Made by a program: the position numbers and the translations under genes
Virus record (IMG/VR): IMGVR_UViG_3300030019_000055
Coordinates: 1 to 48,334 of that record
Source of the DNA: a virus
Direction: 5' to 3' (one strand)
DNA length: 48,334 nucleotides
Notes under the pieces: generated by a model
Databases searched by the model: none
Told to the model about the DNA's origin: nothing
The model's input: the letters and a program-made list of their open reading frames with translations, nothing else
Shown here: piece by piece, positions 1 through 48,334 of the stretch
Layout of the letters: every line of letters starts with the position of its first letter
Numbering within the stretch: the first letter of the stretch is position 1

Positions 1-90
1 ATCTTCACTAACATCATCCATATATTTTTTTTGTATTTCATCGACAAAACCTGAAATATTATATATATCGGTACTTATATTAGTACTCAT
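1..90 (-). CDS. 5' end of an unrecognised gene, cut by window edge
   Basis: The minus strand opens with ATG at 88-90 and stays open to the window edge, giving 30 residues that begin MSTNISTDIYNISGFVDEIQ. A GGAGG ribosome binding site lies at 97-101, in the short gap to the RCC1-type gene upstream, so the two are probably cotranscribed. Nothing in the fragment identifies a function; a structural role is only guessed from the neighbours. Confidence 0.6.
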   Translation of the reverse strand, partial: MSTNISTDIYNISGFVDEIQKKYMDDVSED

Positions 91-103
91 ATTATTCCTC
101 CTA

Positions 104-1441
104 TTATTTACTTATATATTCTTTTATACTAAATATATTAAGTAATTTATTTATTGGTTTAAAGGTTTCACTTCCTATGGTGATTGATGTATTAAGATCA
201 TTAATACTGTCAAATCCATATAATTCTATATCAGCTTTATTAGGTACAGATCCACCAGTTAGAGTTAATGGTTTATAATTTGATCCATCATAATAAGTTG
301 ACTTAATAGAATAGTATGCTGAATATTGTTTTATTAAATATTTTATAATAATTATTAGTACATTATCCCATAAACATTTAATAATTAAACTAGGTATAGT
401 ATATAAAGTTAATTGCACTGCATTAGTACTACCATTACCACATTGTCCATAATTATTATATCCTATTGCTTTTACTGTGTTATCATTTAATAAGAAAATT
501 GAATTACTTTGTCCACATGATATTTGTTTTACATTACTAAGACTTGGTATAGTATATAAAGTTAATTGTGGGGTAGTAGTATTACCAGTACCACATTGCC
601 CACTATCATTCTGACCTACTGTTTTTATCGTACCATCATTTAATAAAAATACATTATGATAAGCTCCACATGATATTGATTTTACATTAGTTAAACTTGG
701 TATAGTATATAAAGATAATTGTGGTGTAGTGGTATTACCAGTACCACATTGTCCGCCATCATTCTGTCCTATAGTTTTTACTGTTCCATCGTTTAATAAG
801 AAGACAGAATGACCATTACCAGCTACTACTTGTTTTACATTAGTCAATCCTGGCATAATAAATGGTACTGTTTGAGTAGTAGTAGTACCAGTACCACATT
901 GCCCGAAAAAATTTCTTCCTACTGTTTTTACTGTACCATCATTTAATAAAAATACTAAATGACTACTACCACATGATACTGATTTTACATTAGTTAAACT
1001 AGGTATAGTAAATAAAGTTAATTGATTAGTACCAGTAGTTGCACTATTACCGCATTGTCCAAAGCTATTATCTCCTATTGTTTTTACTGTACCATCATTT
1101 AATAAAAATACCGAAAATGCACTTCCACATGCTATTTGTTTTACATTAGTTAAACTAGGTATAGCGTATAAAGTTAATTGTGGTGTAGTAATATTACCAG
1201 TGCCACATTGTCCAAAACCATTAGATCCTATAGTTTTTACTGTACCATCACTCAATAAAAATATAGTATAACTAGTACCACATGCTATTTGTTTTACATT
1301 ATTAAGACTTGGTATAAGATATAAAGCTAATTGATTAGTAGGGGTTATAGATCCAACCCCACATTGTCCATTGCTATTAGATCCTACTGCCTTCACTGTA
1401 CTATCATTTAATAAGAATACTGAATGATTATTTAATCCCAT
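104..1441 (-). CDS. RCC1-type seven-bladed beta-propeller protein, possible tail fibre or adhesin
   Basis: The 445-residue protein carries seven near-identical units of about 50 residues (roughly residues 1-350), each with the pattern VFLLNDGTVKTIG followed by GQCG. This is the RCC1/regulator-of-chromosome-condensation repeat, which folds as one propeller blade per unit. The last 90 residues (ending in KEYISK) lack the repeat and may be an attachment or oligomerisation tail. In phages such propellers are usually found in receptor-binding or baseplate-associated proteins; here that role is inferred from the next gene, a probable tail structural gene 13 bases upstream. There is no signal peptide. 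Blade similarity at DNA level suggests recent repeat expansion or gene conversion. Confidence 0.8.
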   Translation of the reverse strand: MGLNNHSVFLLNDSTVKAVGSNSNGQCGVGSITPTNQLALYLIPSLNNVKQIACGTSYTIFLLSDGTVKTIGSNGFGQCGTGNITTPQLTLYAIPSLTNVKQIACGSAFSVFLLNDGTVKTIGDNSFGQCGNSATTGTNQLTLFTIPSLTNVKSVSCGSSHLVFLLNDGTVKTVGRNFFGQCGTGTTTTQTVPFIMPGLTNVKQVVAGNGHSVFLLNDGTVKTIGQNDGGQCGTGNTTTPQLSLYTIPSLTNVKSISCGAYHNVFLLNDGTIKTVGQNDSGQCGTGNTTTPQLTLYTIPSLSNVKQISCGQSNSIFLLNDNTVKAIGYNNYGQCGNGSTNAVQLTLYTIPSLIIKCLWDNVLIIIIKYLIKQYSAYYSIKSTYYDGSNYKPLTLTGGSVPNKADIELYGFDSINDLNTSITIGSETFKPINKLLNIFSIKEYISK

Positions 1442-1454
1442 ATTAATTCACTCC

Positions 1455-2402
1455 TTAACGCCATTTTAATTTGTAATAAGAATATCTACTTATAGAAGTA
1501 TCACCTTTTGGAATATATTGAATATATGGCATATTTACAAGTTGCCCATTTACCATATGATTAGTTTTATCATATATAGGTATATTTGGACCACCAGCAT
1601 ATGGTGCTGTTAATTCATTAAAATCTACTAATATAGATGGGTCCATATCTTCTACAAAATCAGCACTGAATGATAATGATAATGATATATATCCATCTTT
1701 ATAATTAAAGTTTGAAAATACATCTCTTGGAACATTCTTTATATATACACCATATAATTTAGCATAATATATTATTGTTTCACCATCTTCTCCTACTATA
1801 ATTTTATATCCAGATACTTGATCATGTAAAACTTTATCTATTATATATGAATCATTAGGAGGGGTAACCAATCCTATAGATTTTTTTCTAGCATATTCTT
1901 CCCAAGTCTTACATAATAAATAAATCTCAAGATACTTACTATCTAAAAATTCTACAGAGAATTCATGTGGTGTATCTAATGACATCCATCTATATTTTAT
2001 TAGTTCTCCATATATATTAGCTCCTGTTTCCATTTCTAATGAATCTAATGCAGGTAAATCTAGTCCACTATTAGCAGAGTTGGTTAATAGATTAATAAAA
2101 GGACTTACATTCCCTTTTGCACTTATTTGTAATTGTTTTAAAATTATATTATATCTTTGTTGCATTTCTGTAAAGAATGCAATGTTTGATATTTCAGGAT
2201 TTAGTATAGCTGGATCTCCATTATTAAATAAATGTAAATCTGGTTTTGTAAAAAATATATATTCTCTTGCATATGTTACTATAGATGATGGATCTAAAAA
2301 ATTACCAAATCTTGCAAACTTAGTATAATTATTAATTTCCTGTCTAGGATATAATCCAGCATTCCTAGCTTCATTAGCAAAATCGTTAAAATTAAGGTTC
2401 AT
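1455..2402 (-). CDS. Putative tail structural protein (tube-like?)
   Basis: The 315-residue protein begins MNLNFNDFANEARNAGLYP. It has no signal peptide or membrane segment, and has alternating hydrophobic strands in the second half (around YYAKLYGVYIKNVP and GYISLSLSFSADF). That layout reminds me of myovirus tail tube or tube-initiator proteins of the T4 gp19/gp48/gp54 group, but I see no diagnostic motif. It is followed 13 bases later by the RCC1 propeller gene and preceded by a GGAAGTGAT ribosome binding site. Structural role is likely; the exact part is a guess. Confidence 0.5.
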   Translation of the reverse strand: MNLNFNDFANEARNAGLYPRQEINNYTKFARFGNFLDPSSIVTYAREYIFFTKPDLHLFNNGDPAILNPEISNIAFFTEMQQRYNIILKQLQISAKGNVSPFINLLTNSANSGLDLPALDSLEMETGANIYGELIKYRWMSLDTPHEFSVEFLDSKYLEIYLLCKTWEEYARKKSIGLVTPPNDSYIIDKVLHDQVSGYKIIVGEDGETIIYYAKLYGVYIKNVPRDVFSNFNYKDGYISLSLSFSADFVEDMDPSILVDFNELTAPYAGGPNIPIYDKTNHMVNGQLVNMPYIQYIPKGDTSISRYSYYKLKWR

Positions 2403-2470
2403 TATGTCATCACTTCCTTTATATATTTTACTTATCTTATTCTAATGTTTAATATACTAAATGATATTTT

Positions 2471-2484
2471 AATTATATATTATA
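2471..2484 (+). promoter_or_regulatory. Putative phage promoter core for the 2.6-10 kb plus operon
   Basis: The 14-mer AATTATATATTATA found here is identical to the element upstream of many minus-strand units in this window (for example 27106-27119, 29103-29116 and 35321-35334). It sits about 100 bases before the first plus-strand gene, in the divergent gap after 2402. Confidence 0.5.
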
Positions 2485-2584
2485 CAAGTGTAAGAAATAA
2501 AGAGCTTATAAATTGAATATACTTTATATAGAAAAATTCCCTCCCACATAATAGTATTTAACATTTAATTAGGGGGAATATGAT

Positions 2585-2782
2585 ATGTATGGTATGTACA
2601 CAGGACAAGATTATTTTGGAGTTGTAAAACAATATGAAGAGGCTCAGAAATTAAAAGAAAAGGAGAAGTATGATAAATTAGAAAAAGAGTTTGAGTCTAA
2701 AAAAATATATATAGCTCCAGGAGTATATAAATTTATACCTACCCCAAATTGGGCGAAAAGATCTATAATAAGTTTTAAGTAA
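2585..2782 (+). CDS. Small charged protein, unknown function
   Basis: This 65-residue ORF begins MYGMYTGQDYFGVVKQYEEA and is preceded by an AGGGGGAAT ribosome binding site, which supports the start. The middle (about residues 15-42) is a Lys/Glu-rich stretch that should form a charged helix or short coiled coil. The C-terminus is aromatic and basic (PTPNWAKRS). It is the first gene of the plus-strand block that leads into probable virion proteins. No family is recognised. Confidence 0.6.
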   Translation: MYGMYTGQDYFGVVKQYEEAQKLKEKEKYDKLEKEFESKKIYIAPGVYKFIPTPNWAKRSIISFK

Positions 2783-2910
2783 TAAAAGGTATTAAATTTA
2801 TAGTTCTTTATTTTTTTGTTATTTTACCCAAATACCCAATTACAATCCAGACTATATAGATTTATTTTTTTAACATAAGATTAAAATAAGTATAAGGAGG
2901 ACGATAAGTA

Positions 2911-4308
2911 ATGTATGAACAAATACATGAAACTGTTATAAGAGATATAATAGATGTATTATCAGACATCAAAAAATCTGATGAAGTCGAATGGTTAAAA
3001 AATAGAGATAAAAGTTTTAGTTCTATAGCTAAAGCATCTTCTAATCTTACATTAGTATTCCCAGTATTATGTAGTAAAAATATGAATATTGAAAATGCTA
3101 GTATGATTACAAAATCAATGGAAAGAAAAGCTACAAGTATGTTACAAATGCTATTTAGTGCAATAAATATTACCGATACTAAAAATGGTATTGAATATCT
3201 TAAGAACTTTCATACAAATTTAAAGATAGACGATACTATTACAGTAGATAATTTTATGGATGCTATGGATCATTATGTAATAAAAAATGAATCAGTAATT
3301 TCATATGATAATAGATTGCTTTATGAACAAGTAAAAGAAGATATGAAAAATATAAACTTTGTATTACCTGATAGTATATCAGAACAATCAATATCTGATT
3401 TTAAAGTTTATCCACAATCATATTTTGGCGAACCTACTATTATGAGAGAAGCTAAATTAAAAGTTGGATCTACATCTGATAGATCAGAATTTATGAATAC
3501 TAGTGGTGAAGTAGTTACTAGAACTAAGAGTACTGATGACTTTGTTGATGTTCCAGACCCACCTGCTAAATCTGATAGAGATTATTATTCTCAAGCTAAA
3601 GATAAAGTAACAATAATGAAAACTTCTCAAGAAATGAAACAATCTCAAATACTAGATTCTGATGTTAAAAAAGCTAATGAATTAATTCCAACAATGATGG
3701 TTATAAACTACATTGATAATTCTACAGGAGATCCAATTTATCAGAATATGGTAATTGGTGTTAAAGCTAAAATGTATACATTAGATTCTACTGATATCAT
3801 AAACAGATTATCATTAAAGAATGAAGATCATAATGGATTATTAAAATTCATTAAAGCAACTACTAGAGAAATTAGTTTCTTTAAAGATTTTATATTTGCA
3901 ATTGATAGAGCTAAGATTGATGCACTATCCCAATCTAAAAGAGGTTCATCTTCTAAGTTATGGAAGATATTAGAACGACGTTCTATAAAAAGTAAAATAA
4001 GAAGATCAATGGGGAAATCAAATGATGCTAGTGCCATATCTACTTTAGTTGTTTCACAAGAAGAAGTGGAATACTTAAAGAAGAATGAAAATATAAATAT
4101 AGAAGATCCTAAGATCATTAGACCAATTATGGAATCCTATAATCTAATGGGATTTTGTATAGTAGATGAAACTATGGAGGTTGCTAAATTTATATTTGAT
4201 ACAGGAGACGATATCTATGAAACAATGTCATTCACATTGCTAGAAAGAGAAACTTCTGATGGTGGGTATAAAAAGGTAATAAATCTTATGACTAAGATTG
4301 CTAGATAA
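2911..4308 (+). CDS. Unrecognised 465-residue protein, probably virion-associated
   Basis: The start is supported by AGGAGG about 10 bases upstream of ATG. The protein is mostly helical by composition and has a polar Ser/Asp-rich middle (about residues 185-235). A basic patch follows (KRGSSSKLWKILERRS and RRSMGKS, about 345-375), and then a more globular C-terminal part. No catalytic motif is visible. It is 16 bases upstream of a two-membrane-segment gene and in line with the four helical paralogues, so a structural or internal-head role is inferred. MRE|A and KNE|S tripeptides resemble the candidate maturation sites described for its neighbours, but more weakly. Confidence 0.6.
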   Translation: MYEQIHETVIRDIIDVLSDIKKSDEVEWLKNRDKSFSSIAKASSNLTLVFPVLCSKNMNIENASMITKSMERKATSMLQMLFSAINITDTKNGIEYLKNFHTNLKIDDTITVDNFMDAMDHYVIKNESVISYDNRLLYEQVKEDMKNINFVLPDSISEQSISDFKVYPQSYFGEPTIMREAKLKVGSTSDRSEFMNTSGEVVTRTKSTDDFVDVPDPPAKSDRDYYSQAKDKVTIMKTSQEMKQSQILDSDVKKANELIPTMMVINYIDNSTGDPIYQNMVIGVKAKMYTLDSTDIINRLSLKNEDHNGLLKFIKATTREISFFKDFIFAIDRAKIDALSQSKRGSSSKLWKILERRSIKSKIRRSMGKSNDASAISTLVVSQEEVEYLKKNENINIEDPKIIRPIMESYNLMGFCIVDETMEVAKFIFDTGDDIYETMSFTLLERETSDGGYKKVINLMTKIAR

Positions 4309-4324
4309 ATAGGAGGTGAAAAAT

Positions 4325-5344
4325 ATGCAACAGTATAAAATTCCTGGATTTGATAAAGTAATAGATGAATACTTTGATATTACCCATGATGAAACAAGAA
4401 AAGTATTATTGGCAATAGATGAAGCTGATCAAAATCAAGTACTAACTAACTTAACTTCTAAACTATATGATCATATAGTAGATAAGGTTGATGATATTGA
4501 TTTTGGTAATATTCCAGAAACAAAAGGTGATATAACTAAACTAGACAGTTACGATAAATTATCTAATTGTTTACAAGTAATGCATGATCTTCTTCTTGAA
4601 TATAAACAGGACTTAACCCCTATTAAAAATATAGAAGAAGCATTTGAAAATGTAAAGGATAGGAAGGAACTATTTGAAAAAGGATTCAGATATAATATTG
4701 AATTTATAATGGTTACCTATTCATCTATAACATTGGCAATAGTAAGTAGTATATCATTTATGATTGCATCTTGTATAGACTTTATAAAAACTCCAACCGA
4801 TGAGACTTTCGACGTTATAGTTGATAAGTTATCATTAACAAGAACTAAGCAGAATTTACTATTTGATAACCTTGCTAAATTTAATAAAGCATGTGATAAA
4901 AATCAGATAGATAATGGATTGGAATTCTTGTTAAAGAATAATATAAAGAACTTTACTGGAGTTGATATTGGCCTTGTAGCTGGAGGATTAGCTATTATAG
5001 GAATATTATTAAATATAATTCCTATTATAAGAGAACTAATATTCTTCTTTTATTATAGCAAGGTAAGAGTATCTGATTATTTTGATATTCAAGCTAATTT
5101 GTTACAAATGAATGCTTATAATCTTCAGAGTAACGAAGAGTTAAATAAGGAAGACAGAGATAGAATCTCTAAGAAACAATTTAAAATTGTGGACTTATTT
5201 AGAAAAGCATCTAATGCTATAGCAATTTCTAATAAAGAGTGCGAAGTTAAAGCTACAAAAGATTTATCTGACGATAATAAGAAATATAAGACAAATGAAT
5301 TGTCTGACTCTATACCAGATTCTGCTTCGTCTGCATTATTCTAA
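4325..5344 (+). CDS. Protein with two hydrophobic segments, unknown function
   Basis: The ATG at 4325 (MQQYKIPGFDKVIDEY) is preferred over an upstream in-frame GTG at 4316 because AGGAGGTG sits 7 bases before the ATG and overlaps the GTG. The 339-residue protein is acidic and helical. Two long hydrophobic segments lie at about residues 130-160 (ITLAIVSSISFMIASC) and 215-245 (GLVAGGLAIIGILLNIIPII). The tail is polar. It could insert into membrane during infection or DNA delivery, but that is inference. It shares the operon with the gene ending at 4308. Confidence 0.6.
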   Translation: MQQYKIPGFDKVIDEYFDITHDETRKVLLAIDEADQNQVLTNLTSKLYDHIVDKVDDIDFGNIPETKGDITKLDSYDKLSNCLQVMHDLLLEYKQDLTPIKNIEEAFENVKDRKELFEKGFRYNIEFIMVTYSSITLAIVSSISFMIASCIDFIKTPTDETFDVIVDKLSLTRTKQNLLFDNLAKFNKACDKNQIDNGLEFLLKNNIKNFTGVDIGLVAGGLAIIGILLNIIPIIRELIFFFYYSKVRVSDYFDIQANLLQMNAYNLQSNEELNKEDRDRISKKQFKIVDLFRKASNAIAISNKECEVKATKDLSDDNKKYKTNELSDSIPDSASSALF

Positions 5345-5447
5345 TATATAATTATCAATATTTATGGTAATAATACCATACTACTATAAACATATTAATA
5401 AAAAAGTTTAATTTAAATAAAATTTTTTCAGAAAGGAATGATAAAAA

Positions 5448-6521
5448 ATGAGTGTTTATTCAAACAATAGGACACAGTTAGGAAACTATAGTGGCGAAGA
5501 AGTCGTTGCTAATGAAAGCTATACTCATCAAACAGGTTTACTAGAAATGATGATTGACAATACTAAGAATGACCAAGCTATATTCGAAGCAATCATTGCA
5601 AATGATTTTTCACAAGCTACCCCTGGAGCTGCAGTAGAGGAATCTGCTCAATTAGTTCAAGAAGCTGGAAACATTATTGACAGCATTAAAGAATTTATTA
5701 TGAAATGCTGGGAGAAGATTAAAGGTATTTTTAAATCTTTTCTTGTTAAATTTAGCAATGTTGTTATGAGAGATAGCAAAGAGTTTGTTAAGAAATATCA
5801 AAAAGATGTAGTCGGAAAAGACTATTCAAAAATGAAATTTAAATGGAGAACTTTCCATTCTGACAAACTAGCTGGAGCAGATGCTATTGGTGGTATAACT
5901 ACTGCAGCATCAAGTAAATTAGGTGATATCAAGAAAGTAGATAATCTTGATGCTATTATAACAAAATTAGATAATGGTGACGAGTTAAATGAATATTTAC
6001 AAAAAGCAGCTCCTAGTACAACTAAAGAAGACTTCTATAAAGATTATGAAAAAGTTGTATTTGAAGATGAAGAAGAAGTTACTGGTCTTTCTGATGGTGT
6101 TCTTCGTACAATAACTTCATATTTAACTAATGAAGGTGAAGTAACTAAAGGAATTAATAAATTGCAGACTGAAACAGATACTATGTTTAAAGCTGCTCTT
6201 AAAGCAATAGATGCATTCAGTAAAGAACAAACTACTGCATCCCTTGATAAAGATGATAATAAAGCAGCAACTGCATCAGGTATGAGTAAGAAAGCAAATG
6301 TTGCAAGAAGAGTTGTAGAAGTTATGCAAACAGCTGCTAATATGATTATAAAAGCAGATATGGATCTTACTAAGAAAATGGTTGGGCAGAGTAGACGTGT
6401 TTATGGTCAATGTGCAGCTTTCAATCCTAAGTCAGTTAAAGAAAGTGCAGTATTAGCAGAAGCTTTTGGTGAAGTAGCTGAATACGACTTTATTAGTTCA
6501 TACGAAGACTATTCAAAATAA
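5448..6521 (+). CDS. Helical paralogue 1 of 4, candidate internal virion protein (MSVY start)
   Basis: The 357-residue protein starts MSVYSNNRTQLGNYSGEEVV after an AAGGAATG ribosome binding site. It shares its architecture with the next three genes. First comes an N-terminal region of about 75 residues rich in E-S and E-A pairs (ANE|S, VQE|A). Then an amphipathic segment with KEFIMKCWEKIKGIFKSF and DSKEFVKKYQ, then a variable middle, then a C-terminal helix pair near RRVVEVMQTAANMIIK. Codon use is less extreme than in neighbouring genes (GCT, AAC and GGT more common), as expected for an abundant protein. By analogy with T4 internal proteins, the N-terminal region may be a targeting sequence cut off during head maturation. 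No enzymatic motif is visible. Confidence 0.65.
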   Translation: MSVYSNNRTQLGNYSGEEVVANESYTHQTGLLEMMIDNTKNDQAIFEAIIANDFSQATPGAAVEESAQLVQEAGNIIDSIKEFIMKCWEKIKGIFKSFLVKFSNVVMRDSKEFVKKYQKDVVGKDYSKMKFKWRTFHSDKLAGADAIGGITTAASSKLGDIKKVDNLDAIITKLDNGDELNEYLQKAAPSTTKEDFYKDYEKVVFEDEEEVTGLSDGVLRTITSYLTNEGEVTKGINKLQTETDTMFKAALKAIDAFSKEQTTASLDKDDNKAATASGMSKKANVARRVVEVMQTAANMIIKADMDLTKKMVGQSRRVYGQCAAFNPKSVKESAVLAEAFGEVAEYDFISSYEDYSK

Positions 6522-6542
6522 ATTTGAGGAGGTACAATAGTA

Positions 6543-7562
6543 ATGGGTGTTTATACAAGTACTAAAAAATTAGATACATTTGATGAAAGTGCAGTAAATG
6601 TTATTGAATGTAAGTTAGAACCAGGAATTGAAGCTGCAATTAATATAGTTGCAGAATCAGAAGAGAACTATAATAAAATTATGCAGGCAATAGGTGTTCA
6701 TGAGCTATCAATATACGAATCAACTGGTGTTGAAATGGTATATGAAGCAGTGGATTTAGCAGCATTACTAAACAAAGCTAAGGAATTCTTTATGAATATT
6801 CTTGAAAAAATTAAGGGTTTATTCAAAAGATTTTTCGCAATGATTGATTCTTATATTAAATCAGATGCTGACTTTGTTAAACAATATGCTCCAAAGATTA
6901 TCAACGCAGATACTAAAGGATTAAAAGTCAAAGGCTTTAAATTTAGCAATGTTGATAGTTATGAGCTTCCATCCCAATCAACAATGGGTGCTGTATATGA
7001 TTCAGAAGTAGACACTTCTAATTCTGAAGATATTCAAGATTCATTAAGAGGAAAAGTTCTTGGAAAATCAGAAAAGATTGAATCTGGAGAACTATCTAAG
7101 GAACTATTCAAATACTTTAGATCTGATGAAGATTCTAAGATTGAAATAGAAACCATAGTTCCAAGAGAGCAATTGAAATTAGTTCAAGCTACTAAAGAAC
7201 TTAAGACAAAAGCTGAAAAGAACTATAAGAAATTAACAGATGCTATTAATGATATAATCAAAGATTTAGAGAAACAAGCAAAGGCTTCAACTACTACTGC
7301 TGTTGCTAAAGATACAACTGATGCAGATTCAACTGCAGCTTCAGGTAATGTTAGAAAGCTTAATGCACATATTCAATATGCAAAAGATTCTATTGGAGTT
7401 CTTCAAATAGCTAATGGAGCACATTTATCAGCTATTAGAGATCAAAATAGACAAGCAAAATCTATATGCGTTGCTCTAGTTGGCTTTAAAGCAAAGCATG
7501 AAAGCTATAGCTTTACAGATTCAACAAATGAGTCATTTTTAAGTGGCGTAGTGCTTAAATAA
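6543..7562 (+). CDS. Helical paralogue 2 of 4, candidate internal virion protein (MGVY start)
   Basis: The 339-residue protein begins MGVYTSTKKLDTFDESAVNV after GAGGAGGT. It lines up with the preceding gene: AKEFFMNILEKIKGLFKRFF and DADFVKQYAPKII match the amphipathic block of paralogue 1, and the C-terminal helices (AKDSIGVLQIANGAHLSAIR) match too. Candidate maturation sites are FDE|S, IYE|S and VYE|A in the first 75 residues, just before the helical core, and HE|S and NE|S near the C-terminus. It shares the MG(V/I)Y start with three other proteins in the window. Confidence 0.65.
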   Translation: MGVYTSTKKLDTFDESAVNVIECKLEPGIEAAINIVAESEENYNKIMQAIGVHELSIYESTGVEMVYEAVDLAALLNKAKEFFMNILEKIKGLFKRFFAMIDSYIKSDADFVKQYAPKIINADTKGLKVKGFKFSNVDSYELPSQSTMGAVYDSEVDTSNSEDIQDSLRGKVLGKSEKIESGELSKELFKYFRSDEDSKIEIETIVPREQLKLVQATKELKTKAEKNYKKLTDAINDIIKDLEKQAKASTTTAVAKDTTDADSTAASGNVRKLNAHIQYAKDSIGVLQIANGAHLSAIRDQNRQAKSICVALVGFKAKHESYSFTDSTNESFLSGVVLK

Positions 7563-7573
7563 TTAAAAGCTTT

Positions 7574-7607
7574 AAATAGAGATTACCTTTTAGGGTAATC
7601 TCTATTT
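7574..7607 (+). terminator. Rho-independent terminator after helical paralogue 2
   Basis: A perfect 14-bp stem (AAATAGAGATTACC with GGTAATCTCTATTT) encloses the loop TTTTAG. It follows the stop codon by 11 bases and sits before a new ribosome binding site, so it may cut expression between paralogues 2 and 3. Confidence 0.8.
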
Positions 7608-7640
7608 ATTATTTAAAATTTATGGAGGTGTAAATATAAT

Positions 7641-8720
7641 ATGTTTAATACAAATATATTGGCTCAAAAAGAATTCAACACTTCTAATATATTAGAGTAT
7701 AATAATATTGATGAATCTTTCTTCATGGATACATTACAATTTATAAAAGAATCTATGAATGATTATAGAAATATTAACAAGACTCTATATAAAAGTATAT
7801 TAGAGAGTGCAGGTAATGAAGAAATTATAAATGAATCATTCTCTGACTTCTTTGAATCAGTTAAGAAGATAATAGATAAATTTCTTAAGTTTATAAAATC
7901 TTTATTTGATAAATTTATTATTGCTTTTAATAAGTTTATTTCATCTGATAAGTTTATTGAAAAAAATAAAGATAAGTTTGCATCCTTTTCAGATAAGGAT
8001 AAATTCTCTATAGATGGATATAATTATACATTTTCTCCAGCTATTCCATTAATAAATGCACAAGCTAAATTTGAAGAGAGTTTTGTTAAATTAGATTTTC
8101 AAGATCTTCAAGGTGAAACTGATCAAAAGAAGATTATGGAAAAGGTTAAGGAAAAATATACTGAATTAATTAATGATGTAAATGGAGATTGGTATGATTC
8201 CTTCAGAGGAGAAGTTATATCTCAGAAAGCAATAGCTCAAGAAGACTTTGCTCAAGATTTATGGAATGTATATAGAAATGGATCATCATCTAAAGAAACT
8301 ATAGAAATTATAAGTACTTATGTAGGTTCTGCTCTATTAAGATTTCAAAATTATAAAAAAGATGAGAAGTCTATTAAAGATACTAAAGAGAGTATAGAGA
8401 AAGACTATGAATCAATTAAAAAGCAAGTTCAAGGTATTGTTAAACAAAATGCTACTAGGGATATAAATAAGCTTGTTGGCTTGGCTATAAACTCAGATTA
8501 TGATAAGGTTGGAACTGGAAATATAACTGTTTCGACAGAAGTTATGAATCAAATAGATTTATTTGTAAAGAAGAAAGCTGAACAAATAATCGAAATGTGT
8601 AATATACATTCATTAGCATTTTCATATAAACTTGATGCTATTAAGGATTGTTATAAACAAGATAAGGATGTATTATATAAAGCTTTATCTAAATTAGCAT
8701 CTGTTAATACTACTAAATAA
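7641..8720 (+). CDS. Helical paralogue 3 of 4, candidate internal virion protein
   Basis: The 359-residue protein starts MFNTNILAQKEFNTSNILEY after GGAGGTG. Its N-terminal 75 residues hold an unusually dense run of Phi-x-E|S sites (IDE|S, IKE|S, ILE|S, INE|S). Then comes the shared amphipathic core with VKKIIDKFLKFIKSLFDKF and a C-terminal helical part (QIDLFVKKKAEQIIEMC). It lacks the MG(V/I)Y start seen in paralogue 2. The family resemblance is clear in the layout and in the FIKSLFDKF block; pairwise identity is low. Confidence 0.65.
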   Translation: MFNTNILAQKEFNTSNILEYNNIDESFFMDTLQFIKESMNDYRNINKTLYKSILESAGNEEIINESFSDFFESVKKIIDKFLKFIKSLFDKFIIAFNKFISSDKFIEKNKDKFASFSDKDKFSIDGYNYTFSPAIPLINAQAKFEESFVKLDFQDLQGETDQKKIMEKVKEKYTELINDVNGDWYDSFRGEVISQKAIAQEDFAQDLWNVYRNGSSSKETIEIISTYVGSALLRFQNYKKDEKSIKDTKESIEKDYESIKKQVQGIVKQNATRDINKLVGLAINSDYDKVGTGNITVSTEVMNQIDLFVKKKAEQIIEMCNIHSLAFSYKLDAIKDCYKQDKDVLYKALSKLASVNTTK

Positions 8721-8735
8721 AAGGAGGTTAACGTT

Positions 8736-10010
8736 ATGGAATATAGTTCAAATATGTTTGAATATACATCCTTTGTTGCAGATCAAATGTTAGAACAAGC
8801 TAAAATGGATAGATTTATTAAAGAAGCAGTTCTAATAGGAGAATCTAAAAATACAATAAAGAATATGGATGTATTGAATGAGTCAGTTACTGATAAAATA
8901 AAAGAAGCTTTTAAAAAGATTATGGAAGCTATAGGAAGAATGTGGGGTAAGTTCTTAGAAGCTATGACTAATTTAGTTAATAGTAATAGATCTTATCTTG
9001 AGAAATATAAAGATATCATATTAAAGAAAAAGCTACGTAGTGATGTGACATATACAATGTATGATTATGATACAGGCTTAAGAAATATGCTAACATCTGC
9101 AGTTCCAATCTTTAATTATGATCTACCTTTAGATAATCCAGAGGAATTTGAAAAAGCAAAATTTAACCAAATACCTAAATCAGATGCAGCATTTGCTGAT
9201 AGATGTAAATTATATTTTAGAGGTGGACAAGATCCTAAACCATTCCCATCAGCACAGATAAAGATGACAGATATTTTCAATTATTGTTATAATTATGAAA
9301 GTAAGATGAAACCTTTATTGGAAAAAGATTTAAATGAAATTAAGAAAGCTGCTAATAATGCAGCAGATATAATTGATAAGGCTGATAGAGAAAGAAATTC
9401 TCAACCAGCACCTAATACAAATGATAATACTGGTAATGACAATCAATCAAATAATAATGGTGGTAATAATCAATCAAATAATAATAACCAGTCTAATAAC
9501 AACAATAACAATAATAACCAGTCTACCCCTTCTGGAAATAAAAATAGAGAGCATAATGAATCATTTAATATATATGGTAATAAATCATATTATTCATTTG
9601 TATATGAAGCATATATAGAAGAGCTTCAGATATCATATGCTGGCGGTTCTAATAATGGAGGGCAAGAAAATAATCCTGCGGCAAATATGAAAAATGTACA
9701 AGGAACTCCTCAAGATAAAGAATCACAAACTGCAGCAGTAAAGAATGACTCTTCATCATATGATGATCAGATAAAGAAAGTACAAACATATCTAAATGTT
9801 TGTGGTGGATTATTAGGAGCTAAACAAACTATTGCTGAAGAGATGTTTAAAGAATATATGCAAATAGTTAAAAATCATGTAAGAGATAATGTAGGAACTC
9901 CAAAGAGTGATACTACTAATGATAAAGTAGCAGATGCTGGAACAAATTATAAAAATGTAGTAGATAAAGCTTTCAGCAATCCTGCACCAGAAGAGAAAAA
10001 TAAAAAATAA
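8736..10010 (+). CDS. Helical paralogue 4 of 4 with Asn-rich linker
   Basis: The 424-residue protein begins MEYSSNMFEYTSFVADQMLE after AAGGAGGT. The N-terminal part carries IKE|A, IGE|S and LNE|S. The amphipathic core follows (IKEAFKKIMEAIGRMWGKF, then NRSYLEKYKDIIL). An Asn/Gln/Ser low-complexity linker (about residues 225-270) separates it from the C-terminal helices (DQIKKVQTYLNVCGGLLGAK). The linker is encoded by repeated AATAAT/AATCAA triplets and may have expanded by slippage. It ends with a charged EEKNKK tail. It is the last gene of this plus-strand operon. Confidence 0.65.
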   Translation: MEYSSNMFEYTSFVADQMLEQAKMDRFIKEAVLIGESKNTIKNMDVLNESVTDKIKEAFKKIMEAIGRMWGKFLEAMTNLVNSNRSYLEKYKDIILKKKLRSDVTYTMYDYDTGLRNMLTSAVPIFNYDLPLDNPEEFEKAKFNQIPKSDAAFADRCKLYFRGGQDPKPFPSAQIKMTDIFNYCYNYESKMKPLLEKDLNEIKKAANNAADIIDKADRERNSQPAPNTNDNTGNDNQSNNNGGNNQSNNNNQSNNNNNNNNQSTPSGNKNREHNESFNIYGNKSYYSFVYEAYIEELQISYAGGSNNGGQENNPAANMKNVQGTPQDKESQTAAVKNDSSSYDDQIKKVQTYLNVCGGLLGAKQTIAEEMFKEYMQIVKNHVRDNVGTPKSDTTNDKVADAGTNYKNVVDKAFSNPAPEEKNKK

Positions 10011-10020
10011 TAACAAAAAA

Positions 10021-10048
10021 TATCCTAGTGCTTAATTGCACTAGGATA
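10021..10048. terminator. Bidirectional terminator between convergent genes
   Basis: A 10-bp stem (TATCCTAGTG with CACTAGGATA) with loop CTTAATTG lies between the plus gene ending at 10010 and the minus gene ending at 10041. The minus gene's stop codon is inside the right arm. T runs occur on both sides. Confidence 0.8.
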
Positions 10049-11225
10049 CTATTGCTTTTTTTAAAGTTATCATAGTTGTTAATATAAAAGAACCATTGTC
10101 TGGAGTATATATTTCTTTTTTAGAAGATAAAATAAATACACCATCCTTGTTATAAAGTCTAGCATAATTTTTTACTATAAATTTTCTATTCAATGTTAGT
10201 ATAGAAGTGTCTAACTCTGTTTTAGCAAAGTATAAACTCATTGAAGAATTTAATATATCTGCTTTTATATTATCTACTTGTTTTATATTATCATTAGTCA
10301 TCATTTCTATTCTAACCTTTTCTGATGAGTTTTTTACAGGAGTCTGAAGAGTTAAGTCTACAGATCTATATGTTCCATCACTTGCAATTCCAATTATTTT
10401 ATTATATGATATATCAGTAGCTTTATCTTCTAGACATTTTATATCAGTGTCAGATAATTCTATTATATATGCTTTACCAGGTTTATCTATATGCATACCT
10501 TGTACTTTAGAATCTGCTGTAGTACTCTTGCTTACATTTATTATTATTGAATTTATATTTTCTCCTTTTGCTGGAATATTATTACCAGCTGAACTTAATA
10601 AATAAGTTCTATTAAAATCATAGAATAATCTATATGCTGTAGGATATAAACTATTATAACTATCTATGAACTTTATATATTTACTTATTGAAGTTAATGG
10701 AGGAATAATTAATCTTGGTACTAATAAGTCTGGAATAGGTTCTATAAGTAAATTCATATGAGATGTATTTTTTAAAACGATATCTAATAAATTTGTATTA
10801 ATGAATACTTCATTTATTAATTTCTTATTATTATTCATCAATTTCAAATCTATCATTCCTATAGTTATCTTTCTATATATATCTTTTGAATTAGCAGTAC
10901 TATCACTATAATCCAAATCATCTACATTATTTAAATCATCTGATAAGAAATACATAAATTCATCATGTATATAATTCTTTTGAATAGTTATAGATGAATC
11001 TTTTGTATACTTGGATATAGTTAATATTATTGTTTTTGTTCTACTATTCTTAATCATATCATCTACTACTTTTTTATCTATAGATGTTGTTACAAATAAT
11101 ATAGGCATATTTCTAGTATCATATGAATAGTCAATTACAAAATTTGTTATATTAGTTGAGTCTATAACATATTCTTTATTATTATACATATAGCTCATAT
11201 TTATATTATATCTGAATGCATCCAT
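10041..11225 (-). CDS. Possible baseplate hub protein
   Basis: The 394-residue protein begins MDAFRYNINMSYMYNNKEYV after AGAAGGTG. The N-terminal part, with TNITNFVIDYSYDTRNMPIL and a run of beta strands, is reminiscent of the first domain of contractile-tail hub proteins (T4 gp27/XkdQ-like). A central Pro-rich turn (DLLVPRLIIPPL) is followed by LFYDFNRTYLLSSAGNNIPA, a phrase typical of tail hub proteins. I see no signature that proves this. It is 59 bases downstream of a protein with a degenerate nuclease-like fold. Confidence 0.4.
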   Translation of the reverse strand: MDAFRYNINMSYMYNNKEYVIDSTNITNFVIDYSYDTRNMPILFVTTSIDKKVVDDMIKNSRTKTIILTISKYTKDSSITIQKNYIHDEFMYFLSDDLNNVDDLDYSDSTANSKDIYRKITIGMIDLKLMNNNKKLINEVFINTNLLDIVLKNTSHMNLLIEPIPDLLVPRLIIPPLTSISKYIKFIDSYNSLYPTAYRLFYDFNRTYLLSSAGNNIPAKGENINSIIINVSKSTTADSKVQGMHIDKPGKAYIIELSDTDIKCLEDKATDISYNKIIGIASDGTYRSVDLTLQTPVKNSSEKVRIEMMTNDNIKQVDNIKADILNSSMSLYFAKTELDTSILTLNRKFIVKNYARLYNKDGVFILSSKKEIYTPDNGSFILTTMITLKKAIVS

Positions 11226-11250
11226 AATATTACACCTTCTTTATAAAAAA

Positions 11251-11273
11251 TAATAGAGGAGTATCCTCTATTA
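11251..11273 (-). terminator. Terminator for the 11285-13582 unit
   Basis: A perfect 10-bp stem (TAATAGAGGA with TCCTCTATTA) has a 3-base loop and, read on the minus strand, is followed by a T run. It lies just beyond the stop of the gene ending at 11285. Confidence 0.75.
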
Positions 11274-11284
11274 TTATGTTTGTC

Positions 11285-12337
11285 TTATAATCTATTCAAA
11301 TCTAATGGTGTACTTTTAAAATACATATTATTTATTGATCTAACTGTTTCTGGATCAACTAGATTTTTAAACTGTATACTTTTTGCTTCTGGAGTATTTA
11401 TAAATATAGAGTGTTGAAGCCTAATATCTATTGCTTTGAATCTATTTTCAAATGTAGGATATCCTATTTTAAAATCATCATTATATATTCCATTCCATAT
11501 TACTTCTGTATCAGAATTGTACCCATCTATTATCTTAAATCCTTTTACTGCCTTATTTAATATCTTTATTGTTCTTGAGATATTAAATAAAGATTTTATA
11601 TTTCTTTCTGGTACTGAAGATAGTGTCATAATCAAACTTACTAATGCTGAAGATAACATATTTGGTTCTTTCATTTTAAAATTTCTTTCATTATAATAAG
11701 TAAATATTAGATTATTATAGGATATAGAATAACTCATATCTTCACCATTAGATTTTTTAGGTCTTAATATAGTTACATCGTTTCTAGCCGTTGCTAATTG
11801 ATAATTATATTTATCTTTTGTTATAATCATATGTGGAGAATCATCAATCAATTCATTTCTACACATTAGATCATATATAATAACTCCTGTTTCAAATGTT
11901 CCAGGTATAAAATGTATATCATCTAAGTATGGACATAAAGTTTTTAACAATTCTATATTATTTTTTACCATATCATCAATCTTTTTATTAGCATTGAACA
12001 TTCCTAGATTTTTATAATTATACTCTGAATAAAATTGATTATTCATATAACTACAATTTTTAGAATACACTATAAAGAATCTTGATTTTGTTTTATATCT
12101 TGTTTTAAAGAATTCTCTATAGTGTGCACACATGTTTATTATACACGCAGTAAGTGCTGCATAATCATTTATTTCATACTCTCTGTTAGAGTACAGTGAT
12201 TTTATCATAGAGTACATATCTATATAAATATTTATTGTAGAAGCATTAGATTTGGCATATACAGCATTGACTATTTCTATCATCTTATCATATTTTACAT
12301 AATTCGTATTAACTAACTGCTCTAATGATATCTTCAT
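11285..12337 (-). CDS. PIN/FEN-like nuclease fold with degenerate active site (tentative)
   Basis: The 350-residue protein begins MKISLEQLVNTNYVKYDKMI after GAGGTGAT. Several phrases parallel 5'-3' exonuclease (FEN/PIN-like) proteins in the same order. NIYIDMYSMIKSLYS (about 36-50) resembles the IDG..LYR opening. SRFFIVYS (about 85-92) resembles the second strand. FETGVIIYDLM (148-158) sits where EADDxIATL would be. IITKDKYNYQL (171-181) sits where TGDKDLLQL would be. D40 and E149 remain, but the acidic pair after the Glu and the second Asp of GDKD are replaced by T-G and Y. If the resemblance is real, the fold is kept but catalysis is probably lost. It may instead be an unrelated structural protein. 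Confidence 0.4.
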   Translation of the reverse strand: MKISLEQLVNTNYVKYDKMIEIVNAVYAKSNASTINIYIDMYSMIKSLYSNREYEINDYAALTACIINMCAHYREFFKTRYKTKSRFFIVYSKNCSYMNNQFYSEYNYKNLGMFNANKKIDDMVKNNIELLKTLCPYLDDIHFIPGTFETGVIIYDLMCRNELIDDSPHMIITKDKYNYQLATARNDVTILRPKKSNGEDMSYSISYNNLIFTYYNERNFKMKEPNMLSSALVSLIMTLSSVPERNIKSLFNISRTIKILNKAVKGFKIIDGYNSDTEVIWNGIYNDDFKIGYPTFENRFKAIDIRLQHSIFINTPEAKSIQFKNLVDPETVRSINNMYFKSTPLDLNRL

Positions 12338-12351
12338 TTTAATATCACCTC

Positions 12352-12747
12352 TTATTCAAATATTGCTGAAGGATCATATAAATCTTCATCATCTTCTTCT
12401 GGCCCTATATCTAATCCAGTATCGGATAGTTCCTTTTTACTTAAACTATTAACTAATGATGAATTAAAATCATCTCTTGTTTTAATAGTATCTATGATCT
12501 TTTTAGTTTCTCCAAATCCAGATTCTAATAAGACATGAGTAAGTTCTGATGGTCCATCGTCAGTTAAAAATGAGAAGCCCTTTCCAACAGTTTCTCCATT
12601 TCCATCTTTGCTAATATACCATTTTCTTAAATCATATTTAGCATTTGTACTTTCACCCCATGATATCTTTCTCAATGCTAAAAAAGTATTTCCTTTTTCG
12701 TCAAACAATTTATCTATTCCATCTTGAATACTATATTTTATATCCAT
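12352..12747 (-). CDS. PC4/YdbC-like ssDNA-binding protein
   Basis: The 131-residue protein has, at about residues 22-80, the order LRKISW, KYDLRKWYIS, GKGFSFLTDDGPSEL. This matches the PC4 (transcription coactivator p15)/YdbC family, whose bacterial members read KxxSWNGxxPKxDIRxW then MGKGITLT. The family binds single-stranded DNA as a dimer. The C-terminal 25 residues are strongly acidic (GPEEDDEDLYD), like the tails of phage ssDNA-binding proteins that recruit replication partners. It lies 14 bases upstream of the nuclease-like gene, possibly cotranscribed. A role in replication, recombination or transcription of melted DNA is inferred. Confidence 0.6.
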   Translation of the reverse strand: MDIKYSIQDGIDKLFDEKGNTFLALRKISWGESTNAKYDLRKWYISKDGNGETVGKGFSFLTDDGPSELTHVLLESGFGETKKIIDTIKTRDDFNSSLVNSLSKKELSDTGLDIGPEEDDEDLYDPSAIFE

Positions 12748-12790
12748 ATTAAAACATCCCCTAAGCTATAATTTAAAAAAATAAAATTTA

Positions 12791-12814
12791 TGAGAGTGTT
12801 ATTACACACTCTCA
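12791..12814 (-). terminator. Terminator after the 12851-13582 gene
   Basis: A 9-bp stem (TGAGAGTGT with ACACTCTCA) is followed on the minus strand by ATAAATTTTATTTTTTTA. It separates the gene at 12851-13582 from the next gene. Confidence 0.75.
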
Positions 12815-12850
12815 TATTAAACTATTTTAGTTCAAATTGTTCTTAGTAAG

Positions 12851-13582
12851 CTAGTTTTTAAGCATTGGGATTGAACCCTGAATAGGGATAACTCCAACTT
12901 CTTTGGCCAAGTTTTCAACTTCTCTAGTATCTAACTGCTGAATGCTAATTAGGTAGTTCTGAAGTAGTCCAGTATTATCCATTCCAATTGGTTTTATAAT
13001 AGATACTGAATAATCAACTCTTGCTCCATCGATTTTAAAGCCATAGATTTTTCTTAATACTCTAGTAAGGTCTAATCCAGTTACTTTTAAATGAACTGAA
13101 TAACCATTGTAATCTTGAGATGTAACTTCATTTACAACTTGACTCCATTGAACTTTTCCATTGTTTCTTACCCAATAAAACTCTCCAAGAATTTCCTTGG
13201 CATCTTTAGTAAGTTCAAATTTACTAGCAGAAAATCTCTGATTAATTGCTGCAATTTTTTCATAAGCACTACTACTATGCTGATTCAATCCAATAGGAGT
13301 GACAGCCTTAAGTGCATTAGTATCAGTTAATTTTCCTTTATCTTTAAAGTATAAAGTTATTTGTAACTGGCCATATTGATCTGGCTGAATAATGCATCCT
13401 TCATACTCTGGGAATACTGGTTTAAATAATTCCCAAACTAATTTTCCAATACCTATAGTTGTGATTAATTTTGATTTAATTAGCCCATCAAATTTGATTG
13501 GTTCTACATCTAAACTTAATGGTTCCTCCTGGGCTGGTGTTGTTGTTGTTTTCTGTGCTTGAGCTTGGTTTTGATTTTGCAT
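12851..13582 (-). CDS. Unrecognised, probably abundant protein
   Basis: The 243-residue protein starts with a Gln/Thr-rich tail (MQNQNQAQAQKTTTTPAQEE) followed by a globular domain with many short beta strands (LQITLYFKDKGK, YSVHLKVTGLDLTRVL, ARVDYSVSIIKPIG). Codon choice is richer in C and G than in neighbouring genes, and it has its own promoter-like element and a strong terminator, which suggests high expression. I do not recognise the family; a nucleic-acid-binding or structural role would fit but is not shown. Confidence 0.6.
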   Translation of the reverse strand: MQNQNQAQAQKTTTTPAQEEPLSLDVEPIKFDGLIKSKLITTIGIGKLVWELFKPVFPEYEGCIIQPDQYGQLQITLYFKDKGKLTDTNALKAVTPIGLNQHSSSAYEKIAAINQRFSASKFELTKDAKEILGEFYWVRNNGKVQWSQVVNEVTSQDYNGYSVHLKVTGLDLTRVLRKIYGFKIDGARVDYSVSIIKPIGMDNTGLLQNYLISIQQLDTREVENLAKEVGVIPIQGSIPMLKN

Positions 13583-13682
13583 AATTTTAATCTCTCCCTT
13601 TTTTTATTATTATACTAATGTTTCTGTCTTAGTACTTTTCTAATAATATATTATTATTGGTAATATATTATTGTTTTCATTA

Positions 13683-13697
13683 TAATAATATATAATT
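13683..13697 (-). promoter_or_regulatory. Putative phage promoter for the 12851-13582 gene
   Basis: On the minus strand the sequence reads AATTATATATTATTA followed by TAATGAAAACA, a one-base-expanded version of the recurrent AATTATATATTATA element. It lies about 100 bases upstream of the start, in the longest AT-only gap of the region (13583-13755), which holds nothing else I can name. Confidence 0.45.
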
Positions 13698-13755
13698 ATA
13701 ATTTTATTTACTTTATAAAATATTTTATAATTATACACATTAATGACATTTAATA

Positions 13756-14661
13756 TTACTTGTAAAAACTGATAACTTTTTGTTTAGTATTAATTGATAT
13801 AGGTATTTTTAATTTACATATAGCATTTACTAAATCTTCTATTCGCTCACCATTATTAATATGCTTATTTAATATATATTTATTTATACTATATTTTCTA
13901 GAAATTTCGGTTTTAGTATAATTGGTTCCCATTATATTTATAGAAGTGCAACTACTTCTATTATTTGCTTGTTCAATCTTTGTTGCCCATCTACAATTCC
14001 AAGGAGCATATATTTCATCATTATCCATTCTATCTATAGTCAAGTCATCTCTATAGCCATTTTCAATAGCCCAATTATAAAAATTATTTAATCCATCATC
14101 TTCTAACCATTCATTACATACATAAATTCCTCTTTTCCCATATCTATAATAATTTGGATTATTAATATCATAGCATCTTCGTATCATTGCATCATATATA
14201 CTATATAATCTAGTATTAGATAATCCATGTGTTGTTAATTTTTCTTTAATCTTTTCTAATCTTATACATCCACATGATTGTATATCTTCATCTTTTAAAT
14301 GAGATAATCTAATTGGAGTTTCTAGCATTAGATTATTACATGAGCATTTACAATAATAATAATGATTACTATCTTTATCAGTATATGCATACTTTATAAT
14401 AGTTAATCTATTATATGTTTTTCCTATAAAGTTATATTTATAATAATTTTCAGTACATATTTTGCATACATGTCTTGATTTATCCATTCTATGCTTAGTT
14501 ACAAATATAATATTATTACATATTTTACATTTGTATTTAGATAATATAGAACCATCATTAGCTCTATCATTACAATATTCTTTTATTAATTCCCATTCTC
14601 CATATATACCTCTTCTGCATTTTTTATCATCATCGTAGTCAATAACCACTTGTCTACTCAT
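13756..14661 (-). CDS. Free-standing HNH homing endonuclease
   Basis: The 301-residue protein has N-terminal zinc-ribbon-like cysteines (CKICNN then CKIC, about residues 45-70; CKCSC and SCGC, about 100-130). A domain common in phage HNH/AP2-type endonucleases follows: THGLSNTRLYSIYDAMIRRC, YGKRGIYVCNEW, LTIDRMDNDEIYAPWNCRWAT. The C-terminus (YTKTEISRKYSINKYILNKH) is a helix-turn-helix of the kind homing enzymes use for site recognition. It is preceded by AGGAGGTGAT. No intron core is visible around it, so it is probably a free-standing element between modules. Its target is unknown. Confidence 0.8.
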   Translation of the reverse strand: MSRQVVIDYDDDKKCRRGIYGEWELIKEYCNDRANDGSILSKYKCKICNNIIFVTKHRMDKSRHVCKICTENYYKYNFIGKTYNRLTIIKYAYTDKDSNHYYYCKCSCNNLMLETPIRLSHLKDEDIQSCGCIRLEKIKEKLTTHGLSNTRLYSIYDAMIRRCYDINNPNYYRYGKRGIYVCNEWLEDDGLNNFYNWAIENGYRDDLTIDRMDNDEIYAPWNCRWATKIEQANNRSSCTSINIMGTNYTKTEISRKYSINKYILNKHINNGERIEDLVNAICKLKIPISINTKQKVISFYK

Positions 14662-14699
14662 TAATAATCACCTCCTAATATAATAATATACTCATTAAT

Positions 14700-15626
14700 C
14701 TATTTTCTCATTTTATATTTTAAGAGTTCAACCAAATCTTTTTTATTAACTAAATTTTCTTTGAACGTTCTATTTATATACTTACCCATATCATAAGCTA
14801 TTACAAATAAATTATCATTCATATCATTTATTAAAACATAATATCTTTTTATTTTTGATAAACTTATTTCTTTAGTAAACTTAGCAACATACGTTCTACT
14901 TATTTCAACTTTATATAAGTCTTCTAAGTATTTAGTTTGTTTAAAGTCTAATTCAAATGTATCTTCGTTATATTTTATATTAAATGGAACTTGATCTATA
15001 TTAAATCCTTTATGAAAATCATACATAAAGCAATTAACTTCTAATAACTCTTTTAAAGTTTTAGAATATCCTTGTAAATTAGCATTAGCTATGTTTCCAA
15101 AAATATTTACAAGAACAGTATCAAATTGTTTTGAAGGTACAATATCCAACCAATCAGTTAATCTATCATCTATATATGCTGAAACCATATACATTTTATG
15201 TATAGAATTACAGGCAATGATAATACCAAAATCAACATCAGAAGGACATGTATCTTTACTCATACTACATCCAATATAATACGTATCATTTTTAACAATT
15301 TGATTTGCAAATATATCTAATATATTTTGTCTACAAGCGGCATATGGTGCTTCAATACCCTCATCAATATCTTTTCTTCTATGCATACTAACAATAATAT
15401 CTCTCATATTTTGTTCCAAAGTTACAATACTAAAAGTTATATATGCATCTGGTTTTAATCTTGTATAATCATCAAGCTCAATTTCTGATATAGAATGTCT
15501 TTCTTTTTTATCATCCAATACAATAATCGAACCTGTTTTTATTTTTTGAACTCTTATTATTTCTATATTACCTTCTTCATCTGCTTTATAATATTTGTCA
15601 CCTAAAGTTATTTTCACATTAATCAC
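14700..15626 (-). CDS. Unrecognised 308-residue protein
   Basis: The protein begins MINVKITLGDKYYKADEEGN; the first 55 residues look like a small beta domain (GSIIVLDDKKERHSISEIEL). A mixed alpha/beta body follows with YAACRQNILDIFANQIV and SDVDFGIIIACNSIHKMY. There is no membrane segment or recognised motif. The last 60 residues are basic. It lies 38 bases upstream of the HNH gene; insertion of the latter may have separated it from former partners. Confidence 0.6.
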   Translation of the reverse strand: MINVKITLGDKYYKADEEGNIEIIRVQKIKTGSIIVLDDKKERHSISEIELDDYTRLKPDAYITFSIVTLEQNMRDIIVSMHRRKDIDEGIEAPYAACRQNILDIFANQIVKNDTYYIGCSMSKDTCPSDVDFGIIIACNSIHKMYMVSAYIDDRLTDWLDIVPSKQFDTVLVNIFGNIANANLQGYSKTLKELLEVNCFMYDFHKGFNIDQVPFNIKYNEDTFELDFKQTKYLEDLYKVEISRTYVAKFTKEISLSKIKRYYVLINDMNDNLFVIAYDMGKYINRTFKENLVNKKDLVELLKYKMRK

Positions 15627-15677
15627 TCCTATCTATATTATTATAGATATGTTTAAATAAAAGTAAAATGGTACAAA

Positions 15678-15926
15678 CTATTCTTTTTTATTATTCTTAT
15701 CTGGTTCTAAAAATTTATCACCTTTGTAAATACCATGATTAGGATCTTGTGCAGGTTTAAGATTAATTGATGTATTAATAAAATCTTTTTTACTAATATA
15801 ATTAGTATCAGGTTCTATTTTATTACTTACAGAATAGGTCCCTTGCTCACCACTAGATTCGTCAGAGTTTATATTATTTTCATTTTTAATAATATCTTTA
15901 TAATTTTTAATCATTACTGAGAGCAT
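15678..15926 (-). CDS. Small hydrophilic protein at the end of the paralogue array
   Basis: This 82-residue ORF begins MLSVMIKNYKDIIKNENNIN and is rich in Asn, Asp, Lys and Ser, so probably largely disordered. PDTNYISKKDFINTSINLKP partly echoes the DPSYTSVSLKHIQPP-type stretch in the C-terminal halves of the upstream paralogues. It may be a degraded remnant of an array member. The ribosome binding site is weak and lies inside the end of the upstream gene. Confidence 0.45.
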   Translation of the reverse strand: MLSVMIKNYKDIIKNENNINSDESSGEQGTYSVSNKIEPDTNYISKKDFINTSINLKPAQDPNHGIYKGDKFLEPDKNNKKE

Positions 15927-15935
15927 ATTACATTT

Positions 15936-16655
15936 TCATTGTGGTAAATTTGTTATACATTGTTTTATTTCATCTGAAAGTGTATCAATAGAATATGAAT
16001 AATCCTTCCCTTTTTTAATATCATCAAGTATTGGTTGAGGTATTCCAATATAAGAATATATATTCTTAATCATATCATCTGAAAGATTAGTATTTTCATA
16101 CATGTGCTCAAGTGAAGGTTGTATATACTTAAGATTAGTTGATAATATAGAAGCGGGATCTATTTTACTAATATAACTAGGCCCAGTTTCTATTTTAGGA
16201 TTACGAATAACTTTCTTATTTATTAAATCTACTGTATTTTTTCTAACTTCTTCATCTTTAAAACAATCAATTGGATTAATCTTGCCTTTTTTATATATAC
16301 CTTTTTTATATAATTGATAGATTTTTTTATCTTTGTTTAAATTAATCAATACTAATCCATATTTATTAGCTATAAATTCCAAATACCTAGTAATTATAAG
16401 AGTTCTAATATTTCCAATAATTATATCACCATCATCTGTTTTTGAATAATCATGTAATACATCTTTAATATAATTAAAATCATCTATTATTCTAGTTTGA
16501 TTAGTTTTATTAATTTCATCTGCTATCATTCTTCCTACAACACTTAATTCAATTGAAACTTTAAAAACAAAACCTATAGGTTTATTCTTATAGACAATCT
16601 TTGCAGTTTCATATAAAAAACCATCTTCTTTTTCTTTAACTAATATTAATTTCAT
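15936..16655 (-). CDS. MK(I/L)ILVKE paralogue A, unknown function
   Basis: The 239-residue protein starts MKLILVKEKEDGFLYETAKI, after the AGGGAGATATGTAAA leader shared by several array members. The conserved N-terminal domain (about residues 1-125) holds YKNKPIGFVFK, GRMIADEINK and a conserved end with YGLVLINLNKDKKIYQLYKK. The C-terminal half is variable, with a segment (SYISKIDPASI ... HMYENT) and a final helical region ending IPQPILDDIKKG. No known family is recognised. Array context suggests a fast-diversifying accessory function. Confidence 0.6.
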   Translation of the reverse strand: MKLILVKEKEDGFLYETAKIVYKNKPIGFVFKVSIELSVVGRMIADEINKTNQTRIIDDFNYIKDVLHDYSKTDDGDIIIGNIRTLIITRYLEFIANKYGLVLINLNKDKKIYQLYKKGIYKKGKINPIDCFKDEEVRKNTVDLINKKVIRNPKIETGPSYISKIDPASILSTNLKYIQPSLEHMYENTNLSDDMIKNIYSYIGIPQPILDDIKKGKDYSYSIDTLSDEIKQCITNLPQ

Positions 16656-16669
16656 TTTACATATCTCCC

Positions 16670-17386
16670 TTAATTTTCATTTTTATAAGCTTTAGTCATT
16701 GCTAAAACTATATCATTTTTTGATATACTTACTATATCTTGTTTTATAGGATTATCAAGTAATGATGGTGGTATTCCTGCATAAGAATATATACTAGTTA
16801 TTACCTTTTCTATAAAATCATCTATTATTTTATCTTGTTTTTTATACATCAAATATTCTGGTAAAGGTGGTTGTATATGCTTAAGACTAACTGACGTATA
16901 ACTAGGGTCTCCTCCCATTTTAGGACTGCGAGTGATTAGTTTATCTATTAAATTTATTGCATTTGTTTTAACTTCCTTATCTTTGGGTAAATCGACTGGT
17001 TTAGTTTTAATTTTTCTATATATACCTTTTTTATATAATTCATAAAAATCTTTATCTTTTTTCAAATCAATAATTATTAAATTATATTTATTAGCTATTA
17101 CTGATAGATACATCCTAATTGTTTGCATTCTATTCTCATTTGCAAACTCACTATTAATCTCATAATCATCTCCTAAATATGAATAAAATAGATCTTTAAT
17201 ACAACTAAAGTCACCTATTATATCATTTTGTTTATCTTTATCAATTTCATCAGTTATCATTTTACCAATCACATCTAATTGAGTTGAAGGTTTAAAAGTA
17301 AATCCTACAGGCTTATTTTTATAGACAATCCTTGCAACTTCATATAAAAAACCATCTTCTTTTTCTTTAACTAATATTATTTTCAT
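16670..17386 (-). CDS. MKIILVKE paralogue B, unknown function
   Basis: The 238-residue protein is the closest relative of paralogue A over its whole length. It has the same N-terminal domain (MKIILVKEKEDGFLYEVARI, IGKMITDEIDKDKQN) and a recognisable C-terminal half (SYTSVSLKHIQPPL, then SIYSYAGIPPSLLDN matching SYIGIPQPILDD). The leader and first 20 bases are nearly identical to its neighbours, indicating tandem duplication including the ribosome binding site. Confidence 0.6.
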   Translation of the reverse strand: MKIILVKEKEDGFLYEVARIVYKNKPVGFTFKPSTQLDVIGKMITDEIDKDKQNDIIGDFSCIKDLFYSYLGDDYEINSEFANENRMQTIRMYLSVIANKYNLIIIDLKKDKDFYELYKKGIYRKIKTKPVDLPKDKEVKTNAINLIDKLITRSPKMGGDPSYTSVSLKHIQPPLPEYLMYKKQDKIIDDFIEKVITSIYSYAGIPPSLLDNPIKQDIVSISKNDIVLAMTKAYKNEN

Positions 17387-17406
17387 TTTACATATCTCCT
17401 TAATTT

Positions 17407-18015
17407 TTATTTAGATTTATTTTTAATAGCAAAATAAGCTTTTTGTCCAGTAATTGGATTTATAGTATAAACTAATTCTTTTGCATTAGCAAATGCTGAA
17501 ACAGGTATAGGGCGTTGCGATGTTTCTTTATCATATTCAATATTCATTATTGGAATACCACCAACTCTATAACTAAATATTAATTTTGGTATTAAATTAT
17601 CTCTAATACCTTTATTATCATTATTAAATTGCTTCTTTATATAAATTCCTTCTTTATATAATTCATAAAGATCTTTATCTTTTTTCAAATCAATTAATGA
17701 TAATCCATATTTACTAGCTATCATTGCTAAATATGTTCTTATCAAATCTTCTCTATTAATATTTTTATTAGAATTGATATTATCATAATCATAATCCCTT
17801 CCTAAATAAAATCCTAGTATATCTTGAATATTACTAAAATCTGATATTATTATATTTTGTTTATTTTTATCAGTTTCATTAGCTATCATCTTTCCAACTA
17901 TCTGTAATTGAACCACGCCTCTAAAAGTAAATTTAGAAGGATAGTCTTTATAAACAACCTTTACTACTTCATGTAAGAATCCATTTTCTGTTTCTTTAAC
18001 TAATATTATTTTCAT
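17407..18015 (-). CDS. MKIILVKE paralogue C, unknown function
   Basis: The 202-residue protein starts MKIILVKETENGFLHEVVKV. It keeps the conserved N-terminal domain (VGKMIANETDKNKQNIIISD, YGLSLIDLKKDKDLYELYKE). Its C-terminal part differs from paralogues A and B and ends VYTINPITGQKAYFAIKNKS, so the array may be exchanging C-terminal modules. Confidence 0.6.
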   Translation of the reverse strand: MKIILVKETENGFLHEVVKVVYKDYPSKFTFRGVVQLQIVGKMIANETDKNKQNIIISDFSNIQDILGFYLGRDYDYDNINSNKNINREDLIRTYLAMIASKYGLSLIDLKKDKDLYELYKEGIYIKKQFNNDNKGIRDNLIPKLIFSYRVGGIPIMNIEYDKETSQRPIPVSAFANAKELVYTINPITGQKAYFAIKNKSK

Positions 18016-18041
18016 TTTTATATGCTCCCTTAGATCTTTAT

Positions 18042-18437
18042 TTAGATTTTTTGAGTAATTGGTTCAACTCTTTTATATATACCTTTTTTATAACATTGAT
18101 AAAAATCTTTATCTTTTTTAAAATCAATAAGTATTAAACCATACTTAGTAGTTATTTTTGTTAAGTATGTATTAATAATTTCCTTCATACTTTTATTTTC
18201 TTCACCAATATCTATATCTTCTCCAATATGGGAATAAAAGATATCTTTAATATTATTAAAATCATTTATTATTTCATTTTGCTTATCTTTATCAGTCTCA
18301 TCTGCTATCATTCTACCAAATATATTTAATTTAGTTGAAACTTTAAAAGTGAATCCTATAGCCTTTTTTCTATAAATAACTTTTACAACTTCATAGAAAA
18401 AGCCGTCTTCTTTTTCTTTAACTAATATTATTTTCAT
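18042..18437 (-). CDS. MKIILVKE paralogue D, short form
   Basis: This 131-residue member consists only of the conserved N-terminal domain (MKIILVKEKEDGFFYEVVKV to CYKKGIYKRVEPI), with the variable C-terminal module absent. That defines the core domain as about 125 residues. Leader and ribosome binding site match the other copies. Confidence 0.6.
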   Translation of the reverse strand: MKIILVKEKEDGFFYEVVKVIYRKKAIGFTFKVSTKLNIFGRMIADETDKDKQNEIINDFNNIKDIFYSHIGEDIDIGEENKSMKEIINTYLTKITTKYGLILIDFKKDKDFYQCYKKGIYKRVEPITQKI

Positions 18438-18451
18438 TTTACATATCTCCC

Positions 18452-18943
18452 TTATTTAACTTTTTTAGTGCCAAAAAAAGCTTCATTATTTTTTTTAATA
18501 CATTCATTTAATGCAGATATAGGATATGATAGATTTTCATGCATCATAGCTGGCCTAGTAAATGGTTTAACTCTTCTATATATGTATCTTTTATGTAACT
18601 CATAATATCTTCCATCTTTATTCAAATCAATAATTGTTAAACCATATCTACAAGCCATCATTGCTAGATATCTATTAATTATTTTTATTCTAGTTTCATT
18701 TTCATCCTTTTTAATAATCTCATTATTTTTTTCTAATAATGGACTAAATAAATTTTTAATATAACTAAAATCTCTTATTATAATATCTTGCTTATCTTTA
18801 TCAGTTTCATCAGTTATCATTTTACCAATTATATCTAACTGAGTTGAAGGTTTAAAGATAAATCCTGTAGGTTTATTCTTATAGACAATCTTTGCAACTT
18901 CATATAAAAGACCATTTTCTTCTTTAACTAATATTATTTTCAT
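18452..18943 (-). CDS. MKIILVKE paralogue E, unknown function
   Basis: The 163-residue protein starts MKIILVKEENGLLYEVAKIV. It has the core domain (IGKMITDETDKDKQDIIIRD, YGLTIIDLNKDGRYYELHKR) plus a short tail (SYPISALNECIKKNNE). It is the first array copy transcribed and begins one base from the stop of the upstream 135-residue gene, so they share one transcript. Confidence 0.6.
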   Translation of the reverse strand: MKIILVKEENGLLYEVAKIVYKNKPTGFIFKPSTQLDIIGKMITDETDKDKQDIIIRDFSYIKNLFSPLLEKNNEIIKKDENETRIKIINRYLAMMACRYGLTIIDLNKDGRYYELHKRYIYRRVKPFTRPAMMHENLSYPISALNECIKKNNEAFFGTKKVK

Positions 18944-18944
18944 T

Positions 18945-19352
18945 TTAAATACCCTCTCTATTTTTATATATATTTATTCCTTCATCATACCCTAGACTAG
19001 ATAATGTTTTTATCATCAAATTATCTGCTTCTTTACATCTAATCTTAATACTATCAATATTATTAATTTTAATCATTGTATTTTTAAATTCTTCTTTTGA
19101 AATAATATTTGAATAATTAATACACTTATACGATTCTAATCTATTATATTCATTAAATACTAATTTAAATGTACTTAAAAGAATAAATCTTTTTTCATCA
19201 TCAGACTTAATAAAAGAAGATGTATTAATAATTTCTTTAGATAGAGTTTTGTATAATTCTAATATAGTTTTAACTTTATATTTTTCTAATTGTTTTGATA
19301 TGAAAAAATTTGTTGCATTATCTTCTCCATTTTTATAAATAAATTCAGTCAT
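18945..19352 (-). CDS. Unrecognised 135-residue protein heading the paralogue array
   Basis: The protein begins MTEFIYKNGEDNATNFFISK after AAGGAGTG. It is helical and charged, with no domain recognised. Its promoter-like element (19371-19395) and position make it the first gene of the transcript carrying the MK(I/L)ILVKE array. Confidence 0.6.
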   Translation of the reverse strand: MTEFIYKNGEDNATNFFISKQLEKYKVKTILELYKTLSKEIINTSSFIKSDDEKRFILLSTFKLVFNEYNRLESYKCINYSNIISKEEFKNTMIKINNIDSIKIRCKEADNLMIKTLSSLGYDEGINIYKNREGI

Positions 19353-19370
19353 TATATCACTCCTTAATTT

Positions 19371-19395
19371 TTATTCATTATTATAATATATGATT
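19371..19395 (-). promoter_or_regulatory. Putative promoter for the paralogue-array transcript
   Basis: On the minus strand it reads AATCATATATTATAATAATGAATAA, matching the recurrent AATTATATATTATA core plus ATGAATAA downstream. It is just upstream of the gene starting at 19352. Confidence 0.55.
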
Positions 19396-19425
19396 ATTTA
19401 TAAGTTTATATGATTATAAAAAAAT

Positions 19426-19451
19426 AAAGAGTAGGATTTCTCCTACTCTTT
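19426..19451 (-). terminator. Terminator after dCTP deaminase
   Basis: A perfect 11-bp stem (AAAGAGTAGGA with TCCTACTCTTT), loop TTTC, is followed on the minus strand by ATTTTTTTATAA. It touches the end of the deaminase gene. Confidence 0.85.
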
Positions 19452-19972
19452 TATTCAAAATCTTTATATAGTTTACTAGGTTCTATTTCTTTACCATTTT
19501 GATACTTACCATCATATCGTATTGAGGTATCTCCCATAACTGTATTATAATATATCTGACATACCTCTACATCAGGATATATTCTAATACGTTTAGTAGC
19601 TTCTAACTCTAATGTCCATGAAAGTTTATTTCCTATATCGCCGAATCCTGCAGTTAAATGGACCTTAAGACCCAATCTAGCTACACTAGATCTGCCTTCA
19701 ATCATTGGAACAAAATTACCACATTCAGTATATTCTATTGTCTTACCTAGATATAATTCTCCAGGTTCTAATATAAGTCCTTCTTTTGGTATTGTTAGTT
19801 CTATACAGTTATTTTTTCTTTTCATATCTAATACGTCATTTGCATATATCATTAGCTTATTATATAATCTTAAATTGTATGAATTAGGACCTAATCTTTT
19901 TTCATCAAAGTCTGATATAAATATATTACCAGCCTCTATTTCTTTTTTAATTTGCATTCCTGTTAATATCAT
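19451..19972 (-). CDS. dcd: dCTP deaminase
   Basis: The 173-residue protein shows the dCTP deaminase/dUTPase fold signatures in order: GPNSYNLRLYNKLMIY (about 28-43), LEPGELYLGKTIEY (67-80), EGRSSVARLGLKVHLTAGFG (92-111) with the catalytic Glu region TLELEA (118-123), and the closing phrase VEVCQIYY. Length fits bacterial Dcd. The enzyme converts dCTP to dUTP, feeding dTTP synthesis. In PBS1-type giant phages it supports uracil-containing DNA; nothing in this window shows uracil DNA here. The gene stands alone between two terminators, so it is probably regulated separately. Start supported by GGGGG upstream of ATG. Confidence 0.93.
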   Translation of the reverse strand: MILTGMQIKKEIEAGNIFISDFDEKRLGPNSYNLRLYNKLMIYANDVLDMKRKNNCIELTIPKEGLILEPGELYLGKTIEYTECGNFVPMIEGRSSVARLGLKVHLTAGFGDIGNKLSWTLELEATKRIRIYPDVEVCQIYYNTVMGDTSIRYDGKYQNGKEIEPSKLYKDFE

Positions 19973-20036
19973 TTATTATTCAACCCCCATATCTATTATA
20001 TTATTAACTTGTTGATTATATTGTAAAAAAATATTA

Positions 20037-20058
20037 TAGTAGGGAGTTACCCCTACTA
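20037..20058 (-). terminator. Terminator after the 1192-residue polyprotein gene
   Basis: An 8-bp stem (TAGTAGGG with CCCTACTA), loop AGTTAC, is followed on the minus strand by TAATATTTTTTTACAA. It follows the stop at 20065. Confidence 0.8.
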
Positions 20059-20064
20059 CAGTAC

Positions 20065-23000
20065 TTAATGGATTAAATGTTTTAATATCTTTTCTAGTAT
20101 TTCTCCAGTATATTTTAATGTGCTACTATTTATCTTTGTTGTCTCATCACTAAATGGAGTATTATTATAGTACTCAGTAAAATTAAAATCTTTATCTTGT
20201 TTAGACACTACAATAATATACTTATTAAAATCATTTAAAGATCTTGCTCTTACTTTTAAATATTCTGGATCTTTATTCTTTTGAGTATAGATCATATCTT
20301 CTAGTAATAAATTTAGAAACCATAGTTTAGATAGTTCATATTTCATACCTTCTGTATTATCAGTGCTATCATATATCTTTAATAGCTTATGTGCTTTAGA
20401 GTATTCAACTTCAAAATCTATATTTTTCTTATTTCTAATTAGAAGATTACCATCTTTATCAAATTGAACTGGAAATTCTTTTGATTCAGTCATGCAAGAT
20501 ATATTTATATATGGATCTATATAATCATTATATATTAATTGATTACTAGCTTCCAGTATATCATGTGATTGATTCAAGTATGCTATAATATTAATGTCAT
20601 TGGAGTTCTTTGATAGTGTGTCTATAAATTGTGACTCATTTATTATATTTAAACTCTCTTTTATATATATAGCTTTCTTTATTAGTACATTCATCATTGA
20701 ATTAATCTTCTGACTATTATAGTCAGCTATCTTTCCTTCATATAATTTATATACTTTATTATTCTTTAACACTTGAAAATCTTTAGGCATTACTAATCCA
20801 CTTGGTTTATTAGTTATATCTACATTTATTGATTTAAACATATAATCTACAAATTGAGAACATATCATAGAATTATTTAGCTGTATAGATTTGTCTAACA
20901 TTATTCCAAGTATATTTAAAAAGCTATATGATGTATTTCTTATATTCAATAATAAATCATTTAATCCAGATTCTATAATAGATAAGTCTGGAGCTTTAAC
21001 AAATACACAACTGAGTTGTATTATACTATTCTTATTATACTTCAGATACTCAGTTATAGATTCTAGTGAGAACCCATGCACGTTTGCATTAAAACTATAT
21101 AGTTTTTGAAGTGATGAATCAAGACTTAAACAAGCATGAGAATATATACTATCTGTAACTCTTGATATTACCTTTCCTGCAATAGTACTAGTATATGATA
21201 ATAATATATATATTGGATATAATTCATCTTTTTTATTTTGCTCAGTTATTACATTATTATTTAAATTTATATTATTAATTAATGGAGATAAATTTATAGA
21301 ATTATCTTTATAATACTCTGATATGATAGACATGCATCTATCAGTAGCCTTAATTCTATTTTCATAAGTAAAATTAACTTCTGGATTCCATCCTAATAAT
21401 AATATATTTTCTTTTAATTGATGTATCTTTGTATCATCCGTTGCTTTATATAAATCTCTATATAGACTATCTAGTTTAGTTATCCATAATGGAGTATACT
21501 CTTTCATTCTAGAATCGAGTATCCCACTACATATCAAGGAATAACTCTCTAACCATGTTTTTAAACTTATATCTTTACTAAGACCAGCATATTTGTATGG
21601 GTTAGAGGTGTCTATTCTAGATTGTATTTCATTAAATGAAAAGTATGGTAATTGTGTTGGAAGTGAATCATATGATTTATCATATGCGTTATTAAGTTTA
21701 TTTTTTATATCTTTTATAGCATTTTCTTTTACTATATTAGAACAGATATCTTCTGTTATAATATTATTTATTCTTAATAATGATATACCATAATCCAACA
21801 TAGATGATTCATGCATGTCTCCATTTGCATTTCCATTCGTATTGCCATTTGCAGTTAAATCATCTCGTATCTGATCTATTTCTATTGCTTTACCAGACAC
21901 ATCTAGTACTGATGTAGTATCATATGATTTATCTCCACTACTTTGAGTACCAATAAATTTTGATTTTAAATAATCAAAATGTTCTAAATTATTCATTCCA
22001 AATAATTCTATACTTTTATTATCACTATCTCTTTGATGCTTTCTAGTCATTGATCTCCATTTAACATAAGAATCTTCTAATTCTTTTAAAGATCCAACTG
22101 GTAATATCATACTTACCATTGTATTATTGCACCACATTATAGCTTGTTTTAAAGTAGCTGAATCATATCCTGGAACTTCATTATTTGGATCATCGCTTAA
22201 TTTAGTATATTCATTATCTTTAGAATCGTCTATTTCAAATCCATCTGCTGATGATATAGATGCTTCGGTATTTATTTGTGGAGTATTATATACATCATCA
22301 AAATTATCAATAGTTTTTAAATATTTATCTTTTAATTCATCATATCTTTCAGTATTATCTTTACCAAATAATTCTTCACTCTTCCAATCTGCTACTCTTT
22401 TTTGTTTATAAATAAGCATATCATAATTATTCTTTTCCTTCTCTAACTCTGATAGATTGTTTGAATCATCACCAATCAATTCTGAATTAGTATTCTTTTC
22501 CCAATCATTAATATCATCTGTATCAGCAGTAGAAGATTCTCTCATCTCAACAGCTTTCTGTGTTCCATCTTTTAATTTAACAATTAAAACATTGCTATCT
22601 ATTTCTGAGATTATTCCAGAATATTTGTTTCCACCAAAAGTTTCCCAACTAAATTGATCTCCTATATTATATGATTCTTTTATTGATTTTTTAAATGTAC
22701 TAACTTCCTTTTCATCTTTTAGATATCTTTTAAACAATTGTGGAAATTTATTACGTAGTTCAGCAATCCAATCTATTTTATCTCCACCATTTCTTTTAAA
22801 TCTTTGATATATACTTTTAGTCATAGATGTTCCTTTAATAATTAATGGTTGACTTTTTAAAGTATCAGGATCTAACCATTGAAATATTTGTACCCCATCT
22901 AATATATATAATTTTCCAGAATCCTTCATTTCTTTAATTACATATAATAAAACTCTTATTAATAAATCTACTCCTGGATTTCCTTTTAAATCTTTCCAGT

Positions 23001-23643
23001 CATTTTTTAATGCTTCAGCATATTCTGGATATTTATCTTTTGCTTTTTGTAATAATTTACTTTTAGATGCGTCATAACTATATTCCAAACCATCTATTTC
23101 AAACATTTCAGCATTATACTTTTTTTCATATTCTGCTGCTAGTGTAGTCTTTCCACTACCACTTAATCCAGTTACATATAGTATATTATTCGGTGAATCT
23201 GCTTTCCATTTTTCTATATTTAATACTATATCATCGCCACTAAAAAAATAGTTTTCATTTATAGTGGATTCTTTAATCATATATATCATAGTCTTATCGG
23301 TTTTTTCTTCTTTATATCCACTCTTAATATATAACTTTATAGCAGATGTATTACTCTTATTTACTGATAATTTATTTATACCTTTAGAATAGGCTTTTTT
23401 TAATAAGTATTTACCAATTCCATTTTTACGATACTCTGGAGCAACTTCTAAAGCTACTATATATTTAGACTTGTTATCCCATTGAATAATTGCTACAAAT
23501 GCTCCATTATTATCTAGTATTATTCCTTCATTTTCTTTATCACATCTTACATGTGATAATTTAGGATATTGAACTTTATACTTTTCTATTTCTCTTTCAT
23601 TCGTTTTTATTTCATGAAATTTAGTTGCATCATAAACTCCCAT
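20065..23643 (-). CDS. Multi-domain polyprotein: GNAT acetyltransferase, P-loop kinase, papain-like (YiiX/NlpC-P60 type) domain
   Basis: I start at ATG 23643 (MGVYDATKFHEIKTNE, 1192 residues), because AAGGAG lies 9 bases upstream; the earlier in-frame ATG touches that site. Domains: GNAT about 15-122, with APEYRKNGIGKYLLKKAY as the acetyl-CoA motif; P-loop kinase about 134-320, with YVTGLSGSGKTT (156-167) and LYILDG (245-250); a small beta-barrel-like piece 324-369; two related charged repeats with ELFGKDN (about 424-430) and ELFGMNN (about 546-552); and a papain-like domain about 805-950 with H836 (YSHACLS) and C928 (SMICSQFVDY), the order seen in YiiX-type permuted NlpC/P60 enzymes. IKE125|S, IKE323|S, MRE369|S, MHE612|S, IKE996|S, INE1003|S and MTE1053|S fall between domains, so processing into separate virion enzymes is inferred. 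The gene is flanked by terminators. Confidence 0.75.
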   Translation of the reverse strand: MGVYDATKFHEIKTNEREIEKYKVQYPKLSHVRCDKENEGIILDNNGAFVAIIQWDNKSKYIVALEVAPEYRKNGIGKYLLKKAYSKGINKLSVNKSNTSAIKLYIKSGYKEEKTDKTMIYMIKESTINENYFFSGDDIVLNIEKWKADSPNNILYVTGLSGSGKTTLAAEYEKKYNAEMFEIDGLEYSYDASKSKLLQKAKDKYPEYAEALKNDWKDLKGNPGVDLLIRVLLYVIKEMKDSGKLYILDGVQIFQWLDPDTLKSQPLIIKGTSMTKSIYQRFKRNGGDKIDWIAELRNKFPQLFKRYLKDEKEVSTFKKSIKESYNIGDQFSWETFGGNKYSGIISEIDSNVLIVKLKDGTQKAVEMRESSTADTDDINDWEKNTNSELIGDDSNNLSELEKEKNNYDMLIYKQKRVADWKSEELFGKDNTERYDELKDKYLKTIDNFDDVYNTPQINTEASISSADGFEIDDSKDNEYTKLSDDPNNEVPGYDSATLKQAIMWCNNTMVSMILPVGSLKELEDSYVKWRSMTRKHQRDSDNKSIELFGMNNLEHFDYLKSKFIGTQSSGDKSYDTTSVLDVSGKAIEIDQIRDDLTANGNTNGNANGDMHESSMLDYGISLLRINNIITEDICSNIVKENAIKDIKNKLNNAYDKSYDSLPTQLPYFSFNEIQSRIDTSNPYKYAGLSKDISLKTWLESYSLICSGILDSRMKEYTPLWITKLDSLYRDLYKATDDTKIHQLKENILLLGWNPEVNFTYENRIKATDRCMSIISEYYKDNSINLSPLINNINLNNNVITEQNKKDELYPIYILLSYTSTIAGKVISRVTDSIYSHACLSLDSSLQKLYSFNANVHGFSLESITEYLKYNKNSIIQLSCVFVKAPDLSIIESGLNDLLLNIRNTSYSFLNILGIMLDKSIQLNNSMICSQFVDYMFKSINVDITNKPSGLVMPKDFQVLKNNKVYKLYEGKIADYNSQKINSMMNVLIKKAIYIKESLNIINESQFIDTLSKNSNDINIIAYLNQSHDILEASNQLIYNDYIDPYINISCMTESKEFPVQFDKDGNLLIRNKKNIDFEVEYSKAHKLLKIYDSTDNTEGMKYELSKLWFLNLLLEDMIYTQKNKDPEYLKVRARSLNDFNKYIIVVSKQDKDFNFTEYYNNTPFSDETTKINSSTLKYTGEILEKILKHLIH

Positions 23644-23700
23644 ATAAATCATCTCCTTATATAATATTATCCTTATGTTTACCTAATATTCAACAAAAAA

Positions 23701-23730
23701 TAAAACTAGAGAATAGAATCTCTAGTTTTA
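23701..23730 (-). terminator. Terminator, ACTAGAGA family
   Basis: A 12-bp stem (TAAAACTAGAGA with TCTCTAGTTTTA), loop ATAGAA, is followed on the minus strand by TTTTTTG. It ends the gene at 23743 and precedes the polyprotein gene. The stem core recurs at 25508, 26655 and 33090. Confidence 0.85.
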
Positions 23731-23742
23731 ATATAAATACAT

Positions 23743-24234
23743 TTATATAATCCATTGTTTTCCAGCAGTTTCACTAATACTCATTTTATCATAACAAATA
23801 TTATTATTACAACCATATCTATGACAAGAATTCCCATCATCATAATTTTTATCTTTACATGTACATTTACTATAAAGCAATTGTCTGTTAGTTACCATTA
23901 CAAACTTTTCAGCATATAAAGATGACTTTTTACTACATCTGGCATCTATAGATTTATTTTCCAAAAATAGGTGGATAAATAATGTCTTATCTTTAATAAA
24001 GAAATAATTATCTCCTATAGGTAAGTATCCTTCTTTATTAAATGGTATTAATTTTATTAATTCATTTTCAAAATCTGTAGCGTCTTTAAAACTATTAAAT
24101 TTTTTGTCTTGAATATAAAATTCTTCTTTACACCATTTACAATTTTCATGTCTACATTCTTCACAATCTAAGCATGATTCTTGTATATTATTATGATTAT
24201 AATTAGTATGTCCTGATAATTTTTTTATTATCAT
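23743..24234 (-). CDS. Cysteine-rich protein with two zinc-binding-like clusters
   Basis: The ATG at 24234 (MIIKKLSGHTNYNHNN) is preferred because AAGGGGGAATT lies about 10 bases upstream; an earlier in-frame ATG at 24267 has no such site. In the 163 residues, the first cluster is CLDCEECRHENCKWC (about 21-35). The second is CTCKDKN followed by CHRYGCNNNIC near the C-terminus. A non-Cys domain with FENELIKLIPFNKEGYLPIG lies between. The spacing suggests metal-binding knuckles, but I do not recognise the family. Binding of nucleic acid or protein is possible. Confidence 0.6.
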   Translation of the reverse strand: MIIKKLSGHTNYNHNNIQESCLDCEECRHENCKWCKEEFYIQDKKFNSFKDATDFENELIKLIPFNKEGYLPIGDNYFFIKDKTLFIHLFLENKSIDARCSKKSSLYAEKFVMVTNRQLLYSKCTCKDKNYDDGNSCHRYGCNNNICYDKMSISETAGKQWII

Positions 24235-24270
24235 AATATTTAATTCCCCCTTATTTTTTTCATCCAATAC

Positions 24271-24284
24271 TATAATATATAATT
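24271..24284 (-). promoter_or_regulatory. Putative promoter core for the Cys-rich gene
   Basis: The exact 14-mer AATTATATATTATA on the minus strand lies about 40 bases upstream of the chosen start at 24234; this spacing also argues against the ATG at 24267 as the start. Confidence 0.5.
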
Positions 24285-24320
24285 ATAATAAAGTTATATT
24301 ATTAGATTAGTATTAAAAAA

Positions 24321-24344
24321 TAAATCAGCAACTAAGCTGATTTA
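24321..24344 (-). terminator. Terminator overlapping the end of the 24332 gene
   Basis: A 9-bp stem (TAAATCAGC with GCTGATTTA), loop AACTAA, begins inside the last codons of the gene ending at 24332 and is followed on the minus strand by TTTTTTAATAC. Confidence 0.75.
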
Positions 24345-24550
24345 TTTATACTACACACATCATCTATTGATAATTTATAAATGAGCTTTACGATAAAATG
24401 CTCATCATCTAATTTATGAATACTGATTATATGCTCTTTAACAAGTTCTTCAGTATCAATTAATTGATACTCTATTTTTTTACCATATCTTAAACTCAAT
24501 ATTGCTTTATTAAAATATTTTATGAGTGCTAGATCTTTAACCGATAACAT
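24332..24550 (-). CDS. Small unknown protein, last gene of a three-gene overlap
   Basis: This 72-residue ORF begins MLSVKDLALIKYFNKAILSL. The start overlaps the upstream gene by 14 bases and a GGAGGGAT ribosome binding site lies inside that gene, so translation is probably coupled. Its end is inside the terminator stem. No motif is recognised. Confidence 0.55.
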   Translation of the reverse strand: MLSVKDLALIKYFNKAILSLRYGKKIEYQLIDTEELVKEHIISIHKLDDEHFIVKLIYKLSIDDVCSINKSA

Positions 24551-24914
24551 TTTTATCCCTCCTATACATTAATGATAATTTTTTTATATCTTTGTTTTTT
24601 ATTATATTTCTTTTGCTAACACTATCTAGTTTTAATATAGATTCGGACTCTAGATAAATTATAAGATCTGTGATATCAATTGGATAATAGATGCTGACCT
24701 CTATATTGTTATTTATTATTTTGTTTATATAATCAGGGCAGTATAGATCAACAAACTGTTTAATTTCTTTATCAGGTTTCCAATTAACAACAAAAGTTAT
24801 AGCTTCATTATAAATTTTATTAGTGCACATTAAATCTCCATCTATATGCTGATTAGGATGTTTTTCTGTCATTCCTCTTTTACAAATTCTTATTCTTGCA
24901 AATTTTCTTTTCAT
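24537..24914 (-). CDS. Unrecognised 125-residue protein, middle gene of overlap set
   Basis: The protein begins MKRKFARIRICKRGMTEKHP with a strongly basic N-terminus. A mixed body follows (EAITFVVNWKPDKEIKQFVD, IEVSIYYPIDITDLIIYLES) and a basic tail. It overlaps its upstream neighbour by 4 bases and its downstream neighbour by 14, so the three products are probably made in fixed ratio. Function unknown. Confidence 0.6.
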   Translation of the reverse strand: MKRKFARIRICKRGMTEKHPNQHIDGDLMCTNKIYNEAITFVVNWKPDKEIKQFVDLYCPDYINKIINNNIEVSIYYPIDITDLIIYLESESILKLDSVSKRNIIKNKDIKKLSLMYRRDKNVIG

Positions 24915-25297
24915 ATTAATCTATGCTCCTCCATTATAATATTTACATTCTTCTTAGCTTGTTTTATAATTGATAATTCATACTTTTCTTTCTTTATTTT
25001 ATTAATCTCCTCCAATGAAATAAATTTACTAATGCTTTGTTCATTCTGACATATCATATCTATTATTACGATTATATTATCACAATCAGATTCAGACATT
25101 CCATTGTCTAATTCAGGTGTGAAACATAAATCCTTATTATCTTTTGTAGTATTATAGAGTACATAGCCTTCTATTTCCTCAGATGTAGTTTCTTTAGAAA
25201 TTATTAAATTAGTTTCGTAGCACTCTGGTGTATGAATATATATAGCTGATGTTTTTATTTTGTCTGGTTTTATTAAATATCCAAACTTTACTCCCAC
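24911..25297 (-). CDS. Unrecognised 128-residue protein, GTG start
   Basis: The GTG at 25297 (MGVKFGYLIKPDKIKTSAIY) is 6 bases after AGGAGG, which supports it. The first half looks like a beta-rich domain and the last 35 residues form a charged helix (LEEINKIKKEKYELSIIKQA). It is the first gene of the three-gene overlap set and lies directly downstream of the 20-bp inverted repeat at 25323-25383, so it may be under a dedicated regulator. Confidence 0.6.
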   Translation of the reverse strand: MGVKFGYLIKPDKIKTSAIYIHTPECYETNLIISKETTSEEIEGYVLYNTTKDNKDLCFTPELDNGMSESDCDNIIVIIDMICQNEQSISKFISLEEINKIKKEKYELSIIKQAKKNVNIIMEEHRLI

Positions 25298-25322
25298 AAC
25301 AATCCTCCTTTTTTATTATATA

Positions 25323-25383
25323 TTTTGTTTATTGTATATTTATAATATATCATTATAATTTTGTAAATATACAATAAACAAAA
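25323..25383. repeat. Perfect 20-bp inverted repeat around a promoter-like core
   Basis: Left arm TTTTGTTTATTGTATATTTA (25323-25342) and right arm TAAATATACAATAAACAAAA (25364-25383) are exact reverse complements with a 21-base centre. The centre holds AATGATATATTATA on the minus strand, a near match to the recurrent promoter core. It could be an operator for a dimeric regulator of the three-gene set starting at 25297, or an RNA hairpin. Confidence 0.65.
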
Positions 25384-25384
25384 C

Positions 25385-25409
25385 CAAGAGAACCCATAAG
25401 GTTCTCTTG
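25385..25409 (-). terminator. Hairpin, possible terminator with an alternative pairing
   Basis: CAAGAGAAC (25385-25393) pairs with GTTCTCTTG (25401-25409). The same CTCTT can pair instead with AAGAG at 25413-25417, so the two hairpins exclude each other. The downstream T content on the minus strand is moderate (GGTTTTGTTT). Confidence 0.5.
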
Positions 25410-25507
25410 ATTAAGAGGGGGATAGCTGAACACCAGTCAAGGTATTATAATAACAAATCCGAATACATCACATTATTCAGATTATTTTTATGTTATGTAA
25501 AAAATAG

Positions 25508-25532
25508 AACTAGAGACCTTAAATCTCTAGTT
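25508..25532 (-). terminator. Terminator after the terminase gene, ACTAGAGA family
   Basis: A 9-bp stem (AACTAGAGA with TCTCTAGTT) is followed on the minus strand by CTATTTTTTACAT. It follows the terminase stop by 16 bases, which argues that the short terminase ORF ends as a designed unit rather than running into an unseen exon here. Confidence 0.8.
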
Positions 25533-25548
25533 TTGAGTGTTATAAAAA

Positions 25549-26595
25549 TTAGTTACAATTATCCCAGTTTAGAAGAGTCTCTCTTTGTATAGATTTATAA
25601 TCATTATTGAAATCTTTACATCTAGATTCGAACCATTCCTTATCTAAACCTAAATCTTTATAATTAAATCTTATAAGTACGAATGATATTTCTAATGTGT
25701 TTTTTTCAATCAATTGTTGTAAATTTTCATAACTAATATCATACCAAGACTCATCAAATTTAACAGCTTCTTGTTCTAATTGATATGCAAATAATGCAGT
25801 ATCATCAGCTATATCGGCTGGCATTGTAGCAATTATAATACCACTAGGAGTATAATTATGTCTATTATTAGTATCACGCAATCTAAATTCTGCTATATAT
25901 GGACACATTGCTTTATATAATAATTTATTAAATGGAGTAAATGCAAACTCATCTAAGAATACTCTTCCAAATACACCTCTACCTAAATTACTTGCAGAAG
26001 TTTCGCTACTAGCAACAGGTATTACTTTAATACAATTTGCATTTAATTTATTTATAACAAATCTACTTGTAGCTATATCTATATTATCTGAATCACGTAT
26101 ATATATTGGAAGCATTGATTTATATTTTTTAATATATTCCAAACTTAATTTTACATTGTTAAACGTACTATTACTCATAGTACATTTGCTATTTAACGCA
26201 AACATATATTCCCATAATAAACGTGCTATTACTGATGTTGTTTTACCAGTTTCTACAGAAGGAGATTCATAAAATATATTCATATTCATATCTACACAGA
26301 AATTAAATGCTAAATTTGCACTATTTAAAATATATGGCTTAATATCAATAGAAGACGAATAATTAAATCTTATAACTTCTCTTAAGAAATACCAATAGTT
26401 TAACCTACATTCTTCTATAATTTCAATTTTTTGTGAAGTAGAAAGATTTTCATTAAAAGGATCTACTCCTACTAAATCTTTATTAAGAATAATAAGAAAG
26501 AAATTATTGTTAGTTATTCCTAATTTTTTTAGATGCGAATACATATCTAAAAAAGTTTTGTTATTAGTCTGGTAATCATAATATATATTTTTCAT
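25549..26595 (-). CDS. terL: Terminase large subunit, ATPase domain only
   Basis: The 348-residue protein has the T4 gp17-like packaging ATPase order. The adenine/N-terminal phrase is ECRLNYWYFLREVIRF (62-77). A Walker A-like loop is SPSVETGKTTS (111-121), the Walker B segment GRVFLDEFAF with D215-E216, and motif III about 252-262 (GIIIATMPADI). It ends QRETLLNWDNCN, the usual junction between the ATPase and the RNase H-like nuclease domain; the nuclease half is absent and a terminator follows at once. The motor would pump DNA into the prohead. The nuclease may be encoded elsewhere, or the gene may be split. Start follows GGGGTGTTGGGAT. Confidence 0.85.
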   Translation of the reverse strand: MKNIYYDYQTNNKTFLDMYSHLKKLGITNNNFFLIILNKDLVGVDPFNENLSTSQKIEIIEECRLNYWYFLREVIRFNYSSSIDIKPYILNSANLAFNFCVDMNMNIFYESPSVETGKTTSVIARLLWEYMFALNSKCTMSNSTFNNVKLSLEYIKKYKSMLPIYIRDSDNIDIATSRFVINKLNANCIKVIPVASSETSASNLGRGVFGRVFLDEFAFTPFNKLLYKAMCPYIAEFRLRDTNNRHNYTPSGIIIATMPADIADDTALFAYQLEQEAVKFDESWYDISYENLQQLIEKNTLEISFVLIRFNYKDLGLDKEWFESRCKDFNNDYKSIQRETLLNWDNCN

Positions 26596-26654
26596 ATCCC
26601 AACACCCCTAAACTTATATTTTATTAATAAGTTAAATACTAAATAAAAAATAAA

Positions 26655-26676
26655 ACTAGAGAGATTAATCTCTAGT
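26655..26676 (-). terminator. Terminator, ACTAGAGA family
   Basis: ACTAGAGA pairs with TCTCTAGT around loop GATTAA and is followed on the minus strand by TTTATTTTTTATTTA. It ends the 124-residue gene at 26690. Confidence 0.75.
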
Positions 26677-26689
26677 CTTAACACTATAT

Positions 26690-27064
26690 CTAACTAAATA
26701 TTTTTTGCTTACTTAATTTATTTAATAATTTACAAGCTATATTATACATAGTTGCATAATATATAAGTTTATCATCATATGATAAATTAGATCCAAATAT
26801 CATCTCTTGTATTTTAAATATTTGAGATAGAGATATATTTGATGAATACATATCATCAATTTGGATATTATGTTCATAATCATATCCTAATTCAGCCTTA
26901 TAACTCGATATTATAGCTTCTAAATCAGGAATTATTATTGTCTTTAATAATTCTATAGTACTAGTATTAAAAGCAATATAAGCTATAATATTAATTGTAT
27001 TAAGTTCCTTATCTTTTATATTATCTACAAAATTAATTTTCTTTACTTCAGTTTCTTTTTCCAT
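26690..27064 (-). CDS. Unrecognised helical 124-residue protein
   Basis: The protein begins MEKETEVKKINFVDNIKDKE after TGGAGATG. It is predicted mostly helical, with a hydrophobic stretch INIIAYIAFNTSTIELLKTI that is too polar for a clear membrane segment. It sits alone between a promoter-like element and a terminator, upstream of the terminase. A small-terminase role is conceivable from position and size, but no HTH is visible. Confidence 0.55.
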   Translation of the reverse strand: MEKETEVKKINFVDNIKDKELNTINIIAYIAFNTSTIELLKTIIIPDLEAIISSYKAELGYDYEHNIQIDDMYSSNISLSQIFKIQEMIFGSNLSYDDKLIYYATMYNIACKLLNKLSKQKIFS

Positions 27065-27094
27065 TTTAATACATCTCCATTTATAAATTATATT

Positions 27095-27135
27095 TTATTC
27101 ATGTATATAATATATAATTATTATATAATTTGACA
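27095..27135 (-). promoter_or_regulatory. Putative promoter with -35-like box
   Basis: On the minus strand: TTGTCA (27131-27136 region), 16 bases, then TATATT inside the exact 14-mer core at 27106-27119, then ATGAATAA. The arrangement also fits a sigma-A-type promoter. It drives the gene starting at 27064. Confidence 0.55.
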
Positions 27136-27140
27136 AAAAA

Positions 27141-27168
27141 AATAGACTAGCAATTAAGCTAGTCTATT
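27141..27168 (-). terminator. Terminator, GACTAGC family
   Basis: A perfect 11-bp stem (AATAGACTAGC with GCTAGTCTATT), loop AATTAA, is followed on the minus strand by TTTTTTGTC. The stop codon of the gene ending at 27159 is within the stem. Confidence 0.85.
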
Positions 27169-27341
27169 ATAGGAACGAATTTACTTTTGATTATATTAGA
27201 TCTTACTTTTATAACATCGCCTATATTATATTTATTACCTTCACAAGTATATACGATATTATTTTTTATTAGATATACTACTTCTTTAACATCGCCTACC
27301 CCTATAATAATATCTGCTATTTTTATATCATTTCTATCCAC
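27159..27341 (-). CDS. Small beta-barrel-like protein, paralogue of 29172-29351
   Basis: This 60-residue protein begins MDRNDIKIADIIIGVGDVKE. It aligns along its whole length with the 59-residue ORF at 29172-29351 (pattern IKxxDIIIGxGD, YTxxxNxYNxxDVIKV). The alternating strands suggest a small SH3/KOW-like barrel. Both copies are downstream of other genes and end in the same terminator family, so the gene and its terminator were probably duplicated together. Function unknown. Confidence 0.6.
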   Translation of the reverse strand: MDRNDIKIADIIIGVGDVKEVVYLIKNNIVYTCEGNKYNIGDVIKVRSNIIKSKFVPIID

Positions 27342-27371
27342 ACAACCTTACCCCTTTATAATTTATTAATA

Positions 27372-27866
27372 TCAGTCTTTAGTCTCACCTTCTATACTAC
27401 TATAGATTTGCTTTGCTGTATGATTTGGAAACTTTTTATCATAAAGATAAATAGATACATATTTTTGTCTTTCTAGTAATTTAAATCCAGCCTTCTCTAC
27501 TACTTTCTGAGAACCTATATTATCATTATCTGGATGAGATATTATAAAACGTTGTTTAGAATTGCTTTCTAATGCTTCTTTTAGCATGTTATATGCTAAG
27601 CCACGATGCCTAAACTCTGAACGTATTGCAAACTCTAAGCAATATATTGGACCTTCCTCTGGTTTATTTAATCTAATATAACCTGCAACAACCCTATCTA
27701 CCTTTTCTATTTTTTCATATACAGTTGTATATGATTGTTCTATAGATCCAGGACGCTTAAGGAGATTGTCTCTTTCCTTACTAGATAAACTTGTTATAAT
27801 TTTATTTATATCAGCATTAGTGTCATAAGATTCAGTTATAATTTTATTTACATTGTATATACCCAT
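27372..27866 (-). CDS. GNAT-family N-acetyltransferase with MGIY start
   Basis: The 164-residue protein starts MGIYNVNKIITESYDTNADI after AAGGAGTA. The GNAT core is visible: VAGYIRLNKPEEGPIYCLEF (about 62-81) as strand 3-4, SEFRHRGLAYNMLKEAL (about 84-100) as the acetyl-CoA motif R-x-x-G-x-A, then VVEKAGFKLLERQKYVSIY as the closing motif. It resembles the first domain of the 1192-residue polyprotein. ITE13|S just after the MGIY tag matches the candidate maturation site, so I infer it may be a packaged enzyme. Its acceptor is unknown. Confidence 0.75.
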   Translation of the reverse strand: MGIYNVNKIITESYDTNADINKIITSLSSKERDNLLKRPGSIEQSYTTVYEKIEKVDRVVAGYIRLNKPEEGPIYCLEFAIRSEFRHRGLAYNMLKEALESNSKQRFIISHPDNDNIGSQKVVEKAGFKLLERQKYVSIYLYDKKFPNHTAKQIYSSIEGETKD

Positions 27867-27939
27867 ATTAAATACTCCTTTATAATTTTATTTCTTTAAT
27901 TCATTATATTCTATATGCATTTTTCTATCATCCTTTCTA

Positions 27940-29034
27940 TTATATTGTTTTATCATATATGCAAAAATATCTATATTTATTAATATCAAATTTTGGTTCA
28001 TCTAATTTAAATTGTTCTTTCAATTCTACTATATCAACATATACTCCATGTTTTAATGTTATTATACTATGCATATGCTGTATATCATATAAAAATTGAG
28101 GATATCCAAGAGGTGCAACTTCTCTATTATTACACTCTTTTTTACACTGTTCTAAGTTATCAGTAAATGTAGTATAACTATCATAAAAACATTTATTGAA
28201 TTCTATACTAGTATTTACTGTTATACATTTATATAAAGGTTTATTTATTGGTTTAACAAATTCTTTTAAATGACCAGCTTTAACTAATTTATAAATACTA
28301 TCTAAATATATATGATTTCCTAAAGCTGAATTTAATTTTTCTTTTAAAATATTATATTTTAATGAACTACCATATATTTTTATTTTATCATTATTTAAAT
28401 ATATTATCAATGCATCTACTAATCTAAGAATATCTGATTTTTCAATTATACTATTTTGTAATTTATTTATAAGATATTCTCTTTTATAATTATTTATACT
28501 ATCAGTAATTCCTAATACAGAGACTAATTCATTTATAGTATATATCTCGAAATACTTATCTATTTCTATTAAATTATAAATATACATTTCATCATTATGC
28601 TTAGAATTAGAAATGAATCCGTAAGGTTCCAATCGTTTTAAATAATCATTTCCAGTATAATTGTAATTATATACCTTACTATCTAAACTTGAAAAATATT
28701 TTTCATCTAATTGATCATTACTATATATAGATATATTAAAATCTTTTGCTATTTCACTCACTATATTTCTATCATAGTGACAAATATCAATGTAAGTTTT
28801 TAATATATCCTCATCTACATTTGAATTTGATATTTTATACATATTATCACATAATTGATCAATATCTATATTTAAATTTGGTGTTTTTATATAATTAATC
28901 TGTCTATCAACTCTATACCATATTTGACGTATTCTTTCTGGAGTTAATTTATATATAATCGCTATTTCTTTATAAGTTTTTCCTTCATTTTTTAAATTAT
29001 ATATTTCCATGTTTCTTTTTTTATTATTAATCAT
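27940..29034 (-). CDS. Putative transcription regulator with sigma region 4-like HTH
   Basis: The 364-residue protein has near its N-terminus the helix-turn-helix GKTYKEIAIIYKLTPERIRQ (about 18-37), closely matching sigma-70 region 4 (T..EIA...G.T.ERVRQI). The remaining 320 residues are unrecognised and helical (YFEIYTINELVSVLGITDSI, RLVDALIIYLNNDKIKIYG). There is no visible region 2, so it is not a full sigma factor. It could recruit the phage or host polymerase or act as a repressor. It is preceded by AAGGAGAT and a promoter-like element at 29092-29134. Confidence 0.65.
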   Translation of the reverse strand: MINNKKRNMEIYNLKNEGKTYKEIAIIYKLTPERIRQIWYRVDRQINYIKTPNLNIDIDQLCDNMYKISNSNVDEDILKTYIDICHYDRNIVSEIAKDFNISIYSNDQLDEKYFSSLDSKVYNYNYTGNDYLKRLEPYGFISNSKHNDEMYIYNLIEIDKYFEIYTINELVSVLGITDSINNYKREYLINKLQNSIIEKSDILRLVDALIIYLNNDKIKIYGSSLKYNILKEKLNSALGNHIYLDSIYKLVKAGHLKEFVKPINKPLYKCITVNTSIEFNKCFYDSYTTFTDNLEQCKKECNNREVAPLGYPQFLYDIQHMHSIITLKHGVYVDIVELKEQFKLDEPKFDINKYRYFCIYDKTI

Positions 29035-29091
29035 TTAATATCTCCTTTTAGTAGTTTATAATTTTATTGAATACAGATTTACTACTAACTT

Positions 29092-29134
29092 TTATTCATT
29101 ATTATAATATATAATTAAAAAATATACAATTGAC
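29092..29134 (-). promoter_or_regulatory. Putative promoter for the HTH regulator gene
   Basis: The minus strand carries TTGTCA, then the exact 14-mer AATTATATATTATA (29103-29116), then ATAATGAATAAAA about 60 bases upstream of the start at 29034. Confidence 0.55.
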
Positions 29135-29139
29135 AAAAA

Positions 29140-29167
29140 AATAAACCAGCAATTAAGCTGGTTTATT
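29140..29167 (-). terminator. Terminator, AATTAA-loop family
   Basis: An 11-bp stem (AATAAACCAGC with GCTGGTTTATT), loop AATTAA, is followed on the minus strand by TTTTTGTCAATTG. It ends the 59-residue gene at 29172. Confidence 0.85.
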
Positions 29168-29171
29168 ATAT

Positions 29172-29351
29172 TTATATATTAGGAGTTGGTCTAGTTTTAT
29201 TTAAATTAGGTTTTACTTTTATGACATCATTTGTATTGTACGTATTATCATCAAATGTATATATCATATTATCTTTTACTGAACATACCATCTCCATAGT
29301 ATCACCAGTCCCTATAATGATATCTCCTACTTTTATACTATCTTCGTCCAT
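29172..29351 (-). CDS. Small beta-barrel-like protein, paralogue of 27159-27341
   Basis: ATG at 29349-29351 opens a 59-residue ORF (MDEDSIKVGDIIIGTGDTME ... DVIKVKPNLNKTR) ending with TAA at 29172-29174. It follows AAAGGAGTAAAG. It aligns along its full length with the 60-residue gene at 27159-27341, which supports both as real genes. It is cotranscribed with the 150-residue gene upstream and closed by a terminator. Confidence 0.65.
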   Translation of the reverse strand: MDEDSIKVGDIIIGTGDTMEMVCSVKDNMIYTFDDNTYNTNDVIKVKPNLNKTRPTPNI

Positions 29352-29380
29352 AAACTTTACTCCTTTATAATTAAAATATA

Positions 29381-29833
29381 TTATTTAAAGTTGATATCAC
29401 TTAAAACTTTTGCTGGCTTATTAATTCCAACAAAATCACTATCTGTTAATAAACTAATAAGTTTCTTTTTATTATTAATAGCAATACTCATAATGGGATT
29501 AAGAAATTTATCATATAATTTTACATCATTTAATAATACATTAGGATTTTGCTCTTTTAATATATTAGATACATCTCCTAATGTCATAGTATCTCTAGGT
29601 CTTCCTTGCTTATTCCTTGCAATAATAATATCTTCTGTATCACCCTTATTACCATAATAATACTCACTGTCTTTAGTTATAGCATATGTGTTACCATCAT
29701 CTGTATAATATAATTCAATATTTCCTACATCTGCAGATAATGAACCAATAAGACCTAGTTCTTTTTTAATTTCACTAAGACTTTCTTTTTCTATTCCATC
29801 TAATTCTTGAAATTTACCTATTACTTTATACAT
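29381..29833 (-). CDS. Unrecognised 150-residue protein
   Basis: The protein begins MYKVIGKFQELDGIEKESLS and has a beta-rich middle (NIELYYTDDGNTYAITKDSE) and a helical second half (LLNDVKLYDKFLNPIMSIAI). No family is recognised. It lies immediately downstream of the WG-repeat block with a matching GGTGGTATGTATTA leader, so it is part of that transcript. Confidence 0.55.
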   Translation of the reverse strand: MYKVIGKFQELDGIEKESLSEIKKELGLIGSLSADVGNIELYYTDDGNTYAITKDSEYYYGNKGDTEDIIIARNKQGRPRDTMTLGDVSNILKEQNPNVLLNDVKLYDKFLNPIMSIAINNKKKLISLLTDSDFVGINKPAKVLSDINFK

Positions 29834-29856
29834 TAATACATACCACCTTTTTTATA

Positions 29857-30366
29857 TTATATTTCTTTACCAGCTTTGTTTATAAAATAACATTTACTAT
29901 TTAATCTTACAACTGCTAAACCTTTATGAAAATCATATGCTTCATCATATATTAAGGATATGATTACTTTACCTTCTTTATCAATAAATCCCCATTTATT
30001 ATCCAATACTACTATGGCTAATCCTTTATGAAAATCATATACATCATCATATATCAATGGTATAACTTCTTTACCTTCTTTATTAATATATCCCATCTTA
30101 TCATTCAATTTTACTAAAGCAAGTTCTTCATTAAAATCACACACATAATCATATTTTAATGGTATAACTTCTTCACCATCTTTATTAATAAAGCCATATT
30201 TCTTATCTAATCCAACTATTGCTAATCCCTCACTAAAACTAGATATGAAATCATATTTACATGGAACAACTTCTATCAATTCTTTATTAATAAATCCATA
30301 TTTATCACCCAATCTAATTTCTGCTAATCCTTCATAAAATCTATTAAGATCATCATATTTTTTCAT
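29857..30366 (-). CDS. WG-repeat protein 1 (169 aa)
   Basis: The protein consists almost wholly of WG-type repeats of about 22-23 residues (consensus YDxxxxFxEGLAxVxLxxKxGFIN then GxEVIPxxYD), about seven units. The first unit opens MKKYDDLNRFYEGLAEIRLG. WG repeats form beta-hairpin arrays and act as binding scaffolds in many bacteria; their partners are mostly unknown. It is most similar to the next gene, including the leader GGTGGTATATATTAA, so the pair is a recent duplication. Confidence 0.85.
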   Translation of the reverse strand: MKKYDDLNRFYEGLAEIRLGDKYGFINKELIEVVPCKYDFISSFSEGLAIVGLDKKYGFINKDGEEVIPLKYDYVCDFNEELALVKLNDKMGYINKEGKEVIPLIYDDVYDFHKGLAIVVLDNKWGFIDKEGKVIISLIYDEAYDFHKGLAVVRLNSKCYFINKAGKEI

Positions 30367-30390
30367 TTAATATATACCACCTTTTTTATA

Positions 30391-30900
30391 TTATATTTCT
30401 TCACCAACTTTATTTATGAAATAACATTTACCATTTAATTTTACAACTGCTAAATCTTCTTTGAAATCATATACTTCATCAAATATTAATGGAATTACTT
30501 CTTCACCTTTTTTATCAACAAATCCCATTCTACAACCTGATTCTACTATTGCTAAGCCACCACAAAATTCATAACCATTAGCATATATTAACGATATAAC
30601 TTCTTTACCTTCTTTATTAATATATCCTATATTATCATCTAATCTTACTAATGCCATTCCTTCAATAAAATCATATGCATAATCATACTTACACTGTATA
30701 ACTTCTTTACCAGCCTTATCTATATATCCAAATTTACCATCTAATGATACCACTGCTAAACCTTCACTAAAAAGTTCTGCAGAACTATATTTACATGGTA
30801 TAACCTCTACTAATTCTCTATTAATAAACCCCCATTTACTACCTAATCTAATCTCAGCTAAACCTTCACTAAAACTACCTAGATCATCATATTTTTTCAT
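30391..30900 (-). CDS. WG-repeat protein 2 (169 aa)
   Basis: It has the same length and register as WG protein 1, opening MKKYDDLGSFSEGLAEIRLG and closing KCYFINKVGEEI. Differences concentrate in exposed positions of the repeats (for example YANGYEFCGGLAIVESGCRM), consistent with diversification of a binding surface after duplication. Confidence 0.85.
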   Translation of the reverse strand: MKKYDDLGSFSEGLAEIRLGSKWGFINRELVEVIPCKYSSAELFSEGLAVVSLDGKFGYIDKAGKEVIQCKYDYAYDFIEGMALVRLDDNIGYINKEGKEVISLIYANGYEFCGGLAIVESGCRMGFVDKKGEEVIPLIFDEVYDFKEDLAVVKLNGKCYFINKVGEEI

Positions 30901-30913
30901 TTAATACATCCCC

Positions 30914-31741
30914 TTATAATTGTATTTCTTTACCAGCTTTATTTATATATATCCACTTATCATTTAATTTTACTATAGTATGCTTATTATGAAAATTATG
31001 TGCTTCATTATATATTAATGGTATAACTTCTTTACCATTTCTATCAATGAATCCAAATTTATCATTTAATTTCACCATTGATAATCCATCAATAAAATCA
31101 TCTATATAATCATATTTACATGAAACTATTTCTTCATCATTTCTATTAATTAATCCATATTTATTATTCAATACTACTAGAAGTCTTTTTTTATCAAAAC
31201 TAAATATATCATCATATTTTATTGGTATTATTTCTTTATCTCGTTTATTAATAACACCCCATTTATTATTTAGTTTTACAGCTGCTAATCCATTTTCAAA
31301 CTCATCTATATCATCATATTTACATGAAACTGTTTCTTTACCCCTTCTATTTATAATACCCCATTTTTCATCCAGTCTAAATGAGCAAAGCCCTTTACTA
31401 AATTCACTTATATCATCATATTTTAATGGGACTACAACTTTATTATTAGTGTTGATAAATCCCCAACCACCATTAAGTGTTACTTTTATCATATGATCAT
31501 TATTAATATATTGAGACATATTATCATATATTAATGGAATTATTATTTTACCTTTTCTGTTAATAATTCCACATTTATTATTAATGTTTACAGCTATTAA
31601 TCTTTTATTAAATTTAGATACGATATCATATATTAATGGTATTACTTCTTCTTCTTTTTTATTAATAAATCCCCATTTATCATTCAATACTACTTTTGCT
31701 AATCCATCATTAAAACTAAATACATAGTCATATTTTTTCAT
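30914..31741 (-). CDS. WG-repeat protein 3 (275 aa)
   Basis: This is the longest WG protein in the block, about 12 units, opening MKKYDYVFSFNDGLAKVVLN. Many units have NKWGFIN or NKWGVIN followed by EIIPIKYDDI. Its start directly abuts the stop of the upstream gene ending at 31742, so the two genes are probably translationally coupled. Confidence 0.85.
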   Translation of the reverse strand: MKKYDYVFSFNDGLAKVVLNDKWGFINKKEEEVIPLIYDIVSKFNKRLIAVNINNKCGIINRKGKIIIPLIYDNMSQYINNDHMIKVTLNGGWGFINTNNKVVVPLKYDDISEFSKGLCSFRLDEKWGIINRRGKETVSCKYDDIDEFENGLAAVKLNNKWGVINKRDKEIIPIKYDDIFSFDKKRLLVVLNNKYGLINRNDEEIVSCKYDYIDDFIDGLSMVKLNDKFGFIDRNGKEVIPLIYNEAHNFHNKHTIVKLNDKWIYINKAGKEIQL

Positions 31742-32347
31742 TTAATATCCCCCTTTAACCATATCATTAAAATTAGATGTTTTATCATATTCACATGGTA
31801 TAACTTCTTTGCCTTCTTTATTAATAGCTCCAAATTTATCATTTGCTTTTACTATTGCAAATCCATTCTTATCAAATTCAAATACATCATCATATTTTAT
31901 AGGTGTTATCTCCTCCCCTTTTACATTTATTAATCCATATTTATTGTCTAGCCTTACTGTTGCAATATAATCATCAAATTTAGATACCTTTCCTATTTTA
32001 AATACCCTTTCTAATCTAGATATCCAATCATATCTTAATGGTATTATTTCTCTTCCACGATTATCTATTAATCCCCACTTATCATTAAGCTTTACTATAG
32101 ATATTTTTTCATTAAAATCAGATATATCGTCATATTTTATTAATACAATTTCTTTATCTTTCTTATTAATAAATCCACATTTACCATTTAGTTTTACAAA
32201 TGCAATTCCATTCATAAAATTATATGCAAAATCATATTTATATGGTATTATTATTTTACCAGTTTTATCAATAAAACCCCATTTACCATCCTTTATCGTT
32301 CTAAAAAGTCCTTCATGATAAGTAGATACAAATCCTAATTCATTCAT
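31742..32347 (-). CDS. WG-repeat protein 4 (201 aa)
   Basis: It has about eight WG units, opening MNELGFVSTYHEGLFRTIKD. One irregular insertion (ISRLERVFKIGKVSKFDDYI) breaks the register in the middle. It overlaps the upstream WG gene by 8 bases and abuts the downstream one, and ends abruptly after NFNDMVKGGY, perhaps truncated within a repeat. Confidence 0.8.
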   Translation of the reverse strand: MNELGFVSTYHEGLFRTIKDGKWGFIDKTGKIIIPYKYDFAYNFMNGIAFVKLNGKCGFINKKDKEIVLIKYDDISDFNEKISIVKLNDKWGLIDNRGREIIPLRYDWISRLERVFKIGKVSKFDDYIATVRLDNKYGLINVKGEEITPIKYDDVFEFDKNGFAIVKANDKFGAINKEGKEVIPCEYDKTSNFNDMVKGGY

Positions 32348-32873
32348 TTAGAACATCCTCTTTATCAAATAATATATCATCCTTATTAATAGTACCCCAT
32401 CCACTCTTTGTTCTTACACATAATATTTTTTTATCAAAACTAAATAATGCATTTTCATATATCAATGGTACTACTTCTTCACCTTTTGTATTAATAAATC
32501 CCCATTTATCATTTAGATTTACAGATGCTAATCCTTCTCTAAAATAACAAGCCATATCATATTTTAATGGTATTATTTCTTCACCTTTTTTATTAATATA
32601 TCCAAATTTATTATCTACTCTTACTGGGGAAAGCCCATCATGAAAAATAGTATTATATGAATTATATATATATTTACATGGAATTATTTCTTCGCCTTTT
32701 GTATTAATAAACCCCATCTTACCATTTAATGAAACTGGAGCTATCCCTTCTTCGAATTTAAATATATGATCATATATACATGGTATAATTTCTTCATTAT
32801 CTTTATTCATTAATCCCCATTTATCATTTAGCATTACTATTATTAATCCATTTTTAATATCATATTCTTTCAT
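32340..32873 (-). CDS. WG-repeat protein 5 (177 aa)
   Basis: It has about seven WG units, opening MKEYDIKNGLIIVMLNDKWG. The last unit loses the consensus and ends TINKDDILFDKEDVLNE, running over the start of the next gene. The ATG is embedded in the stop region of the 49-residue ORF upstream (ATGA overlap), so coupling is likely. Confidence 0.8.
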   Translation of the reverse strand: MKEYDIKNGLIIVMLNDKWGLMNKDNEEIIPCIYDHIFKFEEGIAPVSLNGKMGFINTKGEEIIPCKYIYNSYNTIFHDGLSPVRVDNKFGYINKKGEEIIPLKYDMACYFREGLASVNLNDKWGFINTKGEEVVPLIYENALFSFDKKILCVRTKSGWGTINKDDILFDKEDVLNE

Positions 32874-33019
32874 TTAGATGTCTCCTTATTTAAATATAAT
32901 ATAGGATCGTGGCACATACAGGGTATTACTTCTTCTCCTTCTTTATTACTAAACCCCCATTTATTATCTCGTCTTGATCTTATTAATCCTTCACTAAGTA
33001 TATTATCATATATATTCAT
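32870..33019 (-). CDS. Very short WG-repeat ORF (49 aa), possibly a remnant
   Basis: ATG at 33017-33019 follows AAGGAGATG and opens a 49-residue ORF (MNIYDNILSEGLIRSRRDNK, then WGFSNKEGEEVIP), ending with TGA at 32870-32872, which overlaps the next ATG. It holds one complete WG unit and part of another. It leads the WG transcript and sits just behind a promoter-like element, so it may serve as a leader ORF, or be what is left of a deleted longer gene. Confidence 0.6.
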   Translation of the reverse strand: MNIYDNILSEGLIRSRRDNKWGFSNKEGEEVIPCMCHDPILYLNKETSK

Positions 33020-33043
33020 AATTAAAACATCTCCTTATAAATT

Positions 33044-33082
33044 TATTCATATGTATAATATATGGTTATTATTAAATTTGGC
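33044..33082 (-). promoter_or_regulatory. Putative promoter for the WG operon
   Basis: On the minus strand it reads AACCATATATTATA (33054-33067) then CATATGAATAAA, close to the recurrent core plus ATGAATAA. It lies downstream of a terminator and about 30 bases upstream of the first WG ORF. Confidence 0.5.
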
Positions 33083-33089
33083 AAAAAAT

Positions 33090-33115
33090 AAACTAGAGAA
33101 ATCAATCTCTAGTTT
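33090..33115 (-). terminator. Terminator, ACTAGAGA family
   Basis: A 10-bp stem (AAACTAGAGA with TCTCTAGTTT) is followed on the minus strand by ATTTTTTGCC. It ends the gene at 33123. Confidence 0.85.
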
Positions 33116-33122
33116 AACTTTC

Positions 33123-33497
33123 TTAAGGCATCATTATAACTTTTGCAGAAGTGAATAGCTCAATTTCTTTAGCAACACCTCTAGCAGTACCTGAATCTAA
33201 AACAAACATTCTATTTACTGTATTAGCAACGTGCTCTCTTACAGTATATAAATCTTTCATAATATCATCAAATGATTTATATTCTTTTAGTTCCCATATA
33301 AGATCATCACCTAATGTATTTTCAAGCATATCAATTATATCTGTTGTAAATCCTTTTTCAACTACTATATGCCTTGGTAAAAAGCAACAATGAAATTCAT
33401 ATTTATTTTCATTCTTTAATTGTACTAGTTGTTCTTTTACCTTTTCTAGATTTGCAGTTCCTGCAAAACAGATTTGAGCTTTGATTTTTTCATTCAT
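33123..33497 (-). CDS. Unrecognised 124-residue alpha/beta protein (possible nucleotide-related fold)
   Basis: The protein begins MNEKIKAQICFAGTANLEKV and ends with a strand-turn-helix-strand NRMFVLDSGTARGVAKEIEL ... AKVIMMP. That ending recalls the nucleoside 2-deoxyribosyltransferase/LOG-type Rossmannoid pattern (strand, S-x-GT, EI helix, V-strand), but the match is weak and no catalytic Glu can be assigned. It is inserted between WG genes and has its own terminator. Confidence 0.5.
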   Translation of the reverse strand: MNEKIKAQICFAGTANLEKVKEQLVQLKNENKYEFHCCFLPRHIVVEKGFTTDIIDMLENTLGDDLIWELKEYKSFDDIMKDLYTVREHVANTVNRMFVLDSGTARGVAKEIELFTSAKVIMMP

Positions 33498-33539
33498 ATT
33501 AATTCCCCCAATAAATTTTATTTTATATAGTTGTTAATA

Positions 33540-34154
33540 CTATAATTTTTTACCACTTTTATCTATAAAATAGAATTTATTATTTAATTTAACACCTGCT
33601 AAACCTTCTTGAAAATCATATATTTCATCATATATACAAGGTATTACTTCTTCGCCTTTTATATTTATATATCCACATTTACCATTCAATTCTACTGAAA
33701 TCATTCCATCTTTAATAAAACTATAAGTATGATCATATATTAATGGTATTATTATTTTATTTTCTATATTAATAAACCCTGTTTTATTATTTAATTGTAC
33801 TCGTATTAATTCTTCGGTAAAGTCATATACATAATCATACATTATTGGAATTATTACTTTACCAGTTTTATCTATATACCCATATTTATTATTCAATTCT
33901 ATAGATGCTAAGCCATTATAAAATGTAAATATCTGATCATATTTACATGATATTATTTCTTTACCATTCTTATCTATACATCCCCATTTACCATTCAATT
34001 CTACCATTCCTAGACCATCTTTAAAATTAAATCCATAATCATATATAAATGGAATTATTTCTTCACCTTTAGTATTGATAAAACCCCATTTATTACCTAA
34101 TTTTACTGATGCTAATCCATCTTGAAAATCATGTATACTATCATATTCCCTCAT
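33540..34154 (-). CDS. WG-repeat protein 6 (204 aa)
   Basis: It has about nine regular WG units, opening MREYDSIHDFQDGLASVKLG and closing NNKFYFIDKSGKKL. It is transcribed upstream of the 124-residue gene at 33123. Repeats are clean and in register throughout, so the protein is probably intact. Confidence 0.85.
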   Translation of the reverse strand: MREYDSIHDFQDGLASVKLGNKWGFINTKGEEIIPFIYDYGFNFKDGLGMVELNGKWGCIDKNGKEIISCKYDQIFTFYNGLASIELNNKYGYIDKTGKVIIPIMYDYVYDFTEELIRVQLNNKTGFINIENKIIIPLIYDHTYSFIKDGMISVELNGKCGYINIKGEEVIPCIYDEIYDFQEGLAGVKLNNKFYFIDKSGKKL

Positions 34155-34225
34155 ATCATATTCCTCCTATAATCTTTATTTATATAATTGTTTATATTAT
34201 AATTATTATTAAATTTAACAAAAAA

Positions 34226-34253
34226 AATAGACTAACAGTTAAGCCAGTCTATT
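34226..34253 (-). terminator. Decayed copy of the GACTAGC-family terminator
   Basis: The outer 8 bp (AATAGACT with AGTCTATT) pair, but the inner part reads AACAGTTAAGCC where other copies have AGCAATTAAGCT, so the apical stem is broken. A T run follows on the minus strand. It may be weaker than its siblings. Confidence 0.6.
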
Positions 34254-34260
34254 AATTAAT

Positions 34261-34911
34261 CTAATCTCTAGTATCTGATATAGTATATTTATATATTGCT
34301 ATTACTTTTCCTTCAGTATTCATAAATCCAAATTTATCATCTATTTCTATTTCAGCAATACCATCTTTAAAATCAGATATAGTTTTATATATAATAGGAG
34401 CTAATTCTTTTCCTTCTTTATTGATTAATCCCCACAATTTACCTATACGAACCTTAGCTATACCATTTGAAAATTTTCTTGCCATACTATATCTACATGG
34501 TATTATCTCTTCACCTTTAGTATTAATATATCCCCATTCGTGGCCTATTCTTATACGGGCAAACCCTTCTCTAAAATTTCCCGCAAAATCATATTTATAT
34601 AGTATTACTAATTCATTTTTTATATTAATATATCCCCATTTATAATCATTCCCCCTTACTGCAGTTAATCCTTCAGAAATTCTAGTTAACATATCATATT
34701 TACATGGTATTATTTCTTTACCTATAGTATTAATATATCCGTATTTGCCATTCAATGTTATTTTAGCTAGTCCTTCATTGAAATTAAATCCATAATCATA
34801 TATTAATGGTATTATCTCTTCACCTTTATTATTAATAAATCCCCATTTTCCATCTAATGATACTGATGCTAATCCTTCAAAAAATCCAAATGATTTATCG
34901 TATTCTTTCAT
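34261..34911 (-). CDS. WG-repeat protein 7 (216 aa)
   Basis: It has about nine WG units, opening MKEYDKSFGFFEGLASVSLD and ending YKYTISDTRD. Compared with the other WG proteins it carries more basic positions (FARIRIGHEWGYIN, IAKVRIGKLWGLIN). It is downstream of the 114-residue gene at 34936 and ends at a partly decayed terminator. Confidence 0.85.
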   Translation of the reverse strand: MKEYDKSFGFFEGLASVSLDGKWGFINNKGEEIIPLIYDYGFNFNEGLAKITLNGKYGYINTIGKEIIPCKYDMLTRISEGLTAVRGNDYKWGYINIKNELVILYKYDFAGNFREGFARIRIGHEWGYINTKGEEIIPCRYSMARKFSNGIAKVRIGKLWGLINKEGKELAPIIYKTISDFKDGIAEIEIDDKFGFMNTEGKVIAIYKYTISDTRD

Positions 34912-34935
34912 AATTAAAACATCTCCTTATAAATT

Positions 34936-35280
34936 TTATTTTACTACATTCCAATCAGTAGTTCCCCATACATTATTTAAATCTAATACATGTCCATCAG
35001 ATTCAACAACCTTTAAATATGCACCAATAAAACTATCAGTTTTTTTATCAAACACTCTTGACTCTAATAGATATAGTTCTTTTTTATATAGGGTATTTTC
35101 AAATGATACATCTTTTCCATCAACAACCGCATCTACACGTATTTGATTATCGCCATCAAATGATATGACTTTGTTTAATGCAGCTTTTAATTCTGATTTA
35201 TCACTAAATAGATCAGAATTTAATCCTTTCTTAATATCTTTAGTTAATAATAATTGTTTTAAATTTAATTCTTTTTCCAT
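34936..35280 (-). CDS. Unrecognised 114-residue protein between WG genes
   Basis: The protein begins MEKELNLKQLLLTKDIKKGL with a charged helical N-terminus, followed by a beta-rich part (NQIRVDAVVDGKDVSFENTL, GAYLKVVESDGHVLDLNNVW). There is no WG repeat. It heads its own transcript behind a clear promoter-like element and is followed by WG protein 7. Confidence 0.55.
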   Translation of the reverse strand: MEKELNLKQLLLTKDIKKGLNSDLFSDKSELKAALNKVISFDGDNQIRVDAVVDGKDVSFENTLYKKELYLLESRVFDKKTDSFIGAYLKVVESDGHVLDLNNVWGTTDWNVVK

Positions 35281-35310
35281 AATAAAAACATCTCCTTATA
35301 AATTATATTT

Positions 35311-35354
35311 TATTCATGTATATAATATATAATTATTATTAAATTTAACAAAAA
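35311..35354 (-). promoter_or_regulatory. Putative promoter with full consensus
   Basis: The minus strand carries TTGTTA, 16 bases, the exact 14-mer AATTATATATTATA (35321-35334) and TACATGAATAAA. It precedes the gene starting at 35280. The layout is nearly identical to that at 27095-27135. Confidence 0.6.
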
Positions 35355-35357
35355 AAA

Positions 35358-35384
35358 ATAAACTAGCAACTAAGCTAGTCTATT
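35358..35384 (-). terminator. Terminator, GACTAGC family
   Basis: ACTAGC pairs with GCTAGT plus outer pairs around an A.C mismatch, loop AACTAA, with a long T run (TTTTTTTTG) on the minus strand. It ends WG protein 8. Confidence 0.8.
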
Positions 35385-35386
35385 AA

Positions 35387-35797
35387 TTATAATCTTTTAC
35401 CATTCCTATTTATAACACAAAATTCCCCCTCTAATGATATTACAACTGCTAAATCTTCTTTGAAATCATATACTTTATTATATATTAATTGTACAACCTC
35501 CTCTCCTTTTGTATTAATAAATCCCATCTTATTATTCAATTCTACCAATGCTAATCCTTCTTTAAAACTAGATATAAAATCATATTTAAACGGTATAACT
35601 TCTTTACCAGTCTTATCTATACATCCATACTTATTATCTAATTCTACCGATGCTAATCCTTCACAAAAATCATATACTTGCCAATATTTACATGGTATAG
35701 CTTCTTCTCCTTCTTTATTAATAAATCCCCATTTATGTTTTGATTCTACAGCTGCTAGTCCTTCACTAAAACTATGTATATTTTTATAATCTTTCAT
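35387..35797 (-). CDS. WG-repeat protein 8 (136 aa)
   Basis: This is a short WG protein of about six units, opening MKDYKNIHSFSEGLAAVESK and ending GEFCVINRNGKRL. It stands alone between a promoter-like element (35821-35862) and a terminator, unlike WG proteins 1-5, which are in one transcript. Confidence 0.85.
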   Translation of the reverse strand: MKDYKNIHSFSEGLAAVESKHKWGFINKEGEEAIPCKYWQVYDFCEGLASVELDNKYGCIDKTGKEVIPFKYDFISSFKEGLALVELNNKMGFINTKGEEVVQLIYNKVYDFKEDLAVVISLEGEFCVINRNGKRL

Positions 35798-35820
35798 AAT
35801 AAAAACATCTCCTTATATTT

Positions 35821-35862
35821 TATTCATATATATAATATATAATTAAAAATTATAATATCAAC
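35821..35862 (-). promoter_or_regulatory. Putative promoter for WG protein 8
   Basis: The minus strand shows TTGTTG, 19 bases, the exact 14-mer core (35831-35844) and ATATATGAATAAAA, then AAGGAGATG. Confidence 0.55.
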
Positions 35863-35871
35863 AAAAAAAAA

Positions 35872-35893
35872 AGACTAGCAATTAAGCTAGTCT
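35872..35893 (-). terminator. Terminator, GACTAGC family, overlapping gene end
   Basis: AGACTAGC pairs with GCTAGTCT, loop AATTAA, followed on the minus strand by TTTTTTTTTG. The stop codon of the nuclease gene (35882-35884) is within the hairpin. Confidence 0.85.
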
Positions 35894-37366
35894 ATTAATC
35901 ATAATATTTATATAAGGTATTGATGATATACTATCATAAGATTTTGTTCTTCTATCACTTTGTTCATTATATATAAAGTATCCATTCATGTCTTGTAATA
36001 TATTTGTATTTTCATTATTGAATAATATCCTTTTCTTACTATTTATATCTAGCATATCAGTTAACTCTGTGTATAATAAACTATGGGTTTCTTTATTAGC
36101 AAGATGAATAAGTGTAGCTTCATTTATCTGAGTATCTAATACTGATTCAATAAATGCGTCAGCACAGTCTTCTAAGTTTTCATCAAATATTAATTGATCC
36201 ATACTTAATAAGTTTTTCCCACATACTTTTTCATATAGATAGAATCTATTATCTATATTTGTTTTATTATTATAATCTTCTAATATACTTTTATATACTT
36301 CTTTAAAATTATCTCCAGTATATTTGTATACATTATATTTACTCTCATATAAATCTTTGATAGATCCTTTTTCTATTTTATTATCTTTTATCTTATACAT
36401 ATTAGAGAAATACTTATCAGTAGATAAAGCAATATTAAAAGAATTATCCATTAGATATGGTATGATATAAGCATTGTCTGATTGGTTATTTTGATTTGGC
36501 ATAGCCCCTCCTAATTCAGATTCATTTATTCTTATAATATAATCAGTATTATTTTCTTTATTCGGATCAATCATTTGATATTTTATTTCAGCAAGTATCA
36601 ATAGTAATTGATCAAAATTATTATTAGTTAATCTTATATAGTTATATTTGTTTAATTTAGAAATATCGTCTTCTTTTGCATCTTGCTTAGCTCTATAGTC
36701 ATCCATTTGCCTATTGTTAGGATTATCTCCACCATCTTTTACATCATGGACCAGATTTGCTGGCACATAGTATACATCAGTAATCCAATTCAATGTTTTT
36801 CCTTGATATTGATATTGTATTACAGGACCAGGAGTGATTACATCTTTAGAATGAGCACGTACAACTTTATCATAAAACTCTAATAATTTCTTTTCATAAG
36901 AACCACAGTATGATCTAATACCACCATCTTCAAATTTATATGTTCCTGAGATTTTTCTATTAGATAACATCTTTTTTTGTTGTTCTGGATCATTTAATAA
37001 ATTCTCTTTACCAAATACACCAACCATATTAGCTCTCATTCCAGCTATATATTCTTTCTCACATTTTGGCATTTCGCATAATCTTTCATATCTCCAAGTC
37101 TCATCATTCCATTTAGTTTCTTTTTTACATACAATACAAGAACCATGATCCTTTTTATTTATATAATTAAATACAGCTCTTGATGCAGGATAATCTTCTG
37201 ATAACATATCTTCATGTTCATCATCAACATGACTTACTAATCTTTCTCTTGTATCATGATAATCACAATAAGGACATTTCCATTTTCTTTCTACACCAGT
37301 CGTTTCTAATAATATAGCTAGTTCATTTAAATGAATTATATTATTTGTAGGATTGTAAATTCCCAT
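35882..37366 (-). CDS. Zinc-finger plus PD-(D/E)XK-like nuclease with MGIY start
   Basis: The ATG at 37366 (MGIYNPTNNIIHLNE, 494 residues) is 9 bases after AGGAG; an upstream TTG is less likely. Residues 29-50 form a C2H2-like finger (KCPYCDYHDTRERLVSHVDD, then H51). CIVC (77-80) and CEMPKC (97-102) look like a second metal site. A PD-(D/E)XK-type core follows: SYEKKLLEF with E158, NWITDVYYV with D197, VHDVKDG with D208-V-K210, then a helix and KYNYIRLTNN, the layout of Vsr-like and phage nucleases. The C-terminal 210 residues are unrecognised. LNE15|L, INE282|S and INE416|A match the candidate maturation sites and fall after the tag and between regions. A packaged, processed nuclease is inferred. 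Confidence 0.7.
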   Translation of the reverse strand: MGIYNPTNNIIHLNELAILLETTGVERKWKCPYCDYHDTRERLVSHVDDEHEDMLSEDYPASRAVFNYINKKDHGSCIVCKKETKWNDETWRYERLCEMPKCEKEYIAGMRANMVGVFGKENLLNDPEQQKKMLSNRKISGTYKFEDGGIRSYCGSYEKKLLEFYDKVVRAHSKDVITPGPVIQYQYQGKTLNWITDVYYVPANLVHDVKDGGDNPNNRQMDDYRAKQDAKEDDISKLNKYNYIRLTNNNFDQLLLILAEIKYQMIDPNKENNTDYIIRINESELGGAMPNQNNQSDNAYIIPYLMDNSFNIALSTDKYFSNMYKIKDNKIEKGSIKDLYESKYNVYKYTGDNFKEVYKSILEDYNNKTNIDNRFYLYEKVCGKNLLSMDQLIFDENLEDCADAFIESVLDTQINEATLIHLANKETHSLLYTELTDMLDINSKKRILFNNENTNILQDMNGYFIYNEQSDRRTKSYDSISSIPYINIMINRLA

Positions 37367-37425
37367 ATTAATCAACTCCTAATTATTATATTATTCTTAT
37401 GTTTAATAATATTTGAATTAAAAAA

Positions 37426-37451
37426 ATAAACTGGCTTACACACCAGTCTAT
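37426..37451 (-). terminator. Terminator after the 37459 gene
   Basis: ACTGG pairs with CCAGT plus outer pairs, loop CTTACACA, followed on the minus strand by TTTTTTTAATTC. It has a shorter core than its relatives. Confidence 0.65.
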
Positions 37452-37458
37452 TTATTAT

Positions 37459-38025
37459 TTAATAAATATTAAAACCATATTCTAATTCAATTAATTCAGC
37501 AGCTAATTTTGCTGTCTCAGATCTAATACCATAAGAAAGAGTATTTTCAAATTTTTCTTTTTTAGCATTAAATGCTAAATGCCATTGAGCATTAGATTCT
37601 GATGTTAGAAATTTATTCAAATCTTCTGGATTAAATTTTAAATAATTACTAAATAAAGGTGTTCCAAATTTTAATGCTGCTAATAAATCTTGTCCATGAA
37701 TATATCCATCCATATTTATTTCAAAGATAATTACCTCATTTTTATCAATTTTATTTTTATTAAAAATTATTATTGGTTCATTATTATCTCCATCAATAAT
37801 TTTTTCATAAATTAGATTTCTATGATTATCTCTAGCAGCTTCTAATCCTTTTAAATTTTTATTAGAAGTTATAACTTTTATAGAACTTAATGGACTATAA
37901 TGGCCATCAAACACTTCTATATTTTTAAAAATCTTAATTTCCTTGACAACAAATTCAGTACCATTAATTGCAAATATATTTAAAAATTCTACAACCTTTT
38001 CCATAGGTATTCTTAATAATGCCAT
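37459..38025 (-). CDS. Unrecognised 188-residue protein
   Basis: The protein begins MALLRIPMEKVVEFLNIFAI after AAGGGGAT. It has an alpha/beta look with NEPIIIFNKNKIDKNEVIIF (about 85-104) and a Gly/His turn DGYIHGQDLLAALKFG. No motif allows a functional call. It is the last gene of the minus transcript that includes the three N-terminally related small genes upstream. Confidence 0.55.
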   Translation of the reverse strand: MALLRIPMEKVVEFLNIFAINGTEFVVKEIKIFKNIEVFDGHYSPLSSIKVITSNKNLKGLEAARDNHRNLIYEKIIDGDNNEPIIIFNKNKIDKNEVIIFEINMDGYIHGQDLLAALKFGTPLFSNYLKFNPEDLNKFLTSESNAQWHLAFNAKKEKFENTLSYGIRSETAKLAAELIELEYGFNIY

Positions 38026-38047
38026 AATATATATCCCCTTTATTATC

Positions 38048-38725
38048 TTAATAGTGCCAATGTGATAGCATATAAGATGGTTTTAGTATACAATTTTTTA
38101 CTAATGGTTTTGATATTTTTTCAGCAAAAGATTTACTCATCATTATATAATCAGCTTCTAATCCATACATATCATAACAATTATAATTGATTAGATTTCC
38201 TTTTTCATCATATTGTTTCCAATATTCAAAATTGCGGGAATTTTTATAATAAATTATATTTCTTTTATCATCATACCCTCTCCAACATTCTTCATCGCAA
38301 TCTTTATAATGAATTATATTTTCTTTCTCATCATAATCCATCCAATACTCAATATTCCTAGAATCTTTATAATGAATTAAGTTTCCTTTTTCATCATATT
38401 GTTTCCAATATTCAGTATTCTTATAATCTTTATAATGAATTAGATTTCCTCTTTCATCATATTTATTAATTACTTTTTTCTCATTCAATAAATATGATGT
38501 TAATAAATTTATTCTACTTGGTAATTCATTCTTTTTATACTTATCAATAAATAATAGTATAGAATTGAAATTTTTATTTTTAAGTTCCTGAATTTTAAAA
38601 TTGTTCTCATTGGTTAATCTAGAAATAAAATTAATAATTTTTAGTTGAAATCTTAATTTTTTTATTTCTTTAAATTCCTTATTATTAGTAATTGCTCTTA
38701 AATCTTTATTACTATATTTTGCCAT
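38048..38725 (-). CDS. Protein with YD-like repeats, paralogue 1 of 3
   Basis: The 225-residue protein has an N-terminal domain (MAKYSNKDLRAITNNKEFKE, then KKLRFQLKIINFISRL) shared with the next two genes. It then carries about five repeats of 17-20 residues with the pattern YWKQYDEKGNLIHYKDSRN (about residues 90-185). The DEKGN core recalls YD/RHS-type repeats, which form beta strands in surface and toxin proteins, but these are short and lack the full RHS form. The repeats are absent from the two paralogues, so they were gained or lost as a module. Confidence 0.6.
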   Translation of the reverse strand: MAKYSNKDLRAITNNKEFKEIKKLRFQLKIINFISRLTNENNFKIQELKNKNFNSILLFIDKYKKNELPSRINLLTSYLLNEKKVINKYDERGNLIHYKDYKNTEYWKQYDEKGNLIHYKDSRNIEYWMDYDEKENIIHYKDCDEECWRGYDDKRNIIYYKNSRNFEYWKQYDEKGNLINYNCYDMYGLEADYIMMSKSFAEKISKPLVKNCILKPSYMLSHWHY

Positions 38726-38739
38726 AATTTTTCTCCTTA

Positions 38740-39144
38740 TTATTTCAATTTATCCTCTTCTTTTATTTCTATTTTACAAGGTTTTACTAATGGATTTGAT
38801 AATTTTTCAGCTAAAGATTTACTCATTATATAATCAGTGCTTTCTTTATCTTGTGGCAAATATACTATTTTTGAATTTATTCCATTTTTGTTATCTTGAT
38901 CTAACAAATATGATGTCAATGAATCAACTTCATTTTTTAATTCTTTCTTTTTATGTTTATCAGCAATTGATAACATAGCATCAAAAGTTTTATATTTAAG
39001 ATTTTCAATTTTAGAACTTTTTTCATTAATTAATTTAGAAATGAAATAAATAATTTTAAATTTAAATCTTAATTTTTTTACTTTTTTGAATTCCTCATTA
39101 CTAATGATTGCTTTTAAATCTTTATCACTATTATATTTTGTCAT
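38740..39144 (-). CDS. Basic helical protein, paralogue 2 of 3
   Basis: The 134-residue protein begins MTKYNSDKDLKAIISNEEFK and shares the KKLRFKFKIIYFISKL core with its neighbours. The end (YIMSKSLAEKLSNPLVKPCK) also matches the end of paralogue 1 (MMSKSFAEKISKPLVKNC), showing that the YD-like repeats of paralogue 1 were inserted between two conserved parts. It overlaps the upstream gene by 14 bases. Confidence 0.6.
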   Translation of the reverse strand: MTKYNSDKDLKAIISNEEFKKVKKLRFKFKIIYFISKLINEKSSKIENLKYKTFDAMLSIADKHKKKELKNEVDSLTSYLLDQDNKNGINSKIVYLPQDKESTDYIMSKSLAEKLSNPLVKPCKIEIKEEDKLK

Positions 39145-39403
39145 GACTTATCTCAGAAACTATACTTTTATTGCCATACTTATTATCACCATCACATACA
39201 TCAGCTAATAACTTTATAGCATTTGCCAAATCTTCATTTTGATATTTACGAGCAATTGCTAATTTAGTGTTTCTATTTTTATCTTTAAGATGCTCAATTC
39301 TAGAATTGAGTCTATAGGTTAACTTCCAAATAAAATTAATAATTTTAAATTGGAATCTTAATCTTTTTAGTATTTTTAAATCCTTATCACTATATCTTGC
39401 CAT
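39131..39403 (-). CDS. Basic helical protein, paralogue 3 of 3 (short)
   Basis: The 90-residue protein begins MARYSDKDLKILKRLRFQFK; the leader AATAAGGAGAAAAACT is almost identical to that of paralogue 1. It lacks both the EFKE stretch and the conserved C-terminal SKSLAEKLS block, so it is either a truncated copy or the minimal form. Confidence 0.55.
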   Translation of the reverse strand: MARYSDKDLKILKRLRFQFKIINFIWKLTYRLNSRIEHLKDKNRNTKLAIARKYQNEDLANAIKLLADVCDGDNKYGNKSIVSEISHDKI

Positions 39404-39632
39404 AGTTTTTCTCCTTATTTAATTTATGAAATTTAATATGTGCAGGATTGGCAACCCAATCATATTTAGTTAAATCCAATATACTAACTTCAGTATTACA
39501 TTTACAAAGTTTATTTTTCCAAGCATTAGCATATACTAAATCAAAAAATGGAACTGCTACATTATCTGATTTAACTATATAATTAGGATGCTCCGCTTCT
39601 CCATTTTGCCATTTATCTTCATTCCAATTCAT
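39390..39632 (-). CDS. Unrecognised 80-residue protein
   Basis: The protein begins MNWNEDKWQNGEAEHPNYIV after GGAGTGAT and contains CKCNTEVSILDLTKYDWVAN. It has Trp-rich ends and no known motif. The C-terminus overlaps the next gene's start by 14 bases. Confidence 0.55.
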   Translation of the reverse strand: MNWNEDKWQNGEAEHPNYIVKSDNVAVPFFDLVYANAWKNKLCKCNTEVSILDLTKYDWVANPAHIKFHKLNKEKNYGKI

Positions 39633-39654
39633 TAATAAATCACTCCAATTTTAA

Positions 39655-39882
39655 TTAATTATTAGCCAAATCTAAAATCTTTTCTTCTATATTATCCCAA
39701 GACCATCCATTAGTTACAGCATGATGTTTAATATCATATTTATAATAAGATTCTTTAGTAGTAACATCTACTACTAATGTTGCTTTAGTTATCTTTACAG
39801 TTATAGTGCATGATAACATACTAGCATCAAATTTAACGAGTTGACCAACTTTATATTTAGGATCTGGTACTGTAATTGTCAT
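39655..39882 (-). CDS. Small beta-rich protein, unknown
   Basis: The ATG at 39882 (MTITVPDPKYKVGQLVKFDA) follows TGGAGG by 8 bases and is preferred to the in-frame TTG at 39897, which overlaps that site. The 75 residues look like a small beta barrel (YKVGQLVKF, TITVKITKATLVVDV), as in KOW/SH3-like folds. Function unknown. Confidence 0.55.
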   Translation of the reverse strand: MTITVPDPKYKVGQLVKFDASMLSCTITVKITKATLVVDVTTKESYYKYDIKHHAVTNGWSWDNIEEKILDLANN

Positions 39883-39902
39883 TATTAAAACCTCCAATTA
39901 AA

Positions 39903-40097
39903 TTATATTCTTGACCATACCATATATGATAATGTTCCTAATATGCCTATTGCTATTAACCATCCTAATACATTAGCTATAACCCAATATCTTTTTCTAG
40001 CAGATTCTTTAAGTATGTATCTTTTTCCAAATATTCTTACACGTTTCCTAGTATCTACTATACCTTGTACTTTTACTACATTATTTCTACGTTCCAT
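39903..40097 (-). CDS. Small membrane protein with basic N-terminus
   Basis: The 64-residue protein has a strongly basic first half (KRVRIFGKRYILKESARKRY) and a single C-terminal membrane segment (WVIANVLGWLIAIGILGTLS, about 38-57). The positive-inside rule would place the N-terminus in the cytoplasm. Small membrane proteins of this type in phages can alter the host envelope, but no specific role can be read. AGGAGA precedes the start. Confidence 0.65.
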   Translation of the reverse strand: MERRNNVVKVQGIVDTRKRVRIFGKRYILKESARKRYWVIANVLGWLIAIGILGTLSYMVWSRI

Positions 40098-40162
40098 AAT
40101 ATGTATTCTCCTTTGTTTGCAGTTTTTATATTTTTGTTTGAATAATAGATTACTACTAACTA

Positions 40163-40187
40163 TTATTCATTATTATAATATATAATT
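40163..40187 (-). promoter_or_regulatory. Putative promoter for the 37.4-40.1 kb transcript
   Basis: The exact core (40174-40187) on the minus strand is followed by ATAATGAATAATAG, about 70 bases before the start at 40097. Confidence 0.55.
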
Positions 40188-40201
40188 ATAATGAATAAGT
40201 T

Positions 40202-40495
40202 TTACAAATGTATGCTACACTTAATATATCCAGAATCTATAAGACCCAACAAATCTTCTATATAGAAATTTTCTTTTCCATATCTTTTATCTGTAGCTTT
40301 TAAAACAATTTTATAGCAACTTTCTATTTTTACATCTTTATACTTTTCTACAGTACATTGTACCATATCTTTTTTATCGCTAGAAATGCTGTAAGGTATT
40401 AATCCTAATTCATAATGTATTTTTGACATAGGCATTAATATTTTCAATTTACCTTCTTTTGCTAATTCACAGAATTGTTTAGTTTTTAATAACAT
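40202..40495 (-). CDS. Unrecognised 97-residue protein
   Basis: The protein begins MLLKTKQFCELAKEGKLKIL after AAAGGGGATG. It has a short alpha/beta domain (CYKIVLKATDKRYGKENFYI) and no motif. It is the first minus-strand gene at the divergent junction with the baseplate operon, with a variant promoter core at 40543-40556 about 50 bases upstream. Confidence 0.55.
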   Translation of the reverse strand: MLLKTKQFCELAKEGKLKILMPMSKIHYELGLIPYSISSDKKDMVQCTVEKYKDVKIESCYKIVLKATDKRYGKENFYIEDLLGLIDSGYIKCSIHL

Positions 40496-40652
40496 TTTTA
40501 ATACATCCCCTTTATTTTTTAAATATTTATTACTATCTAAGTATATAATATATTATCATATTAAGTTTTACATTATATATTAAATTAGCCTACTGTATAA
40601 ATATATAAATTAAACTATAAAATAAATTAGCATATAAGGAGGGATAAGAATC

Positions 40653-41021
40653 TTGAACCTAAATGAATATACTCTTTCTGTAGATAAGTTTAAACGACCT
40701 AATATAAAAACAGGTAATGATGCAATTTATTTATTACTAATAAGACTACTATTAAGAATACCAGGATCAAGCCAAACCCATCCAGATATGGGTGTAGGAC
40801 TTATAGAACGATATAGATATATGGATATGGATAAACTAAATGATTTACAAACAGAAGTATCTAATCAAATAGCAAAATATTTACCAAGTTTAAATGCGGT
40901 AACAGTTCAAGTAGAACAAATATCTTCACTTGATATTAGAATAAGTATAAAGGTAGATAATACCTTATATATATTTAATACTGATTTTAACAATCAAATA
41001 TTAAAATTATCAGATCTATAA
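40653..41021 (+). CDS. Baseplate wedge protein, gp25/GPW family
   Basis: The 122-residue protein shows the gp25-like signature: NDAIYLLLIRLLLRIPGSSQ (about 22-41), THPDMGVGLIERYRY, then helix DLQTEVSNQIAKYLP and strands VTVQVEQISSLDIRISIKV. In contractile tails gp25 forms part of the wedge core and helps start the sheath. TTG at 40653 is the start, 10 bases after GGAGG; no ATG is near. It leads a plus-strand block whose next two reading frames resemble gp26 and gp51, the T4 order. Confidence 0.8.
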   Translation: MNLNEYTLSVDKFKRPNIKTGNDAIYLLLIRLLLRIPGSSQTHPDMGVGLIERYRYMDMDKLNDLQTEVSNQIAKYLPSLNAVTVQVEQISSLDIRISIKVDNTLYIFNTDFNNQILKLSDL

Positions 41022-41040
41022 AATAAGGGAGGAAATTAAA

Positions 41041-42507
41041 ATGGACGATAAAAAAGTTGTAACTTTAAAAGATTTAAAATCAACTACTGATACTGCAAAG
41101 GTAACTAGTAGTAAAAAATTAAAAGAGGTATCTGCAGCAGAAATAAGACCTAATTCATCAAAGAAAGATCCAATGGAAAAAAGACTAGATGATATATTAG
41201 GTAATGTTAATAAAGCAATAGAAAGAAAAGAAAAAGAAGTAGATATTAGAAGGGATGAAATAATTGAAACTTTAGCTTCTGATGAAGATGAAAAAGTAAT
41301 TTTCCCAGAAGAACATCATGATAAATCTTCATTAATGAGAATGGCTGAGGGTGAAGATGATGAAGATAATGAAGAAGAGACTAAAATTAAAGAATCTCAT
41401 GTAATGATAGATAAAGCTGCTGGTAGTAGTATATTTATAAAGAATGAAGATTTAGATGATGAAGATGATGAAGAATTAGAAGCTGAATCTAATAAACAAT
41501 TAGCAGAAGTTAAATCAGTAATAAAAAGTAAAATAAAACCAGTTATTAATATAATAGATTTAGCATCATTCTCTATATCAAAAAAACCAATATCAGTATT
41601 AAATTCACTTAAAACAAATCTATCAACTAAGAGAACAATCAGTTGGGTTCTTCCAGCTACAGGTATTCCTATATCAATGGAATCATTTGGTGGATTAGAG
41701 ATTCAGAAATTAGATCCAAAATCCTCTTCTAAAAATAGATTTGATACTTATAGAGAAATTTATGGTATCTTATTTGATCATGTTATTGATCCTAATAAAC
41801 CTAAGACTATAGAAGAATGGGTTAAATTACTTAATTTCTTTGATATAAATCATATATACTTTACAGCTTATAAAGCTAGTTTTGAGGGTGTAAATTCAAT
41901 ACCATACAATTGTCCACATTGTTCAAATATCTTTATGAAAGATACTGAAATAGATGATATGGTAAAATATAAAAATGATGCTGCTAAGAAGTTAGTTGCA
42001 GATATATTTGCTAAAGATACTGCAAGTGTAAATAAATACGATGTTGAGCTAGTTCAAGTATCTGATGACTATGTAATAGGATTAAGAGAACCATCTATTT
42101 ATAATATAATATTTGAAAATGTTATATTAGATGAGAAGTTTACTACAACATACAGCGATTTATTATCATTAATATCTTATGTAGATTGTATCTATTATAT
42201 TAATAGAGAAGAAAATGATTTACAACCAATAGATATAAAACAATACCCTGATAATGCAGTAAAGACCATTAAGGGTAAAATTAGAAAGTATTCACAAATA
42301 TTACAAACTCTAACATCCGACCAATTTTATTCATTTAATTCTCTTATAAACGTAATTAATGAAAAGCATGATGAGATAGTATATATATTACCAGAAGTCG
42401 AATGTCCTAAATGTAAAACTGTAATACCTGAACAAGAAATGTCTGCTGAAACATTACTTTTTACACGTCATCAGTTGGCGGGTATAGCGAATACATCGAC
42501 AAACTAG
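41041..42507 (+). CDS. Baseplate hub-assembly protein, gp26-like, with acidic N-terminus and two CxxC pairs
   Basis: The 488-residue protein has a charged, probably disordered N-terminal 165 residues (acidic run EGEDDEDNEEE, about 103-113). A globular domain follows, with CPHC (291-294) and CPKC (455-458) as a likely zinc site. It occupies the place of gene 26 after gene 25 in T4-like phages. The last residues (LLFTRHQLAGIANTSTN) overlap an open -1 frame that encodes a gp51-like sequence, so part of the product may be extended by frameshifting near the T run at 42458-42462. Ribosome binding site GGGAGG. The gp26 call rests on order and zinc pairs, not a full match. Confidence 0.6.
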   Translation: MDDKKVVTLKDLKSTTDTAKVTSSKKLKEVSAAEIRPNSSKKDPMEKRLDDILGNVNKAIERKEKEVDIRRDEIIETLASDEDEKVIFPEEHHDKSSLMRMAEGEDDEDNEEETKIKESHVMIDKAAGSSIFIKNEDLDDEDDEELEAESNKQLAEVKSVIKSKIKPVINIIDLASFSISKKPISVLNSLKTNLSTKRTISWVLPATGIPISMESFGGLEIQKLDPKSSSKNRFDTYREIYGILFDHVIDPNKPKTIEEWVKLLNFFDINHIYFTAYKASFEGVNSIPYNCPHCSNIFMKDTEIDDMVKYKNDAAKKLVADIFAKDTASVNKYDVELVQVSDDYVIGLREPSIYNIIFENVILDEKFTTTYSDLLSLISYVDCIYYINREENDLQPIDIKQYPDNAVKTIKGKIRKYSQILQTLTSDQFYSFNSLINVINEKHDEIVYILPEVECPKCKTVIPEQEMSAETLLFTRHQLAGIANTSTN

Positions 42508-42680
42508 ACAGATTCATGTCTAATTTTAAAGGTAAAGCTAGTATAACCGAAGTAATAGATATGCCCAATTGGTTATTCCATGGGTTATATTGTAGAATGG
42601 TACAACGGTTGTCAACTGAAGAAGGTCAAAAAGAAGCAGCAGCACAAACATTAGTTGAAACTATTACAGAAGGGGTGTGA
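42450..42680 (+). CDS. gp51-like reading frame, probably reached by -1 frameshift
   Basis: In the -1 frame relative to the gp26-like gene, 42450-42680 is open and codes GYSEYIDKLDRFMSNFKGKA, then ITEVIDMPNWLFHGLYCRMV and QRLSTEEGQKEAAAQTLVET, ending TGA. It is clearly protein-like and unlike the flanking noncoding DNA. No good ribosome binding site precedes its only ATG (42516), and the frame overlaps the end of the gp26-like gene. The T run CTTTTTA at 42457-42463 is the best slip site, although it is not a perfect X-XXY-YYZ heptamer. An independent 54-residue protein from ATG 42516 is the alternative. In T4, gene 51 follows 26. Confidence 0.6.
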   Translation, partial: NITFYTSSVGGYSEYIDKLDRFMSNFKGKASITEVIDMPNWLFHGLYCRMVQRLSTEEGQKEAAAQTLVETITEGV

Positions 42681-42686
42681 TAAATC

Positions 42687-42995
42687 GTGTCTTTAATATT
42701 AGCCAATAATGTTACTATAAATAATATAGATGATATAAAAGATATTATACATTATTTTGATGAGATAATGGCATTACATGATCTGATAGTTGAATATAAA
42801 AATGTAGATGTAAATGCCAATGATAATAATAATCATATATCATTTGATGTTATATTTAAAGGATGCGATGATGCTTCAAGACTTTATAATGTAATACAGC
42901 GTAAAGAAGTATCTAAATATGGACATATCTTTATCCCAATATTGACTTTAAATTATAATATTTTAAATGTAAAGCTTATAGATAAATTAAATTAA
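42687..42995 (+). CDS. Unrecognised 102-residue protein, GTG start
   Basis: GTG at 42687 (MSLILANNVTINNIDDIKDI) follows GAAGGGGTG in the tail of the gp51-like frame. The protein is alpha/beta with FDVIFKGCDDASRLYNVIQR. It belongs to the baseplate operon by position; function unknown. A terminator hairpin follows. Confidence 0.6.
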   Translation: MSLILANNVTINNIDDIKDIIHYFDEIMALHDLIVEYKNVDVNANDNNNHISFDVIFKGCDDASRLYNVIQRKEVSKYGHIFIPILTLNYNILNVKLIDKLN

Positions 42996-42999
42996 ATAA

Positions 43000-43027
43000 A
43001 AGGTATCTGGTATTTACCAGATACCTT
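43000..43027 (+). terminator. Terminator between baseplate operon and RNA polymerase gene
   Basis: A perfect 11-bp stem (AAGGTATCTGG with CCAGATACCTT), loop TATTTA, is followed by AATTTGTTT. The T run is short, so termination may be partial. Confidence 0.65.
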
Positions 43028-43064
43028 AATTTGTTTAAACATATTTATAAAGGAGATGAGAAAA

Positions 43065-44540
43065 TTGAAAGATGATTTTAAGTTTAATATATTACAAACT
43101 GCATTAGAAAGTGCAATAGAAGAACATTTTAAATTAGAAATATTGGAACCAGATATATTTGTTAAAGCAAATGATATAGAAGAAGTGACTGATCCTGTGT
43201 ATTTTGTAAGAAAGGGTGTACCAACAGAAAGGGGACTCCTATCTAATACTATATTCGGTATATCAACAGATGAGAGAGCTAATAAATATGCATATATAGA
43301 CCTCACCGAATACTTTCTACATCCATTAGTATATAAATTATGGTGTCAAATGGATAAAAGAGTTAGAGAGATTGTTCATGGTACAAAAAAGTATTCTATA
43401 AATTCAAAAGGTGATTTTGTAGAAGATGAAGAGAATGGAAAAAATGGTATTAAGTTCTTAAAAGATAATATTGATATCATTAAAATAGGAACTACTGATT
43501 CAGATAAAAGAGACACTAAAATACAATTCATAAAAAATAATAAAGATAAATTATTTGTAAAGAAATGTATAGTAATACCAGCATATTATAGAGATGTAAA
43601 TACTGAAGCAACTGTAATAGGAGTAGGAGAAATTAATAAGTTATATGATAATCTAATAATAGCGGTTAGATCTTTAAAAGAAACTGCTGATTATGGTTTA
43701 ACAATGTCAACTGCTTCTAAAGGAAGAGTTCAAGAAATATTATTAGCAATATATGCTTGGTTATCACAAGAACCAAATATATATGGAAAAAAAGGTATAA
43801 TAAAAAGATCAGTAATGTCTAAGACTGCCGATTATTCTTCAAGATTAGTTTTATCTGCTCCAAATTTAAGAGTAGAAAGATTAGAGGACTTGATGGTAGA
43901 TCTAGATCATACTGCAGTTCCACTATCATCATTATGTACAAATTTATATCCTTATGTAGAATTTTGGATAAGAAGATTCTTTGAAAATGAATTCTCTGGA
44001 AATGGAATGTATCCTTATATAGAAAAGGATAGTACTGAAGTAAAATATATAAAAGTAAAAGATCCATTAATAGAATTCTCTGATATTAGAATAAAGAAAG
44101 AACTTGATAGATTTATACATGGATATTCAAATAGATTTATTGCTATAGAAGTTCCTAATGATGAAAAGAAAACTATTCATATGAATTTTAAAGGAAGAAA
44201 TTTAGATATTGATGATGCTACAAATGAAGAAATATTAAAAACTCCATTAATAGGAAGAAATCTAACTTGGTGTGATTTAATATATATGGCTTGTATTGAA
44301 TGCTCAAGTGATAAAAAAATATTAATAACAAGATATCCTATGGATAGTTATTTTAATCAATATCCTTCAAAAATAGTTGTATCTTCTACGAAAGATATAG
44401 AACCTATGTGGTATGATAATAAGTTTTATAAGTATTATCCTAAGATAAGAAAAGAAGATATAGAAAAGGATACAAGTAATAAATTTATAGATACATTGAA
44501 TATATGTAATCTATATCTTACTGCTATAGGTGGAGACTAT
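43065..44540 (+). CDS. RNA polymerase beta-prime-like subunit, N-terminal half, exon 1
   Basis: TTG at 43065 (MKDDFKFNILQTAL) is the likely start, 9 bases after AAGGAG; the ATG at 43056 touches that site. The 492-residue exon shows beta-prime features. ERGLLSNTIFGISTDER (about 55-71) matches the GLF..RIFG zipper/lid region. KTADYSSRLVLSAPNLRVER (253-272) matches the GKRVDYSGRSVIVVGP segment. ILITRYPMDSYFNQYPSKIV (419-438) matches LLNRAPTLHR. The exon ends CNLYLTAIGGDY, just before the catalytic Asp triad. Giant phages such as phiKZ and PBS1/AR9 encode split beta and beta-prime genes for their own polymerases; this would be the N-terminal beta-prime half. Partner subunits are outside the window. 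Confidence 0.8.
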
Positions 44541-45830
44541 GAACCTAATCTTATACATTGTAGTCTACCTTGGGCGAAATTCCCTAAAACAAAAACCGCT
44601 TAAACTGCTGGAATACTCTAAAACTTAATTATACTACAACGTAATCTGTAATGGATAGGCGTGAATGTAATCGAAAGATAAGAAAAATAATTAAGATGAG
44701 GTATGGTGAAACATTCCTAACCCTTATAAACAATGGATAATCAGCAGCCAAGCTATCAATTATAATACTAGTCTACCGATCAAGTAACTATACATTAAGA
44801 GGTGATTAATTATGTATAGACCGATAACATTTGAAAATGAAGTTATTTGGGTAGATTTAGAATGTTTAAATATAAAACATGATTTATATCAAATAAGTAA
44901 TTTCGGTAAAATTATGAATAAGAAATCAGGTAAACTATTATCAACTATTGTAGATACTTATTTATCAACACAATTAATGAACAATAATAATACAAGATCT
45001 ACATATAGAATTCATGTATTAGTTGCAATAATGTTTATAATAAATTCAGATCCAGAAAATAAAATATTTGTTAATCATAAGGATCTATGTAAATTCAATA
45101 ATAGAATTGAAAATCTTGAATGGATTACACCACAAGAAAATGTAGATCATGCCATAGAAAATGGAGCAAGAGAAATAGATTATAGCACTCCATATATAAA
45201 TAATCATAATTGGAGCCATGGTGAAATTACTGCTGGTGAAGATAATGGTATGTCAAGATTAACAAATAAACAAATTCATTTTATATGCAAAGCATTAGAA
45301 GATGGATTTAATTATGGAAATACACTTGAAATAGCTGGATTAGAGGTTAATGAAAATAATAGATTTATTGTAAGTCATATAGCTCAAGGTTTAAGGTGGC
45401 AATCAATATCATGCTTATATAATATCCCTTCTGCTAAAAAGTTTATGAATTATGATGAATATATTATTGGAGTATGTAAATTATTGCAAGATGGTAAAAG
45501 AACTGGTGAGATAATACGTGAATTAAATTTACCTGGAACTTATGAACAATGTCGTGGATTCATAGGACGAATACGACGAAGAGATGCTTATCTCGATATA
45601 TCTAAAGATTATAATTGGTAGAAGGTTCAGAGACTATCGAAAGCTGATATACTAGTAATACTTCTAGTTAAAATTAAGAGGTGGATACACTTCTGAAGTG
45701 AGTAGAGTAGGGCCACTTTGTGGTAGGTATTAAATCCTTTAAATCGAAAGAGGCGGGCCGAAAGGTATAATATAGTCCAATCTTATATAAAAATATAAGT
45801 GCTCAGCATCCAGAATAAGGGCGTTAAATA
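44541..45830 (+). other. Group I intron interrupting the RNA polymerase catalytic motif
   Basis: The core elements are in order. The P1 guide GTAGTCT (44560-44566) pairs with exon AGACTAT (44534-44540). A P-like element AAACTGCTGGAA lies at 44602-44613 and a Q-like AATCAGCAGCCAAGC at 44739-44753. An HNH endonuclease ORF sits in a peripheral loop. R-like GTTCAGAGACTA lies at 45625-45636, and S-like ATAGTCC at 45772-45778 pairs with AGACTA to form P7. Removing 44541-45830 joins GGDY to DGDQ. The junction is ambiguous by one G (44541/45831). Stretches 44604-44811 and 45622-45830 are catalytic RNA and hold no other gene. Confidence 0.85.
44812..45621 (+). CDS. Intron-encoded HNH homing endonuclease (NUMOD4-HNH)
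   Basis: The 269-residue protein starts MYRPITFENEVIWVDLECLN after AGAGGTGAT. NUMOD4-like opening: VIWVDLECLN then LYQISNFGKIMNKKSGK. HNH core: YRIHVLVAIMFI, then VNHKDLCKFNNRIENLEWIT (about 84-103) with the conserved His, Asn and Trp. The C-terminal part has repeated HTH-like pieces (SRLTNKQIHFICKALEDG, YDEYIIGVCKLLQDGKRTGE) for site recognition. It probably cuts intronless copies of the polymerase gene at the DYDGD site to spread the intron. Confidence 0.85.
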   Translation: MYRPITFENEVIWVDLECLNIKHDLYQISNFGKIMNKKSGKLLSTIVDTYLSTQLMNNNNTRSTYRIHVLVAIMFIINSDPENKIFVNHKDLCKFNNRIENLEWITPQENVDHAIENGAREIDYSTPYINNHNWSHGEITAGEDNGMSRLTNKQIHFICKALEDGFNYGNTLEIAGLEVNENNRFIVSHIAQGLRWQSISCLYNIPSAKKFMNYDEYIIGVCKLLQDGKRTGEIIRELNLPGTYEQCRGFIGRIRRRDAYLDISKDYNW

Positions 45831-46028
45831 GATGGAGATCAGGTTACAGTAAAAGCAGCATATACAATAGAAGCTAATCAAGAATTAGAAGAGCATATGC
45901 AGGCTAAATCTCATTATATATCTTTAGGTGGGTTAAATATAAGAACATCATCAAATGAAGCTATTCAATCATTATATAATCTTACATTAATTCTACCTGA
46001 AACAAAAGTGTCAGATCCAATTTTTTAA
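45831..46028 (+). CDS. RNA polymerase beta-prime-like subunit, exon 2
   Basis: Reading from 45831 gives DGDQVTVKAAYTIEANQELE, continuing EEHMQAKSHYISLGGLNIR and SSNEAIQSLYNLTLILPETK, then TAA at 46026-46028. This matches beta-prime directly after the catalytic motif (DFDGDQMAVHVPLSLEAQxE, then S.N.L.....PI..PSQD...G.Y.LT). Together with GGDY from exon 1, the motif is D-Y-D-G-D, keeping all three metal-binding Asp. The spliced protein is about 557 residues and stops where split giant-phage beta-prime N-halves usually stop. Confidence 0.8.
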   Translation, partial: DGDQVTVKAAYTIEANQELEEHMQAKSHYISLGGLNIRTSSNEAIQSLYNLTLILPETKVSDPIF

Positions 46029-46050
46029 TTATATATTATAAATATGATAG
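46027..46050 (+). promoter_or_regulatory. Putative promoter downstream of the polymerase gene
   Basis: The exact 14-mer AATTATATATTATA (46027-46040) on the plus strand overlaps the stop codon of exon 2 and is followed by AATATGATAG, similar to the ATGAATA seen elsewhere. It would serve the gene at 46117. Confidence 0.5.
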
Positions 46051-46082
46051 TAATGTATATATGAGAAATCATATATACATTA
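46051..46082 (+). other. Perfect 14-bp hairpin with GAAA loop
   Basis: TAATGTATATATGA (46051-46064) pairs with TCATATATACATTA (46069-46082) around a GAAA tetraloop. There is no T run after it, so it is not a typical terminator. It lies in the leader of the 46117 gene and could stabilise mRNA or act as a protein-binding site. Confidence 0.6.
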
Positions 46083-46116
46083 TATATTAATATAATTAAC
46101 GGGAGATGAAGGGGTT

Positions 46117-46569
46117 ATGAAAGAATTAAGTAATAAACTATCAAAATTAATTAAGGAAGACCCAAGTATAATAAATTGGAATGAATTATGTAAAGAATAC
46201 TATGTTCCTAGACCTATTATAATAGATAATTTATCTAGAATCTCTATGAGGGTATTATTTACATATCAGGAATTACCTGAGACTTTTATTGAAAAATATA
46301 TAAATAGAGAGAGCTTAGTTAGTATTATATGTGAGAACCAAAAATTATCTGTAAGATTTATGTTTAAATATAAAGATATATTAGATTGGAAAACAATGTC
46401 TATATCTCAAGATATACCTGAAGAATTAATAAGAAAAGTTATAGATAAGGTTGAGATTGATGATATTATAATTAGACAAAACGTATCTGATAAGTTTATA
46501 AATGATTATAAAGATAAAATAGATTGGAATTATGTAAATAATCTATATTGTAAAACTGCTAATTTTTAA
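46117..46569 (+). CDS. Helical-repeat protein, unknown function
   Basis: The 150-residue protein begins MKELSNKLSKLIKEDPSIIN after GGGAGATGAAGG. It has repeated units of about 18-22 residues of the type LDWKTMSISQDIPEELIRKV / IDWNYVNN, with Trp after Ile-Asp or Leu-Asp. Such pairs of short helices are common in phage and giant-virus accessory proteins of unknown role. It follows the polymerase gene but has its own promoter-like element. Confidence 0.6.
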   Translation: MKELSNKLSKLIKEDPSIINWNELCKEYYVPRPIIIDNLSRISMRVLFTYQELPETFIEKYINRESLVSIICENQKLSVRFMFKYKDILDWKTMSISQDIPEELIRKVIDKVEIDDIIIRQNVSDKFINDYKDKIDWNYVNNLYCKTANF

Positions 46570-46570
46570 A

Positions 46571-46590
46571 CATATATTATATAATTGTAG
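46571..46590 (+). promoter_or_regulatory. Putative promoter, variant core
   Basis: CATATATTATA, followed by TAATTGTAG on the plus strand, lies about 50 bases before the gene at 46633 and resembles the variant at 33054-33067. Confidence 0.4.
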
Positions 46591-46632
46591 CAATATTGAT
46601 TTAACAAAATTACGAAGGAGAGCGATGCAGTA

Positions 46633-47076
46633 ATGGAAAAAACAACTATCAAAAGATTAAAGATGGTAAAAGGTAAGAGCGATGATTTTACGGAGGATAA
46701 AATCAACTTTATTCGTGAGATTCTAAATGATGAGGAATGTCCATTAACATTCGAAACAGATATTAATTACATTGAAAAAGAATTATCAATGTATAAATTT
46801 GAATCAAAGAAAATGGATACTATCATTAAAAAATCAGTTACACCACTATTTGGTAAAATTAAATATAAAGATAATGCAGTAGTAAAATCACTAGATGGGT
46901 TTATTGAAACTAATTACTTTGTATCAGAGATAGATTCGAATTGTATAGCTTATATTGAAGAGTGCAAACTCATTACTAAAGATAATGTATGTAAAAAAAT
47001 AATACTTAGTAAGAAAATAGTAGTATTTTCTGGTTCTACTATATCAAAATTATCCCATTTGAATGCTATATTTTAA
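46633..47076 (+). CDS. Unrecognised 147-residue protein
   Basis: The protein begins MEKTTIKRLKMVKGKSDDFT after GAAGGAGAG. It has helices in the first half (KINFIREILNDEECPL, INYIEKELSMYKFE) and strands in the second (CIAYIEECKLITKDN, KKIILSKKIVVFSGS). Codon use is slightly richer in C than in its neighbours. No motif is recognised. It is the last sizeable plus-strand gene before the convergent junction. Confidence 0.6.
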   Translation: MEKTTIKRLKMVKGKSDDFTEDKINFIREILNDEECPLTFETDINYIEKELSMYKFESKKMDTIIKKSVTPLFGKIKYKDNAVVKSLDGFIETNYFVSEIDSNCIAYIEECKLITKDNVCKKIILSKKIVVFSGSTISKLSHLNAIF

Positions 47077-47219
47077 TTAATCAATTATACAAATTGATGA
47101 CATTATGATATAGCATTATATCGCCACTTAAGGTGGTGATAACGATGGATGATAATATGACTATAGGCACTGAAGATTAATTAAAGGTGATATGATGATA
47201 TTAATAATGATAAATAATT

Positions 47220-47245
47220 CAGAAGATAGCAATTGCTATCTTCTG
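47220..47245 (+). terminator. Terminator at convergent junction
   Basis: The 26-base perfect palindrome folds as an 11-bp stem (CAGAAGATAGC with GCTATCTTCTG) and AATT loop, followed by AGTTTTTATATTTTATTTTT on the plus strand. The preceding region 47077-47219 holds no sizeable gene, only a tiny ORF and a weak hairpin. Confidence 0.85.
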
Positions 47246-47257
47246 AGTTTTTATATT

Positions 47258-47827
47258 TTATTTTTTTATTTTTTCTTTTTGCTTTTCAACTTCTTTGAAA
47301 TAAGCTGGATCTGAATCTATAGATTTTACATCTTCTTTAGATGTATTTTCAACAGTAGTAACTACTATTTGTTCAGGTTCTTTAGTTTCTACCTTTAAAT
47401 CTTCTATAATTTCAGGAACTATTTCTTTTTTAATAGGTTCAGGAACTATTTCTTTTTTAGGTATTTCTTGAACTTTATCTTGTATCTTTGCTTTCAAATC
47501 TTCTATACTTTCAACAGGCACTTCTTTTTTAATCTTATGTTTAATAGGATCTTCTTTTTTTATCTGAACTGGTTCTTTATCAAGTACAGTTATCTCTAAT
47601 TCTTTTACTTCAACAGGAACTACTTCTTTAGAATTATCTTTATCATAATTAGATAAATTCAATGCAATTTTTTCACCATTAGGAAGTATTTCTGTTACAG
47701 CCGCTCTAGAATGGATACATCTTAATATATCACCAACACTCATTTGGACACCCATTACTGGAGATATAATTGGTACTCGTAAAGAATAAACTGGACCACT
47801 TGGTTTAATATTAACTATTTTATACAT
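47258..47827 (-). CDS. Protein with N-terminal domain and charged repeat tail
   Basis: The ATG at 47827 (MYKIVNIKPSGPVYSLRVPI) follows GAGGAGG by 8 bases; the longer frame upstream runs inside the preceding gene and has no such site. In the 189 residues, the first 65 form a small beta-rich domain (GVQMSVGDILRCIHSRAAVT). The rest is Lys/Glu/Pro/Val-rich with repeated KKEIVPEPIKKEIVPEII, likely extended and disordered. It overlaps the upstream acidic gene by 8 bases. Role unknown; such tails suit a spacer or tether in a virion. Confidence 0.6.
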   Translation of the reverse strand: MYKIVNIKPSGPVYSLRVPIISPVMGVQMSVGDILRCIHSRAAVTEILPNGEKIALNLSNYDKDNSKEVVPVEVKELEITVLDKEPVQIKKEDPIKHKIKKEVPVESIEDLKAKIQDKVQEIPKKEIVPEPIKKEIVPEIIEDLKVETKEPEQIVVTTVENTSKEDVKSIDSDPAYFKEVEKQKEKIKK

Positions 47828-47990
47828 ATGGACTTTCCTCCTCATCATCTTCTTCTGTAAAATCACTATCATCGCTATCTAGCATCATACTATCTATAAA
47901 ATTGAAATCTGCATCTTCAGCTTCTTCTTGCAATTCTGTAGCTGTTTCTAAAAATAATATACCATCTAAACTGCTTAGTAACTCGTTCAT
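47820..47990 (-). CDS. Small acidic protein
   Basis: ATG at 47988-47990 opens a 56-residue ORF (MNELLSSLDGILFLETATEL ... DSDDSDFTEEDDEEESPYV) ending TAA at 47820-47822. GAAAGGAGTGATA precedes it. It is strongly acidic, and its last codons carry the ribosome binding site of the next gene, so translation is probably coupled. The acidic, helical character suits a scaffold, assembly or DNA-mimic role, but nothing specific is recognised. Confidence 0.6.
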   Translation of the reverse strand: MNELLSSLDGILFLETATELQEEAEDADFNFIDSMMLDSDDSDFTEEDDEEESPYV

Positions 47991-48072
47991 TCAGGTATCA
48001 CTCCTTTCATAAATTCTTATTACATACTTGTTAACTATTTATAAATCAATAATTACATAAAAATTATTTTAA

Positions 48073-48334
48073 TTAATCAATATCTTGGTTTTTCAGCAAC
48101 AATCTTTCTATTTGTTTATTAATTATATAAATTATAATAGGTATATTATAGAATAATTGTATACTAGATTTGTAATCTACTTTGTTTAAATATTTTATAT
48201 CATCAATTAATAGATCCTCATTATTAAAATATTTTATAAATATATTTAAATAATTATTATCATCTAATATATCATATTTTTTATTTGATTTAATTTTATT
48301 AAGCAAATCTATACTATAATTTGAGATAGTTTCT
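48073..48334 (-). CDS. 3' end of an unrecognised gene cut by window edge
   Basis: The minus frame is open from the window edge (ETISNYSIDLLNKIKSNKKY) to TAA at 48073, so the true start lies outside. A TTG at 48306 has no ribosome binding site. The visible 86 residues are helical, with pieces like NNEDLLIDDIKYLNKVDYKS and a hydrophobic IPIIIYIINKQIERLLL. It resembles the short-helix repeat style of the 46117 gene. No function assigned. Confidence 0.55.
   Translation of the reverse strand, partial: ETISNYSIDLLNKIKSNKKYDILDDNNYLNIFIKYFNNEDLLIDDIKYLNKVDYKSSIQLFYNIPIIIYIINKQIERLLLKNQDID

Follow-up and report, generated by a model that had tools for sequence, protein, structure and literature searches.

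The stretch of DNA analysed here (the window, 48,334 nt) is an exact segment of a 236-kb phage record that is kin to the AR9/phiR1-37 jumbo phages, and in which a simple in-house caller found 290 genes under one setting and 283 under another. Near the beginning of the window, the gene order is syntenic with AR9 gp213-gp215 (in the lists, a slash after E marks a candidate cleavage site):

2911..4308, + strand: homologue of AR9 gp213, an annotated virion structural protein; gene order as in AR9
4316..5344, + strand: homologue of AR9 gp214, an annotated virion structural protein
5389..5400, + strand: AACA-N6-TA late-promoter-like motif ahead of 5448
5448..6521, + strand: inner-head-like protein IPb, starting MSVYSNN; leader possibly to ANE/S (5448-5516)
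6543..7562, + strand: inner-head-like protein IPa, starting MGVYTST; leader possibly to TFDE/S (6543-6587)
7641..8720, + strand: untagged inner-head-like protein with four [ILM]xES sites in residues 23-66
8736..10010, + strand: untagged inner-head-like protein with five [ILM]xE[SA] sites in residues 28-65; phiKZ_IP match sub-threshold

The inner-head-like genes occupy the slot of AR9 gp215, which is annotated as a virion protein, and their products resemble the Pfam family phiKZ_IP (PF12699) with scores below the cut-off. No record of the 11 searched exceeds 27 bits against this family; a match at E<=0.01 is found in 6/11 records versus 0/14 control genomes. IPb and IPa are paralogues with 26% identity. 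Residues 1-34 of IPb, whose family consensus is MGxYSxN, have pLDDT <50 in AlphaFold2. A structural search with an AlphaFold2 model of an inner-head-like protein (mean pLDDT 68.7) gave only low-TM matches, hhalign matched the inner-head profile only weakly to AR9 gp216 (12.7%), and tblastn with the 6543 protein found no match in the phage collection at an E limit of 0.1.

Three genes for enzymes with similar starts lie further along, on the opposite strand:

20065..23643, - strand: multidomain protein, MGVYDATKFHE/I, 1192 aa
20674..21303, - strand: its C92/YiiX-like permuted papain-type domain, aa 781-990
22684..23259, - strand: its P-loop module, aa 129-320, AAA/APS-kinase-like, below Pfam cut-offs
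23278..23595, - strand: its GNAT acetyltransferase module, aa 17-122
23668..23679, - strand: AACA-N6-TA late-promoter-like motif ahead of 23643
27372..27866, - strand: tagged GNAT acetyltransferase, MGIYNVNKIITE/S, leader 27831-27866
27938..27949, - strand: AACA-N6-TA late-promoter-like motif ahead of 27866, weaker because its first bases overlap the end of the upstream gene
35882..37366, - strand: tagged endonuclease, MGIYNPTNNIIHLNE/L, leader 37322-37366, with a C-terminal extension after IIRINE/S
36572..37288, - strand: its Zn-finger/endonuclease module, aa 27-265, homologous to AR9 gp232
37392..37403, - strand: AACA-N6-TA late-promoter-like motif ahead of 37366

The sequence-only reading of this DNA had singled out the starts at 5448, 6543, 23643, 27866 and 37366 as alike. 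All five were confirmed, each with a Shine-Dalgarno-like sequence. The longest ORFs at 23643 and 37366 open 9 nt further upstream, at ATG 23652 and TTG 37375 respectively. A GGAG box abuts each of these codons and is 9 nt ahead of ATG 23643 and ATG 37366, and the latter starts were preferred because of this spacing. Within the window, 5/64 genes have an M[GS][IV]Y start, compared with 0.53 expected from column shuffles (p<=1.5e-4). Extending the search to the whole record, which had been proposed as a check, bore out the enrichment (7/283 genes versus 0.65 expected, p<=5e-5) and yielded two extra carriers, an acidic scaffold-like protein and an M48 zincin. Internal Met residues are followed by [GS][IV]Y in only 1/1576 cases. 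The record holds 28 DNA matches to ATG(G/A)GN(G/A)TNTAY, of which only seven are gene starts. Nine others of ATGGGG type, located at 41-48 kb, were considered as extra tagged genes and rejected, since each lies in WG repeats and out of frame. Among the seven tagged genes, the first four codons show synonymous differences (GGA/GGT, ATA/ATT, TAT/TAC), and the likeness of the starts is therefore one at the protein level. The leader is common to several Pfam families of otherwise unrelated proteins: the scaffold-like protein, two inner-head-like proteins, the multidomain acetyltransferase/P-loop/papain-like protein, a second acetyltransferase, the endonuclease and the M48 zincin. Tyr4 is present in 7/7 of them as a consequence of the choice of pattern.

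The tagged scaffold-like protein is encoded directly upstream of the major capsid gene, after a gene for a virion-protein homologue. For comparison, we considered relatives found by means of the capsid protein (48-59% capsid identity). This gave 26 records, our own included, of which 12 were gene-called whole; several others are repeats of the same phage, and two, G021 (57 kb) and G014 (127 kb), are plainly incomplete. The scaffold-like, inner-head and one small conserved protein of these relatives have a common leader (MGIF, MGLF, MG(I/L)Y or M(V/I)YG), whose letters change together within each phage across non-homologous families. Within one phage, the leaders of four head families resemble each other more than they do from phage to phage (difference 7.44, p=2e-4), with the signal coming mostly from three phages (p=0.10 without the three clearest). 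The effect is clear at residues 2-6 and weak at residues 7-11, which had been meant as a control (p=0.028); the controls at residues 13-17 and 61-65 are not significant. When 283 N-termini were ranked by a leader profile trained on other phages, the acetyltransferase (27866) came first and the nuclease (37366) came fourth.

In relatives, many leaders have F or Y at position 4; exceptions include G014, with Gly4, and a few more. Of 12 phages, the loose pattern M[GSA][IVLFM][FY] is above chance (p<0.05) in 5/12 (G001, G003, G005, G019 and G026) and not above chance in the remaining 7/12. Eight of the 15 loose hits in G005 are MAIYANE/MAVYVNE proteins, a repetitive family, judged by eye, that was rejected as cargo; after its removal, 7/220 starts match versus 2.8 expected (p=0.016). 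AR9 was likewise dismissed as a carrier of the same tag, with one loose hit versus 1.6 expected in its first 250,000 bases.

An x-x-E motif had also been described downstream of each tag. This holds, and for 23643 the site FHE/I (residue 11) is perhaps a better candidate than TNE/R. When the site is modelled on that of the capsid protein, with a hydrophobic residue two before E, it falls within residues 6-28 in 6/7 tagged proteins, yet also in 47% (1165/2465) of the other proteins of these phages. The MSVY protein at 5448 has only ANE/S and lacks hydrophobic-x-E. All of the scaffold-like proteins tested (12/12) carry hydrophobic-x-E in this interval, and their leaders run into a site resembling that of the capsid protein. 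In the capsid alignment, which includes some phages twice, E is found in 29/29 rows at, or one residue before, the position of the annotated mature Ser87 of phiR1-37. The record also encodes a homologue of AR9 gp113 that matches Peptidase_S77 above the cut-off (1.2e-11), a prohead protease of the T4 gp21 (S77) type. In the M48 family, a variable leader is followed by an E that is invariant and precedes xYxGK; the residue two before this E is I/L/V. This is so in 6/6 aligned proteins, and a seventh protein (G019) reads LNE/AYFGK. The pattern [ILM]xE[SA] was rejected as a genome-wide detector on its own (141 versus 100 expected overall, with few proteins standing out); the multidomain protein has nine such sites versus 2.0 expected from shuffling. 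For modules in other contexts, hydrophobic-x-E adjoins the start of the DUF6582-like module in 10/11 cases (1.6 expected), the end of the nuclease module in 11/11 (4.0 expected) and the start of the P-loop module in 4/7 (1.0 expected).

The modules of the tagged enzymes recur in relatives. In G019, the scaffold-like protein carries as a fusion a homologue (40% identity) of the GNAT module of the multidomain protein, and P-loop module homologues sit in nuclease proteins as well as in vRNAP-beta-type ones. The papain-type domain has an invariant His and an invariant Cys (12/12). Orthologues listed for the C-terminal part of the multidomain protein lack the tag, and tblastn with this protein found no match in the phage collection (E limit 1e-3). 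Scans of viral contigs with the nuclease and the multidomain protein matched solely the phage of the window. AR9 gp232 has neither the leader nor the C-terminal extension of the endonuclease, and the nuclease homologue in phiR1-37, which bears a structural annotation, has no leader. Among nuclease orthologues of the clade, the leader is absent in 7/10, and of the other three only that of G005 resembles the tag. As most orthologues of the nuclease and of the multidomain protein are untagged, either the tag is not the sole route of entry or those copies stay outside.

The motif AACA-N6-TA, the form of the AR9 late promoter, lies ahead of 5/7 tagged genes, including all four that encode enzymes, versus 71/253 non-head genes. 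The longer AACA-N6-TAA precedes 4/7 tagged, 14/27 head and 47/249 other genes. The lists of head genes (30 and 27) were drawn up for this analysis from homology to AR9 and gene position, and AACA-N6-TA is too short to serve as proof of lateness. A sharper AAACA variant was set aside because it had been picked after inspection of the data.

The tag had been interpreted as a capsid-targeting sequence, and the scaffold-like carrier, the concerted leaders, the GNAT-scaffold fusion and the S77 protease support this as the best explanation, short of proof. Counting against it are the untagged inner-head-like proteins at 7641 and 8736, the lack of the tag in AR9, the mostly leaderless nucleases of relatives and the uneven enrichment of the loose pattern. 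We put at roughly three in four the probability that this phiKZ/AR9-type jumbo phage has a leader, with MG(I/V)Y at its centre, that binds the prohead core, targets structural proteins and effector modules to the capsid and is then cleaved off, much as the T4 capsid-targeting sequence (CTS) does. The leader is probably short and disordered. Its aromatic residue 4 and neighbouring residues would dock on the assembling prohead core, and the protein bearing it would thereby be built into the head. The S77-type protease would then cut after hydrophobic-x-E, removing the leader and releasing the packaged cargo, and might also cleave the linkers of the multidomain protein. The cargo would leave the head with the DNA and act early in infection.

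A common N-terminus on enzymes and structural proteins says only that they share a partner, and this partner could be other than the core. The tag could be a docking or folding signal for a chaperone, a membrane site or import into a phage nucleus-like compartment, the last of which is described, in the accounts available, for some jumbo phages. We consider this unlikely, as the tagged set includes a scaffold-like protein beside the capsid gene together with inner-head-like proteins, and the leaders of the scaffold-like and M48 proteins stop at sites resembling those of a prohead protease, which import would not need. It is quite unlikely, too, that only structural proteins use the leader in assembly, its presence on enzymes that act in the producing cell being a coincidence or relic. 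Such restricted use would fit the nucleases and polyprotein-type proteins of relatives, which are mostly untagged. Against it, four enzymes of one genome have exact MG[IV]Y starts where 0.33 are expected among all genes, and their shared upstream motif, the fusion of related modules to scaffold-like or vRNAP-beta-type proteins and the structural annotation in phiR1-37 all count for a role on enzymes.

Since phage modules shuffle, and IPa and IPb are paralogues, the first codons might instead descend from a recent duplication or represent a translation-enhancing DNA element with no role at the protein level. The synonymous differences among the seven genes, the concerted change of the leader as protein across non-homologous families and the confinement of a clear effect to residues 2-6 make this explanation very improbable.

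The wider question is how giant phages select proteins for the head; known propeptides are mostly long, and the available text on SPN3US gp47 and gp53/54 offers hints of targeting (PMC5694885, PMC7411985). The proposed leader would be a counterpart, in another lineage of phages, of the way T4 loads cargo, with packaging predicted from sequence. If so, it would be a second protein-delivery tag beside that of T4, the injected proteome of uncultured jumbo phages would become predictable from sequence, candidate host-takeover enzymes would be named, and the scaffold-like protein would be the suggested docking partner. For the clade of AR9-type jumbo phages, we see an even chance of a general capsid-loading code, made up of a phage-specific, core-recognised leader and hydrophobic-x-E seams. 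Effector modules (acetyltransferase, P-loop, papain-like, nuclease and DUF6582-like) would swap freely among three carriers: the leader on its own, the scaffold-like protein, or the virion RNA polymerase at its N-terminus. They would be cut apart in the head before injection.

Several features recall T4, in which an acidic protein adjoins the capsid gene, as it does here. Like the gp21-cut CTS of IPI, IPII, IPIII and Alt, the leader has about 10-15 N-terminal residues and is carried by unrelated internal proteins and enzymes in a phage with an S77-type protease; an aromatic residue at position 4 (the T4 IPII leader is MKTYQEFIAE) and a hydrophobic-x-E end may be further likenesses. Available text on T4 maps targeting to residues 4 and 7 (PMC9026906). 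Unlike the T4 CTS, the leader reads MGIY/MGIF, and belongs to an AR9/phiKZ-type lineage with multisubunit vRNAP. Its carriers also include the scaffold-like protein itself and a large multidomain protein in which internal sites are numerous. It is too short to show homology to the T4 leader.

The inner-head-like proteins, with their sub-threshold phiKZ_IP similarity and candidate cuts after x-x-E, also resemble the propeptide-bearing inner-body and ejection proteins of phiKZ/SPN3US (gp175/gp245 proteases). In the portions available, the SPN3US paralogues gp53/gp54 are reported to have an identical 15-residue N-terminus (PMC5694885), and SPN3US propeptides to be mostly 111-254 residues long with A-x-E (PMC10052503). 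Compared with that account of a leader shared by paralogues, the leader here is short, is carried by non-homologous proteins and would end in I/L/V/M/F-x-E. Polyvalent proteins, as presented in the accessible part of Iyer et al. (2017, PMC5512222), are phage proteins that combine GNAT, peptidase and further modules and are thought to be packaged and injected. The 20065-23643 protein similarly combines GNAT, P-loop and C92-like papain-type domains in one polypeptide, and its tag and the fusions in relatives suggest that it may be packaged and injected as well. MuF and portal fusions are described in that part of the source, whereas the route proposed here would be a shared leader or else attachment to vRNAP or the scaffold-like protein, and protease-type sites would mark the borders between modules.

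The window recurs, identical and reverse-complemented, as bases 28828-77161 of a 236,184 bp virus record, IMGVR_UViG_3300030294_000005. AR9 proteins with a homologue in this record include the major head protein, an S77-type prohead protease, the terminase, the tail sheath, the tape measure and a virion RNA polymerase subunit, and one virion-type window protein has matches in the jumbo phages AR9/PBS1, BpSp and LPJP1 and in Staphylococcus S6-type and Fusobacterium JD-Fnp phages. By capsid protein, the nearest relatives are 25 other virus records (48-59% identity). For comparison among relatives, 12 records, our own included, were taken whole and their genes called.

The five M[GS][IV]Y starts reported in the sequence-only reading are confirmed, and their placement suits translation. 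The wider search that it proposed, run here on the whole record, found such starts above chance, in 7 of 283 called genes against 0.65 expected by column shuffling (p ≤ 5e-5); the window has 5 in 64 genes (0.53 expected). Codons of the tag vary synonymously among tagged genes. The extension to relatives held only in part: the looser pattern M[GSA][IVLFM][FY] exceeds the chance level (p < 0.05) in five of the 12 phages, and in seven it does not.

The claim that unrelated proteins have the tag in common also stands. Its bearers are two inner-head-like proteins (genes starting at 5448 and 6543) and the products of three further window genes:

20065-23643, minus strand: multidomain protein (GNAT, P-loop and C92/YiiX-like papain-type domains), tagged
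27372-27866, minus strand: GNAT acetyltransferase, tagged
35882-37366, minus strand: endonuclease, tagged

Besides these five, the record has two tagged genes, for an M48-type zincin (starting MGIYKIPKIIEE) and for an acidic, Asp/Thr/Asn-rich protein of 313 aa that starts MGIYSSKVILE and whose gene stands between the one for the major capsid protein and the one for a homologue of gp114, a virion protein of AR9. The genes at 5448 and 6543 are two of a cluster of four lying directly 3′ of homologues of AR9 gp213 and gp214, which, like gp215, are annotated as virion structural proteins. The inner-head-like family profile aligns with gp215, which has the same gene position (hhalign probability 74.6%, one-to-one E 2.6e-5). 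Matches to Pfam phiKZ internal head proteins, all below cut-off, were obtained for 5 of 14 family members at E ≤ 0.1 and, at E ≤ 0.01, in 6 of 11 records versus 0 of 14 control genomes. In the multidomain protein, the P-loop is below Pfam cut-offs. For the C92/YiiX-like domain, one homologue matches PF05708 below cut-off (9.8e-5), one His and one Cys are invariant in 12 of 12 homologues, and the model (pLDDT 87) has 3kw0 as its best PDB match (E 8e-7, TM 0.57). Endonuclease matches start at query residue 29 or 30 (BpSp, Staphylococcus phages) or 12 (LPJP1), and the untagged AR9 homologue begins four residues ahead of the aligned part.

In the relatives, the acidic, scaffold-like protein encoded just upstream of the capsid gene begins with a short leader (for example MGIYSGKKYNFGYIHE, MGLFFPRYKVKPLNE, MGIFFNGLRSLNE and MSIFFNNLDVYNE), and hydrophobic-x-E occurs within its residues 6-28 in all 12 records tested, versus 1165 of 2465 other proteins. 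Leaders resemble one another within a phage: MGIF in G005, MGLF/MGIF in G019, MG(I/L)Y in G003 and M(V/I)YG in G014. Across four families (scaffold-like, two inner-head-like and one of 134-158 aa), within-phage likeness of leaders exceeds between-phage likeness by 7.44 BLOSUM units (p = 2e-4; 5000 shuffles, which ignore the tree). Control residues 13-17 and 61-65 of these families showed no within-phage excess; residues 7-11 gave p = 0.028 and residues 31-35 p = 0.054. Removal of any single phage left p ≤ 0.003, and joint removal of G014, G005 and G003 gave p = 0.10. A leader profile trained on other phages, with G014 left out, ranked the acetyltransferase first among our 283 N-termini, followed by the scaffold-like protein, 5448, the nuclease and 6543; the multidomain protein and zincin lay outside the best nine.

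Candidate processing sites follow a hydrophobic-x-E pattern. The phiR1-37 capsid protein has an annotated mature N-terminus at Ser87, following MLQE, and every row of a 29-row capsid alignment (some phages twice) has E at that site (3 outgroups) or one residue earlier (26 rows of the clade); the residue two before this E is I, V, L or M. In all 6 aligned proteins of the M48 family, AR9 included, a variable-length leader ends in [ILV]xE ahead of xYxGK; the longer G019 protein reads LNE followed directly by AYFGK. The multidomain protein has nine [ILM]xE[SA] sites (2.0 expected), several between recognised domains. In other proteins, hydrophobic-x-E lies beside the DUF6582-like module start in 10 of 11 cases (1.6 expected), the nuclease module end in 11 of 11 (4.0) and the P-loop module start in 4 of 7 (1.0), counts drawn from related, not independent, sequences. 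The inner-head-like genes at 7641 and 8736 are untagged, yet their products have site clusters in the N-terminal part, and in this they somewhat resemble the long propeptides of SPN3US, which are cut at several places (PMC10052503).

Some relatives carry such modules as fusions, one of which occupies the scaffold position in G019:

L110:1366-5106, minus strand: scaffold-slot fusion protein of 1247 aa, leader MGIFFNEA

The leader is followed by a part with weak likeness to transglutaminase (E 0.008), a GNAT sharing 40% identity with that of the window multidomain protein, a DUF6582-like module that falls slightly short of the cut-off, DUF362, two internal leader-like stretches (MGLFFSKAQERDILNGINE and GGFFFTKEEEYNILNE) and finally the acidic scaffold-like part. 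Proteins sharing segments with our record's vRNAP-beta protein contain the P-loop module in G005 and G021 and, in G023, a GNAT resembling 27866 (25% identity, E 3e-6). Such fusions join these modules to proteins whose expected location is the head. In G001, the AR9 match of the vRNAP-beta protein (98537-103780, loci L013-L014) begins only at residue 403; the preceding part, with a DUF6582-like module, several hydrophobic-x-E sites and a first ~80 residues that recur in relatives, is perhaps a long propeptide.

Upstream of 30 head genes (our own list), the most enriched gapped word was AACA-N6-TAA, which fits the AR9 late promoter, given as template strand 3′-UUGU-N6-AU-5′ (PMC9209446). The word precedes 14 of 27 head, 4 of 7 tagged and 47 of 249 other genes (p = 0.0003 and 0.03). 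AACA-N6-TA precedes 5 of 7 tagged versus 71 of 253 non-head genes; the two tagged genes lacking it lie close behind other head genes.

We estimate a probability of about three in four that the tag is the core of a capsid-targeting leader in this phiKZ/AR9-type jumbo phage. Core proteins would assemble first, leaders that are aromatic at or near position 4 would dock on the core, and the shell would then form; the protease would cleave following hydrophobic-x-E, the leaders would exit, DNA would enter the head, and the cargo would be ejected. In T4, residues 4 and 7 serve targeting and residues 8 and 10 processing (PMC9026906). Excerpts of the open-licence literature on capsid targeting, injected proteins and polyproteins, where the known ground is T4, SPN3US/phiKZ and polyvalent proteins, describe no short leader common to non-homologous AR9/phiKZ-type phage proteins. 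Besides the leader there would be other loading routes, because the tag was looked for in the first 250,000 bases of AR9 and not found, the nucleases of 7 of 10 clade relatives and the phiR1-37 nuclease (annotated structural) lack a leader, and 7641 and 8736 are untagged.

Several other features were observed:

104-1441, minus strand: repeat protein, RCC1-like by eye; a similar protein, starting MGLNIHSAFLLND, lies at 212126-213472 of the record
13756-14661, minus strand, and 44812-45621, plus strand: HNH/AP2-type homing-endonuclease-like ORFs (by eye)
15936-18943, minus strand: five adjacent genes, which look like paralogues, with another common start, MK(I/L)ILVKE..DGFLYE or nearly (by eye)
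25549-26595, minus strand: protein sharing 32% identity with the AR9 large terminase in its N-terminal part, possibly an extra terminase ATPase part; the record encodes a longer homologue of the terminase at 213489-215621
29857-35797, minus strand: WG-repeat protein cluster (KWGFIN...) with a few other genes interspersed, whose repeats mimic ATGGGxxTTTAT out of frame
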